In this document: positions 1-40,603 of the stretch, piece by piece | Layout of the letters: the number at the start of each line of letters is the position of its first letter | Position numbering within the stretch: position 1 is the first letter of the stretch | Assembly (NCBI GenBank): GCA_947585115.1 | Contig: CANPWW010000015.1 | Span: forward strand, 1-40,603 | DNA: 40,603 nt | Direction of reading: 5' to 3' | Origin: an uncultured Monoglobus sp. | GTDB taxonomy: Bacteria > Bacillota > Clostridia > Monoglobales > Monoglobaceae | Program-made: the position numbers and the translations under genes | The notes under the pieces: model-generated | What the model saw: only the letters and a program-made list of their open reading frames with translations | Databases searched by the model: none | What the model was told of the DNA's origin: nothing

Positions 1-56
1 AGTGAAATCGCAATTTTCACTCTCCCTGTATACTATTTAATCATTATTAGTCTTTT

Positions 57-93
57 TTAACTTAATGACATTGCCCATTTTGGGGTTCCTTTT
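57..93 (-). repeat. End-of-window repeat, left copy
   Basis: Read on the minus strand this holds AAAAGGAACCC, a short hairpin (CCC/GGG, A-rich loop) and GGGCAATGTCATTAAGTTAA. The last 20 nt are identical to 40527-40546 on the plus strand, and the 11-nt AAAAGGAACCC is identical to 40512-40522. The loops between them differ. It is a dispersed element of unknown function; bases 1-56 are AT-rich with a small GTGAAA/TTTCAC hairpin at 2-20 and no gene. Confidence 0.75.
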
Positions 94-133
94 TAACGTA
101 GGTACTAGGGAATAGGGTCTAGGAACTAGGGAT

Positions 134-175
134 CCCCCCTCAGTCGCCTTCGGCGACAGCTCCCCCGAGGGGGGA
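134..175 (+). repeat. Type B hairpin repeat, copy B1
   Basis: The element reads CCCCCCTCA, a perfect stem GTCGCC(143-148)/GGCGAC(152-157) with loop TTC, then AGCTCCCCC and a second small hairpin CCCCC-GA-GGGGG. It is preceded by a degenerate TAGGGAY heptamer tract (about 98-131). The flanks match copies at 413, 13549, 13684 and 20555, but the inner stem differs among them. There is no T-tract, so it is not a standard terminator. Confidence 0.8.
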
Positions 176-178
176 GCC

Positions 179-276
179 GGGCGGCAGATTGCCGCCCCTA
201 CAGGATTTGGCGGAATTCGTGCGTTTGTGGCGATATGATATATCATTAGCGCCGTAGGGGCGGATATTATCCGCCC
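179..276 (+). repeat. Type A paired-palindrome element, copy A1
   Basis: A 98-bp element. The left end is the palindrome GGGCGGCAGATTGCCGCCC followed by CTAC. The right end is GTAG followed by GGGCGGATATTATCCGCCC. The two palindromes therefore lie in inverted orientation around a poorly conserved centre. Copies of 99 and 100 bp are at 7644 and 18382. The arrangement resembles REP doublets (REPINs/BIMEs) or a MITE; no transposase is in the window. This copy interrupts a B/C module. Confidence 0.8.
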
Positions 277-338
277 GTTTGTCTCCCCCCGAGGGGCGCC
301 TAATTTATGTGCCTCCCCCGAGGGGGCGCCAAATTAAA

Positions 339-394
339 GCCTCCTCCCGGGAGGAGGTGGTTGCGGCTTGCCGCAAACGGAGGTGGGAACGTAG
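339..394 (+). repeat. Type C hairpin repeat, copy C1
   Basis: The order is the palindrome GCCTCCTCCCGGGAGGAGG, the direct repeat GGAGGTGG (353-360), a variable stem TTGCGGC(361-367)/GCCGCAA(370-376), a second GGAGGTGG (379-386) and GAACGTAGG. The stem sequence differs in the other C copies while pairing is kept. Two CCCCCGAGGGG-type hairpins at 283-330 link it to the element before it. Confidence 0.8.
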
Positions 395-412
395 GCACTG
401 GGGAGTAGGGAT

Positions 413-454
413 CCCCCCTCAGTCGCCTTCGGCGACAGCTCCCCCGAGGGGGCG
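413..454 (+). repeat. Type B hairpin repeat, copy B2
   Basis: The inner stem is identical to B1 (GTCGCC 422-427, GGCGAC 431-436, loop TTC), with the same CCCCCCTCA and AGCTCCCCCGAGGGGG flanks. With the linker hairpin at 467-486 and C2 it forms the cleanest complete B-C module of the window, about 413-559. Confidence 0.8.
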
Positions 455-494
455 CTTAATTTATGTGCCTCCCCCGAGGGGGCGCCAAATATAT

Positions 495-559
495 GCCTCC
501 TCCCGGGAGGAGGTGGATTTTCGCCGAAGGCGAAAAGACGGAGGTGGGAACGTAGGGAT
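495..559 (+). repeat. Type C hairpin repeat, copy C2
   Basis: The GCCTCCTCCCGGGAGGAGG palindrome is followed by GGAGGTGG (509-516), stem TTTTCGCC(518-525)/GGCGAAAA(529-536) with loop GAA, GGAGGTGG (540-547) and GAACGTAGGGA. A heptamer tract of the TAGGGAC type follows to about 577. A short ORF across 279-569 is only the translation of these repeats. Confidence 0.8.
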
Positions 560-604
560 TAGGAACTAGGGACTAGGGCCGCGGGATAAATATAAAAATA
601 TATA

Positions 605-633
605 TTGAAAAATAATAAAATATGTGCTATAAT
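605..633 (+). promoter_or_regulatory. Sigma-A promoter for the envelope cluster
   Basis: TTGAAA (605-610), a 17-bp spacer and TATAAT (628-633), with a TGn extended -10 directly upstream (625-627). The start would fall about 35-40 bp before the first gene of the cluster. No other clear promoter is seen before the later genes of the cluster, which fits one long transcript. Confidence 0.75.
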
Positions 634-678
634 TATCATGATATATTATAACAAATTTCAATTGTTGAGGATGTAAAC

Positions 679-2997
679 ATGATCACACGCAAAACAACGT
701 ATTTGATTATTTTAATAACGCTGCTTGTTTCGTCATTTGCGGCGGTTCCGGTCCGCGCCGACGAGGGTGAGGGCGGCGCGCCGCAAAAATCCTATCACGA
801 TGCGGCCCATACCATGAGCGCGGAGGCGCGCAGATCGCTGTCCGATTATCTCTGCCGTTTCGGCGCGTGCTACACGACCGAATTCGAAAGCGACAGCGGC
901 GGAAAAATAGTTTTCGACACCTCGAACTGGAACGAGAAAATGTCCGAAATTATCTGGTGGCAGTTTTTGGCATACAGCAAGACCGACCGTGAAAACCCCA
1001 ACGCGCCCATATACGGCGATACCAAGCTTGTGACGCCCGAGACGCTGCGCCGCTGCGTTAAAAACACGTTTAATATCGACAGCACTCCGTCGGATGTTAT
1101 CGACATTGCCGATAAGTATTACATCGACCACACCGACGGCAATTTCCATCCGCCGCAGCAGGACCCCGACGGCACCATGTGGACGCGCTCGCCCGAGAGC
1201 TGCAAGATACAGTACTTCGCCGAACTGGACGACGGCACCTACATCGCCCATTACATACCCGAATATCTTGAGTCGGCCAGCGGCAAGCACAACGGCTCGC
1301 TGTACTACGCGAAACTGAAACTCGCGCCCACCTCCTGCGGCTATGTGGCGGCCGAGCTGGGCACCGTCTCGTCTCTTGACGACAGCATGATAAAAATGGG
1401 TTTTCTCGACGACGCGGCAAGAGGCTCGCGTGCGCTCTCAAACATCGCGATCGACTATGAGGCGGCGGGGGCTTTTTCCACGATCGACGAATACGAGAAA
1501 TACCTGAACGAAATAATTGACGGCCTTGGCGAAAACTCTCCCAACGGCCCGGCGGTCAACGATATCGCGGCGTATATCAGCGCCGCGTGCCTCAGAAATT
1601 CCGGAGCTCGCCTTAAGGCCGAGAGCAATACGGTCACGATAACGGCCGGCACTATTCGGGACTCGGCGGCCGCCGCCGTGCGCACCAGCGCGGCGCTGTG
1701 GGAAAATCTCGACCGCAGAGGCATCCACCCCAACAAGGATGTCGTCGTGCCGATACAGCTGATAATAACCGATCTTGACGAGAACTCTCCGCCGCGCATA
1801 GTGTTTGACGAGAGCCTCAGGGCCGACGATATGGGCATATCCAACATGCGCGTGCTGATAGGCGACAACAGCCACAGCCTGATAATGGACAAGGCCACCT
1901 GCAATCTGATAATTGACCGTCACGGCTCGTTTACCGTTGAGATGGGCGCGGCCATGGGCGGCGGCTATATAATCAATTTCTACGACCGGGACATGAACCT
2001 GATCGACAAGCTGCCTACCAAGGTGAATTTCTCAATACCCGCGGGCGGCGAGTACGACAGCGTTTACAACACCTGCGACGGCAGAGATTTTAACATCGGC
2101 GGCATATACGACCCGATAAACGGCGCCATAGAGTTCAAAACCAACTCGATCGGGCTTTACAAGACAAAAAACAATGAGCCGAAAATTTCCGATATAGACG
2201 AGCTGCCGGACGATGAGAAGGAACACATCAAACAGCTTGTCTCGAAGGATTACTTCGCGGCTCCGGGCGGACGGTTCCGTCCCGACGACCAGTATGCAAA
2301 CTACGACGCGGCAAGAGCGATAGCGGGCATGCTGTTCACGGTCGACACCGACGCCAGAGTTGACTACAGCGATATAGACGAGTCCGACCCGCAGGCGGTC
2401 TATGTGGCCTCGATCGACGAGGCGGGTATCCGCCTGTACACCGACCAGGGCGGCCTCAGGTTCAACGGAAACTCGGCGGTCGGCCTTGAGGACAGCTTCA
2501 CGCGGAGCCTCGGACTGCTTGTGGAATACAAGGGCTACTACTATCCCGATATGGGAAATGACAGCGACCGCCCGTACGCGAGCATGTATCTGAATTATCC
2601 CGATATACAGTATATGGACAAAGAGTCGCTGCCCGCCTTGGCGATGGGCGCGCGGGAGGGCATAATAAACGACGGCATGGCGCTGTGCAACACCGAGAAC
2701 CGATTTGACCGCAGAAGCGCGGCGGAGTTTTTGTATCGGCTGTTTGAGCGCATGTGCCAGGTCTCGCCCTCAAAATTTGACGCGGGCGAGAGCGGATATA
2801 TGTCGAACACGGTGTTCTATAACCCGCTCACCACCATGAAGTTTGAGACGCCGCCGATAGTATACCTGTACTTAGGCTGCTTCGCGGTGGGCATATTGTT
2901 CGCGATAATACTCTATATAATGCAGAAAAAGCATAAGATAGTCAATGAGAACGCCGCGGATTCCCGCGAGGATGACGACTACTGGAACGAATACTAA
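679..2997 (+). CDS. Membrane-anchored SLH-like exported protein
   Basis: A 772-residue exported protein. Residues 1-27 are a signal peptide (basic start, hydrophobic run, cleavage near VRA-DE). A hydrophobic segment at about 727-748 followed by QKKHK would anchor the C-terminus in the membrane with a short acidic cytoplasmic tail. Two stretches near residues 523-555 (GGRFRPDDQYANYDAARAI) and 640-693 (YPDI...A...GIINDG...NRFDRRSAAEFLYRL) have the spacing of degenerate S-layer homology repeats. The remaining ectodomain is not recognised. A GAGG ribosome site at 667-670 supports the ATG. It is the first gene of a run with FHA, SEDS and PBP genes, so an envelope or septal role is likely but unproven. 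Confidence 0.8.
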   Translation: MITRKTTYLIILITLLVSSFAAVPVRADEGEGGAPQKSYHDAAHTMSAEARRSLSDYLCRFGACYTTEFESDSGGKIVFDTSNWNEKMSEIIWWQFLAYSKTDRENPNAPIYGDTKLVTPETLRRCVKNTFNIDSTPSDVIDIADKYYIDHTDGNFHPPQQDPDGTMWTRSPESCKIQYFAELDDGTYIAHYIPEYLESASGKHNGSLYYAKLKLAPTSCGYVAAELGTVSSLDDSMIKMGFLDDAARGSRALSNIAIDYEAAGAFSTIDEYEKYLNEIIDGLGENSPNGPAVNDIAAYISAACLRNSGARLKAESNTVTITAGTIRDSAAAAVRTSAALWENLDRRGIHPNKDVVVPIQLIITDLDENSPPRIVFDESLRADDMGISNMRVLIGDNSHSLIMDKATCNLIIDRHGSFTVEMGAAMGGGYIINFYDRDMNLIDKLPTKVNFSIPAGGEYDSVYNTCDGRDFNIGGIYDPINGAIEFKTNSIGLYKTKNNEPKISDIDELPDDEKEHIKQLVSKDYFAAPGGRFRPDDQYANYDAARAIAGMLFTVDTDARVDYSDIDESDPQAVYVASIDEAGIRLYTDQGGLRFNGNSAVGLEDSFTRSLGLLVEYKGYYYPDMGNDSDRPYASMYLNYPDIQYMDKESLPALAMGAREGIINDGMALCNTENRFDRRSAAEFLYRLFERMCQVSPSKFDAGESGYMSNTVFYNPLTTMKFETPPIVYLYLGCFAVGILFAIILYIMQKKHKIVNENAADSREDDDYWNEY

Positions 2998-3042
2998 ATC
3001 AAATCGGGCGCGGAAACAACATATGTTTAAAAGGAGGACATT

Positions 3043-3489
3043 ATGACAGTATACAGTTTTATATCAACGATCCTGAGTTATGTTTTCACTGTGATAATAT
3101 ATGTTTTCATAATTTTCGTGATTCGCCTCATATATCTGGACGTCAAAAAAATGAGCCGCTTTGAGGACAACAGCATAGCCGACGAGGCGTGCGCCAGCCT
3201 GAGGCCCGTGAAGTCCAAAACCGAGCCGCGCAGTCCGCTCAAGCGCCGCTATAACATATACGGCGAGGCGGTTATCGGCAGAAATCCCGAGTGCGATATT
3301 GTGATAAACGAGAGCTTTGTCTCGCAAAAGCACCTTATCATATGGTACGAGGGCGGCGAGTGGTACCTTGAGGATTTGGGAAGCAGAAACGGAACGACGA
3401 TAAACGGCAAAAGAATTTTAAATGAGGTGATCCTCGATCCCGAGGACGTGATCTCGATCGGCGGTCTGAACTTCGTGTTTGAGACTTGA
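3043..3489 (+). CDS. Membrane-anchored FHA-domain protein
   Basis: 148 residues. A hydrophobic segment at about residues 7-31 anchors the protein, leaving a cytoplasmic FHA domain at about 70-147. The phosphothreonine-binding signature is complete: G79-R80, S94-x-x-H97 and N116-G117. FHA domains bind phosphothreonine peptides, usually produced by Ser/Thr kinases. AAGGAGG at 3030-3036 gives a strong ribosome site. It is followed after 11 bp by a SEDS gene and then a PBP. This order matches the actinobacterial FHA-rodA-pbpA cluster, but no kinase or phosphatase gene lies in this window. Recruitment or phospho-dependent control of the SEDS-PBP pair is an inference. Confidence 0.9.
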   Translation: MTVYSFISTILSYVFTVIIYVFIIFVIRLIYLDVKKMSRFEDNSIADEACASLRPVKSKTEPRSPLKRRYNIYGEAVIGRNPECDIVINESFVSQKHLIIWYEGGEWYLEDLGSRNGTTINGKRILNEVILDPEDVISIGGLNFVFET

Positions 3490-3500
3490 GAGGTGATACT

Positions 3501-4751
3501 ATGGGAATGGACCGCTTAAAATCCGCAGGCTACCGAAAGCCCGCCTATTTGCTGATTTTGCTCAATGTGCTGGGGTTCGGCCTGCTGTTTATAAATAAAG
3601 AAAATAATTATAATTTGAATATTCTGTATACCGGCGCGGCGGTGATGGTGCTGTTTCTGGTTATGTACACCGCGCTTGTGCTGGGCCGCATGGGCGACAA
3701 GTTTATAATGCTGATGGTGTTTATGCTCATATCTATCGGCGTGCTTTTGCTGTGCAGGATAAATTTGAGCTACGCCTTCCGCCAGATTATATGGATACTG
3801 GTCGGCGGCGCGGTGTTCTTTATCGCGTATTTTGTATATTATAACGTCAAGATCTGGAACAAGCTGTGGTATTTGTACTTCATCGGCGGAACGCTGCTGT
3901 TTTTGATAACGCTGGTTTTCGGAACCACGGTCTACGGCTCCAAAAACTGGATCTCGATCGGCCCGATCTCTTTTCAGCCGTCAGAGATAACCAAGATATT
4001 GTTTATCATGTGCCTGGCGTGCTACACAAGCGGCAGCTGGTCAAAGCCGCTTTTGGGCAAAGTCAAGCCGAAATGGGCGGCGCTGCTGATAACCTACGTG
4101 TTTGTGGGCTTTCTGGTCCTGCAGCGCGACTGGGGCACTATACTCGTTATGTTCTCGATATATCTTTTCATGATATATGTGTACGAGCCCGACAAGAAGC
4201 TGCTGGCGCTCAATATCTGCGCGCTGGTGATAATCGGACTGCTGGGCTGGAGATTTTTGTACCACATTCAGGTGCGCATAGCCAACTGGATCGATCCCTG
4301 GTCGGATATCTCAAACAGGGGCTACCAGATAGCTCAGTCGCTGTTCGCCATATCCTCGGGCGGATATTTCGGCAGGGGTTTGGGCAACGGCTCGCCTAAT
4401 TATATCCCGCTTGTGCACTCCGACTTTATCTTCGCCGCGATATGCGAGGAGATGGGCGTGTTCGGCGGAGTGGCGGTCATACTGCTGTTCTTTTTGATAG
4501 CCTACCGCTGCTTTAAGATCTCGATCATGGCGTCCGACCCGTTCGACAAGGCGGTCAGCTTCGGCGTGACCGTGATGTTCGCGCTCCAGACGTTTATAAT
4601 AATAGGCGGCGTTATCAAGATGATCCCGCTGACGGGAATAACTCTGCCGTTTGTCAGCTACGGCGGAACCTCGGTAGTTATCAGTTTCGCCTCAATGGGT
4701 ATCATTCAGGCGATCTCCGCCAAGGCCGAGCGAAAGGGGGGAGCCCAATGA
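3501..4751 (+). CDS. SEDS glycosyltransferase (FtsW/RodA/SpoVE family)
   Basis: 416 residues with about ten membrane segments. SEDS proteins polymerise glycan strands from lipid II together with a class B PBP. Family hallmarks seen are WISIGPISFQPSE near the middle, GRGLGNGSPNYIPLVHSDFIFAAICEE, and LPFVSYGGTSV near the C-terminus. The ATG at 3501 is preferred to an in-frame TTG at 3486 because GAGAGGTGA (3488-3496) is well placed for it. The stop overlaps the PBP start (ATGA), which implies translational coupling. Pairing with a short PBP and an FHA protein favours the RodA/PbpA type over division FtsW, but sequence alone does not settle this. Confidence 0.92.
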   Translation: MGMDRLKSAGYRKPAYLLILLNVLGFGLLFINKENNYNLNILYTGAAVMVLFLVMYTALVLGRMGDKFIMLMVFMLISIGVLLLCRINLSYAFRQIIWILVGGAVFFIAYFVYYNVKIWNKLWYLYFIGGTLLFLITLVFGTTVYGSKNWISIGPISFQPSEITKILFIMCLACYTSGSWSKPLLGKVKPKWAALLITYVFVGFLVLQRDWGTILVMFSIYLFMIYVYEPDKKLLALNICALVIIGLLGWRFLYHIQVRIANWIDPWSDISNRGYQIAQSLFAISSGGYFGRGLGNGSPNYIPLVHSDFIFAAICEEMGVFGGVAVILLFFLIAYRCFKISIMASDPFDKAVSFGVTVMFALQTFIIIGGVIKMIPLTGITLPFVSYGGTSVVISFASMGIIQAISAKAERKGGAQ

Positions 4752-6124
4752 ACACAAATAAGCGGATCATAAGGGTGCTGGTGGTTATCGCTTTGCTGTT
4801 TCTGGCGCTCGCCTCATATTTGCTCTGGTTCAACATGTTCAGAGCCAAAGAGGTGTACACCAACTCATACAACCGCCGCCAATGGGAAAGCGAGCAGCAC
4901 ATAAAGCGAGGCAGCATTTACTCAAGCGAGGGCGAGCTGCTGGCCGAGACAAGGATCAGCGACGACGGAACGCGCACGCGCAGGTACCCGAGGGGAAGGC
5001 TGTATTCCCACGTTATCGGCTACTCGTCTCAGGTGTACGGCAAGACCCTGCTGGAGATGTCGAGAGACGCCGACCTGGTCGGCAAGGGAAATATAGGAAT
5101 AAGCATTGGCGATAACCGCCCCGGAAACAACCTGCATCTGACCGTGCTGGATTATTTGCAGGAGTACGCCTACGACCAGCTGGACGGCAGGCACGGAGCG
5201 ATAGTCGCGATGGAGCCCACCACCGGCCAGATACTGGCGATGGTGAGCCTGCCCGATTTTGACCCCAACACCATAGAGGACGACTGGGAAGGAATAATGG
5301 AGGACAAGAGCTCGCCGTTCCTCGCCCGCGCCACGCAGGGCCTTTACCCGCCCGGCTCCACCTACAAGATCGTGACCTCGGCGGCCGTTTACGAAAACGG
5401 CAGGACCACCGAGACCTTCGACGATCCCGGAGTTTTCAAGCAGGGCGATGTGGAGGTAAACAACTACGGCGGCGAGGCCTTCGGAAGCATTGACATAAAG
5501 ACAGGCTTTGAGAAGTCCAGCAACTATGTATTCTGCAGTCTGGGCTACGAGATGGGCGCCGAGAGCGTCCGCGCCGAGGCCGAGAAGTTCGGCATAAATA
5601 AAGACTTGGAGTTCGACATACCAACATCCAAGAGCGAGATACAATACGGCCGCATGACCGACCTGGACGCCGCGCTGGTGTCGATCGGACAGGGCGGACT
5701 TGTGATGACGCCGCTGCATGTGGCGATGATGGCGTCCGCCGTGGCGAACGGCGGCAAGATGATGAAGCCGTATCTGGTCGAGACCGTCACCACCGAAAAC
5801 GGCACGGTGATAGGCCAGACAAAGCCGTCGGTGCTGTATGAGAGCGTGGGCCCCGCCTGCGCATCGTATGTGCGCGACATGATGATCGGCGTGGTGGAGG
5901 AGGGAACCGGAACCACGGCTCAGATAGACGGGATCACGGTGGCAGGAAAGACCGGCACCGCCGAGACCGAGGGCGGCGAGGACCACGCCTGGTTCGTGGG
6001 CTACGCTCCCGCCGAGAACCCGAAAATATGCGTGGCGGTGCTGCTTGAAAACAACGGCACTCCCGGCGGAAAAACCGCGGCGCCCATCGCGAGAAACATA
6101 ATGCGCAGATTTTTAAACGAGTAA
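4748..6124 (+). CDS. Class B penicillin-binding protein (PbpA-like transpeptidase)
   Basis: 458 residues. There is one N-terminal membrane segment (about 7-28), a short pedestal region, and a transpeptidase domain from about residue 145. All three penicilloyl-enzyme motifs are present: S204-T-Y-K207, S257-S-N259 and K401-T-G403. The protein is short for PBP2/FtsI and has no PASTA domains, as in actinobacterial PbpA. It cross-links peptidoglycan made by the SEDS partner encoded just upstream, with which it overlaps by 4 bp. A GGGGGG-rich ribosome site lies at 4735-4743 inside the upstream gene. Confidence 0.93.
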   Translation: MNTNKRIIRVLVVIALLFLALASYLLWFNMFRAKEVYTNSYNRRQWESEQHIKRGSIYSSEGELLAETRISDDGTRTRRYPRGRLYSHVIGYSSQVYGKTLLEMSRDADLVGKGNIGISIGDNRPGNNLHLTVLDYLQEYAYDQLDGRHGAIVAMEPTTGQILAMVSLPDFDPNTIEDDWEGIMEDKSSPFLARATQGLYPPGSTYKIVTSAAVYENGRTTETFDDPGVFKQGDVEVNNYGGEAFGSIDIKTGFEKSSNYVFCSLGYEMGAESVRAEAEKFGINKDLEFDIPTSKSEIQYGRMTDLDAALVSIGQGGLVMTPLHVAMMASAVANGGKMMKPYLVETVTTENGTVIGQTKPSVLYESVGPACASYVRDMMIGVVEEGTGTTAQIDGITVAGKTGTAETEGGEDHAWFVGYAPAENPKICVAVLLENNGTPGGKTAAPIARNIMRRFLNE

Positions 6125-6155
6125 AAAATTAAAAAAAAACAGGAGGCAAAGAGGG

Positions 6156-7625
6156 ATGAAAAAATTAATCGCATGTTTGATCACGGCTATGTTGGCGCTG
6201 GGCTGCGTTTTCGCGCAGGCCGACGAGGAGACCGTGAATATTTACGTTAACGATCAGCCGGTGGTTATCACCGACGCGGCTGACAAGATACCGCTCGGTG
6301 TAGTTGTTGGAGCGGGAACCACCATGGTTCGCGCCCGCGTGGTTACCGAGGCGCTGGGCTGCACCGTCACCTGGGACGAGGCAAGTCAGGGAGTCGTTAT
6401 CGCAAACGACACGATCTGGTTCGCCATGAAGATCGGCAGCACGGACGTGTATGACGCGGCGGGCAATAAGTACACGCTGCCAGAGGCTCCGATTCTCTAT
6501 AACGACGAGATCACCATGATGCCCGTTCGCTTTATATCCGAGCAGATGGGTCTGCCGGTCGAGTGGGACCAGACCACCGGCACGGTGTTTATCAACAGCG
6601 AGGTGTCGTTTAAAAACGTTGAAAACTCGCCGCTTTACCACAAGACGCAGTTCGATGAGAAGCTGGCGCAGATCAAGCAGCTGAACGAGACGGGCGACTA
6701 CTACGGCGCGCAGAGCGTTATAAGCTCGACCACGCAGGACGAGATCTCCGCGGCGCAGACGCTTGAACCCACCGCGCTGGGTGAATTCTATGTGCAGAAG
6801 GGTGTTACGGAGCGAAATGTGGCGCTTATGGCCGCGGGTCAGCCCAACGACATTGAGGCTGAGCTTCTGAAAACGAGAGAGTATCTCGACAACGCCGAGG
6901 CGCTTTACAACAAGCGCCTTTACTACGAGGCCGAAAACGCTCTGGGCCAATTCTACACCATGAAAACAACGCCCGCGCTGATGGACGAGTACCAGCAGCT
7001 GCTCGACGATATCAGGACGCAGATAGACAAGCTGCCCTACGACACGCTCAAGGATATCGAGAAAGTGATCGAGAGCGGCGACTACTACGGCGCCCACGCC
7101 AGAATAACCGCGTTCCTCGCGCAGACCAACCTGCCCGACGACCTCCGCAAAGAGGCCGAGGGCGTCAAAGAGGATATCGAGCAGTCGATCAAAAACTATG
7201 AGCGCAGCCAGCAGGTTGTGGGCTACAGATACGTGACAAACGTTTCTCACGGCGTAAACTTCCACCAGACCGCCGATGAGAAGTCGCAGGTGCTGGCGAC
7301 TGTGCCCTACGGGACCCGCGTTGACTACGTGGAGATGTCGGACGACTTCGCGAGAGTTAAGTACAACAATATGTACGGATATATCATGAATTTCTATCTG
7401 ACGCAGATCCAGCCGCCGACACAGGCGTCCGCTATGAGATACATAGACGCCGACGGCGTAAGCATCATGGGCCAGCCCAAGGACGGCGCCAAGGCCGAGA
7501 TGGCGGTCCCCAAAGACGCCGCCGTGGGCCTTATAGAAGTATCGGTGAACGGCTACGCCAGGATTGACTATAACGGCACCCAGGGTTACGTTTTAAGAAC
7601 GCAGCTCAGGGAGAATAAGGAATAG
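6156..7625 (+). CDS. Exported copper-amine-oxidase-N / SH3 domain protein
   Basis: 489 residues. A signal peptide (about 1-23) is followed by a copper-amine-oxidase N-terminal-like domain (about 25-150, with the paired VRARVVTEALG...VTWD and MMPVRFISEQMG...VEWD motifs). Next come a helical region resembling repeat helices (about 155-350) and two SH3b-like units near 355-418 and 427-487. In Firmicutes the N-terminal module is a common envelope domain and does not imply amine oxidase activity; SH3b domains often bind the cell wall. It follows the PBP by 31 bp with AGGAGG at 6142-6147 and no visible promoter, so it is probably the last gene of the envelope operon. Confidence 0.85.
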   Translation: MKKLIACLITAMLALGCVFAQADEETVNIYVNDQPVVITDAADKIPLGVVVGAGTTMVRARVVTEALGCTVTWDEASQGVVIANDTIWFAMKIGSTDVYDAAGNKYTLPEAPILYNDEITMMPVRFISEQMGLPVEWDQTTGTVFINSEVSFKNVENSPLYHKTQFDEKLAQIKQLNETGDYYGAQSVISSTTQDEISAAQTLEPTALGEFYVQKGVTERNVALMAAGQPNDIEAELLKTREYLDNAEALYNKRLYYEAENALGQFYTMKTTPALMDEYQQLLDDIRTQIDKLPYDTLKDIEKVIESGDYYGAHARITAFLAQTNLPDDLRKEAEGVKEDIEQSIKNYERSQQVVGYRYVTNVSHGVNFHQTADEKSQVLATVPYGTRVDYVEMSDDFARVKYNNMYGYIMNFYLTQIQPPTQASAMRYIDADGVSIMGQPKDGAKAEMAVPKDAAVGLIEVSVNGYARIDYNGTQGYVLRTQLRENKE

Positions 7626-7643
7626 AGAAAATATTTATTGAGC

Positions 7644-7742
7644 GGGCGGATAATATCCGCCCCTACGGGCAGCTAAGATATATCGAATTAGAAAGAACGC
7701 GCGAATTGTGCCACTTCTTGTAGGGGCGGCAATCTGCCGCCC
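7644..7742 (-). repeat. Type A paired-palindrome element, copy A2
   Basis: A 99-bp copy in reverse orientation. The left palindrome GGGCGGATAATATCCGCCC (7644-7662) plus CTAC and the right palindrome GGGCGGCAATCTGCCGCCC (7724-7742) preceded by GTAG mirror the A1 layout. The inner about 60 bp share little with A1 beyond AT-rich stretches. The rest of 7626-8019 holds this element, A4 and a TAGGGAC tract at 7760-7791; no gene is seen there. Confidence 0.8.
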
Positions 7743-7793
7743 GTTTGCCTCGCCAAACATAGGGACTAGAGAATAGTAACTAGGGACTAGGCC

Positions 7794-7866
7794 GGGACGC
7801 CGAGGTCGTCGTCCCCTACGACAATAATACGTAAAATGCCATAGGGTGGACGACTCCGCATGTCCT
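7794..7866 (+). repeat. Diverged type A element, copy A4
   Basis: GGGACG(7794-7799)...CGTCCC(7810-7815) followed by CTACG repeats the layout of the type A left end with different arm sequence. Near 7845 ATAGGG precedes GGAC...GTCC (7849-7863), mirroring the right end. The spacing is shorter (about 73 bp). A heptamer tract sits directly upstream. It is read as a diverged or separate subfamily. Confidence 0.5.
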
Positions 7867-8019
7867 AGATGATTTAATGATTTGTGGCCTCGTTTATTTG
7901 TGCAATCGAAATACGTTATTGCCACGAACCCGCTTCGCGGCTCCGGCCATAGCCTGCCCGCCTACCTCTCCCCAAGGGGCGAGCCTATATGCGGAAAAAA
8001 TATAAAAAGGTGATATGCT

Positions 8020-8859
8020 ATGCTTTGCAGGGCGAAAATCAATTTGGCTATCGACGTGCTGAACAGGCTGCCTGACGGCTACCATACGGTGCGCATGGTT
8101 ATGATGCGCGTAAATTTCGGCGACGAGGTCAAAGTTTCGCTGCGGAGCGACGGAAAAATAGCGCTGAGCGGCAGCGACCCGGCCATGCCGCTCGGACGCG
8201 AAAATATCGCCTACCGCGCCGCCGAGGCGGTCTTTGACAAGACCGGCGTCTTTCCGGGCTGCGACATACGCATCGAAAAGGTCGTGCCCATGGGCGCGGG
8301 AATGGCCGGGGGCAGCGCCGACGCGGCGGGCGTGATAAACTTGCTGAACGATCTGCTGGGCGGCCCGCTCGGACTTGACGAAAGGCTCGGCCTCGGTCTG
8401 CGATTGGGCGCCGACGTGCCCTTCTGCGTGAGGGGCGGCTGCGCTCTGGCCGAGGGGATAGGCGAGATCCTGACTCCGCTGCCCGATCCGCCCGAAATGA
8501 GCTTTGTAATAGCCAAGCCGAAAAAGAGCATTTCCACCAAGTGGGCGTATGAAAATCTGGATTTTTCCAAAAAGCCCGAGGGCATGGATATAGATCGTCT
8601 GATCGACGGAATAAGAGACGGTGATGCGCAGAAAATATTCTCAAGCATGGGCAATGTTTTCGAGAGCGTGTCGATCCCCGCTGTGCCCGAGATCGCGGAA
8701 TACAAGAGCCTGCTTGAGAAATTCGGCGCCGAACGCGCGCTTATGAGCGGCAGCGGCAGCGCGGTTTTCGGGATCTTTCTCAGCCGTGAAGCGGCGGAGG
8801 AAGCGCTGCGGCGTTTCAAAAAGGCGGTTCCCGATCATGGCGGACTGTGGCTTGTGTAG
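8020..8859 (+). CDS. ispE: 4-diphosphocytidyl-2-C-methyl-D-erythritol kinase
   Basis: 279 residues, a normal length for IspE. This GHMP kinase phosphorylates the 2-hydroxyl of CDP-methylerythritol in the MEP isoprenoid pathway. Visible motifs are the N-terminal AKINLAIDVLNRLPDGYH, the ATP loop PMGAGMAGGSADAA at about residues 90-103, and the C-terminal LMSGSGSAVFG. The ribosome site AAAGGTGAT lies at 8006-8014. It stands alone after a repeat-filled gap and no convincing promoter was found, so it may be read from upstream. An ATG at 8015 is out of frame. Confidence 0.95.
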   Translation: MLCRAKINLAIDVLNRLPDGYHTVRMVMMRVNFGDEVKVSLRSDGKIALSGSDPAMPLGRENIAYRAAEAVFDKTGVFPGCDIRIEKVVPMGAGMAGGSADAAGVINLLNDLLGGPLGLDERLGLGLRLGADVPFCVRGGCALAEGIGEILTPLPDPPEMSFVIAKPKKSISTKWAYENLDFSKKPEGMDIDRLIDGIRDGDAQKIFSSMGNVFESVSIPAVPEIAEYKSLLEKFGAERALMSGSGSAVFGIFLSREAAEEALRRFKKAVPDHGGLWLV

Positions 8860-8912
8860 GAAAATGCCCAATAGAGGCGCGTTTGGCGCGCAAATTTTGA
8901 ATATATTTGGCA

Positions 8913-8941
8913 TTTACACGAGGCGCCGGCTATGATATAAT
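8913..8941 (+). promoter_or_regulatory. Sigma-A promoter for typA
   Basis: TTTACA (8913-8918), 17-bp spacer, TATAAT (8936-8941). The start near 8949 places the hairpin at 8958-8983 at the very beginning of the transcript. Confidence 0.75.
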
Positions 8942-8957
8942 TAAATAACGCAAAATG

Positions 8958-8983
8958 AGCGGCTTCAATAAAATGAAGCCGCT
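8958..8983 (+). promoter_or_regulatory. Hairpin in typA leader
   Basis: AGCGGCTTCA/TGAAGCCGCT forms a perfect 10-bp stem with loop ATAAAA, followed by TTGTG. It could end transcripts from ispE. Because it lies downstream of the typA promoter and upstream of the typA ribosome site (GAAGGAG, 9015-9021), it would also be the 5' end structure of the typA mRNA. The T-tract is too short for a confident terminator call. Confidence 0.6.
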
Positions 8984-9028
8984 TTGTGACGGCGCGGAAA
9001 GCGCGGCAGAGGAAGAAGGAGATTTTTT

Positions 9029-10855
9029 ATGGTCAGACATGATTTGAGAAATATAGCGATCATCGCCCACGTCGATCACGGAAAGACCACTCTGGTCGAC
9101 GAGATGCTGAAGCAGGGCGGCGTTTACCGCGAGAATCAGGTTGTCGAGGAGCGCGTGATGGACAGCAACGACCTGGAGCGCGAGCGCGGCATCACTATCC
9201 TTTCGAAAAACACCTCGGTATACTACGAGGACATAAAAATGAATATCATCGACACACCCGGTCACGCCGATTTCAGCGGCGAGGTGGAGCGCATACTCAA
9301 AATGGTGAACGGCGTTATCCTGCTGGTGGACGCCGCCGAGGGCCCCATGCCCCAGACGCGCTTTGTGCTGGGAAAGGCTCTTGAGATGAACCACAGAGTG
9401 ATAGTGGTCGTGAACAAGATCGACCGCCCCGACGCGCGCCTCGACGAGATACCCGACGAGATACTTGATCTGTTGATCGAGCTTGACGCCAATGACGAGC
9501 AGCTCGAAAGCCCGATACTGTTCTGCTCGGGCAGGGCGGGCACCGCGTCTCTCTCCCAGTACGAGGAGGGCAAGGACCTCAAAGTGCTGTTTGAGACGAT
9601 AAAGAATTATATACCCGCTCCCGAGGGCGATGAGAACGGTCCGCTGCAGATGCTGGTGTCCTCGATAGACTATAACGACTATGTGGGCAGGATAGGTATC
9701 GGCAGGATCGAGCGTGGCAGGATCGCGCACAATCAGGAGGTCGCGGTAGCCGAGTACCACGAGAACCACGAGCCCTACAAGGCCAAAATGGTGAACCTGT
9801 ACCAGATCGACGGCCTCGGCAGGACAGCGGTCGATGATGCCGAAGTGGGCGACATAATCTGCTTTTCGGGCATACCCGACATCACGATCGGCGACACGAT
9901 ATGCGCGCCCGAAAACGTGGAGCCGCTGCCCTTTGTAAAGATCAGCGAGCCCACCATCGAGATGACTTTCTCGGTAAACGACAGCCCCTTCGCGGGCCGC
10001 GACGGCAAATTTGTCACCACCAGACAGATACGCGACAGGCTGAACCGCGAGCTTTTAAAGGACGTGTCGCTCAGAGTTGAGGACGGCGAGACCACCGACA
10101 GCTTCCGCGTGGCGGGCAGAGGCGAGATGCACCTCTCGATACTGATCGAGACCATGCGCCGCGAGGGCTATGAATTCTCGGTGGGCACGCCCAAGGTGCT
10201 CTACAAAGAGATAAACGGCGAAAGGTGCGAGCCGATAGAAAAGCTGGTTATCGACGTGCCCGAGGAAAGCATGGGCGCGGTTATGGAAAAAATCGGACAG
10301 CGCAAGGGCGAGATGCAGTCGATGTCGCCACAGGGCGGCAGGATGCGCCTTGAATATCTGATCCCGTCCCGCGGCCTTCTGGGTTACCGCAGCGAGTTCC
10401 TGACCGACACCAAGGGCGAGGGCATACTGAGCTCGGTGTTTTACGACTATCAGCCATATAAGGGCGAGATACACAGCCGCCACACGGGCTCGCTGGTCGC
10501 GTTCGAGACGGGCGAGTCGGTGGGCTATGGACTGTTCAAGGTGCAGGACCGCGGCTCGCTGTTTATCGGCCCCGGAGTTCAGGTATACGAGGGCATGGTC
10601 GTGGGAGTCAATCCCAAGGCTGAGGATATAAACGTCAACGTCTGCAAGAAAAAGCAGCTCACCAACACCCGCGCGTCGGGCAGCGACGAGGCGCTCAAGC
10701 TGACGCCTCCGGTGCAAATGAGCCTCGAGGCCTGCCTTGAGTTTCTGGCCGACGACGAGCTCCTTGAGGTGACCCCAGAGCACCTGAGGATCAGAAAAAA
10801 GATTTTGAACAACCAGCTCCGCGCCAAGGCGAGAGGCAGAAACCATTCCGAATAA
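9029..10855 (+). CDS. typA: Ribosome-associated GTPase TypA/BipA
   Basis: 608 residues, the usual length. It is a translational GTPase of the EF-G/LepA class that acts on the ribosome in 50S assembly and stress or cold adaptation. GTPase motifs seen are AHVDHGKTTL (about 12-21), ERERGITI, DTPGHADF and NKIDRP. The C-terminal region has the TypA-specific SRGLLGYRSEFLTDTKGEG and a basic tail ending RAKARGRN. The ribosome site is GAAGGAG at 9015-9021. It has its own promoter and terminator, so it is probably monocistronic. Confidence 0.97.
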   Translation: MVRHDLRNIAIIAHVDHGKTTLVDEMLKQGGVYRENQVVEERVMDSNDLERERGITILSKNTSVYYEDIKMNIIDTPGHADFSGEVERILKMVNGVILLVDAAEGPMPQTRFVLGKALEMNHRVIVVVNKIDRPDARLDEIPDEILDLLIELDANDEQLESPILFCSGRAGTASLSQYEEGKDLKVLFETIKNYIPAPEGDENGPLQMLVSSIDYNDYVGRIGIGRIERGRIAHNQEVAVAEYHENHEPYKAKMVNLYQIDGLGRTAVDDAEVGDIICFSGIPDITIGDTICAPENVEPLPFVKISEPTIEMTFSVNDSPFAGRDGKFVTTRQIRDRLNRELLKDVSLRVEDGETTDSFRVAGRGEMHLSILIETMRREGYEFSVGTPKVLYKEINGERCEPIEKLVIDVPEESMGAVMEKIGQRKGEMQSMSPQGGRMRLEYLIPSRGLLGYRSEFLTDTKGEGILSSVFYDYQPYKGEIHSRHTGSLVAFETGESVGYGLFKVQDRGSLFIGPGVQVYEGMVVGVNPKAEDINVNVCKKKQLTNTRASGSDEALKLTPPVQMSLEACLEFLADDELLEVTPEHLRIRKKILNNQLRAKARGRNHSE

Positions 10856-10862
10856 ACAAAGA

Positions 10863-10896
10863 GACGGAAAATTTTTCCGTCCCTTATTGTTTTTGA
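10863..10896 (+). terminator. Terminator of typA
   Basis: GACGGAAAA/TTTTCCGTC stem (10863-10881) followed by CCTTATTGTTTTTG. It lies in the 28-bp gap between the convergent typA and XRE genes and overlaps the end of the latter. Confidence 0.65.
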
Positions 10897-11087
10897 ATAC
10901 CGAGAATATAATCGGATGTCACGTCATAGATCTCGCACAGGCGCACCAAATGGTGGATCGGCAGCTCATTCGCGCCTCTTTCGTAGCGCGAATACATGGT
11001 CTGCGAAGTGCCCAGCAGACGCGCAACCTGATCCTGAGTCAGATCGTGATCCTCTCTCAGATCCCTCATGGTTTTTACATATTTCAT
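10884..11087 (-). CDS. Small XRE-family HTH regulator
   Basis: 67 residues, essentially one Cro/C1-type helix-turn-helix. It contains LREDHDLTQDQVARLLGTSQ, then YSRYERG and LCEIYDVTSDYILG, the standard five-helix order. There is no effector domain. The target is unknown. It is divergent from the WYL regulator and convergent with typA. The ribosome site is weak. Confidence 0.88.
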   Translation of the reverse strand: MKYVKTMRDLREDHDLTQDQVARLLGTSQTMYSRYERGANELPIHHLVRLCEIYDVTSDYILGIQKQ

Positions 11088-11113
11088 ATTATTACCGCTT
11101 TGCTTTTTTATTT

Positions 11114-11141
11114 ATCATATCATATTTAAAATCTTCCGCAA
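11114..11141 (-). promoter_or_regulatory. Possible promoter of the XRE gene
   Basis: On the minus strand TTGCGG (11136-11141), 16-bp spacer, TATGAT (11114-11119). The match is moderate. The rest of the 253-bp divergent region is AT-rich with no other gene. Confidence 0.4.
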
Positions 11142-11291
11142 AAAGATAGTAAATATATTTATTAACAATGCCGAAAAATAAACCGTATATAATACTCGGG
11201 CGGCTCTGTATATTTTATCCCGAACGGCCGCAAATATTACGCTTTTGTGTAATATATGTACAATTTTTTGCATGGGGTTTTTTGTATAATA

Positions 11292-11320
11292 TTGACTGTG
11301 ATCAAAACAGATGTTATAAT
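11292..11320 (+). promoter_or_regulatory. Sigma-A promoter of the WYL regulator
   Basis: TTGACT (11292-11297), 17-bp spacer, TATAAT (11315-11320). The leader is very short: the gene starts at 11341 with GGAGGGA at 11329-11335. Confidence 0.8.
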
Positions 11321-11340
11321 TTAAGAACGGAGGGATATAT

Positions 11341-12315
11341 ATGAAGCTTACCGCCAAAGCCAACACGGTGTGCGTGCTTGAGATCCTCAAGGAGTACACC
11401 GATTATGATAATATATTGAGAATGAGCGACATCACAAGATATATGGAGCGCGACTATGATTTAAAGGTCGACCGCCGCACGGTGTACAGCTGTATGGCCG
11501 TGCTTTCCGAAATGGGCTATGAGATCTCAATGCCCGAGGACAACGGCAAAGGCTACTATCTCGAGAACCGCGATTTCGACGCCTCGGAGATCAGGATGCT
11601 GATCGACAGCGTGTATTCGAATACCGGAATACCCGACAGCTATTCGGCCGAACTGGCAGAAAAGCTGCAAAGACTGCTGCCCGCCAAGAAGCGCAGGAGC
11701 TATGCCTCTCTGACGGCGCCGGTAACAACGCGCAAAACCGACAACAAAGAGGTGTTTTTGAACATCGACCTGCTGGACGAGGCCGTGGAAAAGGGAAAAA
11801 AGGTCAGATTCACCTATTTAAAGTATGGTCTTGACAAAAAACTGAAGCCCAAAAGAGAGGGCAAATACACTGTGAGCCCCTACGCGACGGTCGCGGCAAA
11901 CGAGCATTACTATCTGCTCTGCAACTGCGCGGCCCACAGCGACCCGATAAGCCAGTTCAGGATCGATAAAATAAAGGGTATCGAGATAACCGACGAGGAC
12001 CGGGTTCCGCCTCCGTCCGACTTTTCGCCGGGCCGATATGCGGATCGCTCGATATTCATGTACGGCGGCGAGATTGGGACGGTCGTGCTTAGGTGCGACA
12101 TTGAAATCTTGGACCAGGTTGTTGACCGTTTCGGCAGTGAGATAAAAATAACCGAGAACAGCGGCGGCGGAACCTTTGACCTGACCGTAACAGGAAGTCT
12201 GACCGGCATCGAGTATTGGGCGGGGAACTACATGGAAAGCTGCGAGGTCATAGCGCCCGAGTCGATGCGCCAAAGAGTGATAAACATGATAAAAAACAAT
12301 AAGTATAAAGTATAA
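11341..12315 (+). CDS. WYL-domain transcriptional regulator
   Basis: 324 residues. An N-terminal winged helix (about 5-75; LKVDRRTVYSCMAVLSEMGYEI, DeoR/HTH_11 style) is followed by a WYL domain at about 140-225. The WYL domain includes KKVRFTYLKY, YTVSPYATVAANEHYYLLC and FRIDKIKGIEI. A WCX-like C-terminal segment follows. WYL domains bind nucleic acids or small ligands and often control DNA-damage, defence or metabolic genes. No obvious target other than its own divergent region is seen. The ribosome site is GGAGGGA. Confidence 0.9.
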   Translation: MKLTAKANTVCVLEILKEYTDYDNILRMSDITRYMERDYDLKVDRRTVYSCMAVLSEMGYEISMPEDNGKGYYLENRDFDASEIRMLIDSVYSNTGIPDSYSAELAEKLQRLLPAKKRRSYASLTAPVTTRKTDNKEVFLNIDLLDEAVEKGKKVRFTYLKYGLDKKLKPKREGKYTVSPYATVAANEHYYLLCNCAAHSDPISQFRIDKIKGIEITDEDRVPPPSDFSPGRYADRSIFMYGGEIGTVVLRCDIEILDQVVDRFGSEIKITENSGGGTFDLTVTGSLTGIEYWAGNYMESCEVIAPESMRQRVINMIKNNKYKV

Positions 12316-12319
12316 AAAG

Positions 12320-12352
12320 GCGGGTATGGCCTAAACCATGCCCGCTATTTTG
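12320..12352 (+). terminator. Bidirectional terminator between WYL gene and aroF
   Basis: GCGGGTATGG (12320-12329) pairs with CCATGCCCGC (12336-12345), loop CCTAAA, followed by TATTTTG. On the minus side it is preceded by a T-rich stretch (CTTTTTATACTTTATAC). It overlaps the last codons and stop of aroF. Confidence 0.75.
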
Positions 12353-13362
12353 TATACCATTTTTTCGGTCTCGGCCCAGCCGATGCACGGGTCGGTGATC
12401 GACTTGCCGTAAACCATATCGCCGCCGATTGGCTGGCAGCCGTCCTCAAGGTAGCTCTCGACCATGAAGCCCTTGATCATTTTTTTGAGCAGCGGCTCAT
12501 AGGTCATGCTGTGCAGCACCTCAGAGGCGATACGCGGCTGCTGTCTGTGCTTTTTCGCCGAGTTGTTGTGGTTGGTGTCGATGATGATCGCTGGGTTTTC
12601 AAAGCCCCTGCTGTCGTATTCCTCGGCTATGCGCAGCAGATCCTCGTAGTGGTAATTCGGCACGTTTCGGCCAAGCTCGTCTATGCCGCCGCGCAGGACC
12701 GCGTGGGCGTAGGGATTACCCTTTGTTGCCACCTCGTGGGTGCGGTAGATAAAGTCGTGGCCGTGCTGCGCCGCGTATATCGCGTTGAGCATAACGCCGA
12801 TGTCGCCGCCCGTGCCATTTTTCATTCCCACCGGCAGGTCAACGCCGCTGGAGACCAGACGGTGCTGCTGGTCCTCGACCGAGCGGGCGCCGATCGCCAC
12901 ATAGCCCAGTATGTCGTCAAGATAAGGATGGTTGCCCGGATACAGCATTTCGTCCGCCGCGATCATGCCCGATTCGCGCATTGCGCGGATGTGCATATGT
13001 CGTATGGCCTTTATGCCCTGGAAGGCGTCGGGCGCCTCGCCGGGGTCGGGCTGGTGCATCATGCCCTTGTAGCCCTCGCCGGTGGTTCTGGGCTTGTTTG
13101 TGTAAATTCGGGGCACGAACAATATCTTGTCGCTGACATTTTCCTGAAGCTCCGCCAGACGGGATATATAATCGCAAACCGAGTCCTCGTTGTCCGCCGA
13201 GCAGGGGCCGATTATAAGCAGCAGACGGTCGTCTCTGCCCGCCAGCACGTCCTCGATCTCTTTAAGCTTTTTCCCGCGCATCTTCGCGCAGCTTTCGGGA
13301 ACCGGCAGGATCTCCTTTAAATGATCCGCCGACGGTATCTCTTTTTTGAATATAAACGCCAT
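12331..13362 (-). CDS. aroF: 3-deoxy-7-phosphoheptulonate synthase (DAHP synthase, AroFGH type)
   Basis: 343 residues. It condenses PEP and erythrose 4-phosphate in the first step of the shikimate pathway. Class I-alpha motifs are clear: LLIIGPCSADNEDSV, PRTTGEGYKGMMHQPDP, GMKNGTGGDIGVMLNAI, and KKHRQQP near the C-terminus. A TTG 18 bp upstream is in frame, but the ribosome site AACGGAG (complement of 13371-13377) fits the ATG at 13362. No fused regulatory ACT or chorismate mutase domain is present. Other shikimate genes are not nearby. Confidence 0.95.
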   Translation of the reverse strand: MAFIFKKEIPSADHLKEILPVPESCAKMRGKKLKEIEDVLAGRDDRLLLIIGPCSADNEDSVCDYISRLAELQENVSDKILFVPRIYTNKPRTTGEGYKGMMHQPDPGEAPDAFQGIKAIRHMHIRAMRESGMIAADEMLYPGNHPYLDDILGYVAIGARSVEDQQHRLVSSGVDLPVGMKNGTGGDIGVMLNAIYAAQHGHDFIYRTHEVATKGNPYAHAVLRGGIDELGRNVPNYHYEDLLRIAEEYDSRGFENPAIIIDTNHNNSAKKHRQQPRIASEVLHSMTYEPLLKKMIKGFMVESYLEDGCQPIGGDMVYGKSITDPCIGWAETEKMVYKIAGMV

Positions 13363-13389
13363 AAAAAATTCTCCGTTCAAAAATTATTC

Positions 13390-13439
13390 GGCGGAAAACC
13401 GCCAAACCCGATTATAGCACAAATGTTGGGCCATTGCAA
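13390..13439 (-). promoter_or_regulatory. aroF promoter and leader hairpin
   Basis: TTGCAA (13434-13439), 17-bp spacer, TATAAT (13411-13416) with an upstream TGn. The leader then forms GGCGG/CCGCC (13390-13394 with 13399-13403, four-base loop) followed by GAATAATTTTT. This looks like a small intrinsic-terminator-like structure before the ribosome site. An attenuation role is only a possibility. Confidence 0.65.
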
Positions 13440-13488
13440 GAAATATTTGCTAATTTTGCCTCGCCTCTTGGGGAGAGCCTAGTCTCTA

Positions 13489-13539
13489 CGTTCCCACCTC
13501 CGTCAGGCTTACGCTTGCCATCTCCTCCCGGGAGGAGGC
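13489..13539 (-). repeat. Type C hairpin repeat, copy C3
   Basis: Reverse-orientation copy. The palindrome TCCTCCCGGGAGGA sits beside the two flanking repeats CCACCTCC (13494-13501) and CCATCTCC (13518-13525, one mismatch). The variable stem is CAGGC(13504-13508)/GCTTG(13513-13517) with one G-T wobble and loop TTAC. Confidence 0.75.
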
Positions 13540-13548
13540 ATTAAACAG

Positions 13549-13592
13549 GCGCCCCCTCGGGGGAGCTGTCGGGCAACGCCCGACTGAGGGGG
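13549..13592 (-). repeat. Type B hairpin repeat, copy B3
   Basis: Same flanks as B1/B2 on the other strand, but the inner stem is GTCGGGC(13568-13574)/GCCCGAC(13578-13584) with loop AAC. All bases that differ from B1 are matched by changes in the opposite arm. A tract of the CTAGTCCCTA type follows (13595-13622). Confidence 0.8.
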
Positions 13593-13622
13593 GATACTAG
13601 TCCCTATTTCCTAGTTTCTACC

Positions 13623-13673
13623 TTCCCACCTCCGTCTGCGGCAAGCCGCAGCCACCTCCTCCCCGGAGGAGGC
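13623..13673 (-). repeat. Type C hairpin repeat, copy C4
   Basis: The variable stem CTGCGGC(13636-13642)/GCCGCAG(13645-13651) lies between CCACCTCC repeats at 13626-13633 and 13652-13659. Next to them is CCTCCTCCCCGGAGGAGG. Confidence 0.8.
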
Positions 13674-13683
13674 AATCATGGTT

Positions 13684-13728
13684 AGCTCCCCCTCGGGGGA
13701 GCTGTCTGCGCAGCAGACTGAGGGGGGA
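13684..13728 (-). repeat. Type B hairpin repeat, copy B4
   Basis: The inner stem is GTCTGC(13704-13709)/GCAGAC(13713-13718) with loop GCA; the flanks are as in the other B copies. It ends two bases from the stop codon of the decarboxylase gene, so it forms the start of that gene's 3' untranslated region. The whole 13440-13728 gap consists of B and C elements and heptamer tracts. Confidence 0.8.
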
Positions 13729-13729
13729 G

Positions 13730-15172
13730 TTATACCGTGGCGACGTTGATATAATCGAGCTTTACGTCTTCGGTTCCGGTCATGAAACAGCCTTTTTCTT
13801 TCGCGTAGGCTATGTATTCGAGTATCTCACCCGTTATCCGCTCGCCGGGCGCGAGGATCGGGATCCCCGGCGGGTAGCACATCACAAACTCGCTGCACAC
13901 CATTCCCGCGCTTTTCCCGACGGGCACCGCGCGCTTGGGCGCGTAGAACGCCTGCTTGGGCGCCAGAACCACCTCGGGCGAAATGTACTCGTGATCCAGC
14001 ATTCCGACCGGAGAGCGGCGATGTATATGCTCGATCTGGCTCAGGGCCGAGATCAGCCGCTCGATCATCAGGTCGGTGTCGCCCACCGAGATTATCGCCA
14101 GGATATTGCCTATATCCCCGAATTCTATCTGTATATCGTAGTCGTCGCGCAGAATGTCGTAGACCTCGATCCCGGCGAGGCCTATGTCGCGCGTGTGCAC
14201 CGAGAGCTTTGCCGAGTCGAAATCATACGCGGCCTTGCCGTCGATTATCTCTTTGCCGAAGGCGTAGTAGCCGCCGATCCTGTTGACCTCGTCGCGGGCG
14301 TAATCCGCGAGGCCGACGACCTTTTTGTAAATTTTCTTTCCGCTTTGCGCCAGATTCTTTCTGGACAGATCAAGCGACGACATCAAAAGATACGAGCCGC
14401 TGGTGGTCTGGGTCAGGTTTATGATCTGGCGGGTGTAGCCCTCGCTGATATAATTATTGATAAGCAAAAAAGAGCTCTGGGTCAGGGAGCCGCCGTTTTT
14501 GTGCATGCTCACGGCGGCCATGTCGGCTCCCGCGGCCATCGCGCTGAGCGGAAGCCCGCCGCCGAAATAGAAATGTGTGCCGTGGGCCTCGTCTACAAGC
14601 ACCGTCATTCCCGCCCGGTGGGCGATCTCCACAATTTTTTTGAGGTCGCTGCACACGCCGTAGTATGTGGGATTGTTGACGAACACGGCCTTGGCGTCGG
14701 GGTTGTTTTCTATCGCGAGGCGCACATCGTCGACGCTCATTCCGAGCGGTATTCCCAGCCGTTTGTTGACGCCGGGATTGACGTAGACCGGGACCGCTCC
14801 GTTCACCACAAGGGCGTTTATCGCGCTGCGGTGGACGTTCCGCGGAAGTATTATCTTTTCGCCCTCTTTCACGCAGGAAAAAATCATGGCCTGGACCGCG
14901 CTTGTGGTCCCGTTGACCATGAAAAAAGCGTGCCGCGCGCCAAAGGCCTCGGCCGCCAGCTCCTCCGCCTCGCGGATAACCGACACCGGGTGGCACAGGT
15001 TGTCGAGAGGCTTCATCGAGTTGACGTCGGTCTCCATGCACTGTCTGCCCAGAAAAGCCGTCAGCTCGGGGTTCCCCTTGCCGCGCTTGTGGCCGGGCAC
15101 GTCAAACGGCACTATTCTTTTTGATTTGAAAATTTGTAAAGCCTCGTATATCGGGGCCCTGTTCTGCTGCAA
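13730..15172 (-). CDS. Orn/Lys/Arg decarboxylase (PLP, SpeA-like)
   Basis: 480 residues from a TTG start. This is the compact fold-type I decarboxylase family (Bacillus SpeA/CadA type, no N-terminal wing domain). Motifs are VPFDVPGHKRGKG, VNGTTSAVQAMI, D194-E-A-H in LVDEAHGTHFYFGGG, and the PLP-binding K225 in VSMHKNGGSLTQSS. The open frame extends about 60 codons upstream, but that part overlaps speD and its residues are unlike the family. GGAGG (complement of 15181-15185) fits the TTG at 15172, 14 bp after speD. The substrate cannot be assigned; arginine is most likely given the family and neighbour. Confidence 0.9.
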   Translation of the reverse strand: MQQNRAPIYEALQIFKSKRIVPFDVPGHKRGKGNPELTAFLGRQCMETDVNSMKPLDNLCHPVSVIREAEELAAEAFGARHAFFMVNGTTSAVQAMIFSCVKEGEKIILPRNVHRSAINALVVNGAVPVYVNPGVNKRLGIPLGMSVDDVRLAIENNPDAKAVFVNNPTYYGVCSDLKKIVEIAHRAGMTVLVDEAHGTHFYFGGGLPLSAMAAGADMAAVSMHKNGGSLTQSSFLLINNYISEGYTRQIINLTQTTSGSYLLMSSLDLSRKNLAQSGKKIYKKVVGLADYARDEVNRIGGYYAFGKEIIDGKAAYDFDSAKLSVHTRDIGLAGIEVYDILRDDYDIQIEFGDIGNILAIISVGDTDLMIERLISALSQIEHIHRRSPVGMLDHEYISPEVVLAPKQAFYAPKRAVPVGKSAGMVCSEFVMCYPPGIPILAPGERITGEILEYIAYAKEKGCFMTGTEDVKLDYINVATV

Positions 15173-15186
15173 TACCCTGCCCTCCG

Positions 15187-15990
15187 TCAATAAATATTCT
15201 GGCCGCTGAAAATCTCGATCATCTCGCGGCGCAGGCTGTGGCTTATATTCAGTCTGGTTTTGGGGTCCAGCTCGTAAACGTCGGTCTTGAACAGATAGTT
15301 CTGAAGGTCGATCTCCTTTATCAGCAGCTTGGTGTGGAACATGTTGCACTGATAAACATTGACGTCTATCGCGTCGTAGCGCTCGAGAGTCTTTTTGTCT
15401 ATATAGTCCTGTATCGAGGTTATGTCGTGGTCGATGAACAGCTTTTTGCCGTCAAGGTCACGCGTGAAGCCGCGCACGCGGTAGTCCGCGGTGATTATGT
15501 CGGAGTCAAAGCTGCCTATCAGGAAGTCCAGCGCTTTGAGCGGCGATATCTTGCCGCAGGTGGAAACGCAGATATCCACGCGGAAGGTGGAGATCGCCTT
15601 GTCGGGGTGGTACTCGGGATAGGTGTGCACCGTGACATGGCTCTTGTCGAGGTGGGCCATGATCTCGTCCCCCGCGACCGTGCTGCTGTAGGTGGGCTGG
15701 GCGGGCTTCATCGAGTCGTCGCTTATCATCAGGTTGACGCTGGCGCCCTGGGGCTCGTAGTCCTGCTTGGAGATGCTCAGCACATTGGCGCCGATTATCT
15801 CGGTGACCTTGAGCAGAATATTTGTCAGGCGCTCCGAGTTATACTGCTCGTCAATATACGCGATATAGTCCTTCTGCTCGCGCTCGCTCTTGGCGTAGCA
15901 CACGTCGTAAATATTAAAGCTCAGCGTTTTTGTAAGATTGTTGAACGCGTAAAGCTTTATCCTGCCGCCGTCGTTATTCGAATTTTTCAT
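15187..15990 (-). CDS. speD: S-adenosylmethionine decarboxylase proenzyme
   Basis: 267 residues, close to the 264 of E. coli SpeD. It supplies decarboxylated AdoMet, the aminopropyl donor for spermidine. The processing site is [13 protein letters not shown]; the Ser (residue 117 from this start) would become the pyruvoyl group after cleavage behind Lys. The AGAGGGAG site overlaps an alternative ATG at 15999 with no proper spacing but lies 9 bp before the ATG at 15990, which is therefore preferred. It sits between a signal-peptidase-like gene and a decarboxylase gene in one operon. No speE-type aminopropyltransferase gene is in the window. Confidence 0.95.
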
Positions 15991-16028
15991 AGCCGTCATC
16001 TCCCTCTGAGCTTATTTTTGCTTCCCTT

Positions 16029-16583
16029 TTATTTTATCTTTTTTGTGACTATGCCGAACACGTCGCTCTCGGCTATCGGGCCGAACTCGCGGCTGTCGCG
16101 GCTGTTTCCCCTGTTGTCGCCCATAACAAAGACGTAACCCTGCTCTATGATCAGCGGATTATCCTTTCCGTAGCCGCCGCCCGCGAGGCCGCTTATATAG
16201 CTGCCGCCCACTCCGGGTGAGCTTTTCGCGTAGGGCTCGTCGTAGAGCTCGCCGTTTATGTACAGCCTGCCGCTCTGCATGTCCAGATACAGGCTGTCGC
16301 CCCCGACCGCCACTATCCGCGAGACCGAGGCGCCCTTGCCGCCGCTGCTGAACGTCACAATATCGCCGCGGCCGAGCTCGTCAAAGGTCTTGTCTATAAG
16401 CCATCTCTCGCCGTTCATGACGGTGGGCTCCATGCCCGTGCCGCTGACCTTTATCATTGAAAAAGCGAATCTGTTGAGCAAAAAAGTTATGATAACCGCC
16501 GCCGCAAGAGCGCAGATCACGATAACCGGGATCCTGAGCGCGGGGCTTTTTTTCCTCACAGCTTTCGCGCTGTTTTCTTCCAT
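16029..16583 (-). CDS. Signal peptidase I-like protein lacking both catalytic residues
   Basis: 184 residues. There is one N-terminal membrane segment (about 18-38) followed by an S26A fold. The box order is intact: VSGTGMEPTV (44-55), RGDIV, SRIVAVGGDSL (88-98) and GDNRGNSRDSREFGPI (155-170). In active enzymes the residue before MxPT is the nucleophile Ser; here it is Gly50 (codon GGC). The general-base Lys of the K-R-[IV] motif is Ser88 (codon TCG). Staphylococcus aureus SpsA is a known paralogue that also lacks the catalytic residues. The ATG at 16583 is chosen over one 30 bp upstream because GGGAG (complement of 16592-16596) fits it. The frame is intact, so this is not obviously a decaying gene. 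Confidence 0.9.
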   Translation of the reverse strand: MEENSAKAVRKKSPALRIPVIVICALAAAVIITFLLNRFAFSMIKVSGTGMEPTVMNGERWLIDKTFDELGRGDIVTFSSGGKGASVSRIVAVGGDSLYLDMQSGRLYINGELYDEPYAKSSPGVGGSYISGLAGGGYGKDNPLIIEQGYVFVMGDNRGNSRDSREFGPIAESDVFGIVTKKIK

Positions 16584-16640
16584 ACAAAATTCTCCCGTTT
16601 TGCCGAAAAACATTTCGGAAATTTACACTGTGTAACTTGT

Positions 16641-16669
16641 ATTATAGTATAATATGCCGCGGTTGTCAA
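16641..16669 (-). promoter_or_regulatory. Consensus promoter of the speD operon
   Basis: On the minus strand TTGACA (16664-16669), exactly 17 bp, TATAAT (16641-16646): both hexamers are perfect. It would drive the signal-peptidase-like gene, speD and the decarboxylase as one transcript (gaps of 38 and 14 bp). Confidence 0.88.
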
Positions 16670-16716
16670 CAATATTTTCCCAGTCCGCGCCGCGTAATCG
16701 CCTCGTAAAAAATCCC

Positions 16717-16745
16717 TTGCCAAATTTATATTGTTGTGCTATACT
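16717..16745 (+). promoter_or_regulatory. Promoter of the GH43 gene
   Basis: TTGCCA (16717-16722), 17-bp spacer, TATACT (16740-16745), divergent from the speD operon promoter. The gene starts at 16784 with GAAAGG at 16771-16776. Confidence 0.7.
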
Positions 16746-16783
16746 TTAGCAAGTTTAACAAATTATCATAGAAAGGCAAAAAC

Positions 16784-18307
16784 ATGAAATACAATAATCC
16801 GGTAAGGCGAGGCTTTTATCCCGACCCGTCGATAATCCGCGTGGGAGACGATTTTTACATGGCGAACTCGTCGTTTCAGTACTTTCCCGCGATACCCATA
16901 TCCCATTCAAAGGATCTTGTGCACTGGGAGACGATCGGCCACGCGATAACCGATCCCGAATACCTTGACCTGAGCGAGATCATGGACTCGCGCGGTATCT
17001 GGGCCCCCGACATATTTTTCGACGAGAGCGAAAAAATGTTTTACGTCGTCGCAACCCTGCGTCTCAACGATTGGGAGCGCCCGGCGCGGAGACAGCTTTT
17101 GATGAAATCGAAGCGCCCCGAGGGTCCATACTCAAAGCCTATCATACTCGACGCCGACAACATCGACCCGTCGCTGTTTTTCGACGACGACGGCAAAAAA
17201 TACATGGTGATCGCCAGAGCCGCCACGGTGTATGAGCTGGACGATAAGTGCGAAAAGCTGATAAGCGGCCCGCGCACGGCATGGGCCGGTACAGGAGAGC
17301 GCTGCGCGGAAGGCCCCCACATCATGAAGCGTGGCGGATACTACTACGCGATCGTGGCGGAGGGCGGCACGGGCTACGGCCACGGCATAAACGTCGCCCG
17401 CTCGAGGGAGCTGTTCGGCGAGTACGAGGAGTGCCCCTATAACCCCGTTATGCGCCAGACCGACCACGAAAAGCTCATTCAGCGCACCGGCCACGGCAAG
17501 CTGGTGAAGGACCAGAACGGAGACTGGTGGGCTGTGTATCTGTGCGGCAGGCGCAACATGGGCAACTATACCACTCTCGGCCGCGAGACCGCGCTCGACC
17601 CGGTAACATGGACCGAGGACGGCTGGTTTTTGATAAACGGCGGAAACGGCCCCAGCGAGGAACAGACCGCGCCCGATCTGCCGCCCTTTGAGGGCGAGCC
17701 GAAAAGCTTTTTCGACGACTTTGAGCAAAACAAAATCGGGCCGCGCTGGGAGTTTGTGCGCAACCCGAATTATGATTACATATCGCTGAATGACGAGAAA
17801 AAATCCCGACTGCGGCTCTATACCGCGCCGGGAAACATGTATGAGGTAAAGGCGAAAAACATACTGGTGTGCCGCGAAAGCGAGCTTTGCGGCGCGGCCG
17901 AAACGCTCATGGAGTTCGAGCCCGCCGAGGGAACGCGCGCGGGCATGACCTGCTACTACAGCACCGCGACCTATATCAGGTTCAACGTGACAAAGCGCGG
18001 CGGCAAAAACATGCTGGAGCTGGTCATAAACCGAAACGAGGGCGAGGAGCTTATATCCGAGGCCGAGATAACGAGCGGCAAAATATACCTTCGGATAGAG
18101 ACTGAGTATCAGACCCGCAGATTTTTGTACGGCTTTGACGGCGAGAGCTACACCGAACTGGGCGCGGTCGAGCCCTGCACGTTTTTGTGCGACGAGGGCG
18201 TGCCTAACGACCGCAAGCGCCACACCGGCACAATGACAGGCATTTTCGCCCACTCCGACGGCAAAAAGATCCCCACCGACTTCGATTGGTTCAAAACGGA
18301 GTATTAA
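16784..18307 (+). CDS. Glycoside hydrolase family 43 (beta-xylosidase/arabinofuranosidase type)
   Basis: 507 residues without signal peptide, so cytoplasmic. An N-terminal five-bladed propeller (about 1-310) carries the GH43 triad: base D14 in FYPDPSI, D128 in NIDPSLFFDDDG, and acid E176 in CAEGPHIMKRGGYYY. A C-terminal beta-sandwich (about 315-507) matches the XynB-type accessory domain. Such enzymes cleave xylo- or arabino-oligosaccharides after import. The exact substrate cannot be read from motifs. It is monocistronic with its own promoter, between the polyamine operon and repeats. No transporter gene is adjacent. Confidence 0.9.
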   Translation: MKYNNPVRRGFYPDPSIIRVGDDFYMANSSFQYFPAIPISHSKDLVHWETIGHAITDPEYLDLSEIMDSRGIWAPDIFFDESEKMFYVVATLRLNDWERPARRQLLMKSKRPEGPYSKPIILDADNIDPSLFFDDDGKKYMVIARAATVYELDDKCEKLISGPRTAWAGTGERCAEGPHIMKRGGYYYAIVAEGGTGYGHGINVARSRELFGEYEECPYNPVMRQTDHEKLIQRTGHGKLVKDQNGDWWAVYLCGRRNMGNYTTLGRETALDPVTWTEDGWFLINGGNGPSEEQTAPDLPPFEGEPKSFFDDFEQNKIGPRWEFVRNPNYDYISLNDEKKSRLRLYTAPGNMYEVKAKNILVCRESELCGAAETLMEFEPAEGTRAGMTCYYSTATYIRFNVTKRGGKNMLELVINRNEGEELISEAEITSGKIYLRIETEYQTRRFLYGFDGESYTELGAVEPCTFLCDEGVPNDRKRHTGTMTGIFAHSDGKKIPTDFDWFKTEY

Positions 18308-18320
18308 ACCGCATCAACTT

Positions 18321-18345
18321 GCCTCCTCCCAGAAGGAGGTGGCAA
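18321..18345 (+). repeat. Type C remnant without variable stem
   Basis: GCCTCCTCCC-AGA-AGGAGGTGG is followed directly by CAACATAG. In full copies two GGAGGTGG repeats flank the stem and are followed by GAACGTAG. Here only one GGAGGTGG (18335-18342) remains and the stem is gone, as expected from deletion between direct repeats. A degenerate heptamer-like tract (TAGTGATTAGTAATTAG) follows. Confidence 0.65.
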
Positions 18346-18381
18346 CATAGTGATTAGTAATTAGCGAACAGTAATTAGAAC

Positions 18382-18481
18382 GGGCGGCAGATTGCCGCCC
18401 CTACAGGTTTGATAGAATTTTTGCGGATTGTGACGACACGATACATCATCACCACACCGTAGGGGCGGATAATATCCGCCC
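18382..18481 (+). repeat. Type A paired-palindrome element, copy A3
   Basis: A 100-bp copy in the same orientation as A1. GGGCGGCAGATTGCCGCCC and CTACAGG open it; GTAG and GGGCGGATAATATCCGCCC close it. The centre shares the pattern GAATTTTTGCGGATTGTG with A1 (GAATTCGTGCGTTTGTG). It lies between the GH43 and HAD genes. Confidence 0.82.
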
Positions 18482-18511
18482 GCTTGCCTCTTTTTAAAAT
18501 CCCGTGAATAA

Positions 18512-19153
18512 TTATATGTATTCAAGCAGGCCGCCGGGCCTGCTTATTATTGTTTCCGCTCCGTTTTGCTTTAGTACCTCCCTCGGACGGAAGCCCCAGT
18601 CCACGGAAACAAGGTCAATACCCGCGTTTTCGGCGGTCATTATATCCACCTCGGAATCGCCGACGTACAAGGCGTCCTTCTTCTCAAATCCCGAAAGCCG
18701 CAGCACCTCAAGCACCGAGTCGGGCGCGGGCTTTCTTTTTATGCCCTCGCGCTCGCCTACGGCGGTTCCCACCGTGTCCGCGAAATATTTTTCGGCAAGG
18801 CTGCGCACGGCGCGGTCGTTTTTGTTGGAGACTATCGCGCATTTTACGCCTCTCGCTTTAAGCTCTTTAAGCAGCTCGGGCACTCCCTCATACGGCTTTG
18901 TTTTCACGGCGCAGTTCTCGGAATAAAACGCGCGGAACTCGCCGAACACTCTTTCATAGTCGGGATTGTCCCTGCCGTCGGGCAGTGCGCGTGCGATCAG
19001 ATTGCCTATGCCGTTGCCCACGAAGTTTGTGACCTCGGCCACCGTCCGCGGCGGATATCCGAATTTTTCAAGGGAATGATTGACGCCGTCGGCCAGATCG
19101 TCGATGGTGTTGAGCAGCGTTCCGTCCAGGTCAAAAATAATTATCTTCTTCAT
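18512..19153 (-). CDS. HAD-family hydrolase, phosphoglycolate phosphatase-like
   Basis: 213 residues. HAD motif I is IFDLDGTLLNT (nucleophile D8, acid D10), motif II lies in CAIVSNKNDRA, the Lys of motif III is in GIKRKPAP, and motif IV is YVGDSEVD. The cap domain (about 15-85) is the helical C1 type of PGP/Gph enzymes. The substrate is probably a small phosphate ester such as 2-phosphoglycolate. The ATG begins 1 bp after the enolase stop, so it is translationally coupled to enolase. This suggests a housekeeping role in removing glycolytic side products (inference). Confidence 0.9.
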   Translation of the reverse strand: MKKIIIFDLDGTLLNTIDDLADGVNHSLEKFGYPPRTVAEVTNFVGNGIGNLIARALPDGRDNPDYERVFGEFRAFYSENCAVKTKPYEGVPELLKELKARGVKCAIVSNKNDRAVRSLAEKYFADTVGTAVGEREGIKRKPAPDSVLEVLRLSGFEKKDALYVGDSEVDIMTAENAGIDLVSVDWGFRPREVLKQNGAETIISRPGGLLEYI

Positions 19154-19154
19154 A

Positions 19155-20426
19155 TTATCCGTTCATCTCCCGCTCGATCTTCAAAAGTCTGTTGTATTTA
19201 GCCACGCGCTCGCCGCGGCAGGGCGCGCCCGCTTTGATATATTCCGCGTTCACCGCCACGGCTATGTCGGCGATCGCGGCGTCCGAGGTCTCGCCGCTGC
19301 GGTGGGAGATTATCGGCGCGTATCCGTTGGTTTTCGCCAGCTCTATCACGTCGAGCGTCTCGCTCAGCGTTCCGATCTGGTTGGGCTTTATGAGTATCGA
19401 GTTGGCGATCCTGAGATCAAAGCCCTTTTTCAGTCTTGCGGCGTTGGTGACGAACAGATCGTCGCCCACCAGCTTTATTTTTTTGCCCAGAGTGTCGGTC
19501 AGCATCTCCCAGCCCTCGAAATCGTCCTCGGCCATTCCGTCCTCGATCGAGATGATCGGATACTTGCGGCAGTAGCCGCTCCAGAGCTTCACCATGTCGT
19601 CGCGGCTGAGCATGCGGTTCTGCTTCCAGAAATAATACTGTCCGCTCTCGCCGACCTTTTCCGCCTCGCCGAACATCTCGCTGGCCGCCGCGTCGAGGGC
19701 CAAAGCGAAATGGAAGCCCGGCTTGAAGCCCGCGCGGGTCACCGCGCTCATTATCAGCTTTATAGCCTCCTCGTCGCCCTGGAGCAGCGGCGCGAATCCG
19801 CCCTCGTCGCCCACGGCGGTGCCGAGGCCGCGCTCGGTTAAAATATTTTTCAGCGTTTGGTACACGCGGACGCACCACATCAGACCCTGCTCGAAGCTCT
19901 TGGCCCCGATCGGGATTATCATAAACTCCTGTATGCTCAGGTTGTTGTCGCTGTGGCGTCCGCCGTTGATTATGTTCATCATCGGCTTGGGCAGTCTCGC
20001 GGCAGCCGCTCCGCCTATATATTGATAGAGCCCCAGACCCAGCGCGTTGGCCGCGGCATTGGCAGCGGCGAGAGACACGCTGAGTATCGAGTTGGCGCCC
20101 AGCCGCGACTTGGTATCGGTGCCGTCAAGCTCGATCATCTTTTTGTCGATCGCCCTCTGGTCGATGACGTTCATGCCGCGGAGCTTGGAGCGCAGGTGCT
20201 CGTTCACGACCCGAACCGCCTTCAAAACGCCCTTTCCCATATATCTTGCGCCGTCGCCGTCTCTGAGCTCGAGCGCCTCGTGAGCGCCGGTAGACGCGCC
20301 CGAGGGCACCGAGGCTCTGCCCACGCTTCCGTCGTCGGTGTAGACCTCGGTCTCGATCGTGGGATTGCCGCGCGAGTCCAGTATCTCCCTCGCCCTTATG
20401 TCCTCTATTCCTATATAAGATTTCAT
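19155..20426 (-). CDS. eno: Enolase
   Basis: 423 residues, standard length. It converts 2-phosphoglycerate to phosphoenolpyruvate. Motifs are [13 protein letters not shown] and [15 protein letters not shown] near the N-terminus, [15 protein letters not shown] for metal binding, IKPNQIGT with the catalytic Lys, and [11 protein letters not shown]. The ribosome site AAAGGAAAAAGG is the complement of 20432-20443. It is the first gene of a two-gene operon with the HAD phosphatase. Confidence 0.98.
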
Positions 20427-20481
20427 AGGCCTTTTTCCTTTCGTTTTATCTTTTTAAAATAAGATTTCCCGATTTTTATTA

Positions 20482-20510
20482 ATTATACCATATTATTATT
20501 ACTTTGTACA
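20482..20510 (-). promoter_or_regulatory. Promoter of eno
   Basis: On the minus strand TGTACA (20505-20510), 17-bp spacer, TATAAT (20482-20487). The -10 is perfect; the -35 matches four of six bases. Confidence 0.55.
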
Positions 20511-20554
20511 GTTCGGATTTTTGGCGCGAGGCAACGGGCGGAGGCAGAAGTTAG

Positions 20555-20599
20555 GCGCCCCCTTGGGGGAGCTGTCAGCGCAGCTGACTGAGGGGGGAT
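20555..20599 (-). repeat. Type B hairpin repeat, copy B5
   Basis: The flanks match B3/B4. The inner stem is GTCAGC(20574-20579)/GCTGAC(20583-20588) with loop GCA. Compared with B4 one base pair is exchanged (T-A to A-T) on both sides. A CTAGTCCCTAGATCCTAATC tract follows to 20635. There is no C element next to it. Confidence 0.8.
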
Positions 20600-20640
20600 G
20601 CCTAGTCCCTAGATCCTAATCACTAGTCCCTACGTTGTCC

Positions 20641-20897
20641 CCGCATGGCACTCGTTCGGCGGTATAATATATATACGGATATTCTAAGCTATAAGCTCCT
20701 TAATCGAGATTCCGGAACACAGTGATCGGGCGGACGGGAACACGGCGCCGCTGTCGGTAATCGTCTTATGGTTCGCTTGCGCGAATATAAGCGGCAAATC
20801 GAAACGGCAAACGGGTTTCGTCGAGCCGATCAAGATATCGGAACCGAAAAACGGACTTATAAAGGATGCCCGCCCTCGCACAGTGCGTCGTTTAAAA
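20641..20897. other. Unassigned GC-rich segment upstream of sigG
   Basis: About 250 bp between the B5 element and the tandem repeat. Long open frames run through it on both strands, the longest start-to-stop frame being 103 codons on the minus strand from 20995. None has a ribosome site, recognisable domain or typical codon use. A palindrome GTCGTTTAAAACGAC closes it (20887-20901). It may be a decayed gene, a further repeat or an RNA; I cannot assign it. Confidence 0.4.
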
Positions 20898-20967
20898 CGA
20901 CACACTCCGCGACACACCCCGAGCACACTCCGCGACACACTCCGCGACACACCTCGAGCGCACCCCG
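20898..20967. repeat. Tandem repeat, two 35-bp units
   Basis: Each unit is built of 12+12+11 bp subunits of the type CGACACACTCCG: 20898-20909, 20910-20921, 20922-20932, then 20933-20944, 20945-20956, 20957-20967. The two 35-bp units differ at only a few positions. There are no unique spacers, so it is not a CRISPR array. Confidence 0.85.
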
Positions 20968-21036
20968 CGAACATTATATAAACTAAATAAAACAAAATAA
21001 AAATTAAATATATATTTCGCGATAAAAAATTTTATT

Positions 21037-21066
21037 TGAATATTATTCCCGAGGCTGCAAATACTG
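21037..21066 (+). promoter_or_regulatory. Sigma-G-type promoter upstream of sigG
   Basis: TGAATA (21037-21042), 17-bp spacer, AATACTG (21060-21066). This agrees closely with the Bacillus sigma-G pattern TGMATA / CATACTA and fits the known positive autoregulation of sigG. No sigma-A pattern is as good in the same leader. Confidence 0.6.
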
Positions 21067-21103
21067 TATTTAGATTCAATTCAAGGATTTAGGAGGCGGA
21101 CAG

Positions 21104-21877
21104 ATGGGAAACGGCAAGGTGGAGATCTGCGGAGTGAACACCTCAAAGCTTCCGGTGCTTTCGGCTAAGGAAAAGCGGGAGCTGTTCGAGAAGATCAAGC
21201 AGGGCGACATGGAGGCGCGCCAGCGTTTTATATACGGAAATCTTCGGCTGGTGCTGAGCATTTTAAAGCGCTTCGGCAACCGAAACGAGAATATAGACGA
21301 CCTGTTCCAGATCGGCTGCATAGGGCTTATCAAGGCTGTGGAAAACTTTGACACGAGTCACAACGTGCAGTTCAGCACTTACGCGGTGCCTATGATAATA
21401 GGCGAGATACGCAGGTACCTTCGGGACAACAACGCCATACGCGTCAGCCGCTCGATAAGGGACACGGCGTACAAGGCGCTGTCGGTCAAGGAAAAGCTGA
21501 CCGCCGAGAGCGGCAAGGAGCCCGGCATCGCCGAGATCGCCAAGGAGATGGGTCTGCCGCCCGAGGACATCTCGATCGCGCTGGACGCCATCGTGGACCC
21601 CGTTTCGATGCAGGAGCCGCTCTACCACGACGGCACCGACGCGGTGTTCATCATGGACCAGATCAAGGACGAGAAGAACATCGACGAGTCTTGGCTCGAG
21701 AGCATTTCGCTCAAGGAGGCGATAAGCCGCCTGAGCGAGAGGGAGCAGCACATTATAAACCTGCGTTTCTTTCAGGGCAAGACCCAGACCGAAGTGGCCT
21801 CCGAGATCGGGATCTCTCAGGCGCAGGTGTCGCGCCTTGAGAAAAACGCCCTCAACCATATGAGAAAAAATTTATAA
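21104..21877 (+). CDS. sigG: RNA polymerase sporulation sigma factor SigG
   Basis: 257 residues. It directs late forespore transcription. The N-terminal KVEICGVNTSKLPVL is diagnostic for SigG as opposed to SigF. Region 2 (about 45-115: GNLRLVLSILKRF, DDLFQIGCIGLIKAVENFD, FSTYAVPMIIGEIRRYLRDN) and region 4 (about 200-255: FFQGKTQTEVASEIGISQAQVSRLEK) are complete. AGGAGG at 21091-21096 supports the start. In many Clostridia sigG follows spoIIGA-sigE near ftsZ. Here sigE is not present, and a D,D-carboxypeptidase gene follows after 21 bp. Confidence 0.97.
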   Translation: MGNGKVEICGVNTSKLPVLSAKEKRELFEKIKQGDMEARQRFIYGNLRLVLSILKRFGNRNENIDDLFQIGCIGLIKAVENFDTSHNVQFSTYAVPMIIGEIRRYLRDNNAIRVSRSIRDTAYKALSVKEKLTAESGKEPGIAEIAKEMGLPPEDISIALDAIVDPVSMQEPLYHDGTDAVFIMDQIKDEKNIDESWLESISLKEAISRLSEREQHIINLRFFQGKTQTEVASEIGISQAQVSRLEKNALNHMRKNL

Positions 21878-21898
21878 TACCAAACAGGAGTGATAATT

Positions 21899-23086
21899 AT
21901 GATAAAAAAATATAAGAAAATCTGCGCTTTGGCGGCGCTGGCGGCGCTTTCGCTTTCGTTTATGCCCGCGGCGCGCGCCGAAAACCTCGATATAGCCAGC
22001 CAGGTCGACACCGACGTTTCGGCAAACCTTGTCACGGGAAAATCCGGCATACTTATGGAGCCGGAATCGGGCAACGTGCTGTATGAGTTCAACCCCGACG
22101 AGAGGACCCAGATCGCCAGCGTCACCAAGGTCATGACAATGCTGCTGATATTCGAGGCGCTGGACAGCGGCAAGATACATTACGGCGACGAGGTCAGCGT
22201 CAGCGAGCACGCGGCGTCGATGGGCGGCTCTCAGGTATTTTTGGAGCCAGGGGAGCAGATGAGCGTTGACGACATGCTCAAGGCGATAGCCATAGCCTCG
22301 GGCAACGACGCGGCCGTGGCGATGGCGGAATTCGTGGGCGGCAGCGAGGAGGCCTTTGTTGAGATGATGAACAAAAAGGCGGCCGCTCTCGGCTGCGAGA
22401 ACACCCACTTCCAAAACTGCAACGGGCTTGACGAGCCCGAGGACCACTACAGCTCGGCCCGCGACGTGGCGAAAATTTCCTGCGAGCTGGCAAAGCACCC
22501 CGACGTTTTCAAGTACACCACCACATGGATGGACAGTCTGCGCGGCGGCAGCTTCGGCCTTTCGAACACCAACAAGCTGCTGAAATCCTATAACGGCGCA
22601 ACCGGGCTTAAAACCGGCTCCACGAGCATAGCCAAATACTGCCTCTCGGCGTCGGCCGAGCGCGACGGCATGAAGCTCATCGCCGTGGTTCTCGGCGCGC
22701 CCAGCACGGCGGAGCGCTTCGGCAGCGCCGCCAAGCTGCTGGACTACGGCTTCGCCAATTACTCGGTGGTAAAGGGCGACGAGCTGGTAGGCGCGATACC
22801 CAACGTCGCGGTGCAGAGCGGCGAGCGCGACAGCCTGCCGGTGGAGCTTTCGGGCAACACGAGCTATATCGTCAAAAAGGGTAACCAGGACAAGATCGAG
22901 ACCGAGATCAGCCTGAGCTCGATCTGCCGGGCGCCTATAAATACGGGCGACACCGTGGGAAACGTGATCTTTAAGATAGACGGCCAGAAAATCGGCGAGA
23001 ACCCGATAACCGCCGCCTGCGACGTTCCCAAAATAAGCTTTGCCCAGATGTTTGAAAAGAACATCAAAAAGTTTTTGACAAAATAA
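21899..23086 (+). CDS. D-alanyl-D-alanine carboxypeptidase (DacF/PBP5 family)
   Basis: 395 residues. A signal peptide (about 1-27) precedes a peptidase S11 domain with S74-V-T-K77, S134-G-N136 and K238-T-G240. A PBP5-type beta domain follows (about 290-375), and a basic amphipathic tail (FEKNIKKFLTK) could hold the protein at the membrane. It trims the terminal D-Ala from stem peptides. ACAGGAG sits 8 bp before the ATG at 21899, which is preferred to a GTG at 21890. It is co-transcribed with sigG, pointing to forespore expression and cortex or germ-wall modification (inference). Confidence 0.93.
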   Translation: MIKKYKKICALAALAALSLSFMPAARAENLDIASQVDTDVSANLVTGKSGILMEPESGNVLYEFNPDERTQIASVTKVMTMLLIFEALDSGKIHYGDEVSVSEHAASMGGSQVFLEPGEQMSVDDMLKAIAIASGNDAAVAMAEFVGGSEEAFVEMMNKKAAALGCENTHFQNCNGLDEPEDHYSSARDVAKISCELAKHPDVFKYTTTWMDSLRGGSFGLSNTNKLLKSYNGATGLKTGSTSIAKYCLSASAERDGMKLIAVVLGAPSTAERFGSAAKLLDYGFANYSVVKGDELVGAIPNVAVQSGERDSLPVELSGNTSYIVKKGNQDKIETEISLSSICRAPINTGDTVGNVIFKIDGQKIGENPITAACDVPKISFAQMFEKNIKKFLTK

Positions 23087-23110
23087 AAATCCGCCCCGCC
23101 GCGATATTAA

Positions 23111-23147
23111 AACGCATTCCGATTTCTAAAACAAATCGGAATGCGTT
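23111..23147 (-). terminator. Terminator of the toxin-antitoxin operon
   Basis: A perfect 15-bp stem, 23111-23125 with 23133-23147, and a 7-base loop that contains the toxin stop codon. On the minus strand it is followed by TTTT. It lies tail-to-tail between dacF-like and toxin genes and can block read-through from both sides. Confidence 0.8.
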
Positions 23148-23398
23148 CCCGTGCGCGAGAGCGCTAAGATCAGCCTGTCTTTTTCCACTCTGTATATAAG
23201 CAGCCAATCGGAATTTATGTGGCATTCCCTAAATCCTTCGTATATGCCGCTTAAATTGTGATCTCTGTATTTTTCGGGCAAGACCCTTTCGCAAACAAGC
23301 ATGTTTACTACTTTTTCAAAATCATTCGTATCGACTCCGCGTTTTATCATGCGCTTATAATCTTTTTTAAATCTTGATGAGTAATATAAATTAAGCAT
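23126..23398 (-). CDS. yafQ: YafQ-type mRNA interferase toxin
   Basis: 90 residues, RelE/ParE superfamily, YafQ branch. YafQ cleaves mRNA in the ribosomal A site. The catalytic set of E. coli YafQ (H50, H63, D67, W68, H87, F91) is matched by H47, H60, D64, W65, H86 and F90, so the toxin looks active. The ATG overlaps the antitoxin stop by one base (TGATG), as usual for such pairs. The last codons lie inside the terminator stem. Confidence 0.93.
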   Translation of the reverse strand: MLNLYYSSRFKKDYKRMIKRGVDTNDFEKVVNMLVCERVLPEKYRDHNLSGIYEGFRECHINSDWLLIYRVEKDRLILALSRTGTHSDLF

Positions 23399-23661
23399 CA
23401 GCTGTTCAGATCCTCCATAAGAGCCTCCACCGAGTCAAACGGGCCGGAAAGATTTTTATGATCGCGGACCTCGTCAAGAACCTCGAGCGTCTCGGGATTC
23501 GGAAGCCTTATCTCAAACGGAATTCCGCCGTACATAATGCTTTGATTTAAAAAAATAGTCACCGCGTCGGAAATCGTCAGTCCGAAATGTTTGAACAATT
23601 CCTCTGCCCGGGATTTTGTGTCCGGACTGATGCGCACATTTATATTTGACGTCTTAGCCAT
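23398..23661 (-). CDS. RelB/DinJ-family antitoxin
   Basis: 87 residues. The N-terminal half (NINVRISPDTKSRAEELFKH, then GLTISDAVTIFLNQ) is a ribbon-helix-helix DNA-binding domain; the C-terminal half would wrap and neutralise the toxin. The ATG at 23661 is preceded by GGGAG with good spacing, while an upstream in-frame codon at 23691 lies inside the promoter region. It normally autorepresses the operon together with the toxin. Confidence 0.92.
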   Translation of the reverse strand: MAKTSNINVRISPDTKSRAEELFKHFGLTISDAVTIFLNQSIMYGGIPFEIRLPNPETLEVLDEVRDHKNLSGPFDSVEALMEDLNS

Positions 23662-23681
23662 AATATCATCTCCCGAAAATA

Positions 23682-23710
23682 ATTGTATCACATTGTAGAC
23701 ATATTGTCAA
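23682..23710 (-). promoter_or_regulatory. Toxin-antitoxin promoter and possible operator
   Basis: On the minus strand TTGACA (23705-23710), 17 bp, TACAAT (23682-23687). A small inverted repeat GACA-TAT-TGTC (23698-23708) overlaps the -35 and could be the antitoxin operator. Confidence 0.7.
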
Positions 23711-23869
23711 CACAAAGTGCTGCAAAATTTGTTGCCAAAATTTCTACAAAAATTATTTTTGTAAAATAATGACTTGTCAAATTTTACAAGAGTATTACAG
23801 AAATTTTGTGTTTTTTATTGCTTTTGTTACAATGCCGTAATATTTTTTAAGAAACTTTCGGATTTTCTA

Positions 23870-23897
23870 TTTACAAATTTTATTTTCGTGGTATAAT
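23870..23897 (+). promoter_or_regulatory. Promoter of ftsZ
   Basis: TTTACA (23870-23875), 16-bp spacer, TATAAT (23892-23897). The upstream 23711-23869 stretch is strongly AT-rich with no gene and may act as an UP-like region. Confidence 0.65.
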
Positions 23898-23949
23898 GTA
23901 TTTTATAAGAGTATAATTGCGATTGATAGCAAGCAGAGGAGGAAATAAA

Positions 23950-25152
23950 GTGTTTCAGTTTGATACGGAATCAACAAACCCCGCCAAAATTAAGGTAATC
24001 GGTGTCGGCGGCGGAGGTAATAACGCCGTAAACAGAATGATCGAAGCTCAGGTAAAGTGCGTCGAGTTTGTCGCCGTTAACACGGACAAGCAGGATCTCA
24101 CGCTTTCGCAGGCTTCTCAGAAAATACAGATAGGCGAGAAGGTCACCAAGGGTCTCGGCGCGGGCGCCGTTCCCGAGGTTGGACAGAAGGCTGCCGAGGA
24201 AAGCGTTGAGGATATCAAGAAGGCCGTTCAGGGCGCGGACATGGTTTTTGTTACCGCGGGCATGGGCGGCGGAACAGGTACCGGCGCGGCTCCCATCGTG
24301 GCGAAGATCGCCAAGGACGAGGGCATACTCACGGTCGGTATCGTTACCAAGCCTTTCTGGTTCGAGGGCAAGACCCGCCAGAAGAACAGCGACATCGGAA
24401 TCACCAACCTGATGGGCGCGGTGGACACGCTTGTTGTTATACCCAACGACAAGCTTTTGGAGGTCGCCGAGAACAGAACTCCTCTGACAGAGTCGTTCAG
24501 AATGGCCGATGATATTTTGAGACAGGGCGTTCAGGGTATTTCGGACCTGATCTCAAGACCCGGTCTCATCAGTCTGGACTTCGCCGACATAAAGACTATC
24601 ATGAAAGACACAGGCTTTGCCCATATGGGTATCGGCAGCGCCACCGGCGAGAACAGAGCCGAGGAAGCCGCCAAGAAAGCCATACATAGCCCGCTCCTTG
24701 AGACGACGATCGAGGGAGCGAAGGGCGTTATTTTGAACGTTACGGGCGGCGCGGATCTGGGTATCCTTGAGGTCAAGACCGCCGCGGAGCTGGTTCAGGA
24801 AGCCGCCGACGCGGACGCCAACATCATTATCGGCGCGATCATCGACGAGAACATGGGCGACGAGATCTCCATCACGGTCATCGCCACAGGCTTTAAGGGC
24901 AACATTCCCGGACAGCAGGAAAAGCAGGAGGAAGCCAATCCCTTCTCAAGCTTTTTGAACCAGTTCAACATGAACAACAGCGGCAATAACAACCAGACGC
25001 AGGCTCAACAGCCGGCGCCTCAGCAGCAGACACCGTCGTTTATGCAGCAGAGGCCGTCGTTCAATACGCCCCCCTCATCCAACCTTTTCAGCAAGGTCGG
25101 AGAGGACGACGGGATCGACGTTCCGGTGTTCCTGCGCAGGAAAGACAGATAA
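23950..25152 (+). CDS. ftsZ: Cell division protein FtsZ
   Basis: 400 residues. Tubulin-like GTPase that forms the division ring and the asymmetric sporulation septum. The nucleotide loop is [12 protein letters not shown] at about residues 103-114; [13 protein letters not shown] opens the fold; the T7-loop region is NLMGAVDTL to [14 protein letters not shown] Gln/Asn/Pro-rich linker (about 320-385) leads to the conserved tail DVPVFLRRK, the docking peptide for FtsA/SepF-like partners. The GTG start at 23950 is preferred to an in-frame TTG at 23917 because AGAGGAGG (23935-23942) precedes it and MFQFDTE fits the family. Confidence 0.97.
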
Positions 25153-25162
25153 GAATATTTTT

Positions 25163-25192
25163 GCGGCGCCCGATAAAGGCGCCGCTTTTTTA
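25163..25192 (+). terminator. Intrinsic terminator of ftsZ
   Basis: GCGGCGCC (25163-25170) and GGCGCCGC (25178-25185) with loop CGATAAA, followed by seven T. The T-tract overlaps the stop codon of the convergent sipL gene. Confidence 0.88.
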
Positions 25193-26872
25193 TGCTTTTA
25201 ATCTTATTTTCTGGCCGACGCGGAGCTTGTCGGGGTTTGTGATGCCGCTCGCCGCCACGATGTCGTCGACCGTGGTTTTGTAGCGTTTGGCGATGTTCCA
25301 CAGGGTGTCGCCCGGCTGCACGAAATAAATTATGTACGACTGCATGCCGCCAACCTGCTCCTTTTCCGGTTCTATATGCTCAAACGACGTCACTATTTTT
25401 ATTCTGTCGTTTTTGATAAGCTTCACCGATATCCCGATTATCATGCGCGCCTCGACCGTGTCGGGGCCCGTGATGTTGTAGCTCAGATGATTGACGAGCA
25501 CCTTCGCGTCGCAGGCGGCTCTGCCGCCCAAGGCTCCGCCGCTTATGTCAAAGCTGTGCTCAAACGGCGTTTTGGTCTCGAGCGCCAGCAGCGGCTGGTT
25601 CTCGTCGCTTGACATGCAGAGGGCTTTTATACCCGCCGAGCCTTTTATTTTCACCGTTCCGTCGCTTATGTCGATATCGTCGACCGAGGTGCCGGTCACC
25701 GTCATTGAGCAGACCCCGGTTATTTCCGCGTCCGCGGCCTTGCGCTTTAGGGCGCACTTGTGGCTTATCTGCGCGGTCATGGTCTCAACTATCTGCTCGG
25801 GCGCGGTCTCTGAAAACTCGGGCACAAGCTCGCCTCCGCCGGTGCAGTAGCCGTCGCTGACCGCTCCGGGCTCCGTGATAATATATCCGCTTACAACCAC
25901 GCCTATGACTATCTCGGCGCCGATCTCGCGCCTCTCCCCGTCCATGTTGTCCATGACCTCGGTGTATATCTCGCGCACGTTGTACTCAACGTCGCACTCC
26001 ATATCCTCGATCGCCTTCGGCGCGTCAAAGCTCTCGTTGTAGGGTATCGAGAACTCCGCCGTGCGGACGCGGGTCTTGCCGCCGTTTTCTCCGGGCTCGG
26101 CCTCGTCCTCGTAAAGCACGCTGACCTTGACGCTGCCGCCCAGCTCGGCGCAGCCGTCCGCCATGACCGCGCGCTCCGGCTCCACTGACGCGCCGGCGCA
26201 GAGCACCTCGCCGATCTGGGGCAGCTTGCCCGAGATCTCATGCTTGCCGCGGACTATTATGCTGCCGTCCGACGTGAACTGCTTGTCGGCGATGCGCAGC
26301 GGCGTTTTTTTGAGCTGTATATCCGCGCTTTTGCGCGGCGGGCACTCGCCCTGTCCGCCCTTGCCGCGCCTTACGGGCAGCAGATCGGCAAGCGGCGGCT
26401 CTGGCGCGGCCGCCTCTTCCTCCGTTCCGACCGGGAGCTCGAGGCACTCCTGTCTGCATATTTTCACGCCCACATTGACGCCTATCCTTATATTGACCTT
26501 GCGCGAATTTATCAGCGTGCTGTCGAGCGAGTCGATCTCCGCCTCGGCGCTCACGCGGTCGTCGGGGGTCATGCCCTTTGAATCCACTGTGACGCTGAAG
26601 TCGCGGCTCATTTCAAGCGACTTGACCGTTCCTATCACATTGCCGTCGGGCAGATAGAGCAGCGACGCCTTGACCGCGCCCTCAACATGCGCCTTGTCCT
26701 GCCCCGGTGTCACGTCGGTAACATAGGCTCTTGCCGACACGTCCAGTATCTTTTTTATGTCCGGCTTCACGTCGGGCACGATAAGCGGCTCGTCTATCAC
26801 CGCGCGGCCGAACTTCATCGCCACCGTGCGGCATATATCATATTTTTCGGTTTTTAATTTGATCTCCGCCAT
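25190..26872 (-). CDS. sipL: DUF3794/LysM spore envelope protein (SipL-like)
   Basis: 560 residues without signal peptide. There are repeated DUF3794 (SPOCS) units at about 30-150, 200-340 and 385-500, and a single LysM domain at about 513-560 (VQPGDTLWNIAKRYKTTVDDIV...LRVGQKIRLK). This layout is that of Clostridioides difficile SipL, the functional counterpart of SpoVID that binds SpoIVA on the mother-cell side of the forespore. The ATG at 26872 follows AAAGGTGAT; an in-frame upstream codon at 26896 lacks a ribosome site. It is convergent with ftsZ. Confidence 0.88.
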   Translation of the reverse strand: MAEIKLKTEKYDICRTVAMKFGRAVIDEPLIVPDVKPDIKKILDVSARAYVTDVTPGQDKAHVEGAVKASLLYLPDGNVIGTVKSLEMSRDFSVTVDSKGMTPDDRVSAEAEIDSLDSTLINSRKVNIRIGVNVGVKICRQECLELPVGTEEEAAAPEPPLADLLPVRRGKGGQGECPPRKSADIQLKKTPLRIADKQFTSDGSIIVRGKHEISGKLPQIGEVLCAGASVEPERAVMADGCAELGGSVKVSVLYEDEAEPGENGGKTRVRTAEFSIPYNESFDAPKAIEDMECDVEYNVREIYTEVMDNMDGERREIGAEIVIGVVVSGYIITEPGAVSDGYCTGGGELVPEFSETAPEQIVETMTAQISHKCALKRKAADAEITGVCSMTVTGTSVDDIDISDGTVKIKGSAGIKALCMSSDENQPLLALETKTPFEHSFDISGGALGGRAACDAKVLVNHLSYNITGPDTVEARMIIGISVKLIKNDRIKIVTSFEHIEPEKEQVGGMQSYIIYFVQPGDTLWNIAKRYKTTVDDIVAASGITNPDKLRVGQKIRLKA

Positions 26873-26903
26873 AAGTATCACCTTTCTTTCAAGCACTTAG
26901 TTA

Positions 26904-26930
26904 ACAATATGTTTTTTGCTCTTGATTTAT
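26904..26930 (-). promoter_or_regulatory. Possible sigma-E promoter of sipL
   Basis: On the minus strand ATA (26928-26930), 16 bp, CATATTGT (26904-26911). This agrees with the ATA / CATAnnnT pattern of mother-cell sigma-E promoters. It overlaps the divergent rubrerythrin promoter. Confidence 0.45.
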
Positions 26931-26950
26931 GCCGCGTTTTGTGATAAAAT
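26922..26950 (+). promoter_or_regulatory. Promoter of rubrerythrin
   Basis: TTGATT (26922-26927), 17-bp spacer, TAAAAT (26945-26950). No PerR-type box was recognised by eye. Confidence 0.6.
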
Positions 26951-26998
26951 CAGAAAAAACGGAAACAATAAAATATAAAACGAAAGGGGATTTTTACC

Positions 26999-27547
26999 AT
27001 GAGTGCAAAAGAATTGAAGGGTTCAAAGACCGAGGCCAACCTGATGGCGGCGTTCGCCGGCGAGTCGCAGGCGAGGAACAAGTACACCTACTACGCCAGC
27101 AAGGCCAAGAAGGACGGCTATGTTCAGATAGCCGAGATATTCGAGGAGACCGCCAACAACGAGAAGGAGCACGCCAAGATCTGGTTCAAGCTGCTCCAGG
27201 GCGGCGGAATACCCGACACCGCGGCCAACCTCAAGGACGCGGCCGAGGGCGAGAACTACGAGTGGACCGACATGTACGCCGGCTTTGCCAAGGACGCCCG
27301 TGAGGAAGGCTTTGACGACATCGCCGACCTGTTCGAGGGCGTCGCCAAGATCGAGAAAGAGCACGAGGAGCGCTACCGCAAGCTGCTCAAAAACATCGAG
27401 GACGAGTGCGTGTTCTCAAAAGACGGAGACGTTATCTGGCAGTGCGCCAACTGCGGCCATATCGTTATCGGCAAAAAGGCTCCCGAGGTATGTCCGGTCT
27501 GCGCGCATCCGCAGAGCTACTTTAAGATCAAGCCCGAGAACTATTAA
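26999..27547 (+). CDS. rbr: Rubrerythrin
   Basis: 182 residues. A non-haem di-iron peroxidase that reduces hydrogen peroxide in anaerobes. The N-terminal four-helix bundle has iron ligands E22, E55 and H58 (EKEH), E88, and E119 and H122 (second EKEH). The C-terminal rubredoxin-like knuckle has C149-x2-C152 and C165-x2-C168, so both redox centres are intact. AAAGGGGA at 26984-26991 is the ribosome site. ruvC begins 4 bp after its stop. Confidence 0.97.
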
Positions 27548-27551
27548 TTGA

Positions 27552-28046
27552 ATGAGGATACTGGGAATTGACCCCGGCTTCGCGATAGTGGGGTACGGGG
27601 TCATTGATTACATAGGCGGCAAATTCAAGATCGTGGAATACGGCGCGATAACCACCGAAGCGGGAGAGGAAATGAACTCCCGCTTTAAAACCATCCACGA
27701 CGATCTGAACACGATAATCGAGCGCACCAAGCCCGAGTTCATGGCGATCGAGGAACTGTTTTTCAACAGCAACCAAAAAACCGCGATAAACGTGGCTCAG
27801 GCGAGGGGAGTGCTGCTGCTCTCCGCCCTGAACCACGGCGTGAGGATATACGAGTACACGCCGCTGCAGGTCAAGCAGGCCATAGTGGGCTACGGCAGAG
27901 CGGACAAAAAGCAGGTGCAGTACCTGACAAAAACCATGCTGAACCTCAAAGAGGTTCCCAGGCCCGACGACACGGCCGACGCGCTGGCGATAGCGGTCTG
28001 CCACGCCCATTCCTACAACCCCCGCATGTCAAGACAAATAAAATAG
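27552..28046 (+). CDS. ruvC: Holliday junction endodeoxyribonuclease RuvC
   Basis: 164 residues, standard length. It resolves four-way junctions moved by RuvAB. The RNase H-like catalytic acids are D7 in GIDPG, E68 in AIEELFF, and the C-terminal Asp pair in RPDDTADALA (about D140/D143). The GYGRADKKQV segment is the usual substrate-binding loop. It is co-transcribed with rubrerythrin from a promoter 600 bp upstream and is separated from ruvA-ruvB, which lie about 3.5 kb away on the other strand. Its ribosome site is weak, so coupling to rubrerythrin translation is likely. Confidence 0.96.
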   Translation: MRILGIDPGFAIVGYGVIDYIGGKFKIVEYGAITTEAGEEMNSRFKTIHDDLNTIIERTKPEFMAIEELFFNSNQKTAINVAQARGVLLLSALNHGVRIYEYTPLQVKQAIVGYGRADKKQVQYLTKTMLNLKEVPRPDDTADALAIAVCHAHSYNPRMSRQIK

Positions 28047-28068
28047 GCGCTCGCGGACGGATAATAAA

Positions 28069-28098
28069 AAGCGGCTCAACCGAGCCGCTTGATTTTGT
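28069..28098 (+). terminator. Terminator of rbr-ruvC
   Basis: AAGCGGCTC (28069-28077) pairs with GAGCCGCTT (28082-28090), loop AACC, then GATTTTGTTTT. It sits in the 53-bp convergent gap; A-rich sequence on the other side may let it work in both directions. Confidence 0.8.
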
Positions 28099-28099
28099 T

Positions 28100-28564
28100 T
28101 TACTGCGCCGCGTCTATCGTTACGGTTTGAGTCGCGTCGTCCCAGCCGACCGCGTAGCCGAAGGCCTCGGAAACGAATCTAATGGGAACGTACATGCGTC
28201 CGCCGCCGGCCTCGTCATACTGCTTTACAAACACCGCCGTGTCCATCGGGGTGGTTACTGTCTGTCCGAGGTCGGAGATCTTGAAAATATTCATCGCGCC
28301 TTCCTGGATTATATACATGTCGGACTTGTCCAGGATGAGGGCGGCGTTTATGTTCTCGTCGTACTTAACCGTTTTTCCCATGTTCTCCGATACGAAGCGG
28401 ATGGGAACAAAAGTTCTGTCGTCCTGCTCAATGATCTCGCCCATATCGGCCGGGATCTCGGACGGAACGCCGTTTAAAACAATACTCTGAGCCACCGCGA
28501 AAGCCGGCATGGTGCCGCAGAGCGCTATAAGCGCTGCCGCGATCAACGCTGTTAATTTCTTCAT
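28100..28564 (-). CDS. Small exported copper-amine-oxidase-N domain protein
   Basis: 154 residues. A signal peptide (about 1-23, AFA cleavage) is followed by one copper-amine-oxidase N-terminal-like domain with the paired motifs FVPIRFVSENMGKTV and YVPIRFVSEAFGYAVGWD. It is the same module as at the N-terminus of the protein at 6156-7625. Its function is unknown; the domain is common on clostridial surfaces. GGAGGAG provides a strong ribosome site. Confidence 0.88.
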   Translation of the reverse strand: MKKLTALIAAALIALCGTMPAFAVAQSIVLNGVPSEIPADMGEIIEQDDRTFVPIRFVSENMGKTVKYDENINAALILDKSDMYIIQEGAMNIFKISDLGQTVTTPMDTAVFVKQYDEAGGGRMYVPIRFVSEAFGYAVGWDDATQTVTIDAAQ

Positions 28565-28597
28565 AACTAAAACTCCTCCATAATCAAAAGTAATGTA

Positions 28598-28626
28598 ATT
28601 ATAACATAATCAAATCAAAATATCAA
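28598..28626 (-). promoter_or_regulatory. Promoter of the copper-amine-oxidase-N gene
   Basis: On the minus strand TTGATA (28621-28626), 17 bp, TATAAT (28598-28603). Confidence 0.72.
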
Positions 28627-28639
28627 GTGTTATTTTTGA

Positions 28640-29443
28640 TCACGCCATAATAACGATCTCGTTATCCGTGTTCATCAGATAGATCACAAGATACTGAACC
28701 CCTTTTTCGTATCTGACATAAGAGTTTTTGCCTCGGGCGTCAAACTCGGTCTGTTTGTAGCCGGCCGCCTCGAGAGCCTTTATGTACGCGTTGTAGGCGT
28801 CCATATCCATATCGTACTCGTAATATGTGTTTCCGTCGTCCTCCACATCGGTGTCGGTGCAGGGCTTTCCGGTCACGCTCTCGAACTTGGGTATTGTCGA
28901 CTTGGCGTAAAACTCATATGTGCCGTCTCCGGTCGGCCATTGATAGGCGGGATCATCGTAGGTCTTTCCGTTTGAGTCGGGAGGCAGCGAGTCGTCGGGC
29001 GGTATCGTTGCCGCCGGCGTCTGAGCGGGAGCGGGATTTTGTGCGCCGCCGTTATTGCCGCTATAGCCGCCGCTGTAGCCGGGATACAGGCCGTCGTCAT
29101 CGTCAAAAAAATCGTCAAAATAGTCGCCGAAATCATCGTGGTCGTCGTAATCGTCATACATTCCGGGATAGCTGTGCCCGTTGTGTCCGTTTCCGTTTCT
29201 GTAGCTTGAGATCAGCGAGGCGGCGGTCAGCGCCACCACACAGGCCAGAATGACCGCGCCCGAAACAATGCCGATGATTATCGCGGCGGTCTTGCCCGAG
29301 CTTTTTTTCTTAGGCGCCGGAACAAGCTGATTCTGCGGTTCGGCCGCCGTTTCGGCCGTTTCCGCGTGTTTTACCATCATGCCGCAGGAGTTGCAGAATT
29401 TATCATCGTCTTTAAGCTCCTTGCCGCAGTTTGAACAAAACAT
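28640..29443 (-). CDS. Zinc-ribbon membrane protein
   Basis: 267 residues. An N-terminal zinc ribbon (MFCSNCGKELKDDDKFCNSCG, with two CxxC pairs) is cytoplasmic. A membrane segment at about 51-74 follows. The outer part has a highly acidic Asp/Tyr stretch (about 88-115), a Pro-rich linker, and a folded C-terminal region (about 165-267) of unknown family ending in a hydrophobic strand. The ATG at 29443 is preferred to a GTG at 29452 because GGAG lies 8 bp upstream. The function is unknown. The divergent or terminal promoter is unclear, the upstream 29444-29564 stretch being AT-rich. Confidence 0.82.
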   Translation of the reverse strand: MFCSNCGKELKDDDKFCNSCGMMVKHAETAETAAEPQNQLVPAPKKKSSGKTAAIIIGIVSGAVILACVVALTAASLISSYRNGNGHNGHSYPGMYDDYDDHDDFGDYFDDFFDDDDGLYPGYSGGYSGNNGGAQNPAPAQTPAATIPPDDSLPPDSNGKTYDDPAYQWPTGDGTYEFYAKSTIPKFESVTGKPCTDTDVEDDGNTYYEYDMDMDAYNAYIKALEAAGYKQTEFDARGKNSYVRYEKGVQYLVIYLMNTDNEIVIMA

Positions 29444-29564
29444 ATTATTCACTCCAATCTTTAAAAATATCAGCGTAATTTATTATAAGTTTAACATTAT
29501 AATTATAACACGCGCGCCGAATAATTGTTTACGTGAATGTGAACAAATTATTATTATTTTATTG

Positions 29565-31502
29565 TTATACCATCACCGCGCCGCTTTGGATGTCGCCCTC
29601 GGTGGTGAGCAGCGTCAGCTTGCCGTCATGTTCGGCCGAGAGTATCATTCCGCAGGACTCGAGGCCCATCATCTTTCTCGGGGGCAGGTTGGCAATAAAC
29701 AGCACGTTTTTGCCCACAAGCTCCTCGGGCTTGTAGTGCTTGGCGATGCCCGACAGGATTTGCCGCGTCTCTCCGCCGCACTCCAGCTCGAACCGAAGCA
29801 GCTTGGAGGACTTTGGCACCTTTTCGCAGACCTTGACCTTTCCGACTCTCACGTCAAGCTTCAGAAAATCGTCAAAGCTGATGTCGTCCTTAAAGGGCTC
29901 GATCTCGGGAGCGGCCTCCGCCTCGCTTGACGCCGCGAACTCCGCGGCCAGCTCCTCCAGCTTTTTGTCCGCGTCTATTCTGGCGAACAGCGGCTCGGGG
30001 CTGCCGACCTTGGTTCCCGCTTCGGTCACGCCGAAGGTCCCCGCGCTTTCCGCGCCCAGATCGGCGGCGTTTATCTGCGCCTTGATCTTTTCGGACGTAT
30101 CGGGCATAAACGGCGACAGCAGCGACGCTATGATCCTGATCGCCTCCGCGAGATTATAAAGCACGGTGCCCAGCCTCGGCCGATCCGCCTCGTTTTTGGC
30201 GAGTATCCACGGCGTCGTCTCGTCGATATATTTGTTGGCGCGGTTAACGATTTTCCATATCTCGTCGAGGGCGTCGGCGACGTGCAGAGTCTCCATTTTC
30301 TCGGTGATTTTTTTGAGAGCGCCCGAGGCGACGGCTTTCAGGTCGTCGTCAAACTCGCCCGAAACGTCTCCCGGCTGTATCACGCCGTCAAAATATTTGT
30401 TTATCATCGAGACCGTTCTGTTGACCAGATTGCCAAGGGTGTTGGCCAGATCCGAGTTGAAACGGCTGATGAATATGTCGTAGGTGATATTGCCGTCCTG
30501 GGCGAAGGGCATCTCGTGCAGCGAGTAGTACCTCACGGCGTCAACGCCGAAGTGGCGCACCAGATCGTCGGCGTATATCACGTTGCCGCGGGATTTTGAC
30601 ATCTTTTCCTCGCCGAACAGCAGCCACGGGTGGCCGAACACCTGTTTCGGAAGCGGCTCGCCCAGCGCCATCAGCATGATCGGCCAGTATATGGTGTGGA
30701 ACCTCAGAATGTCCTTGCCGATAATATGCACGTCGGCGGGCCAGTATTTTTTATAATCCTCACCCGAGCCGTCGGGCGAGTAGCCCAGGGCGGTGATGTA
30801 GTTCGAGAGGGCGTCTACCCACACGTAGATAACGTGGCCCGGGTCGAACTCAACGGGTATGCCCCACGAAAAGCTTGTGCGCGACACGCACAGGTCCTGA
30901 AGGCCGGGCTTTAAGAAATTGTTTATCATCTCTTTTTTGCGCGCCTCGGGCTGAATGAACTCGGGGTGCTCCTCGATGTGCTTTATCAGTCTGTCCTGAT
31001 ACTTGCTGAGCTTTAGGAAATACGCTTCCTCGCGGGTCTTGTGCACCTCTCTGCCGCAGTCGGGGCACTTGCCGTCAACCAGCTGCGACTCGGTCCAGAA
31101 CGACTCGCAGGGAGTGCAGTAAAGGCCCTCGTATTCGGATTTGTAAATATCGCCCTGCTCGTAGAGCTTGGTGAATATCTTCTGCACCGCCTTTTCGTGG
31201 TAGTCGTCGGTGGTGCGGATAAATATGTCGTAGCTTATGTTCAGCATGTCGGCTATCTCTTTTATCTCGCCCGCGATCCTGTCAACGTGCTGCTTGGGCG
31301 TTATGCCCGCGGCCTCGGCCAGCTCCTGTATCTTCTGGCCGTGCTCGTCTGTGCCGGTGCAGAAACGCACGTCATAGCCGGTGTAGCGCTTGAATCTGGC
31401 TATGGCGTCGGTCAGTATCAGCTCGTAGGTGTTGCCGATGTGCGGCTTTTTGGAAGTGTAGACTATCGCGGTGGTTATATAGTATTTTTCTTTATTACAC
31501 AT
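29565..31502 (-). CDS. metG: Methionyl-tRNA synthetase
   Basis: 645 residues. Class I aminoacyl-tRNA synthetase with HIGNT (H21) and EKMSKSRGN near residue 298. A zinc knuckle with CTPC and CPDC (about 128-147) lies in the connective domain. The C-terminal EMAP/Trbp111-type tRNA-binding domain (about 545-645: FLKLDVRVGKV, NLPPRKMMGLESCGMIL) is fused. AGGAG lies upstream (complement of 31512-31516). Only 55 bp separate it from ruvB, so it is probably the third gene of ruvA-ruvB-metG; there is no room for a T-box leader. Confidence 0.97.
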   Translation of the reverse strand: MCNKEKYYITTAIVYTSKKPHIGNTYELILTDAIARFKRYTGYDVRFCTGTDEHGQKIQELAEAAGITPKQHVDRIAGEIKEIADMLNISYDIFIRTTDDYHEKAVQKIFTKLYEQGDIYKSEYEGLYCTPCESFWTESQLVDGKCPDCGREVHKTREEAYFLKLSKYQDRLIKHIEEHPEFIQPEARKKEMINNFLKPGLQDLCVSRTSFSWGIPVEFDPGHVIYVWVDALSNYITALGYSPDGSGEDYKKYWPADVHIIGKDILRFHTIYWPIMLMALGEPLPKQVFGHPWLLFGEEKMSKSRGNVIYADDLVRHFGVDAVRYYSLHEMPFAQDGNITYDIFISRFNSDLANTLGNLVNRTVSMINKYFDGVIQPGDVSGEFDDDLKAVASGALKKITEKMETLHVADALDEIWKIVNRANKYIDETTPWILAKNEADRPRLGTVLYNLAEAIRIIASLLSPFMPDTSEKIKAQINAADLGAESAGTFGVTEAGTKVGSPEPLFARIDADKKLEELAAEFAASSEAEAAPEIEPFKDDISFDDFLKLDVRVGKVKVCEKVPKSSKLLRFELECGGETRQILSGIAKHYKPEELVGKNVLFIANLPPRKMMGLESCGMILSAEHDGKLTLLTTEGDIQSGAVMV

Positions 31503-31557
31503 AGTATTTTCTCCTGTCTTAATTTTTAATATATCCGTTTCAGACGGCAGCCAGCCG

Positions 31558-32598
31558 CTACGCCTCGTATTTGATCCCGAAATGGTCGTATGCCTTCGGG
31601 GTCACTACCCTGCCGCGGGGCGTTCTGTTTATGAATCCGATCTGCATCAGATACGGCTCGTAAACATCCTCGATGGTCCCGGCCTCCTCGCCGATGGTGG
31701 CGGCCAGAGTCTCGAGCCCCACGGGTCCTCCGCCGTAGTGGTTGATTACCGTCATAAGCATTCGTTTGTCTATCGCGTCAAGACCCAGCGAGTCGATCTC
31801 AAGGCGGTTGAGCGCGTCTCTCGCCAGATCCTTGCTTATCGCCCCGGTCCCGCCTATTTGCGCGAAGTCCCTGACGCGCTTCAAAAGGCGGTTGGCGATC
31901 CTCGGCGTTCCGCGGGAGCGCATGGCTATCTCTTCCGCACCGCCGCCGTCGGTGTCTATTCCCAGTATGCCCGCGCTGCGCTCCACGATTTTTTTTAGGT
32001 CGCGGGTCCCGTACATGTCAAGGCGGTTGATTATGCCGAACCTGTCCCGAAGAGGCGCCGCCAACGCTCCGGCGCGGGTGGTGGCTCCCACCAGCGTGAA
32101 TTTCGGCAGGTCGAGCCTTATCGAGCGGGCCGACGGGCCCTTGCCGATTATTATGTCAAGAGCGTAGTCCTCCATGGCCGGGTACAGGATCTCTTCAACG
32201 CTGCGGCTCAGGCGGTGTATCTCGTCCACAAACAGTATGTCGTTGGGCTGAAGATTCGTCAGCAGCGCCGCCAGGTCGCCGGGCTTCTCGATGGCCGGGC
32301 CCGAGGTGATCCTTATATTGACGCCCATCTCGTTGGCGATGATCCCGGCCAGAGTGGTCTTGCCCAGTCCGGGCGGGCCGTAAAACAGCGTGTGGTCAAG
32401 AGGCTCGCCTCTCTGCTTGGCTGCCTCGATAAATATTTTCAGATTTTCCTTGACCTTGTCCTGACCGATATACTCGTCAAGCGTTTTGGGGCGCAGTCCG
32501 AACTCGATCTGCGCGTCCTCGTTCTGCTCGTTGGTCGAGACGATCCGCTCCTCGCCGCTGTCCGTTATGCTGCTTGTGTTGATTGCCAACTGTTTCAC
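31558..32598 (-). CDS. ruvB: Holliday junction branch migration ATPase RuvB
   Basis: 346 residues. AAA+ motor with Walker [11 protein letters not shown], Walker [10 protein letters not shown] and sensor ATTRAGAL; the C-terminal winged helix ends with [13 protein letters not shown]. Homology to RuvB begins around [10 protein letters not shown] (residue 17). The start is uncertain: a GTG at 32598 opens the frame but no ribosome site is seen, and a 19-bp tandem duplication lies directly upstream. It acts with RuvA encoded before it. Confidence 0.95.
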
Positions 32599-32604
32599 TC
32601 ATTT

Positions 32605-32642
32605 CTATATGGTAATATTTTATCTATATGGTAATATTTTAT
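32605..32642. repeat. Perfect 19-bp tandem duplication between ruvA and ruvB
   Basis: CTATATGGTAATATTTTAT occurs twice without mismatch at 32605-32623 and 32624-32642. The second copy includes the ruvA stop codon. The duplication lies where the ruvB ribosome site would be expected. Confidence 0.92.
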
Positions 32643-33226
32643 ATCAGGTTTTTGAGACCGTGCTTTATTATATCCTCGACCGAGGCGCCTTCGGGCGCGC
32701 CGCTGACCGCTCTGCGCGCTTCCTCGCCCGAGTAGCCCAGCGCCGTCAGCGCCGTGACAGCCTCGAGGGCCGCGCCGCTCTCGGAGCTCTCGTCCGCGAT
32801 CCGCGTTATGTCATAGTCCTTGAGCTTGTCTTTGAGCTCGAGTATCAGGCGCTTGGCGCCCTTGGGCCCGAGGCCCTGCGTGTGCTTTGAAAGATACGCC
32901 GCGTCGTCGCTCATCACGCACAGCACCAGCTTTGAGGGCGAGATGTTGGAAAGCAGGCTGACCGCGGTCTTGGCCCCGACCCCGCTGACGCCGAGAAGCA
33001 TCTCAAAAAGATCGCGCTCCTCAAGCGTGGCAAAGCCGTACAGCGCGAATATGTCCGACGCGGTCTTTATATTCAGGTATGTGTAAAGCCGCGCGGTGCT
33101 TCCCTCATCGCCGAGAGCGTCAAGCGTAGCGGCGGTAGCGCGCAGCCTGTAGGCTACGCCGCCGCAGTCGATAACCGCGCAGTCGTCGGTTTTTAAAACA
33201 AGTTTTCCTTCAATATAATAAAGCAT
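32639..33226 (-). CDS. ruvA: Holliday junction binding protein RuvA
   Basis: 195 residues. It binds the junction as a tetramer and loads RuvB. The N-terminal OB fold (1-63: MLYYIEGKLV...YTYLNI) is followed by the helix-hairpin-helix domain (FEMLLGVSGVGAKTAVSLLS, GLGPKGAKRLILELKDKL). Domain III follows a short linker (about 150-195) and contacts RuvB. CGGAGA lies 9-10 bp before the ATG. Confidence 0.96.
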   Translation of the reverse strand: MLYYIEGKLVLKTDDCAVIDCGGVAYRLRATAATLDALGDEGSTARLYTYLNIKTASDIFALYGFATLEERDLFEMLLGVSGVGAKTAVSLLSNISPSKLVLCVMSDDAAYLSKHTQGLGPKGAKRLILELKDKLKDYDITRIADESSESGAALEAVTALTALGYSGEEARRAVSGAPEGASVEDIIKHGLKNLI

Positions 33227-33277
33227 GTTTTATTTCTCCGTTTGATCTGATAAATGCCTTAAAACTTTCATCATCAT

Positions 33278-33306
33278 ATTATACCAAACGAGTGAGATTT
33301 TATCAA
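33278..33306 (-). promoter_or_regulatory. Promoter of ruvA-ruvB-metG
   Basis: On the minus strand TTGATA (33301-33306), 17 bp, TATAAT (33278-33283). Confidence 0.75.
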
Positions 33307-33371
33307 GGGGTAAAATCAAATTAATTTCGGCGCGCCGCCCGCCGCTTGGCTAAATTTTTGCACAAAGCGTA

Positions 33372-33400
33372 TTGACTTTTTTTAATAAAAGATGTATAAT
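33372..33400 (+). promoter_or_regulatory. Promoter of the SLH pectinesterase
   Basis: TTGACT (33372-33377), 17 bp, TATAAT (33395-33400). The about 75-bp leader contains a small hairpin GGCGGT/ACTGCC (33412-33427) and ends with AAGGAGGG at 33470-33477. Confidence 0.78.
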
Positions 33401-33483
33401 TTATAATAACTGGCGGTGTATACTGCCGAAATGACAATATATTTGTATAAAATATTAAAATTTTATTATTAAGGAGGGTTTTT

Positions 33484-36400
33484 ATGAGAACCTTAAGAAA
33501 AACTTTGGCATTAGTGCTTGCCATCGCTATGGTGCTCACAACCTTCGGAGCCGTGACGGTTTCGGCCAATACATACGCCGACACAAACGGTCACTGGGCC
33601 GAGGGCGTGATCGACACATGGTCCGGTTACGGCGTGATCCAGGGCGACGGCGGTTACTTCAGACCCGACGACGCGATCACCCGCGCCGAGGTCGCGCAGA
33701 TAACCCAGAACGTTATCGGCTATGTAACTTCGGCACCCAATTCATTTATCGACGTTGCGGATAACGCGTGGTACACCGACGCGGTCCTCAAGCTGGTTGC
33801 GGCAGACGTTCTGACCGGAAACGGCGACGGCACAATGACGCCCGACGCCAACATGACCCGCGAGGAAGCCATGACCATGCTGAGCAGAGCCTACGGCCTC
33901 GCGCCCGTTAACAACATGGCGGGCATCACCAATTACGCCGACTATTCGAGTATATCGGAGTACGCGCAGGGCTACATCGGCGCCATGACGGCGGCCGGTT
34001 ATGTGGGCGGCTATCCCGACGGCACGATCAGACCCAAGGACAATATCGCCAGAGGCGAGTTCGTGAAGATCCTTGACAACATGATCAAGCTCTACATCAC
34101 AGGCCCCGGAACCTACGGCCCCGGCTATTTCGGCGGCATCGTTATGGTTAAGTCCGGCGGCGTTACGCTGAACGGAGTTATCGCCGACAAGGCGGTCGTT
34201 TCCCCGCTGGTATCGGGAGACGTTATCACAAACAACGCCCAGCTCACAAACGGCGTGCTCAATCTTTCGGATTCGGCGACCGTTAACTCCGAGCAGGGCA
34301 ACGGCACATCGCTCAGCGGCGTTATAGCGGGCGGCTATTACGGCGGCAGCTACGGCGGCGGCAGCGGCGGCTCAAGCAGCGGAAGCAGAAATTACACGAT
34401 CCGCTTCTATGTTGACGGCGAGCTTTACGCGACAAAGACAGCCGCGTACAACTCGTATCTCAGCGCTTCTCTCCCGGTCGATCCCACAGCGGCGAATCAG
34501 GTATTCGTGGGCTGGTACGAGTCACAGGCAGACGCGAATGCGGCCGACACCCTTGAGCCCATTGACCCCGGAAAGATAAGAGTAACAGGCACGGCCGACT
34601 ATTACGCGGGCTTCACCGCGACATCGGCGGTTCCCACACAGGCGCCGACGGTTTCGCTCAAGGATCCCTCCGAGGAGTATGATCCCTCGGCTCCCACGGA
34701 AGTTAAAGCCGAGCTGGTAACCAAGGACGGAAAAGAAGTGACCGTTAATTCGGTTGTATGGGAAGGCACGGACACGGCCGCTCAGTCAGTAAAGCTTACA
34801 AAGGACAAAGATTACACCGTCGAAGGAAATACCGTTAAATTCAGCGAAGAATTCCTGTCGGGCCTCTATGACGGAACCCACAATGTGCAGATCATGACCG
34901 ATGCCGGAGCGGTTTCGTTTGATATAGTTGTAAAGGGCTCGAGCGTATCGGTTCCCACGGCGGCACCCGCGACGCAGGCACCGGCCACGCAGGCGCCCGC
35001 AACGCAGGCTCCGGCCACGCAGGCACCCGCCACACAGGCGCCCGCGACGCAGGCTCCGGCCACGCAGGCTCCGGCAACGCAGGCTCCGGCCACGCAGGCA
35101 CCCGCAAAGCTTTATAACGCCACGCTTAAAGTAAACGGCGGCGAAGGCGAGCTGACAGCGGCAGCCGCGCCCACGCAGGCGCCCGCTCAGCCGACGCAGG
35201 CACCGGCAGAGCCCACAAAGGCTCCCGACAATCCTCCGGCAGTCGGCGGCGAGAGCAAGGTATGGAACTTCACCGAGGGCGAGTGGAAAGATTTCTCGTT
35301 CTTGCTTGATGAAAATGCCGCCTCGCAGAAGACCGTTGACGGCATAACGGTAGGAGCTGTCAAGGGCGTATCGGGAGCAAAGAGCATCACGACAAGCGCG
35401 GAGGACGGACTTAAGCTCAGCGCGTCGGGAAGCTGCTACTTCTCATACACGGCGGCCGAGGCCGGAACTATCAAGTTCACGGTAAAGGCGTCGGGAGATT
35501 CGCCTTACAAGAAGGATGGAGACACAACGTTAAGATCGATAAAGATAACAAAGGGCACAGAGAAAGAGAAAGAGGACACGTACTGCAGCGCGGATCCGTT
35601 GGTACTGACAAAGGATTATTCATATGATCTGGCGGCAGGCGAGACCATACAGGTAGCGGGCGGCACAAACGGCTTCTATCTCCCGGCGCTGAGCTTCACG
35701 CCCACAGGCGGCTCGGTTGAGCCCTCCACACCCACTCAGGCCCCCGCGGAGCCCACGCAGGCTCCTTCAACGGGCGGTGAGACACCCGAGGGCGCGAGCA
35801 CATACACTGTTGACAAAAACGCGCTTATAAGCGAGGGCAAAAAGCTGACAGACGACGCAAACGTTACGGTTGTTAACAAGTACAGCGGCGAGGTTGGCGA
35901 GGACAAAGACCCCGAGACCCTGACAATAAGCGGCAGGGAATTTGACAGCACAAGCTTCCTGAGAGTAAGAAGCGCGAATACCAAGCCGAAGTCGGTAAGC
36001 GATCTGACATTCTTTGCCTCCACGGGCGCTATGAATCCCGACAACACACCCTCGAGCTTTGACTGCACTATCCTTGAGATAACGCCTCATGTTGACGGCG
36101 TATTCAAGATCTATTACAGACGTCAGCCCGAAAGCGGAACCGAAAACTTTATTCCCGACAGCGGCAAAGACACCAAGCTTGCCGACGAGACGACAGCGGC
36201 GGTTCCCTGCGCTTCGGAGAATATCGAAACAATGACCGAGGGCAAGGATTACGGCTACGGCACAAAGACATGGAACCTCAGCAAGGATAAGCTCTACGGT
36301 CTCTGGGCGGCCGGCACAACAGGCGTGATCTACAGCTACGAGTTCATCCCCGCCGCGTCCGCTTCCGACGCGGTTGCCGAGGCTGCGGAGCTGACACCCG

Positions 36401-39400
36401 TTGAGGATACCGATGGTCTTTACAAGTACATACGCGATCAATATGTTGCCGATAATCTGGAAGTGAGCTTCAACGCACCTAAGGACGAGATCTCGTATAA
36501 ATCAACGTTCGGCAACAAGTATATTACCGTATACAGCAAGGGCGAGGGAACGGCTCCCAAGCTCGGAATCGCGAAGAACTATGACGGCGGCAGAATTATC
36601 CTGAGAACAGGCACAATGGCTAAGTGGGATGTTGACCTCAACAACGTTATCGCGGTTTGCGCTCCCTATGACTGCAAGATCAAGGTAAGAGCCGGTCAGT
36701 CGAGCGGAAAAGAAGGCGAGGATACCACCTTGACCATTAACGCTCAGACCGGACTCGGTCTCGACAATCCGACTAAAAAGGCGCTTTCGTACACATTGGA
36801 TGTAAGAAACGGCGACGTTGACGTTCCCGAGACATACAGCGCCAAAGAGGGCGACATTGTATACTTCTGGTTTGACAGCGGTGCAGGAACAGTCGTTTCG
36901 TTCACATTCTTAAAGGACGAGGGCGGCTCCGAACCTGCGCAGCCCACGCAGGCGCCGGCCGAGCCCACGCAGGCTCCCGCGACGGCGGAGCCCACGCAGG
37001 CTCCCGCGACGGCGGAGCCCACGCAGGCTCCCGCGCCAGCAGAGCCCGGAATAAAGACATATCAGTTCGAGGAGGGCGCGACGGTTACATACAGCGGAAC
37101 ACCCGCCGTTTCGGGCGCGGTACCCGAGATCAAAGTGACCGGCGCCGACGGCAAGGATATTCCCGTAAGCGGCAATTCCTTCACGATGCCCGCTCAGGAC
37201 GTAAGAGTTGAAGTTACCTACACGGCTGCGGCGGAGACGTACACCGTATCTGTTGCCGACGGCATCACCGGCGGCTCGGTAGTGCTGATCCCCGAGGCGA
37301 CCGAAAAGCCCGCGGAGCCCACAAAGGCTCCCGAGGCGACCGAGAAGCCCGCGGAGCCCACAAAGGCTCCCGAGGCGACCGAGAAACCCGCGGAGCCCAC
37401 AAACGCTCCGGAGGGACCCACAAAGGATCCCGCGGCCGGAAACGACTATCCCGAAGGCTCGATCGTTTGGGACTTCGGCAAGGAGCCCTTCATTAACGCC
37501 GACGGCACGGTGAACACCACAATGTTCCCCGCTGGCACATTGGAGGACAGATACAACGTTGGCCCTGATTCTATCGTTAACGTGAACGGACTGACGTATT
37601 ACACGACGTCCGATATGGGCACAAAGCCTACCGTGAACGCGTTTGTAAAGAAAGGCACAAAAAATTTCGCTGACGGCCGGACATTTACATCGTCGATCAA
37701 GACACAGGGCAGAGGCACATTACAGCCTGCCGAAGAGCCCGGCGAGTATATAAAGGACAAGTGCTTCGAGTTTACCACTCCCGAAAGCGGAACCGTATAT
37801 GTATACGCGGCCAGCGGCGACAGCAATGCCACGGTACTGCATATCGCCATTAATAACAGCGAGATTTCCAACCTCACTCTCGCGGGTTCGGGAGAAAAGC
37901 CTGCCGAGGGCTATCCGGTTCTTGCGCAGAAAGTTTTTGGCGGTGAGGCGGTTCAGGTATACAGCGACACCAACACGAGCTACTACGCGATAGTATTCTC
38001 GCCCGACGCGGCCAACGCTACGGCGGCTGAGGTTCCGGCTGAAGGCGTTAAGTCTATCAGCGGCCTCAAGGGCGGCGAGACGATCAAGGTATACGCCGAG
38101 GCGGAGAACGCGGGCGACGAGATCAAGCTCGCCACAGACCCGAGCGCCGAGATCAAAGACATCGGCGGCGGATACTACGAGTTCACAATGCCCAAGGCGA
38201 ACACCACGGTAAGCGCCACATTCGGCGGCGGAGCGGCCGAGCCCACCACGGAGCCCGGTCCCTCGGATGAGCCCGGCGGAGTTCCCGAAAAGACTATCTG
38301 GAGAGTCGGAGATCCCGCGGTTCTGGCGGCTCTCAAGGAAGCCGGTCATATTGACACGACAAACAATACTACGGGAGAGACCGAAGCCAACGGCGCGTTA
38401 ATCGGACCCAACTTCACTTACAACGCGGGCAAGAACGCTTCATTCGATTATACCGACGGCCAAAAATACACCTTTAACGGCGCTCTGGGCGGCGGCTCCG
38501 GAAGCGCGACAAGCAGATATATCAAGATCGTTCCCAAGCAGGGCTATGATCTGACTGTAACGGTCGTATACGACACAAACAACAGTTCCGACGAGAGAGA
38601 GCAGTATATCGACTTCGGCGGAGAGCGCGTTGGCGGCGGAAAGGGCAAAGGCGTTGTAGCCGCTGTCGCAGATCTTTCAAAGGATCAGCTGGCGGCGCAT
38701 CCCGGAGAGCCCATCATCACCTACGGCGGCGGCAACAACAAGAATATCTACGCGATCATTCTTGATTACTTCGTTTCCGCTCCCGACAAGACCGTGTCCG
38801 GCGCGCTGACGAACGCCACCGGCTATGACCTGAGCGGCAGCAAGCTGGTCTTCACAAATGTTGAGGATCCTTCCGAGACATACACCACCGACTGCGGCGA
38901 TAAATATTCGATAGTTCTGCCCAAGGGCAAGACCTTCTCGGTATCCGTTGAGGGACACGACGACGTCTGCACCACGATCGATACCAAGGAGATCACGGTA
39001 ACACAGAATAAGGACGATATGACTGTTGATATAAAACTGGTAAAAATCGAGGAACTTGATGTAACGGGTACCGTTTCGATGATCACGTCCCACGATGTAT
39101 ACACACCGGTATACGCTTATCCCGAGGGTGTAGCCACAACTCTGGTATTCACCAACGCCGAGGATCCGACCGCGGTGAAAGAGGCGGCTGTAAACGCCGA
39201 CGGCACATACACCGTTAAGCTTATGTCGGCTGAGGACTATAATGTAACCATCAAGGACGCCAACGGCTACACGCTTTCGCCTCTCTCCGAGACATACACT
39301 CTCGAGGGCGGAGTCGAGGATCCCTACAAGAACATCCTTCTTATGAAGGACGTTGCCGAGAAGCTTGATTATAAAGACACTCTGACGGTCGGCGCGGATA

Positions 39401-40500
39401 AGGATTATCCCACGATCAGAGAGGCTCTCGCGGCGGCTAGACTGATGGAGAGAGAGCCCGGTCAGGTGGTTAATATCGTGATCGATCCCGGCACATACAC
39501 CGAGCAGCTCTATGTCAATATAGACGATATCGCTCTCAAGGCCGCGGATCCCGCGAACAGACCTCTCATTCAGTGGTACTACGGCATAGGCTACCTCTAT
39601 TACTCATCGGCTCCCGGCGGATCCGCCACAGGAGCGGCCGGCTGGTACAACGCGGATTACGCGGTATCAAAGACCGTAAAGAGCGCTGTTAACAACTGGG
39701 GCGCGGCCATCAGGACCCTTAACAGAGGCTTCTATATGGAGAACATCAATGTTGAGAACACATTCAACAAGTTCATCAATCCCGCCGAGATAGCCGACGG
39801 CGTTGCCTGCGGCGACAAGGATTGGGAGAGAACCGCAAACAGAACGCCCAAGGAAATGAAGCAGAAGGAAGGCGCGACCGAAAGAGCGGCGGCTATCTTC
39901 GCGGGCGGCAGCCAGATCGAGCTTTACAGATGCTCGTTCTCATCCAGTCAGGACACGTTCGGAACAGGCGCTGCCTCGATGTATGTCAAGGAGTGCGACA
40001 TCGCCGGAAACACAGACTATATCTGCGGCGGCGACAACTGCTACTTCGAAAACTGCAATCTGATCTGGCAGGGCTACAGCGACAAGGCTGCCGGCGGATA
40101 CATAACCGCCAGCAAGACCAGCAAAGCGCCTCATGAGGATCTCGGCTATTACTTCAAGAACTGCACGGTTAAATACAACACCGCGGATCCCGACATGAAG
40201 TTCACGGCCGGCGACTGGGGCAGAAACTGGGGCGGAGTCAACGCTCAGACGATCTTTGACCACACCATAATAGACACCGGCGTTGATAAGCCCGGCAAGT
40301 GGGGCAACATGGGCGGAGATCCCACAAAGATATCTGACCTCTATGTTGTAAACGGCGTGTACAGCGCCGACAACCTCGAGAAGGATCTGACCGATTCCGA
40401 CGACAATCCCCGCGGAACATACGTTGACCGCGGATATGAGCTCCCGGCGGCTACGGACTTCTTCGGAGACTGGACCCCCGCGAATTACATCGCTCAGTAA
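33484..40500 (+). CDS. Giant SLH-anchored pectinesterase (CE8)
   Basis: 2338 residues. A signal peptide (about 1-28) is followed by three S-layer homology repeats (about 30-72, 88-135, 147-197) that would bind wall polymers. Then come a Gly-rich hinge (282-301), an InlB-like repeat (about 302-380) and a CBM-X2-like immunoglobulin fold (about 388-490). Five related beta-rich modules follow (about 590-740, 773-957, 979-1144, 1326-1509, 1601-1767), joined by Thr/Pro linkers. Two carboxypeptidase-regulatory-like folds (about 1770-1955) precede a C-terminal pectin methylesterase beta-helix (about 1965-2330). The catalytic set is present: Q2156-D2157-T, D2178 in GNTDYI and R2247 in WGRNW. The 21-residue spacing of the two Asp equals plant PME. 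It would demethylesterify pectin at the cell surface. Confidence 0.93.
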   Translation: MRTLRKTLALVLAIAMVLTTFGAVTVSANTYADTNGHWAEGVIDTWSGYGVIQGDGGYFRPDDAITRAEVAQITQNVIGYVTSAPNSFIDVADNAWYTDAVLKLVAADVLTGNGDGTMTPDANMTREEAMTMLSRAYGLAPVNNMAGITNYADYSSISEYAQGYIGAMTAAGYVGGYPDGTIRPKDNIARGEFVKILDNMIKLYITGPGTYGPGYFGGIVMVKSGGVTLNGVIADKAVVSPLVSGDVITNNAQLTNGVLNLSDSATVNSEQGNGTSLSGVIAGGYYGGSYGGGSGGSSSGSRNYTIRFYVDGELYATKTAAYNSYLSASLPVDPTAANQVFVGWYESQADANAADTLEPIDPGKIRVTGTADYYAGFTATSAVPTQAPTVSLKDPSEEYDPSAPTEVKAELVTKDGKEVTVNSVVWEGTDTAAQSVKLTKDKDYTVEGNTVKFSEEFLSGLYDGTHNVQIMTDAGAVSFDIVVKGSSVSVPTAAPATQAPATQAPATQAPATQAPATQAPATQAPATQAPATQAPATQAPAKLYNATLKVNGGEGELTAAAAPTQAPAQPTQAPAEPTKAPDNPPAVGGESKVWNFTEGEWKDFSFLLDENAASQKTVDGITVGAVKGVSGAKSITTSAEDGLKLSASGSCYFSYTAAEAGTIKFTVKASGDSPYKKDGDTTLRSIKITKGTEKEKEDTYCSADPLVLTKDYSYDLAAGETIQVAGGTNGFYLPALSFTPTGGSVEPSTPTQAPAEPTQAPSTGGETPEGASTYTVDKNALISEGKKLTDDANVTVVNKYSGEVGEDKDPETLTISGREFDSTSFLRVRSANTKPKSVSDLTFFASTGAMNPDNTPSSFDCTILEITPHVDGVFKIYYRRQPESGTENFIPDSGKDTKLADETTAAVPCASENIETMTEGKDYGYGTKTWNLSKDKLYGLWAAGTTGVIYSYEFIPAASASDAVAEAAELTPVEDTDGLYKYIRDQYVADNLEVSFNAPKDEISYKSTFGNKYITVYSKGEGTAPKLGIAKNYDGGRIILRTGTMAKWDVDLNNVIAVCAPYDCKIKVRAGQSSGKEGEDTTLTINAQTGLGLDNPTKKALSYTLDVRNGDVDVPETYSAKEGDIVYFWFDSGAGTVVSFTFLKDEGGSEPAQPTQAPAEPTQAPATAEPTQAPATAEPTQAPAPAEPGIKTYQFEEGATVTYSGTPAVSGAVPEIKVTGADGKDIPVSGNSFTMPAQDVRVEVTYTAAAETYTVSVADGITGGSVVLIPEATEKPAEPTKAPEATEKPAEPTKAPEATEKPAEPTNAPEGPTKDPAAGNDYPEGSIVWDFGKEPFINADGTVNTTMFPAGTLEDRYNVGPDSIVNVNGLTYYTTSDMGTKPTVNAFVKKGTKNFADGRTFTSSIKTQGRGTLQPAEEPGEYIKDKCFEFTTPESGTVYVYAASGDSNATVLHIAINNSEISNLTLAGSGEKPAEGYPVLAQKVFGGEAVQVYSDTNTSYYAIVFSPDAANATAAEVPAEGVKSISGLKGGETIKVYAEAENAGDEIKLATDPSAEIKDIGGGYYEFTMPKANTTVSATFGGGAAEPTTEPGPSDEPGGVPEKTIWRVGDPAVLAALKEAGHIDTTNNTTGETEANGALIGPNFTYNAGKNASFDYTDGQKYTFNGALGGGSGSATSRYIKIVPKQGYDLTVTVVYDTNNSSDEREQYIDFGGERVGGGKGKGVVAAVADLSKDQLAAHPGEPIITYGGGNNKNIYAIILDYFVSAPDKTVSGALTNATGYDLSGSKLVFTNVEDPSETYTTDCGDKYSIVLPKGKTFSVSVEGHDDVCTTIDTKEITVTQNKDDMTVDIKLVKIEELDVTGTVSMITSHDVYTPVYAYPEGVATTLVFTNAEDPTAVKEAAVNADGTYTVKLMSAEDYNVTIKDANGYTLSPLSETYTLEGGVEDPYKNILLMKDVAEKLDYKDTLTVGADKDYPTIREALAAARLMEREPGQVVNIVIDPGTYTEQLYVNIDDIALKAADPANRPLIQWYYGIGYLYYSSAPGGSATGAAGWYNADYAVSKTVKSAVNNWGAAIRTLNRGFYMENINVENTFNKFINPAEIADGVACGDKDWERTANRTPKEMKQKEGATERAAAIFAGGSQIELYRCSFSSSQDTFGTGAASMYVKECDIAGNTDYICGGDNCYFENCNLIWQGYSDKAAGGYITASKTSKAPHEDLGYYFKNCTVKYNTADPDMKFTAGDWGRNWGGVNAQTIFDHTIIDTGVDKPGKWGNMGGDPTKISDLYVVNGVYSADNLEKDLTDSDDNPRGTYVDRGYELPAATDFFGDWTPANYIAQ
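34966..35100 (+). repeat. Nine 15-bp units encoding APATQ linker
   Basis: Nine head-to-tail 15-bp units of the type CCGGCCACGCAGGCT encode the repeated pentapeptide PATQA. Units differ mainly at third codon positions. The tract is an extended Thr/Pro linker and a likely site of copy-number change. Confidence 0.93.
36961..37041 (+). repeat. Three 27-bp linker repeats
   Basis: Units at 36961-36987, 36988-37014 and 37015-37041 encode EPTQAPATA-type linkers. The first two are identical; the third differs at its last bases. Confidence 0.88.
37291..37407 (+). repeat. Three 39-bp linker repeats
   Basis: Units at 37291-37329, 37330-37368 and 37369-37407 encode PEATEKPAEPTKA. Only single-base differences separate them, implying recent duplication or gene conversion. 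Confidence 0.88.
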
Positions 40501-40511
40501 AAGGCACAACC

Positions 40512-40546
40512 AAAAGGAACCCTTCGGGGCAATGTCATTAAGTTAA
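40512..40546 (+). repeat. End-of-window repeat, right copy
   Basis: AAAAGGAACCC, a short CCC-TTC-GGG hairpin, then AATGTCATTAAGTTAA. It lies 11 bp after the pectinesterase stop and matches 57-93 on the opposite strand. Confidence 0.75.
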
Positions 40547-40556
40547 GAAAGAGAGC

Positions 40557-40595
40557 AAAGAACCAAGTTCAGAAAAAGGACTTGGTTCTTTTTTT
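40557..40595 (+). terminator. Terminator of the pectinesterase gene
   Basis: AAGAACCAAGT (40558-40568) and ACTTGGTTCTT (40580-40590) form an 11-bp stem followed by more T. A stretch of about 60 bp containing the repeat lies between it and the stop codon. Confidence 0.88.
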
Positions 40596-40603
40596 GAAAT
40601 TTT

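Follow-up and report, generated by a model that had tools for sequence, protein, structure and literature searches.

Paired variable hairpins and mirror-covarying flanks in short repeats of a Monoglobus contig, and their probable origin as ends of small DUF559 nuclease units

Introduction

The window, the whole stretch of 40,603 nucleotides of an uncultured Monoglobus sp. analysed here (contig CANPWW010000015.1), carries five copies of a short repeat, type B, in which fixed flanks enclose an inner stem that differs among copies. What is kept in these repeats, and how did they spread? We consider it reasonably probable that type B and its companion, type A, are the terminal structures of a family of tiny mobile units, or derivatives of such units that lack the gene, and that a nuclease acts on their folded ends.

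Results

Repeats of the window and pairing in hairpin 1

All five type B copies were found again by a pattern search, with no match in 100 shuffles. They have the fixed flanks and the four different inner stems listed in the preliminary description, and the inner arms of all five are complementary despite their differing bases. The type A module at 340..386 has the architecture of type B in the opposite orientation. The features below were read from the sequence, the type B modules also from the pattern search; the limits of the two putative units are inferred, and for the first the end order was compared with that of the DUF559 units described below.

135..172, plus strand (pattern match 136-166): type B module, comprising the flank (predicted third strand), hairpin 1 GTCGCC/GGCGAC and the first part of hairpin 2
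414..451, plus strand (pattern match 415-445): type B module, hairpin 1 GTCGCC/GGCGAC
13553..13592, minus strand (pattern match 13559-13591): type B module, hairpin 1 GTCGGGC/GCCCGAC
13689..13726, minus strand (pattern match 13695-13725): type B module, hairpin 1 GTCTGC/GCAGAC
20559..20596, minus strand (pattern match 20565-20595): type B module, hairpin 1 GTCAGC/GCTGAC
340..386, minus strand: type A module, CCACCTCC, hairpin TTGCGG/CCGCAA, CCACCTCCTCCCGGGAGGAGG
496..547, minus strand: type A module, hairpin 1 TTTTCGCC/GGCGAAAA
13494..13538, plus strand: type A module, hairpin 1 degraded (AGGCTTACGCTTGCC)
13626..13672, plus strand: type A module, hairpin 1 TGCGGC/GCCGCA
339..455, plus strand: putative gene-less unit, reverse-complemented A, heptad-like spacer, B; outer ends GCCTCC ... 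GGGGGCG
13550..13674, minus strand: putative gene-less unit, reverse-complemented A, heptads, B
99..133, plus strand: heptad run (TAGNRAN)n, 5′ of B
553..580, plus strand: heptad run 3′ of reverse-complemented A, no B after it
13593..13620, minus strand: heptad run between reverse-complemented A and B
20598..20632, minus strand: heptad run 5′ of B

The genome of the window holds 38 exact type B copies, 19 per strand (0 for the backwards-pattern control). With the outer flanks alone fixed there were 50 matches (control, 3+2), one of which was a chance hit and was set aside, leaving 49 copies for scoring. The concern that most genomic copies might be unpaired was not borne out, as hairpin 1 was perfectly paired in 40 of the 49 and had one mismatch in the other 9. 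Paired cells numbered 312 of 325, compared with a mean of 287.8 and a maximum of 300 when the 3′ arms were dealt randomly among copies of equal length (500 shuffles). This excess within the genome is real but modest, because the stem GTCGGGC is common to 20 of the 49 copies. Further perfect stems in relatives, among the matches listed, were ATC/GAT, ACC/GGT and AC/GT. Both in this genome and outside it, stems of different sequence remain paired.

The preliminary description had explained the differing stems by compensatory change. Pairing is indeed kept across them, but for five copies the claim was overstated: the stem cores TGCGG..CCGCA and AGGC..GCCT are common to types A and B, so that not every stem difference need be a base-by-base compensation. 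Whole stem-loops look as if they had been exchanged between copies and between the two types.

A second hairpin and its mirror in the flank

Type B contains a second hairpin, GCTCCC..GGGAGC, which was overlooked earlier. The outer flank is the mirror of its arm, and arm and flank co-vary. Among contrasts made within a contig, by which clade effects are removed, a flank change at the same position accompanied 75 of 83 arm changes. The triplet-allowed share was 0.81 in the observed register and at most 0.48 in others. Sixty hairpin-defined elements that match neither search pattern scored 0.845, compared with a mean of 0.624 and a maximum of 0.685 for permuted flanks; the other 240 of the 300, which match one search pattern and whose inner positions are already fixed by the search itself, scored 0.990 (permuted 0.835, maximum 0.860). 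When 33 distinct arm types were set against their commonest flank at positions 1-7, 24 were full mirrors, 4 had one misfit and 5 did not fit.

The pairing of hairpin 1 might have been made by template switching inside hairpins at replication (quasi-palindrome correction) and not by selection for the fold, a possibility that we take seriously but think rather unlikely. One stem occurs in the window's genome with loop TTT and with loop AAA, as hairpin inversion would give, and the mechanism has been described for RNA genes (available part of PMC8794818). It leaves unexplained, however, the covariation of flank and arm across hairpin 1 and the fixed GTC/GAC, and copies with one mismatch persist.

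Repeats as ends of DUF559 units in relatives

Related genomes contain a unit of ~450 bp that has an A repeat at one end and a B repeat at the other, and whose sole gene encodes a DUF559 (Vsr-like) nuclease. The protein, a PD-(D/E)XK nuclease of ~120 aa, was assigned to Pfam PF04480 by a full-domain query, with 3hrl as the best PDB match (E 2.4e-12); a 70-residue query for the same protein cluster returned 0 Pfam families. An end of this kind was detected at 23 of 30 DUF559 loci with a strict detector. With a looser one, an end lay within 250 bp at 22 of 24 strong DUF559 loci, on both sides in 11. The control figures were 1 of 10 for PF01797 and 2 of 27 for DUF559-like loci that were weak or large. 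No end was found within 250 bp at L477 and L478, and by the looser detector 14 of the 30 DUF559 loci L512-L541 lacked one. Ends keep their distance from the gene: the end-to-stop offset is -22 in 10 of 22 genes, and 2-5 bp separate end and start in 4.

The boundaries of the unit are sharp. Locus L454 is alignable to L457, L458, L464, L476 and L480 solely between GCCTCC and GGGAGCC (445-452 bp), within unrelated flanks. Such repeatable outer ends, as are expected of an insertion sequence with MITE-like derivatives, were established on loci of the relatives. One of eight sister genomes yielded an empty site, with 19 bp in G036 vs 471 in G028; its flanks are TTA / TAA, and a target-site duplication at this one site would be at most 2-3 bp. 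An internally deleted, gene-less derivative of 119 bp (L481, 1977-2095) has a left end identical to that of the full unit at the same locus. Both ends point the same way in L452 and L453. On the DUF559 tree the end class changed 13 times, compared with a mean of 21.0 and a minimum of 18 for shuffled labels. The A-heptad-B chains of the window look like gene-less derivatives of units of this type, from which they may descend.

Strong DUF559 matches occurred in 16 of 26 element-bearing genomes vs 2 of 34 others. There was no DUF559 match in the window's genome (90% complete) or in the copy-bearing congeners G004, G005, G009 and G010. The association of gene and end recurs in Deinococcus, Cyanobacteria and Alphaproteobacteria. 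A separate sample across phyla consisted mostly of large DUF559-like proteins. Clusters of repeats lie at the endpoints of inversions that separate sister species.

The repeats might instead owe their spread to slippage at replication, to recombination or to an enzyme other than DUF559, which would then be cargo or a host repair gene caught between two repeats. Many copies do lie in genomes without a DUF559 match, the clusters at inversion endpoints imply that recombination acts on the repeats, and the DUF559 protein VsrA of Caulobacter behaves as a host mismatch-repair-like nuclease in the available part of PMC12907096. Against this stand the fixed spacing that makes gene and ends one unit, the sharp outer limits within unrelated flanks, an end class that follows the protein tree better than shuffled labels do, and the recurrence in three other groups. 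We consider a passenger role of the gene unlikely.

A predicted intrastrand triplex

Across 296 elements, arm C faced flank C in 1396 cells, T in 48, A in 5 and G in 2, and arm T faced flank T in 421, A in 158, C in 4 and G in 0. The triplets G*GC, A*AT and T*AT allow 1975 of the 2034 cells facing arm C or T; the recurrent misfit, flank T opposite arm C (48 cells), lies outside the triplet code. Because the matches on the G-rich strand are these purine-motif triplets, the predicted fold of type B on that strand is a class II intrastrand DNA triplex with the variable hairpin as its second loop. As in class II, a single strand carries the pyrimidine arm, then the purine arm, then the predicted reverse-Hoogsteen strand, which runs antiparallel. 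The second loop exceeds the 1-6 nt (ITxF) or 0-10 nt (Hoyne) allowed in published triplex-motif searches (PMC4666352), as it contains hairpin 1; in the type B copies of the window it is an inner stem-loop of 15-17 nt plus a 1-nt linker.

Three other accounts of the mirror were rejected. If the triplex were of the pyrimidine motif and lay on the C-rich strand, no preference for flank A opposite arm T would be expected, and 158 such cells occur; Watson-Crick pairing of the flank with hairpin 2 needs an antiparallel complement, and a mirror is observed instead; inverted repeats of the two ends cannot be the sole explanation, as units L459, L468 and L476 have ends of two unlike classes, both of them mirrored internally.

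The mirror covariation could also be real without a triple helix, if a protein reads flank and arm, or if low-complexity pyrimidine sequence was inherited by a few clades. The sequences are pyrimidine-rich, with many copies in a few classes, the triplex is a prediction, and for the E. coli motif no stable triplex was found in vivo (Holder et al., PMC4666352), which counts against the triplex reading. Yet the within-contig contrasts are free of clade effects, the three units with unlike ends are self-mirrored at each end, and the allowed cells follow the purine-motif code, in which A opposite T is included although neither a pyrimidine motif nor a plain mirror repeat would favour it. Covariation without a triplex appears quite improbable to us.

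Transposase-borne and RNA readings

Hairpins moved by a Y1 HUH transposase (PF01797), that is, REP elements of the RAYT kind, would share with type B a palindrome with fixed flanks, a variable stem and copies in both orientations. Found in 25 of 60 relatives, PF01797 is about as widespread as DUF559, so that mere presence of DUF559 is weak evidence. However, there was no PF01797 match in the window's genome or in the copy-rich G004, G009, G010 and G011; the family occurs in 14 of 26 element-bearing vs 11 of 34 other genomes; an element lay at 0 of 10 PF01797 loci by the strict detector and 1 of 10 by the looser; and the sequences next to type B are CTCA and CTCC/GGAG-like, with no GTAG tag. 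We rejected this link, which is very improbable, on the missing Y1 gene and the near absence of repeats at PF01797 loci.

The preliminary description had left it between RNA and single-stranded DNA which structure is kept. Pairing is kept here and in relatives, and single-stranded DNA is the likely form; the RNA part was not supported. Two successive GC-rich hairpins, sometimes followed by T-runs, would suit an RNA element or a transcription terminator. Among the gene neighbours of 211 elements, however, 39 convergent and 41 divergent pairs were equally frequent; the crude longest-ORF caller behind these counts, which had 119 of 282 elements lying within a long ORF, was relied on solely for this comparison. 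Rfam gave no match at gathering score in the window, and none of 10 sub-threshold hits in 1-700 came near the gathering score of its family. PIT elements had no terminator activity in the work of Hoyne and Maher as recounted in PMC4666352, where the purine-motif triplex is also said not to form in RNA. On the Rfam result and the gene-pair orientation, this role was rejected as highly improbable.

Discussion

A model for the ends and its implications

In the model that we favour, each unit end would be one compact single-strand fold. The G-rich strand would carry hairpin 2 (CTCCC..GGGAG), then the variable hairpin 1 (GTC..GAC), then the purine flank GAGGG, which would fold back into the major groove of hairpin 2 and form an antiparallel third strand there (purine-motif, class II). 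Hairpin 1 would cap the turn, so that only its pairing would matter and its sequence would be free, while flank and hairpin 2 would co-vary by the triplet code. The single DUF559 gene of an autonomous unit lies between the two ends. Its product may recognise or nick the folds while the end is single-stranded, at a replication fork or a break, whereupon the unit would be copied or moved. Repeats without the gene would have spread in trans or be relics.

More broadly, the chances seem to us evenly balanced that DUF559 (YcjD/Vsr-like) genes with triplex ends form a distinct class of minimal mobile elements from Clostridia to Deinococcus, Cyanobacteria and Proteobacteria, whose nuclease reads a three-stranded fold of single-strand DNA and not a sequence, and that triplex repeats including BoxC of E. 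coli are gene-less offspring. To our knowledge, BoxC has gone unexplained since the 1990s. If the proposal is true, three-strand covariation would be evolutionary evidence that bacteria keep intrastrand DNA triplexes, which in-vivo footprinting could not show. For repeats of unknown function there would be a candidate enzyme and a route of spread; the HUH RAYT enzymes would have a counterpart in a structure-recognising PD-(D/E)XK nuclease; and the freedom of the inner stem to vary provided that pairing stays would be explained. A nuclease-only mobile unit with the same fold at its ends would hint at the role of long-puzzling bacterial repeats.

Comparison with known systems

IS200/IS605 elements are small single-gene units with hairpin ends in which a flank contacts another part of the end. 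The units described here are alike in these points, but have DUF559 in place of the Y1 transposase, and the predicted third strand binds the hairpin and not the cleavage site.

REP and BIME elements with RAYT (GTAG REPs, PMC3733652) are also short extragenic palindromes with variable stems and paired units, tied to one nuclease gene flanked by repeats; here the nuclease is PD-(D/E)XK and not HUH, there is no GTAG tag, and the flank is a predicted third strand. CGTC REPs, which are without a known dedicated transposase, likewise have a conserved tetranucleotide beside the hairpin, but the stems described for them have A-T pairs at the start and CCA tails at the end (PMC3733652), whereas GTC/GAC here lies inside the stem. 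The Vsr-like DUF559 proteins, 3hrl and VsrA, belong to the same family, PF04480, and the available part of PMC12907096 mentions no mobile unit or repeat association for VsrA.

BoxC, PIT and TM_ECO (PMC4666352) have the predicted fold in common with type B. They too have a pyrimidine arm, a purine arm and an antiparallel third strand in one G-rich strand, with T or A facing A:T, and are intergenic, multicopy and tied to genome instability. Their second loop is N3 and their arms are 9 nt, whereas here the loop is a variable hairpin of 15-30 nt and the arms are 7-8 nt; no window sequence fits the TM_ECO consensus CCCTCNCCCN3-6GGGNGAGGGN3GGGNGAGGG. The main text of PMC4666352 does not mention Firmicutes, Clostridia, Caulobacter or Bifidobacterium. 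Two Picosynechococcus loci had no triplex motif, and E. coli strains without the ycjD region had other genes at the position examined and no clean empty site. A class II triplex motif lay within 200 bp at 9 of 11 loci comprising E. coli ycjD and 10 plasmid loci, and the distance from ycjD, a DUF559 gene, to one E. coli copy of the BoxC/PIT class is 168 bp.

Architecture of the repeats

All five type B copies of the preliminary description are present at the positions it reported. On the C-rich strand, type B reads CCCCCTCA - GTC - variable stem-loop - GAC - A - GCTCCCCC..GGGGGC/AGC. The hairpin closed by GTC..GAC (hairpin 1) was recognized in that description, which did not mention a second one (hairpin 2, GCTCCCCC-GA-GGGGGnGC) one A beyond it. 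Type A, with 63 exact-pattern copies in the window's genome (G000), is built in the same way: CCACCTCC - GTC - variable stem-loop - GAC/GCC - A - CCTCCTCC..GGAGGAGG. Types A and B are oppositely oriented in the window, in the order B then A with about 40 bp between them, and heptads TAGNRAN connect the reverse complement of A, rc(A), with the next B. In 30 loci fetched from the same genome, at least two heptads were upstream of 24 of 33 B copies, and an A-like end, by a simple regular expression, was within 130 bp upstream of 9 of 33.

Further repeats in the window
99-133, 553-580, 7760-7794, 13593-13620, 18348-18368, 20598-20632: runs of heptad TAGNRAN
178-207, 252-285, 7643-7672, 7718-7751, 18381-18410, 18457-18490: third repeat kind, hairpins

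The TAGNRAN runs adjoin A and B ends, except one run with neither. The third repeat kind has the hairpin form GTAGGGGCGGnnnnnnnCCGCCCG in two stem versions, GATATTATC and CAATCTG. It resembles GTAG REPs in starting with GTAG; despite this, the window's genome had no match to PF01797, the RAYT Y1 transposase family. Positions 33484-40500 encode a 2338-aa S-layer-homology protein with a pectinesterase-like domain and low-complexity PTQAP repeats.

Pairing in hairpin 1

The five copies had been claimed to keep hairpin 1 paired though their inner stems differ, and a genome-wide collection bore this out. Fifty sites with fixed outer flanks were found in the window's genome, one of them by chance. 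Among the remaining 49, pairing was perfect in 40 and had a single mismatch in 9; 312 of 325 cells were paired, compared with a maximum of 300 with shuffled arms. Often the mismatch was a T.C or A.C in the second pair (GTC..GCC, GCC..GAC), for which GCC..GGC is the compensated form.

The exact type B pattern occurred in 26 of 60 genomes (relatives, G000 included). A wider scan gave, among the matches listed, paired copies in Caulobacter vibrioides, Bifidobacterium ramosum and Longimonas halophila, together with some chance matches (e.g. loci L190 and L223). One 14.7-kb viral contig (L132) carried twelve type B copies with four stem versions, ten of them co-oriented. A protein family that by eye is phage-terminase-like was present in 21 element-bearing loci (L068, L070, L076, L090 and others), and elements (type A/B-like repeats) were found in or close to phage packaging genes.

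Mirror covariation and a predicted triplex

The flank, taken outward from GTC, has the same sequence as the 5′ arm of hairpin 2 taken inward. At one flank/arm position (n = 273), the combinations were C/C 137, T/T 120, A/T 8 and other 8. A detector using hairpins only found 276 elements with a one-base linker in 427 sequences (3.17 Mb), and the triplet-allowed fraction was 0.81 in the observed register compared with 0.48 in the next best. Stricter hairpins yielded 300 elements. The 60 fitting neither search pattern scored 0.845, compared with 0.624 (maximum 0.685) when flanks were permuted; the 240 fitting one scored 0.990 compared with 0.835, with several positions pre-set by the search. Of 33 arm types, 24 showed a full mirror, 4 one misfit and 5 no mirror. 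For 53 element pairs from 35 contigs, each pair from the same contig or genome so that most effects of descent are removed, 75 of 83 arm changes had a flank change at the same position (109 flank changes in total).

In 296 elements, an arm C faced flank C 1396, T 48, A 5 and G 2 times, and an arm T faced flank T 421, A 158, C 4 and G 0 times; the pair next to the stem was G-A in 240, C-C in 51, T-T in 3 and other in 2. The allowed cells correspond to three purine-motif triplets: G*GC, T*AT and A*AT. Elements read along the G-rich strand consist of hairpin 2, linker T, hairpin 1 and flank, in that order, with the flank antiparallel to the purine arm; the innermost pair would form a T*CG triplet. 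Such a triplet is tolerated.

The predicted fold is a class II intrastrand triplex of the kind described by Holder et al. (2015; PMC4666352) and known as BoxC, PIT or TM_ECO. The present elements differ from those in that their second loop holds a hairpin. The searches described there admit second-loop lengths of 1-6 nt (Holder et al.) or 0-10 (Hoyne), so hairpin-in-loop elements are outside their range. The same paper reports triplexes stable in vitro, none stable in vivo, and genome instability. It also states that RNA does not form purine-motif triplexes, which points to DNA as the molecule that would adopt the fold.

A DUF559 gene beside the ends

Clustering of proteins near elements gave a family of about 150 aa in 10 loci, which we take to be DUF559 (PF04480, Vsr-like nuclease); a 70-residue piece of it had no Pfam match. 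PF04480 was found in 22 of 60 relatives, in 18 with E below 1e-10. Of these 18, 16 belonged to the 26 genomes that carry the type B pattern and 2 to the 34 that lack it; PF04480 had no match in G000 or in the repeat-carrying genomes G004, G005, G009 and G010. The rival partner, PF01797, was found in 25 of 60 genomes, 14 of 26 with the pattern and 11 of 34 without. At the loci themselves, a strict detector found elements in 23 of 30 DUF559 loci versus none of 10 PF01797 loci. A looser detector, applied after exclusion of six weak or partial DUF559 loci (L469-L473, L479), found an element within 250 bp in 22 of 24, on both sides in 11, and 11 elements elsewhere in these loci; the controls had one within 250 bp in 1 of 10 and 2 of 27 loci.

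In 10 of 22 genes the element began 22 bases upstream of the stop codon's end, so the DUF559 protein terminates within the repeat (e.g. QSLSQLR). An A-type end was 2-5 bp ahead of the start codon in four loci (L456, L459, L468, L476).

A probable mobile unit

Ten DUF559 loci, from genomes G027, G028 (three copies), G031, G032, G033, G034, G035 and G037, were aligned with one another; in such a unit, two ends bracket one gene. Between L454 and each of L457, L458, L464, L476 and L480, the match was confined to GCCTCC..GGGAGCC, about 445-452 bp; other locus pairs shared flanks, and their alignment extended past the unit. The L461 unit was absent from the sister genome G036, which had 19 bp in place of 471, with no target duplication beyond 2-3 bp seen at this site. 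Among the eight other genomes of the genus, which include G036, G031 had the unit there and six aligned one-sidedly or not across. In L481, a 119-bp copy (1977-2095) roughly 1 kb away from a complete unit had the same left end and had lost the gene. The unit and part of its flanks were common to two genera at 84-89% identity (L458 in G032; L457 and L480 in G033 and G034), through either transfer or binning error.

Within the window's genus, G003, G006 and G011 carry DUF559 genes bracketed by A and B ends that belong to other classes. On these grounds, we infer that the rc(A)-heptads-B chains of the window may be gene-less relatives of these units.

Rearrangements and the repeats

The window block 13.7-28.05 kb is inverted relative to G002 and G011; G004 has one further inversion and G010 is partly like G011.

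Inversion endpoints between sister species (window)
13478-13729: endpoint in A/B cluster
near 18308-18508: endpoint
28042-28066: endpoint

Repeats are at most of these junctions, with none at 28042-28066 in G000. In G011, the repeat block at window 18308-18508 and 20535-20867 is absent or replaced by other sequence. Repeats at inversion junctions agree with the instability reported for TM_ECO (PMC4666352).

Wider distribution

Elements were present at all three strong DUF559 loci taken from other families of the phylum, one of a new class (ACCACCCC|CCCCTCC). The strict detector found an element in just one (L495) of 27 DUF559-like loci that were weak or large. PF04480 was present in 25 of 31 genomes reached through named loci. 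Thirty loci fetched from these had an element in 12 (strict) or 16 (looser, with domain positions set at 1501-1815 except in L523), and 3 elements elsewhere. Caulobacter (CCCTCCC) and Bifidobacterium (CTCCCCT) have different end classes. The class was also mapped on a DUF559 tree of 55 domains, in which 37 rows were labelled with 9 classes, some labels were hand-registered and few branches are well supported. It changed 13 times, versus a mean of 21.0 and a minimum of 18 over 200 shuffles.

The E. coli MG1655 gene ycjD is a DUF559 gene. TM_ECO number 9, an entry of Table 1 in Holder et al. (PMC4666352), lies 168 bp from it, and a degenerate arm pair can be made out by eye across the ycjD stop codon. 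In ycjD and ten plasmid loci, picked from 43 records before flanks were inspected, a class II motif was within 200 bp in 9 of 11, with 7 motifs elsewhere; reversing the sequence gave 2. The literature search covered titles, starts of abstracts and the accessible text of PMC12907096 for a DUF559-repeat association, and papers combining DUF559/ycjD with triplex/BoxC; neither was found, which is weak evidence since subscription journals and preprints were mostly outside it. At ≥80% query coverage, the ycjD region was present in 3364 of 5426 E. coli genomes versus 5371 for a neighbouring sapF query. On a Pseudanabaena plasmid (L568), an alternating triplex-like array, CCCCCCA..TGGGGGG CTA GGGGGGC, flanks a DUF559 gene on both sides.
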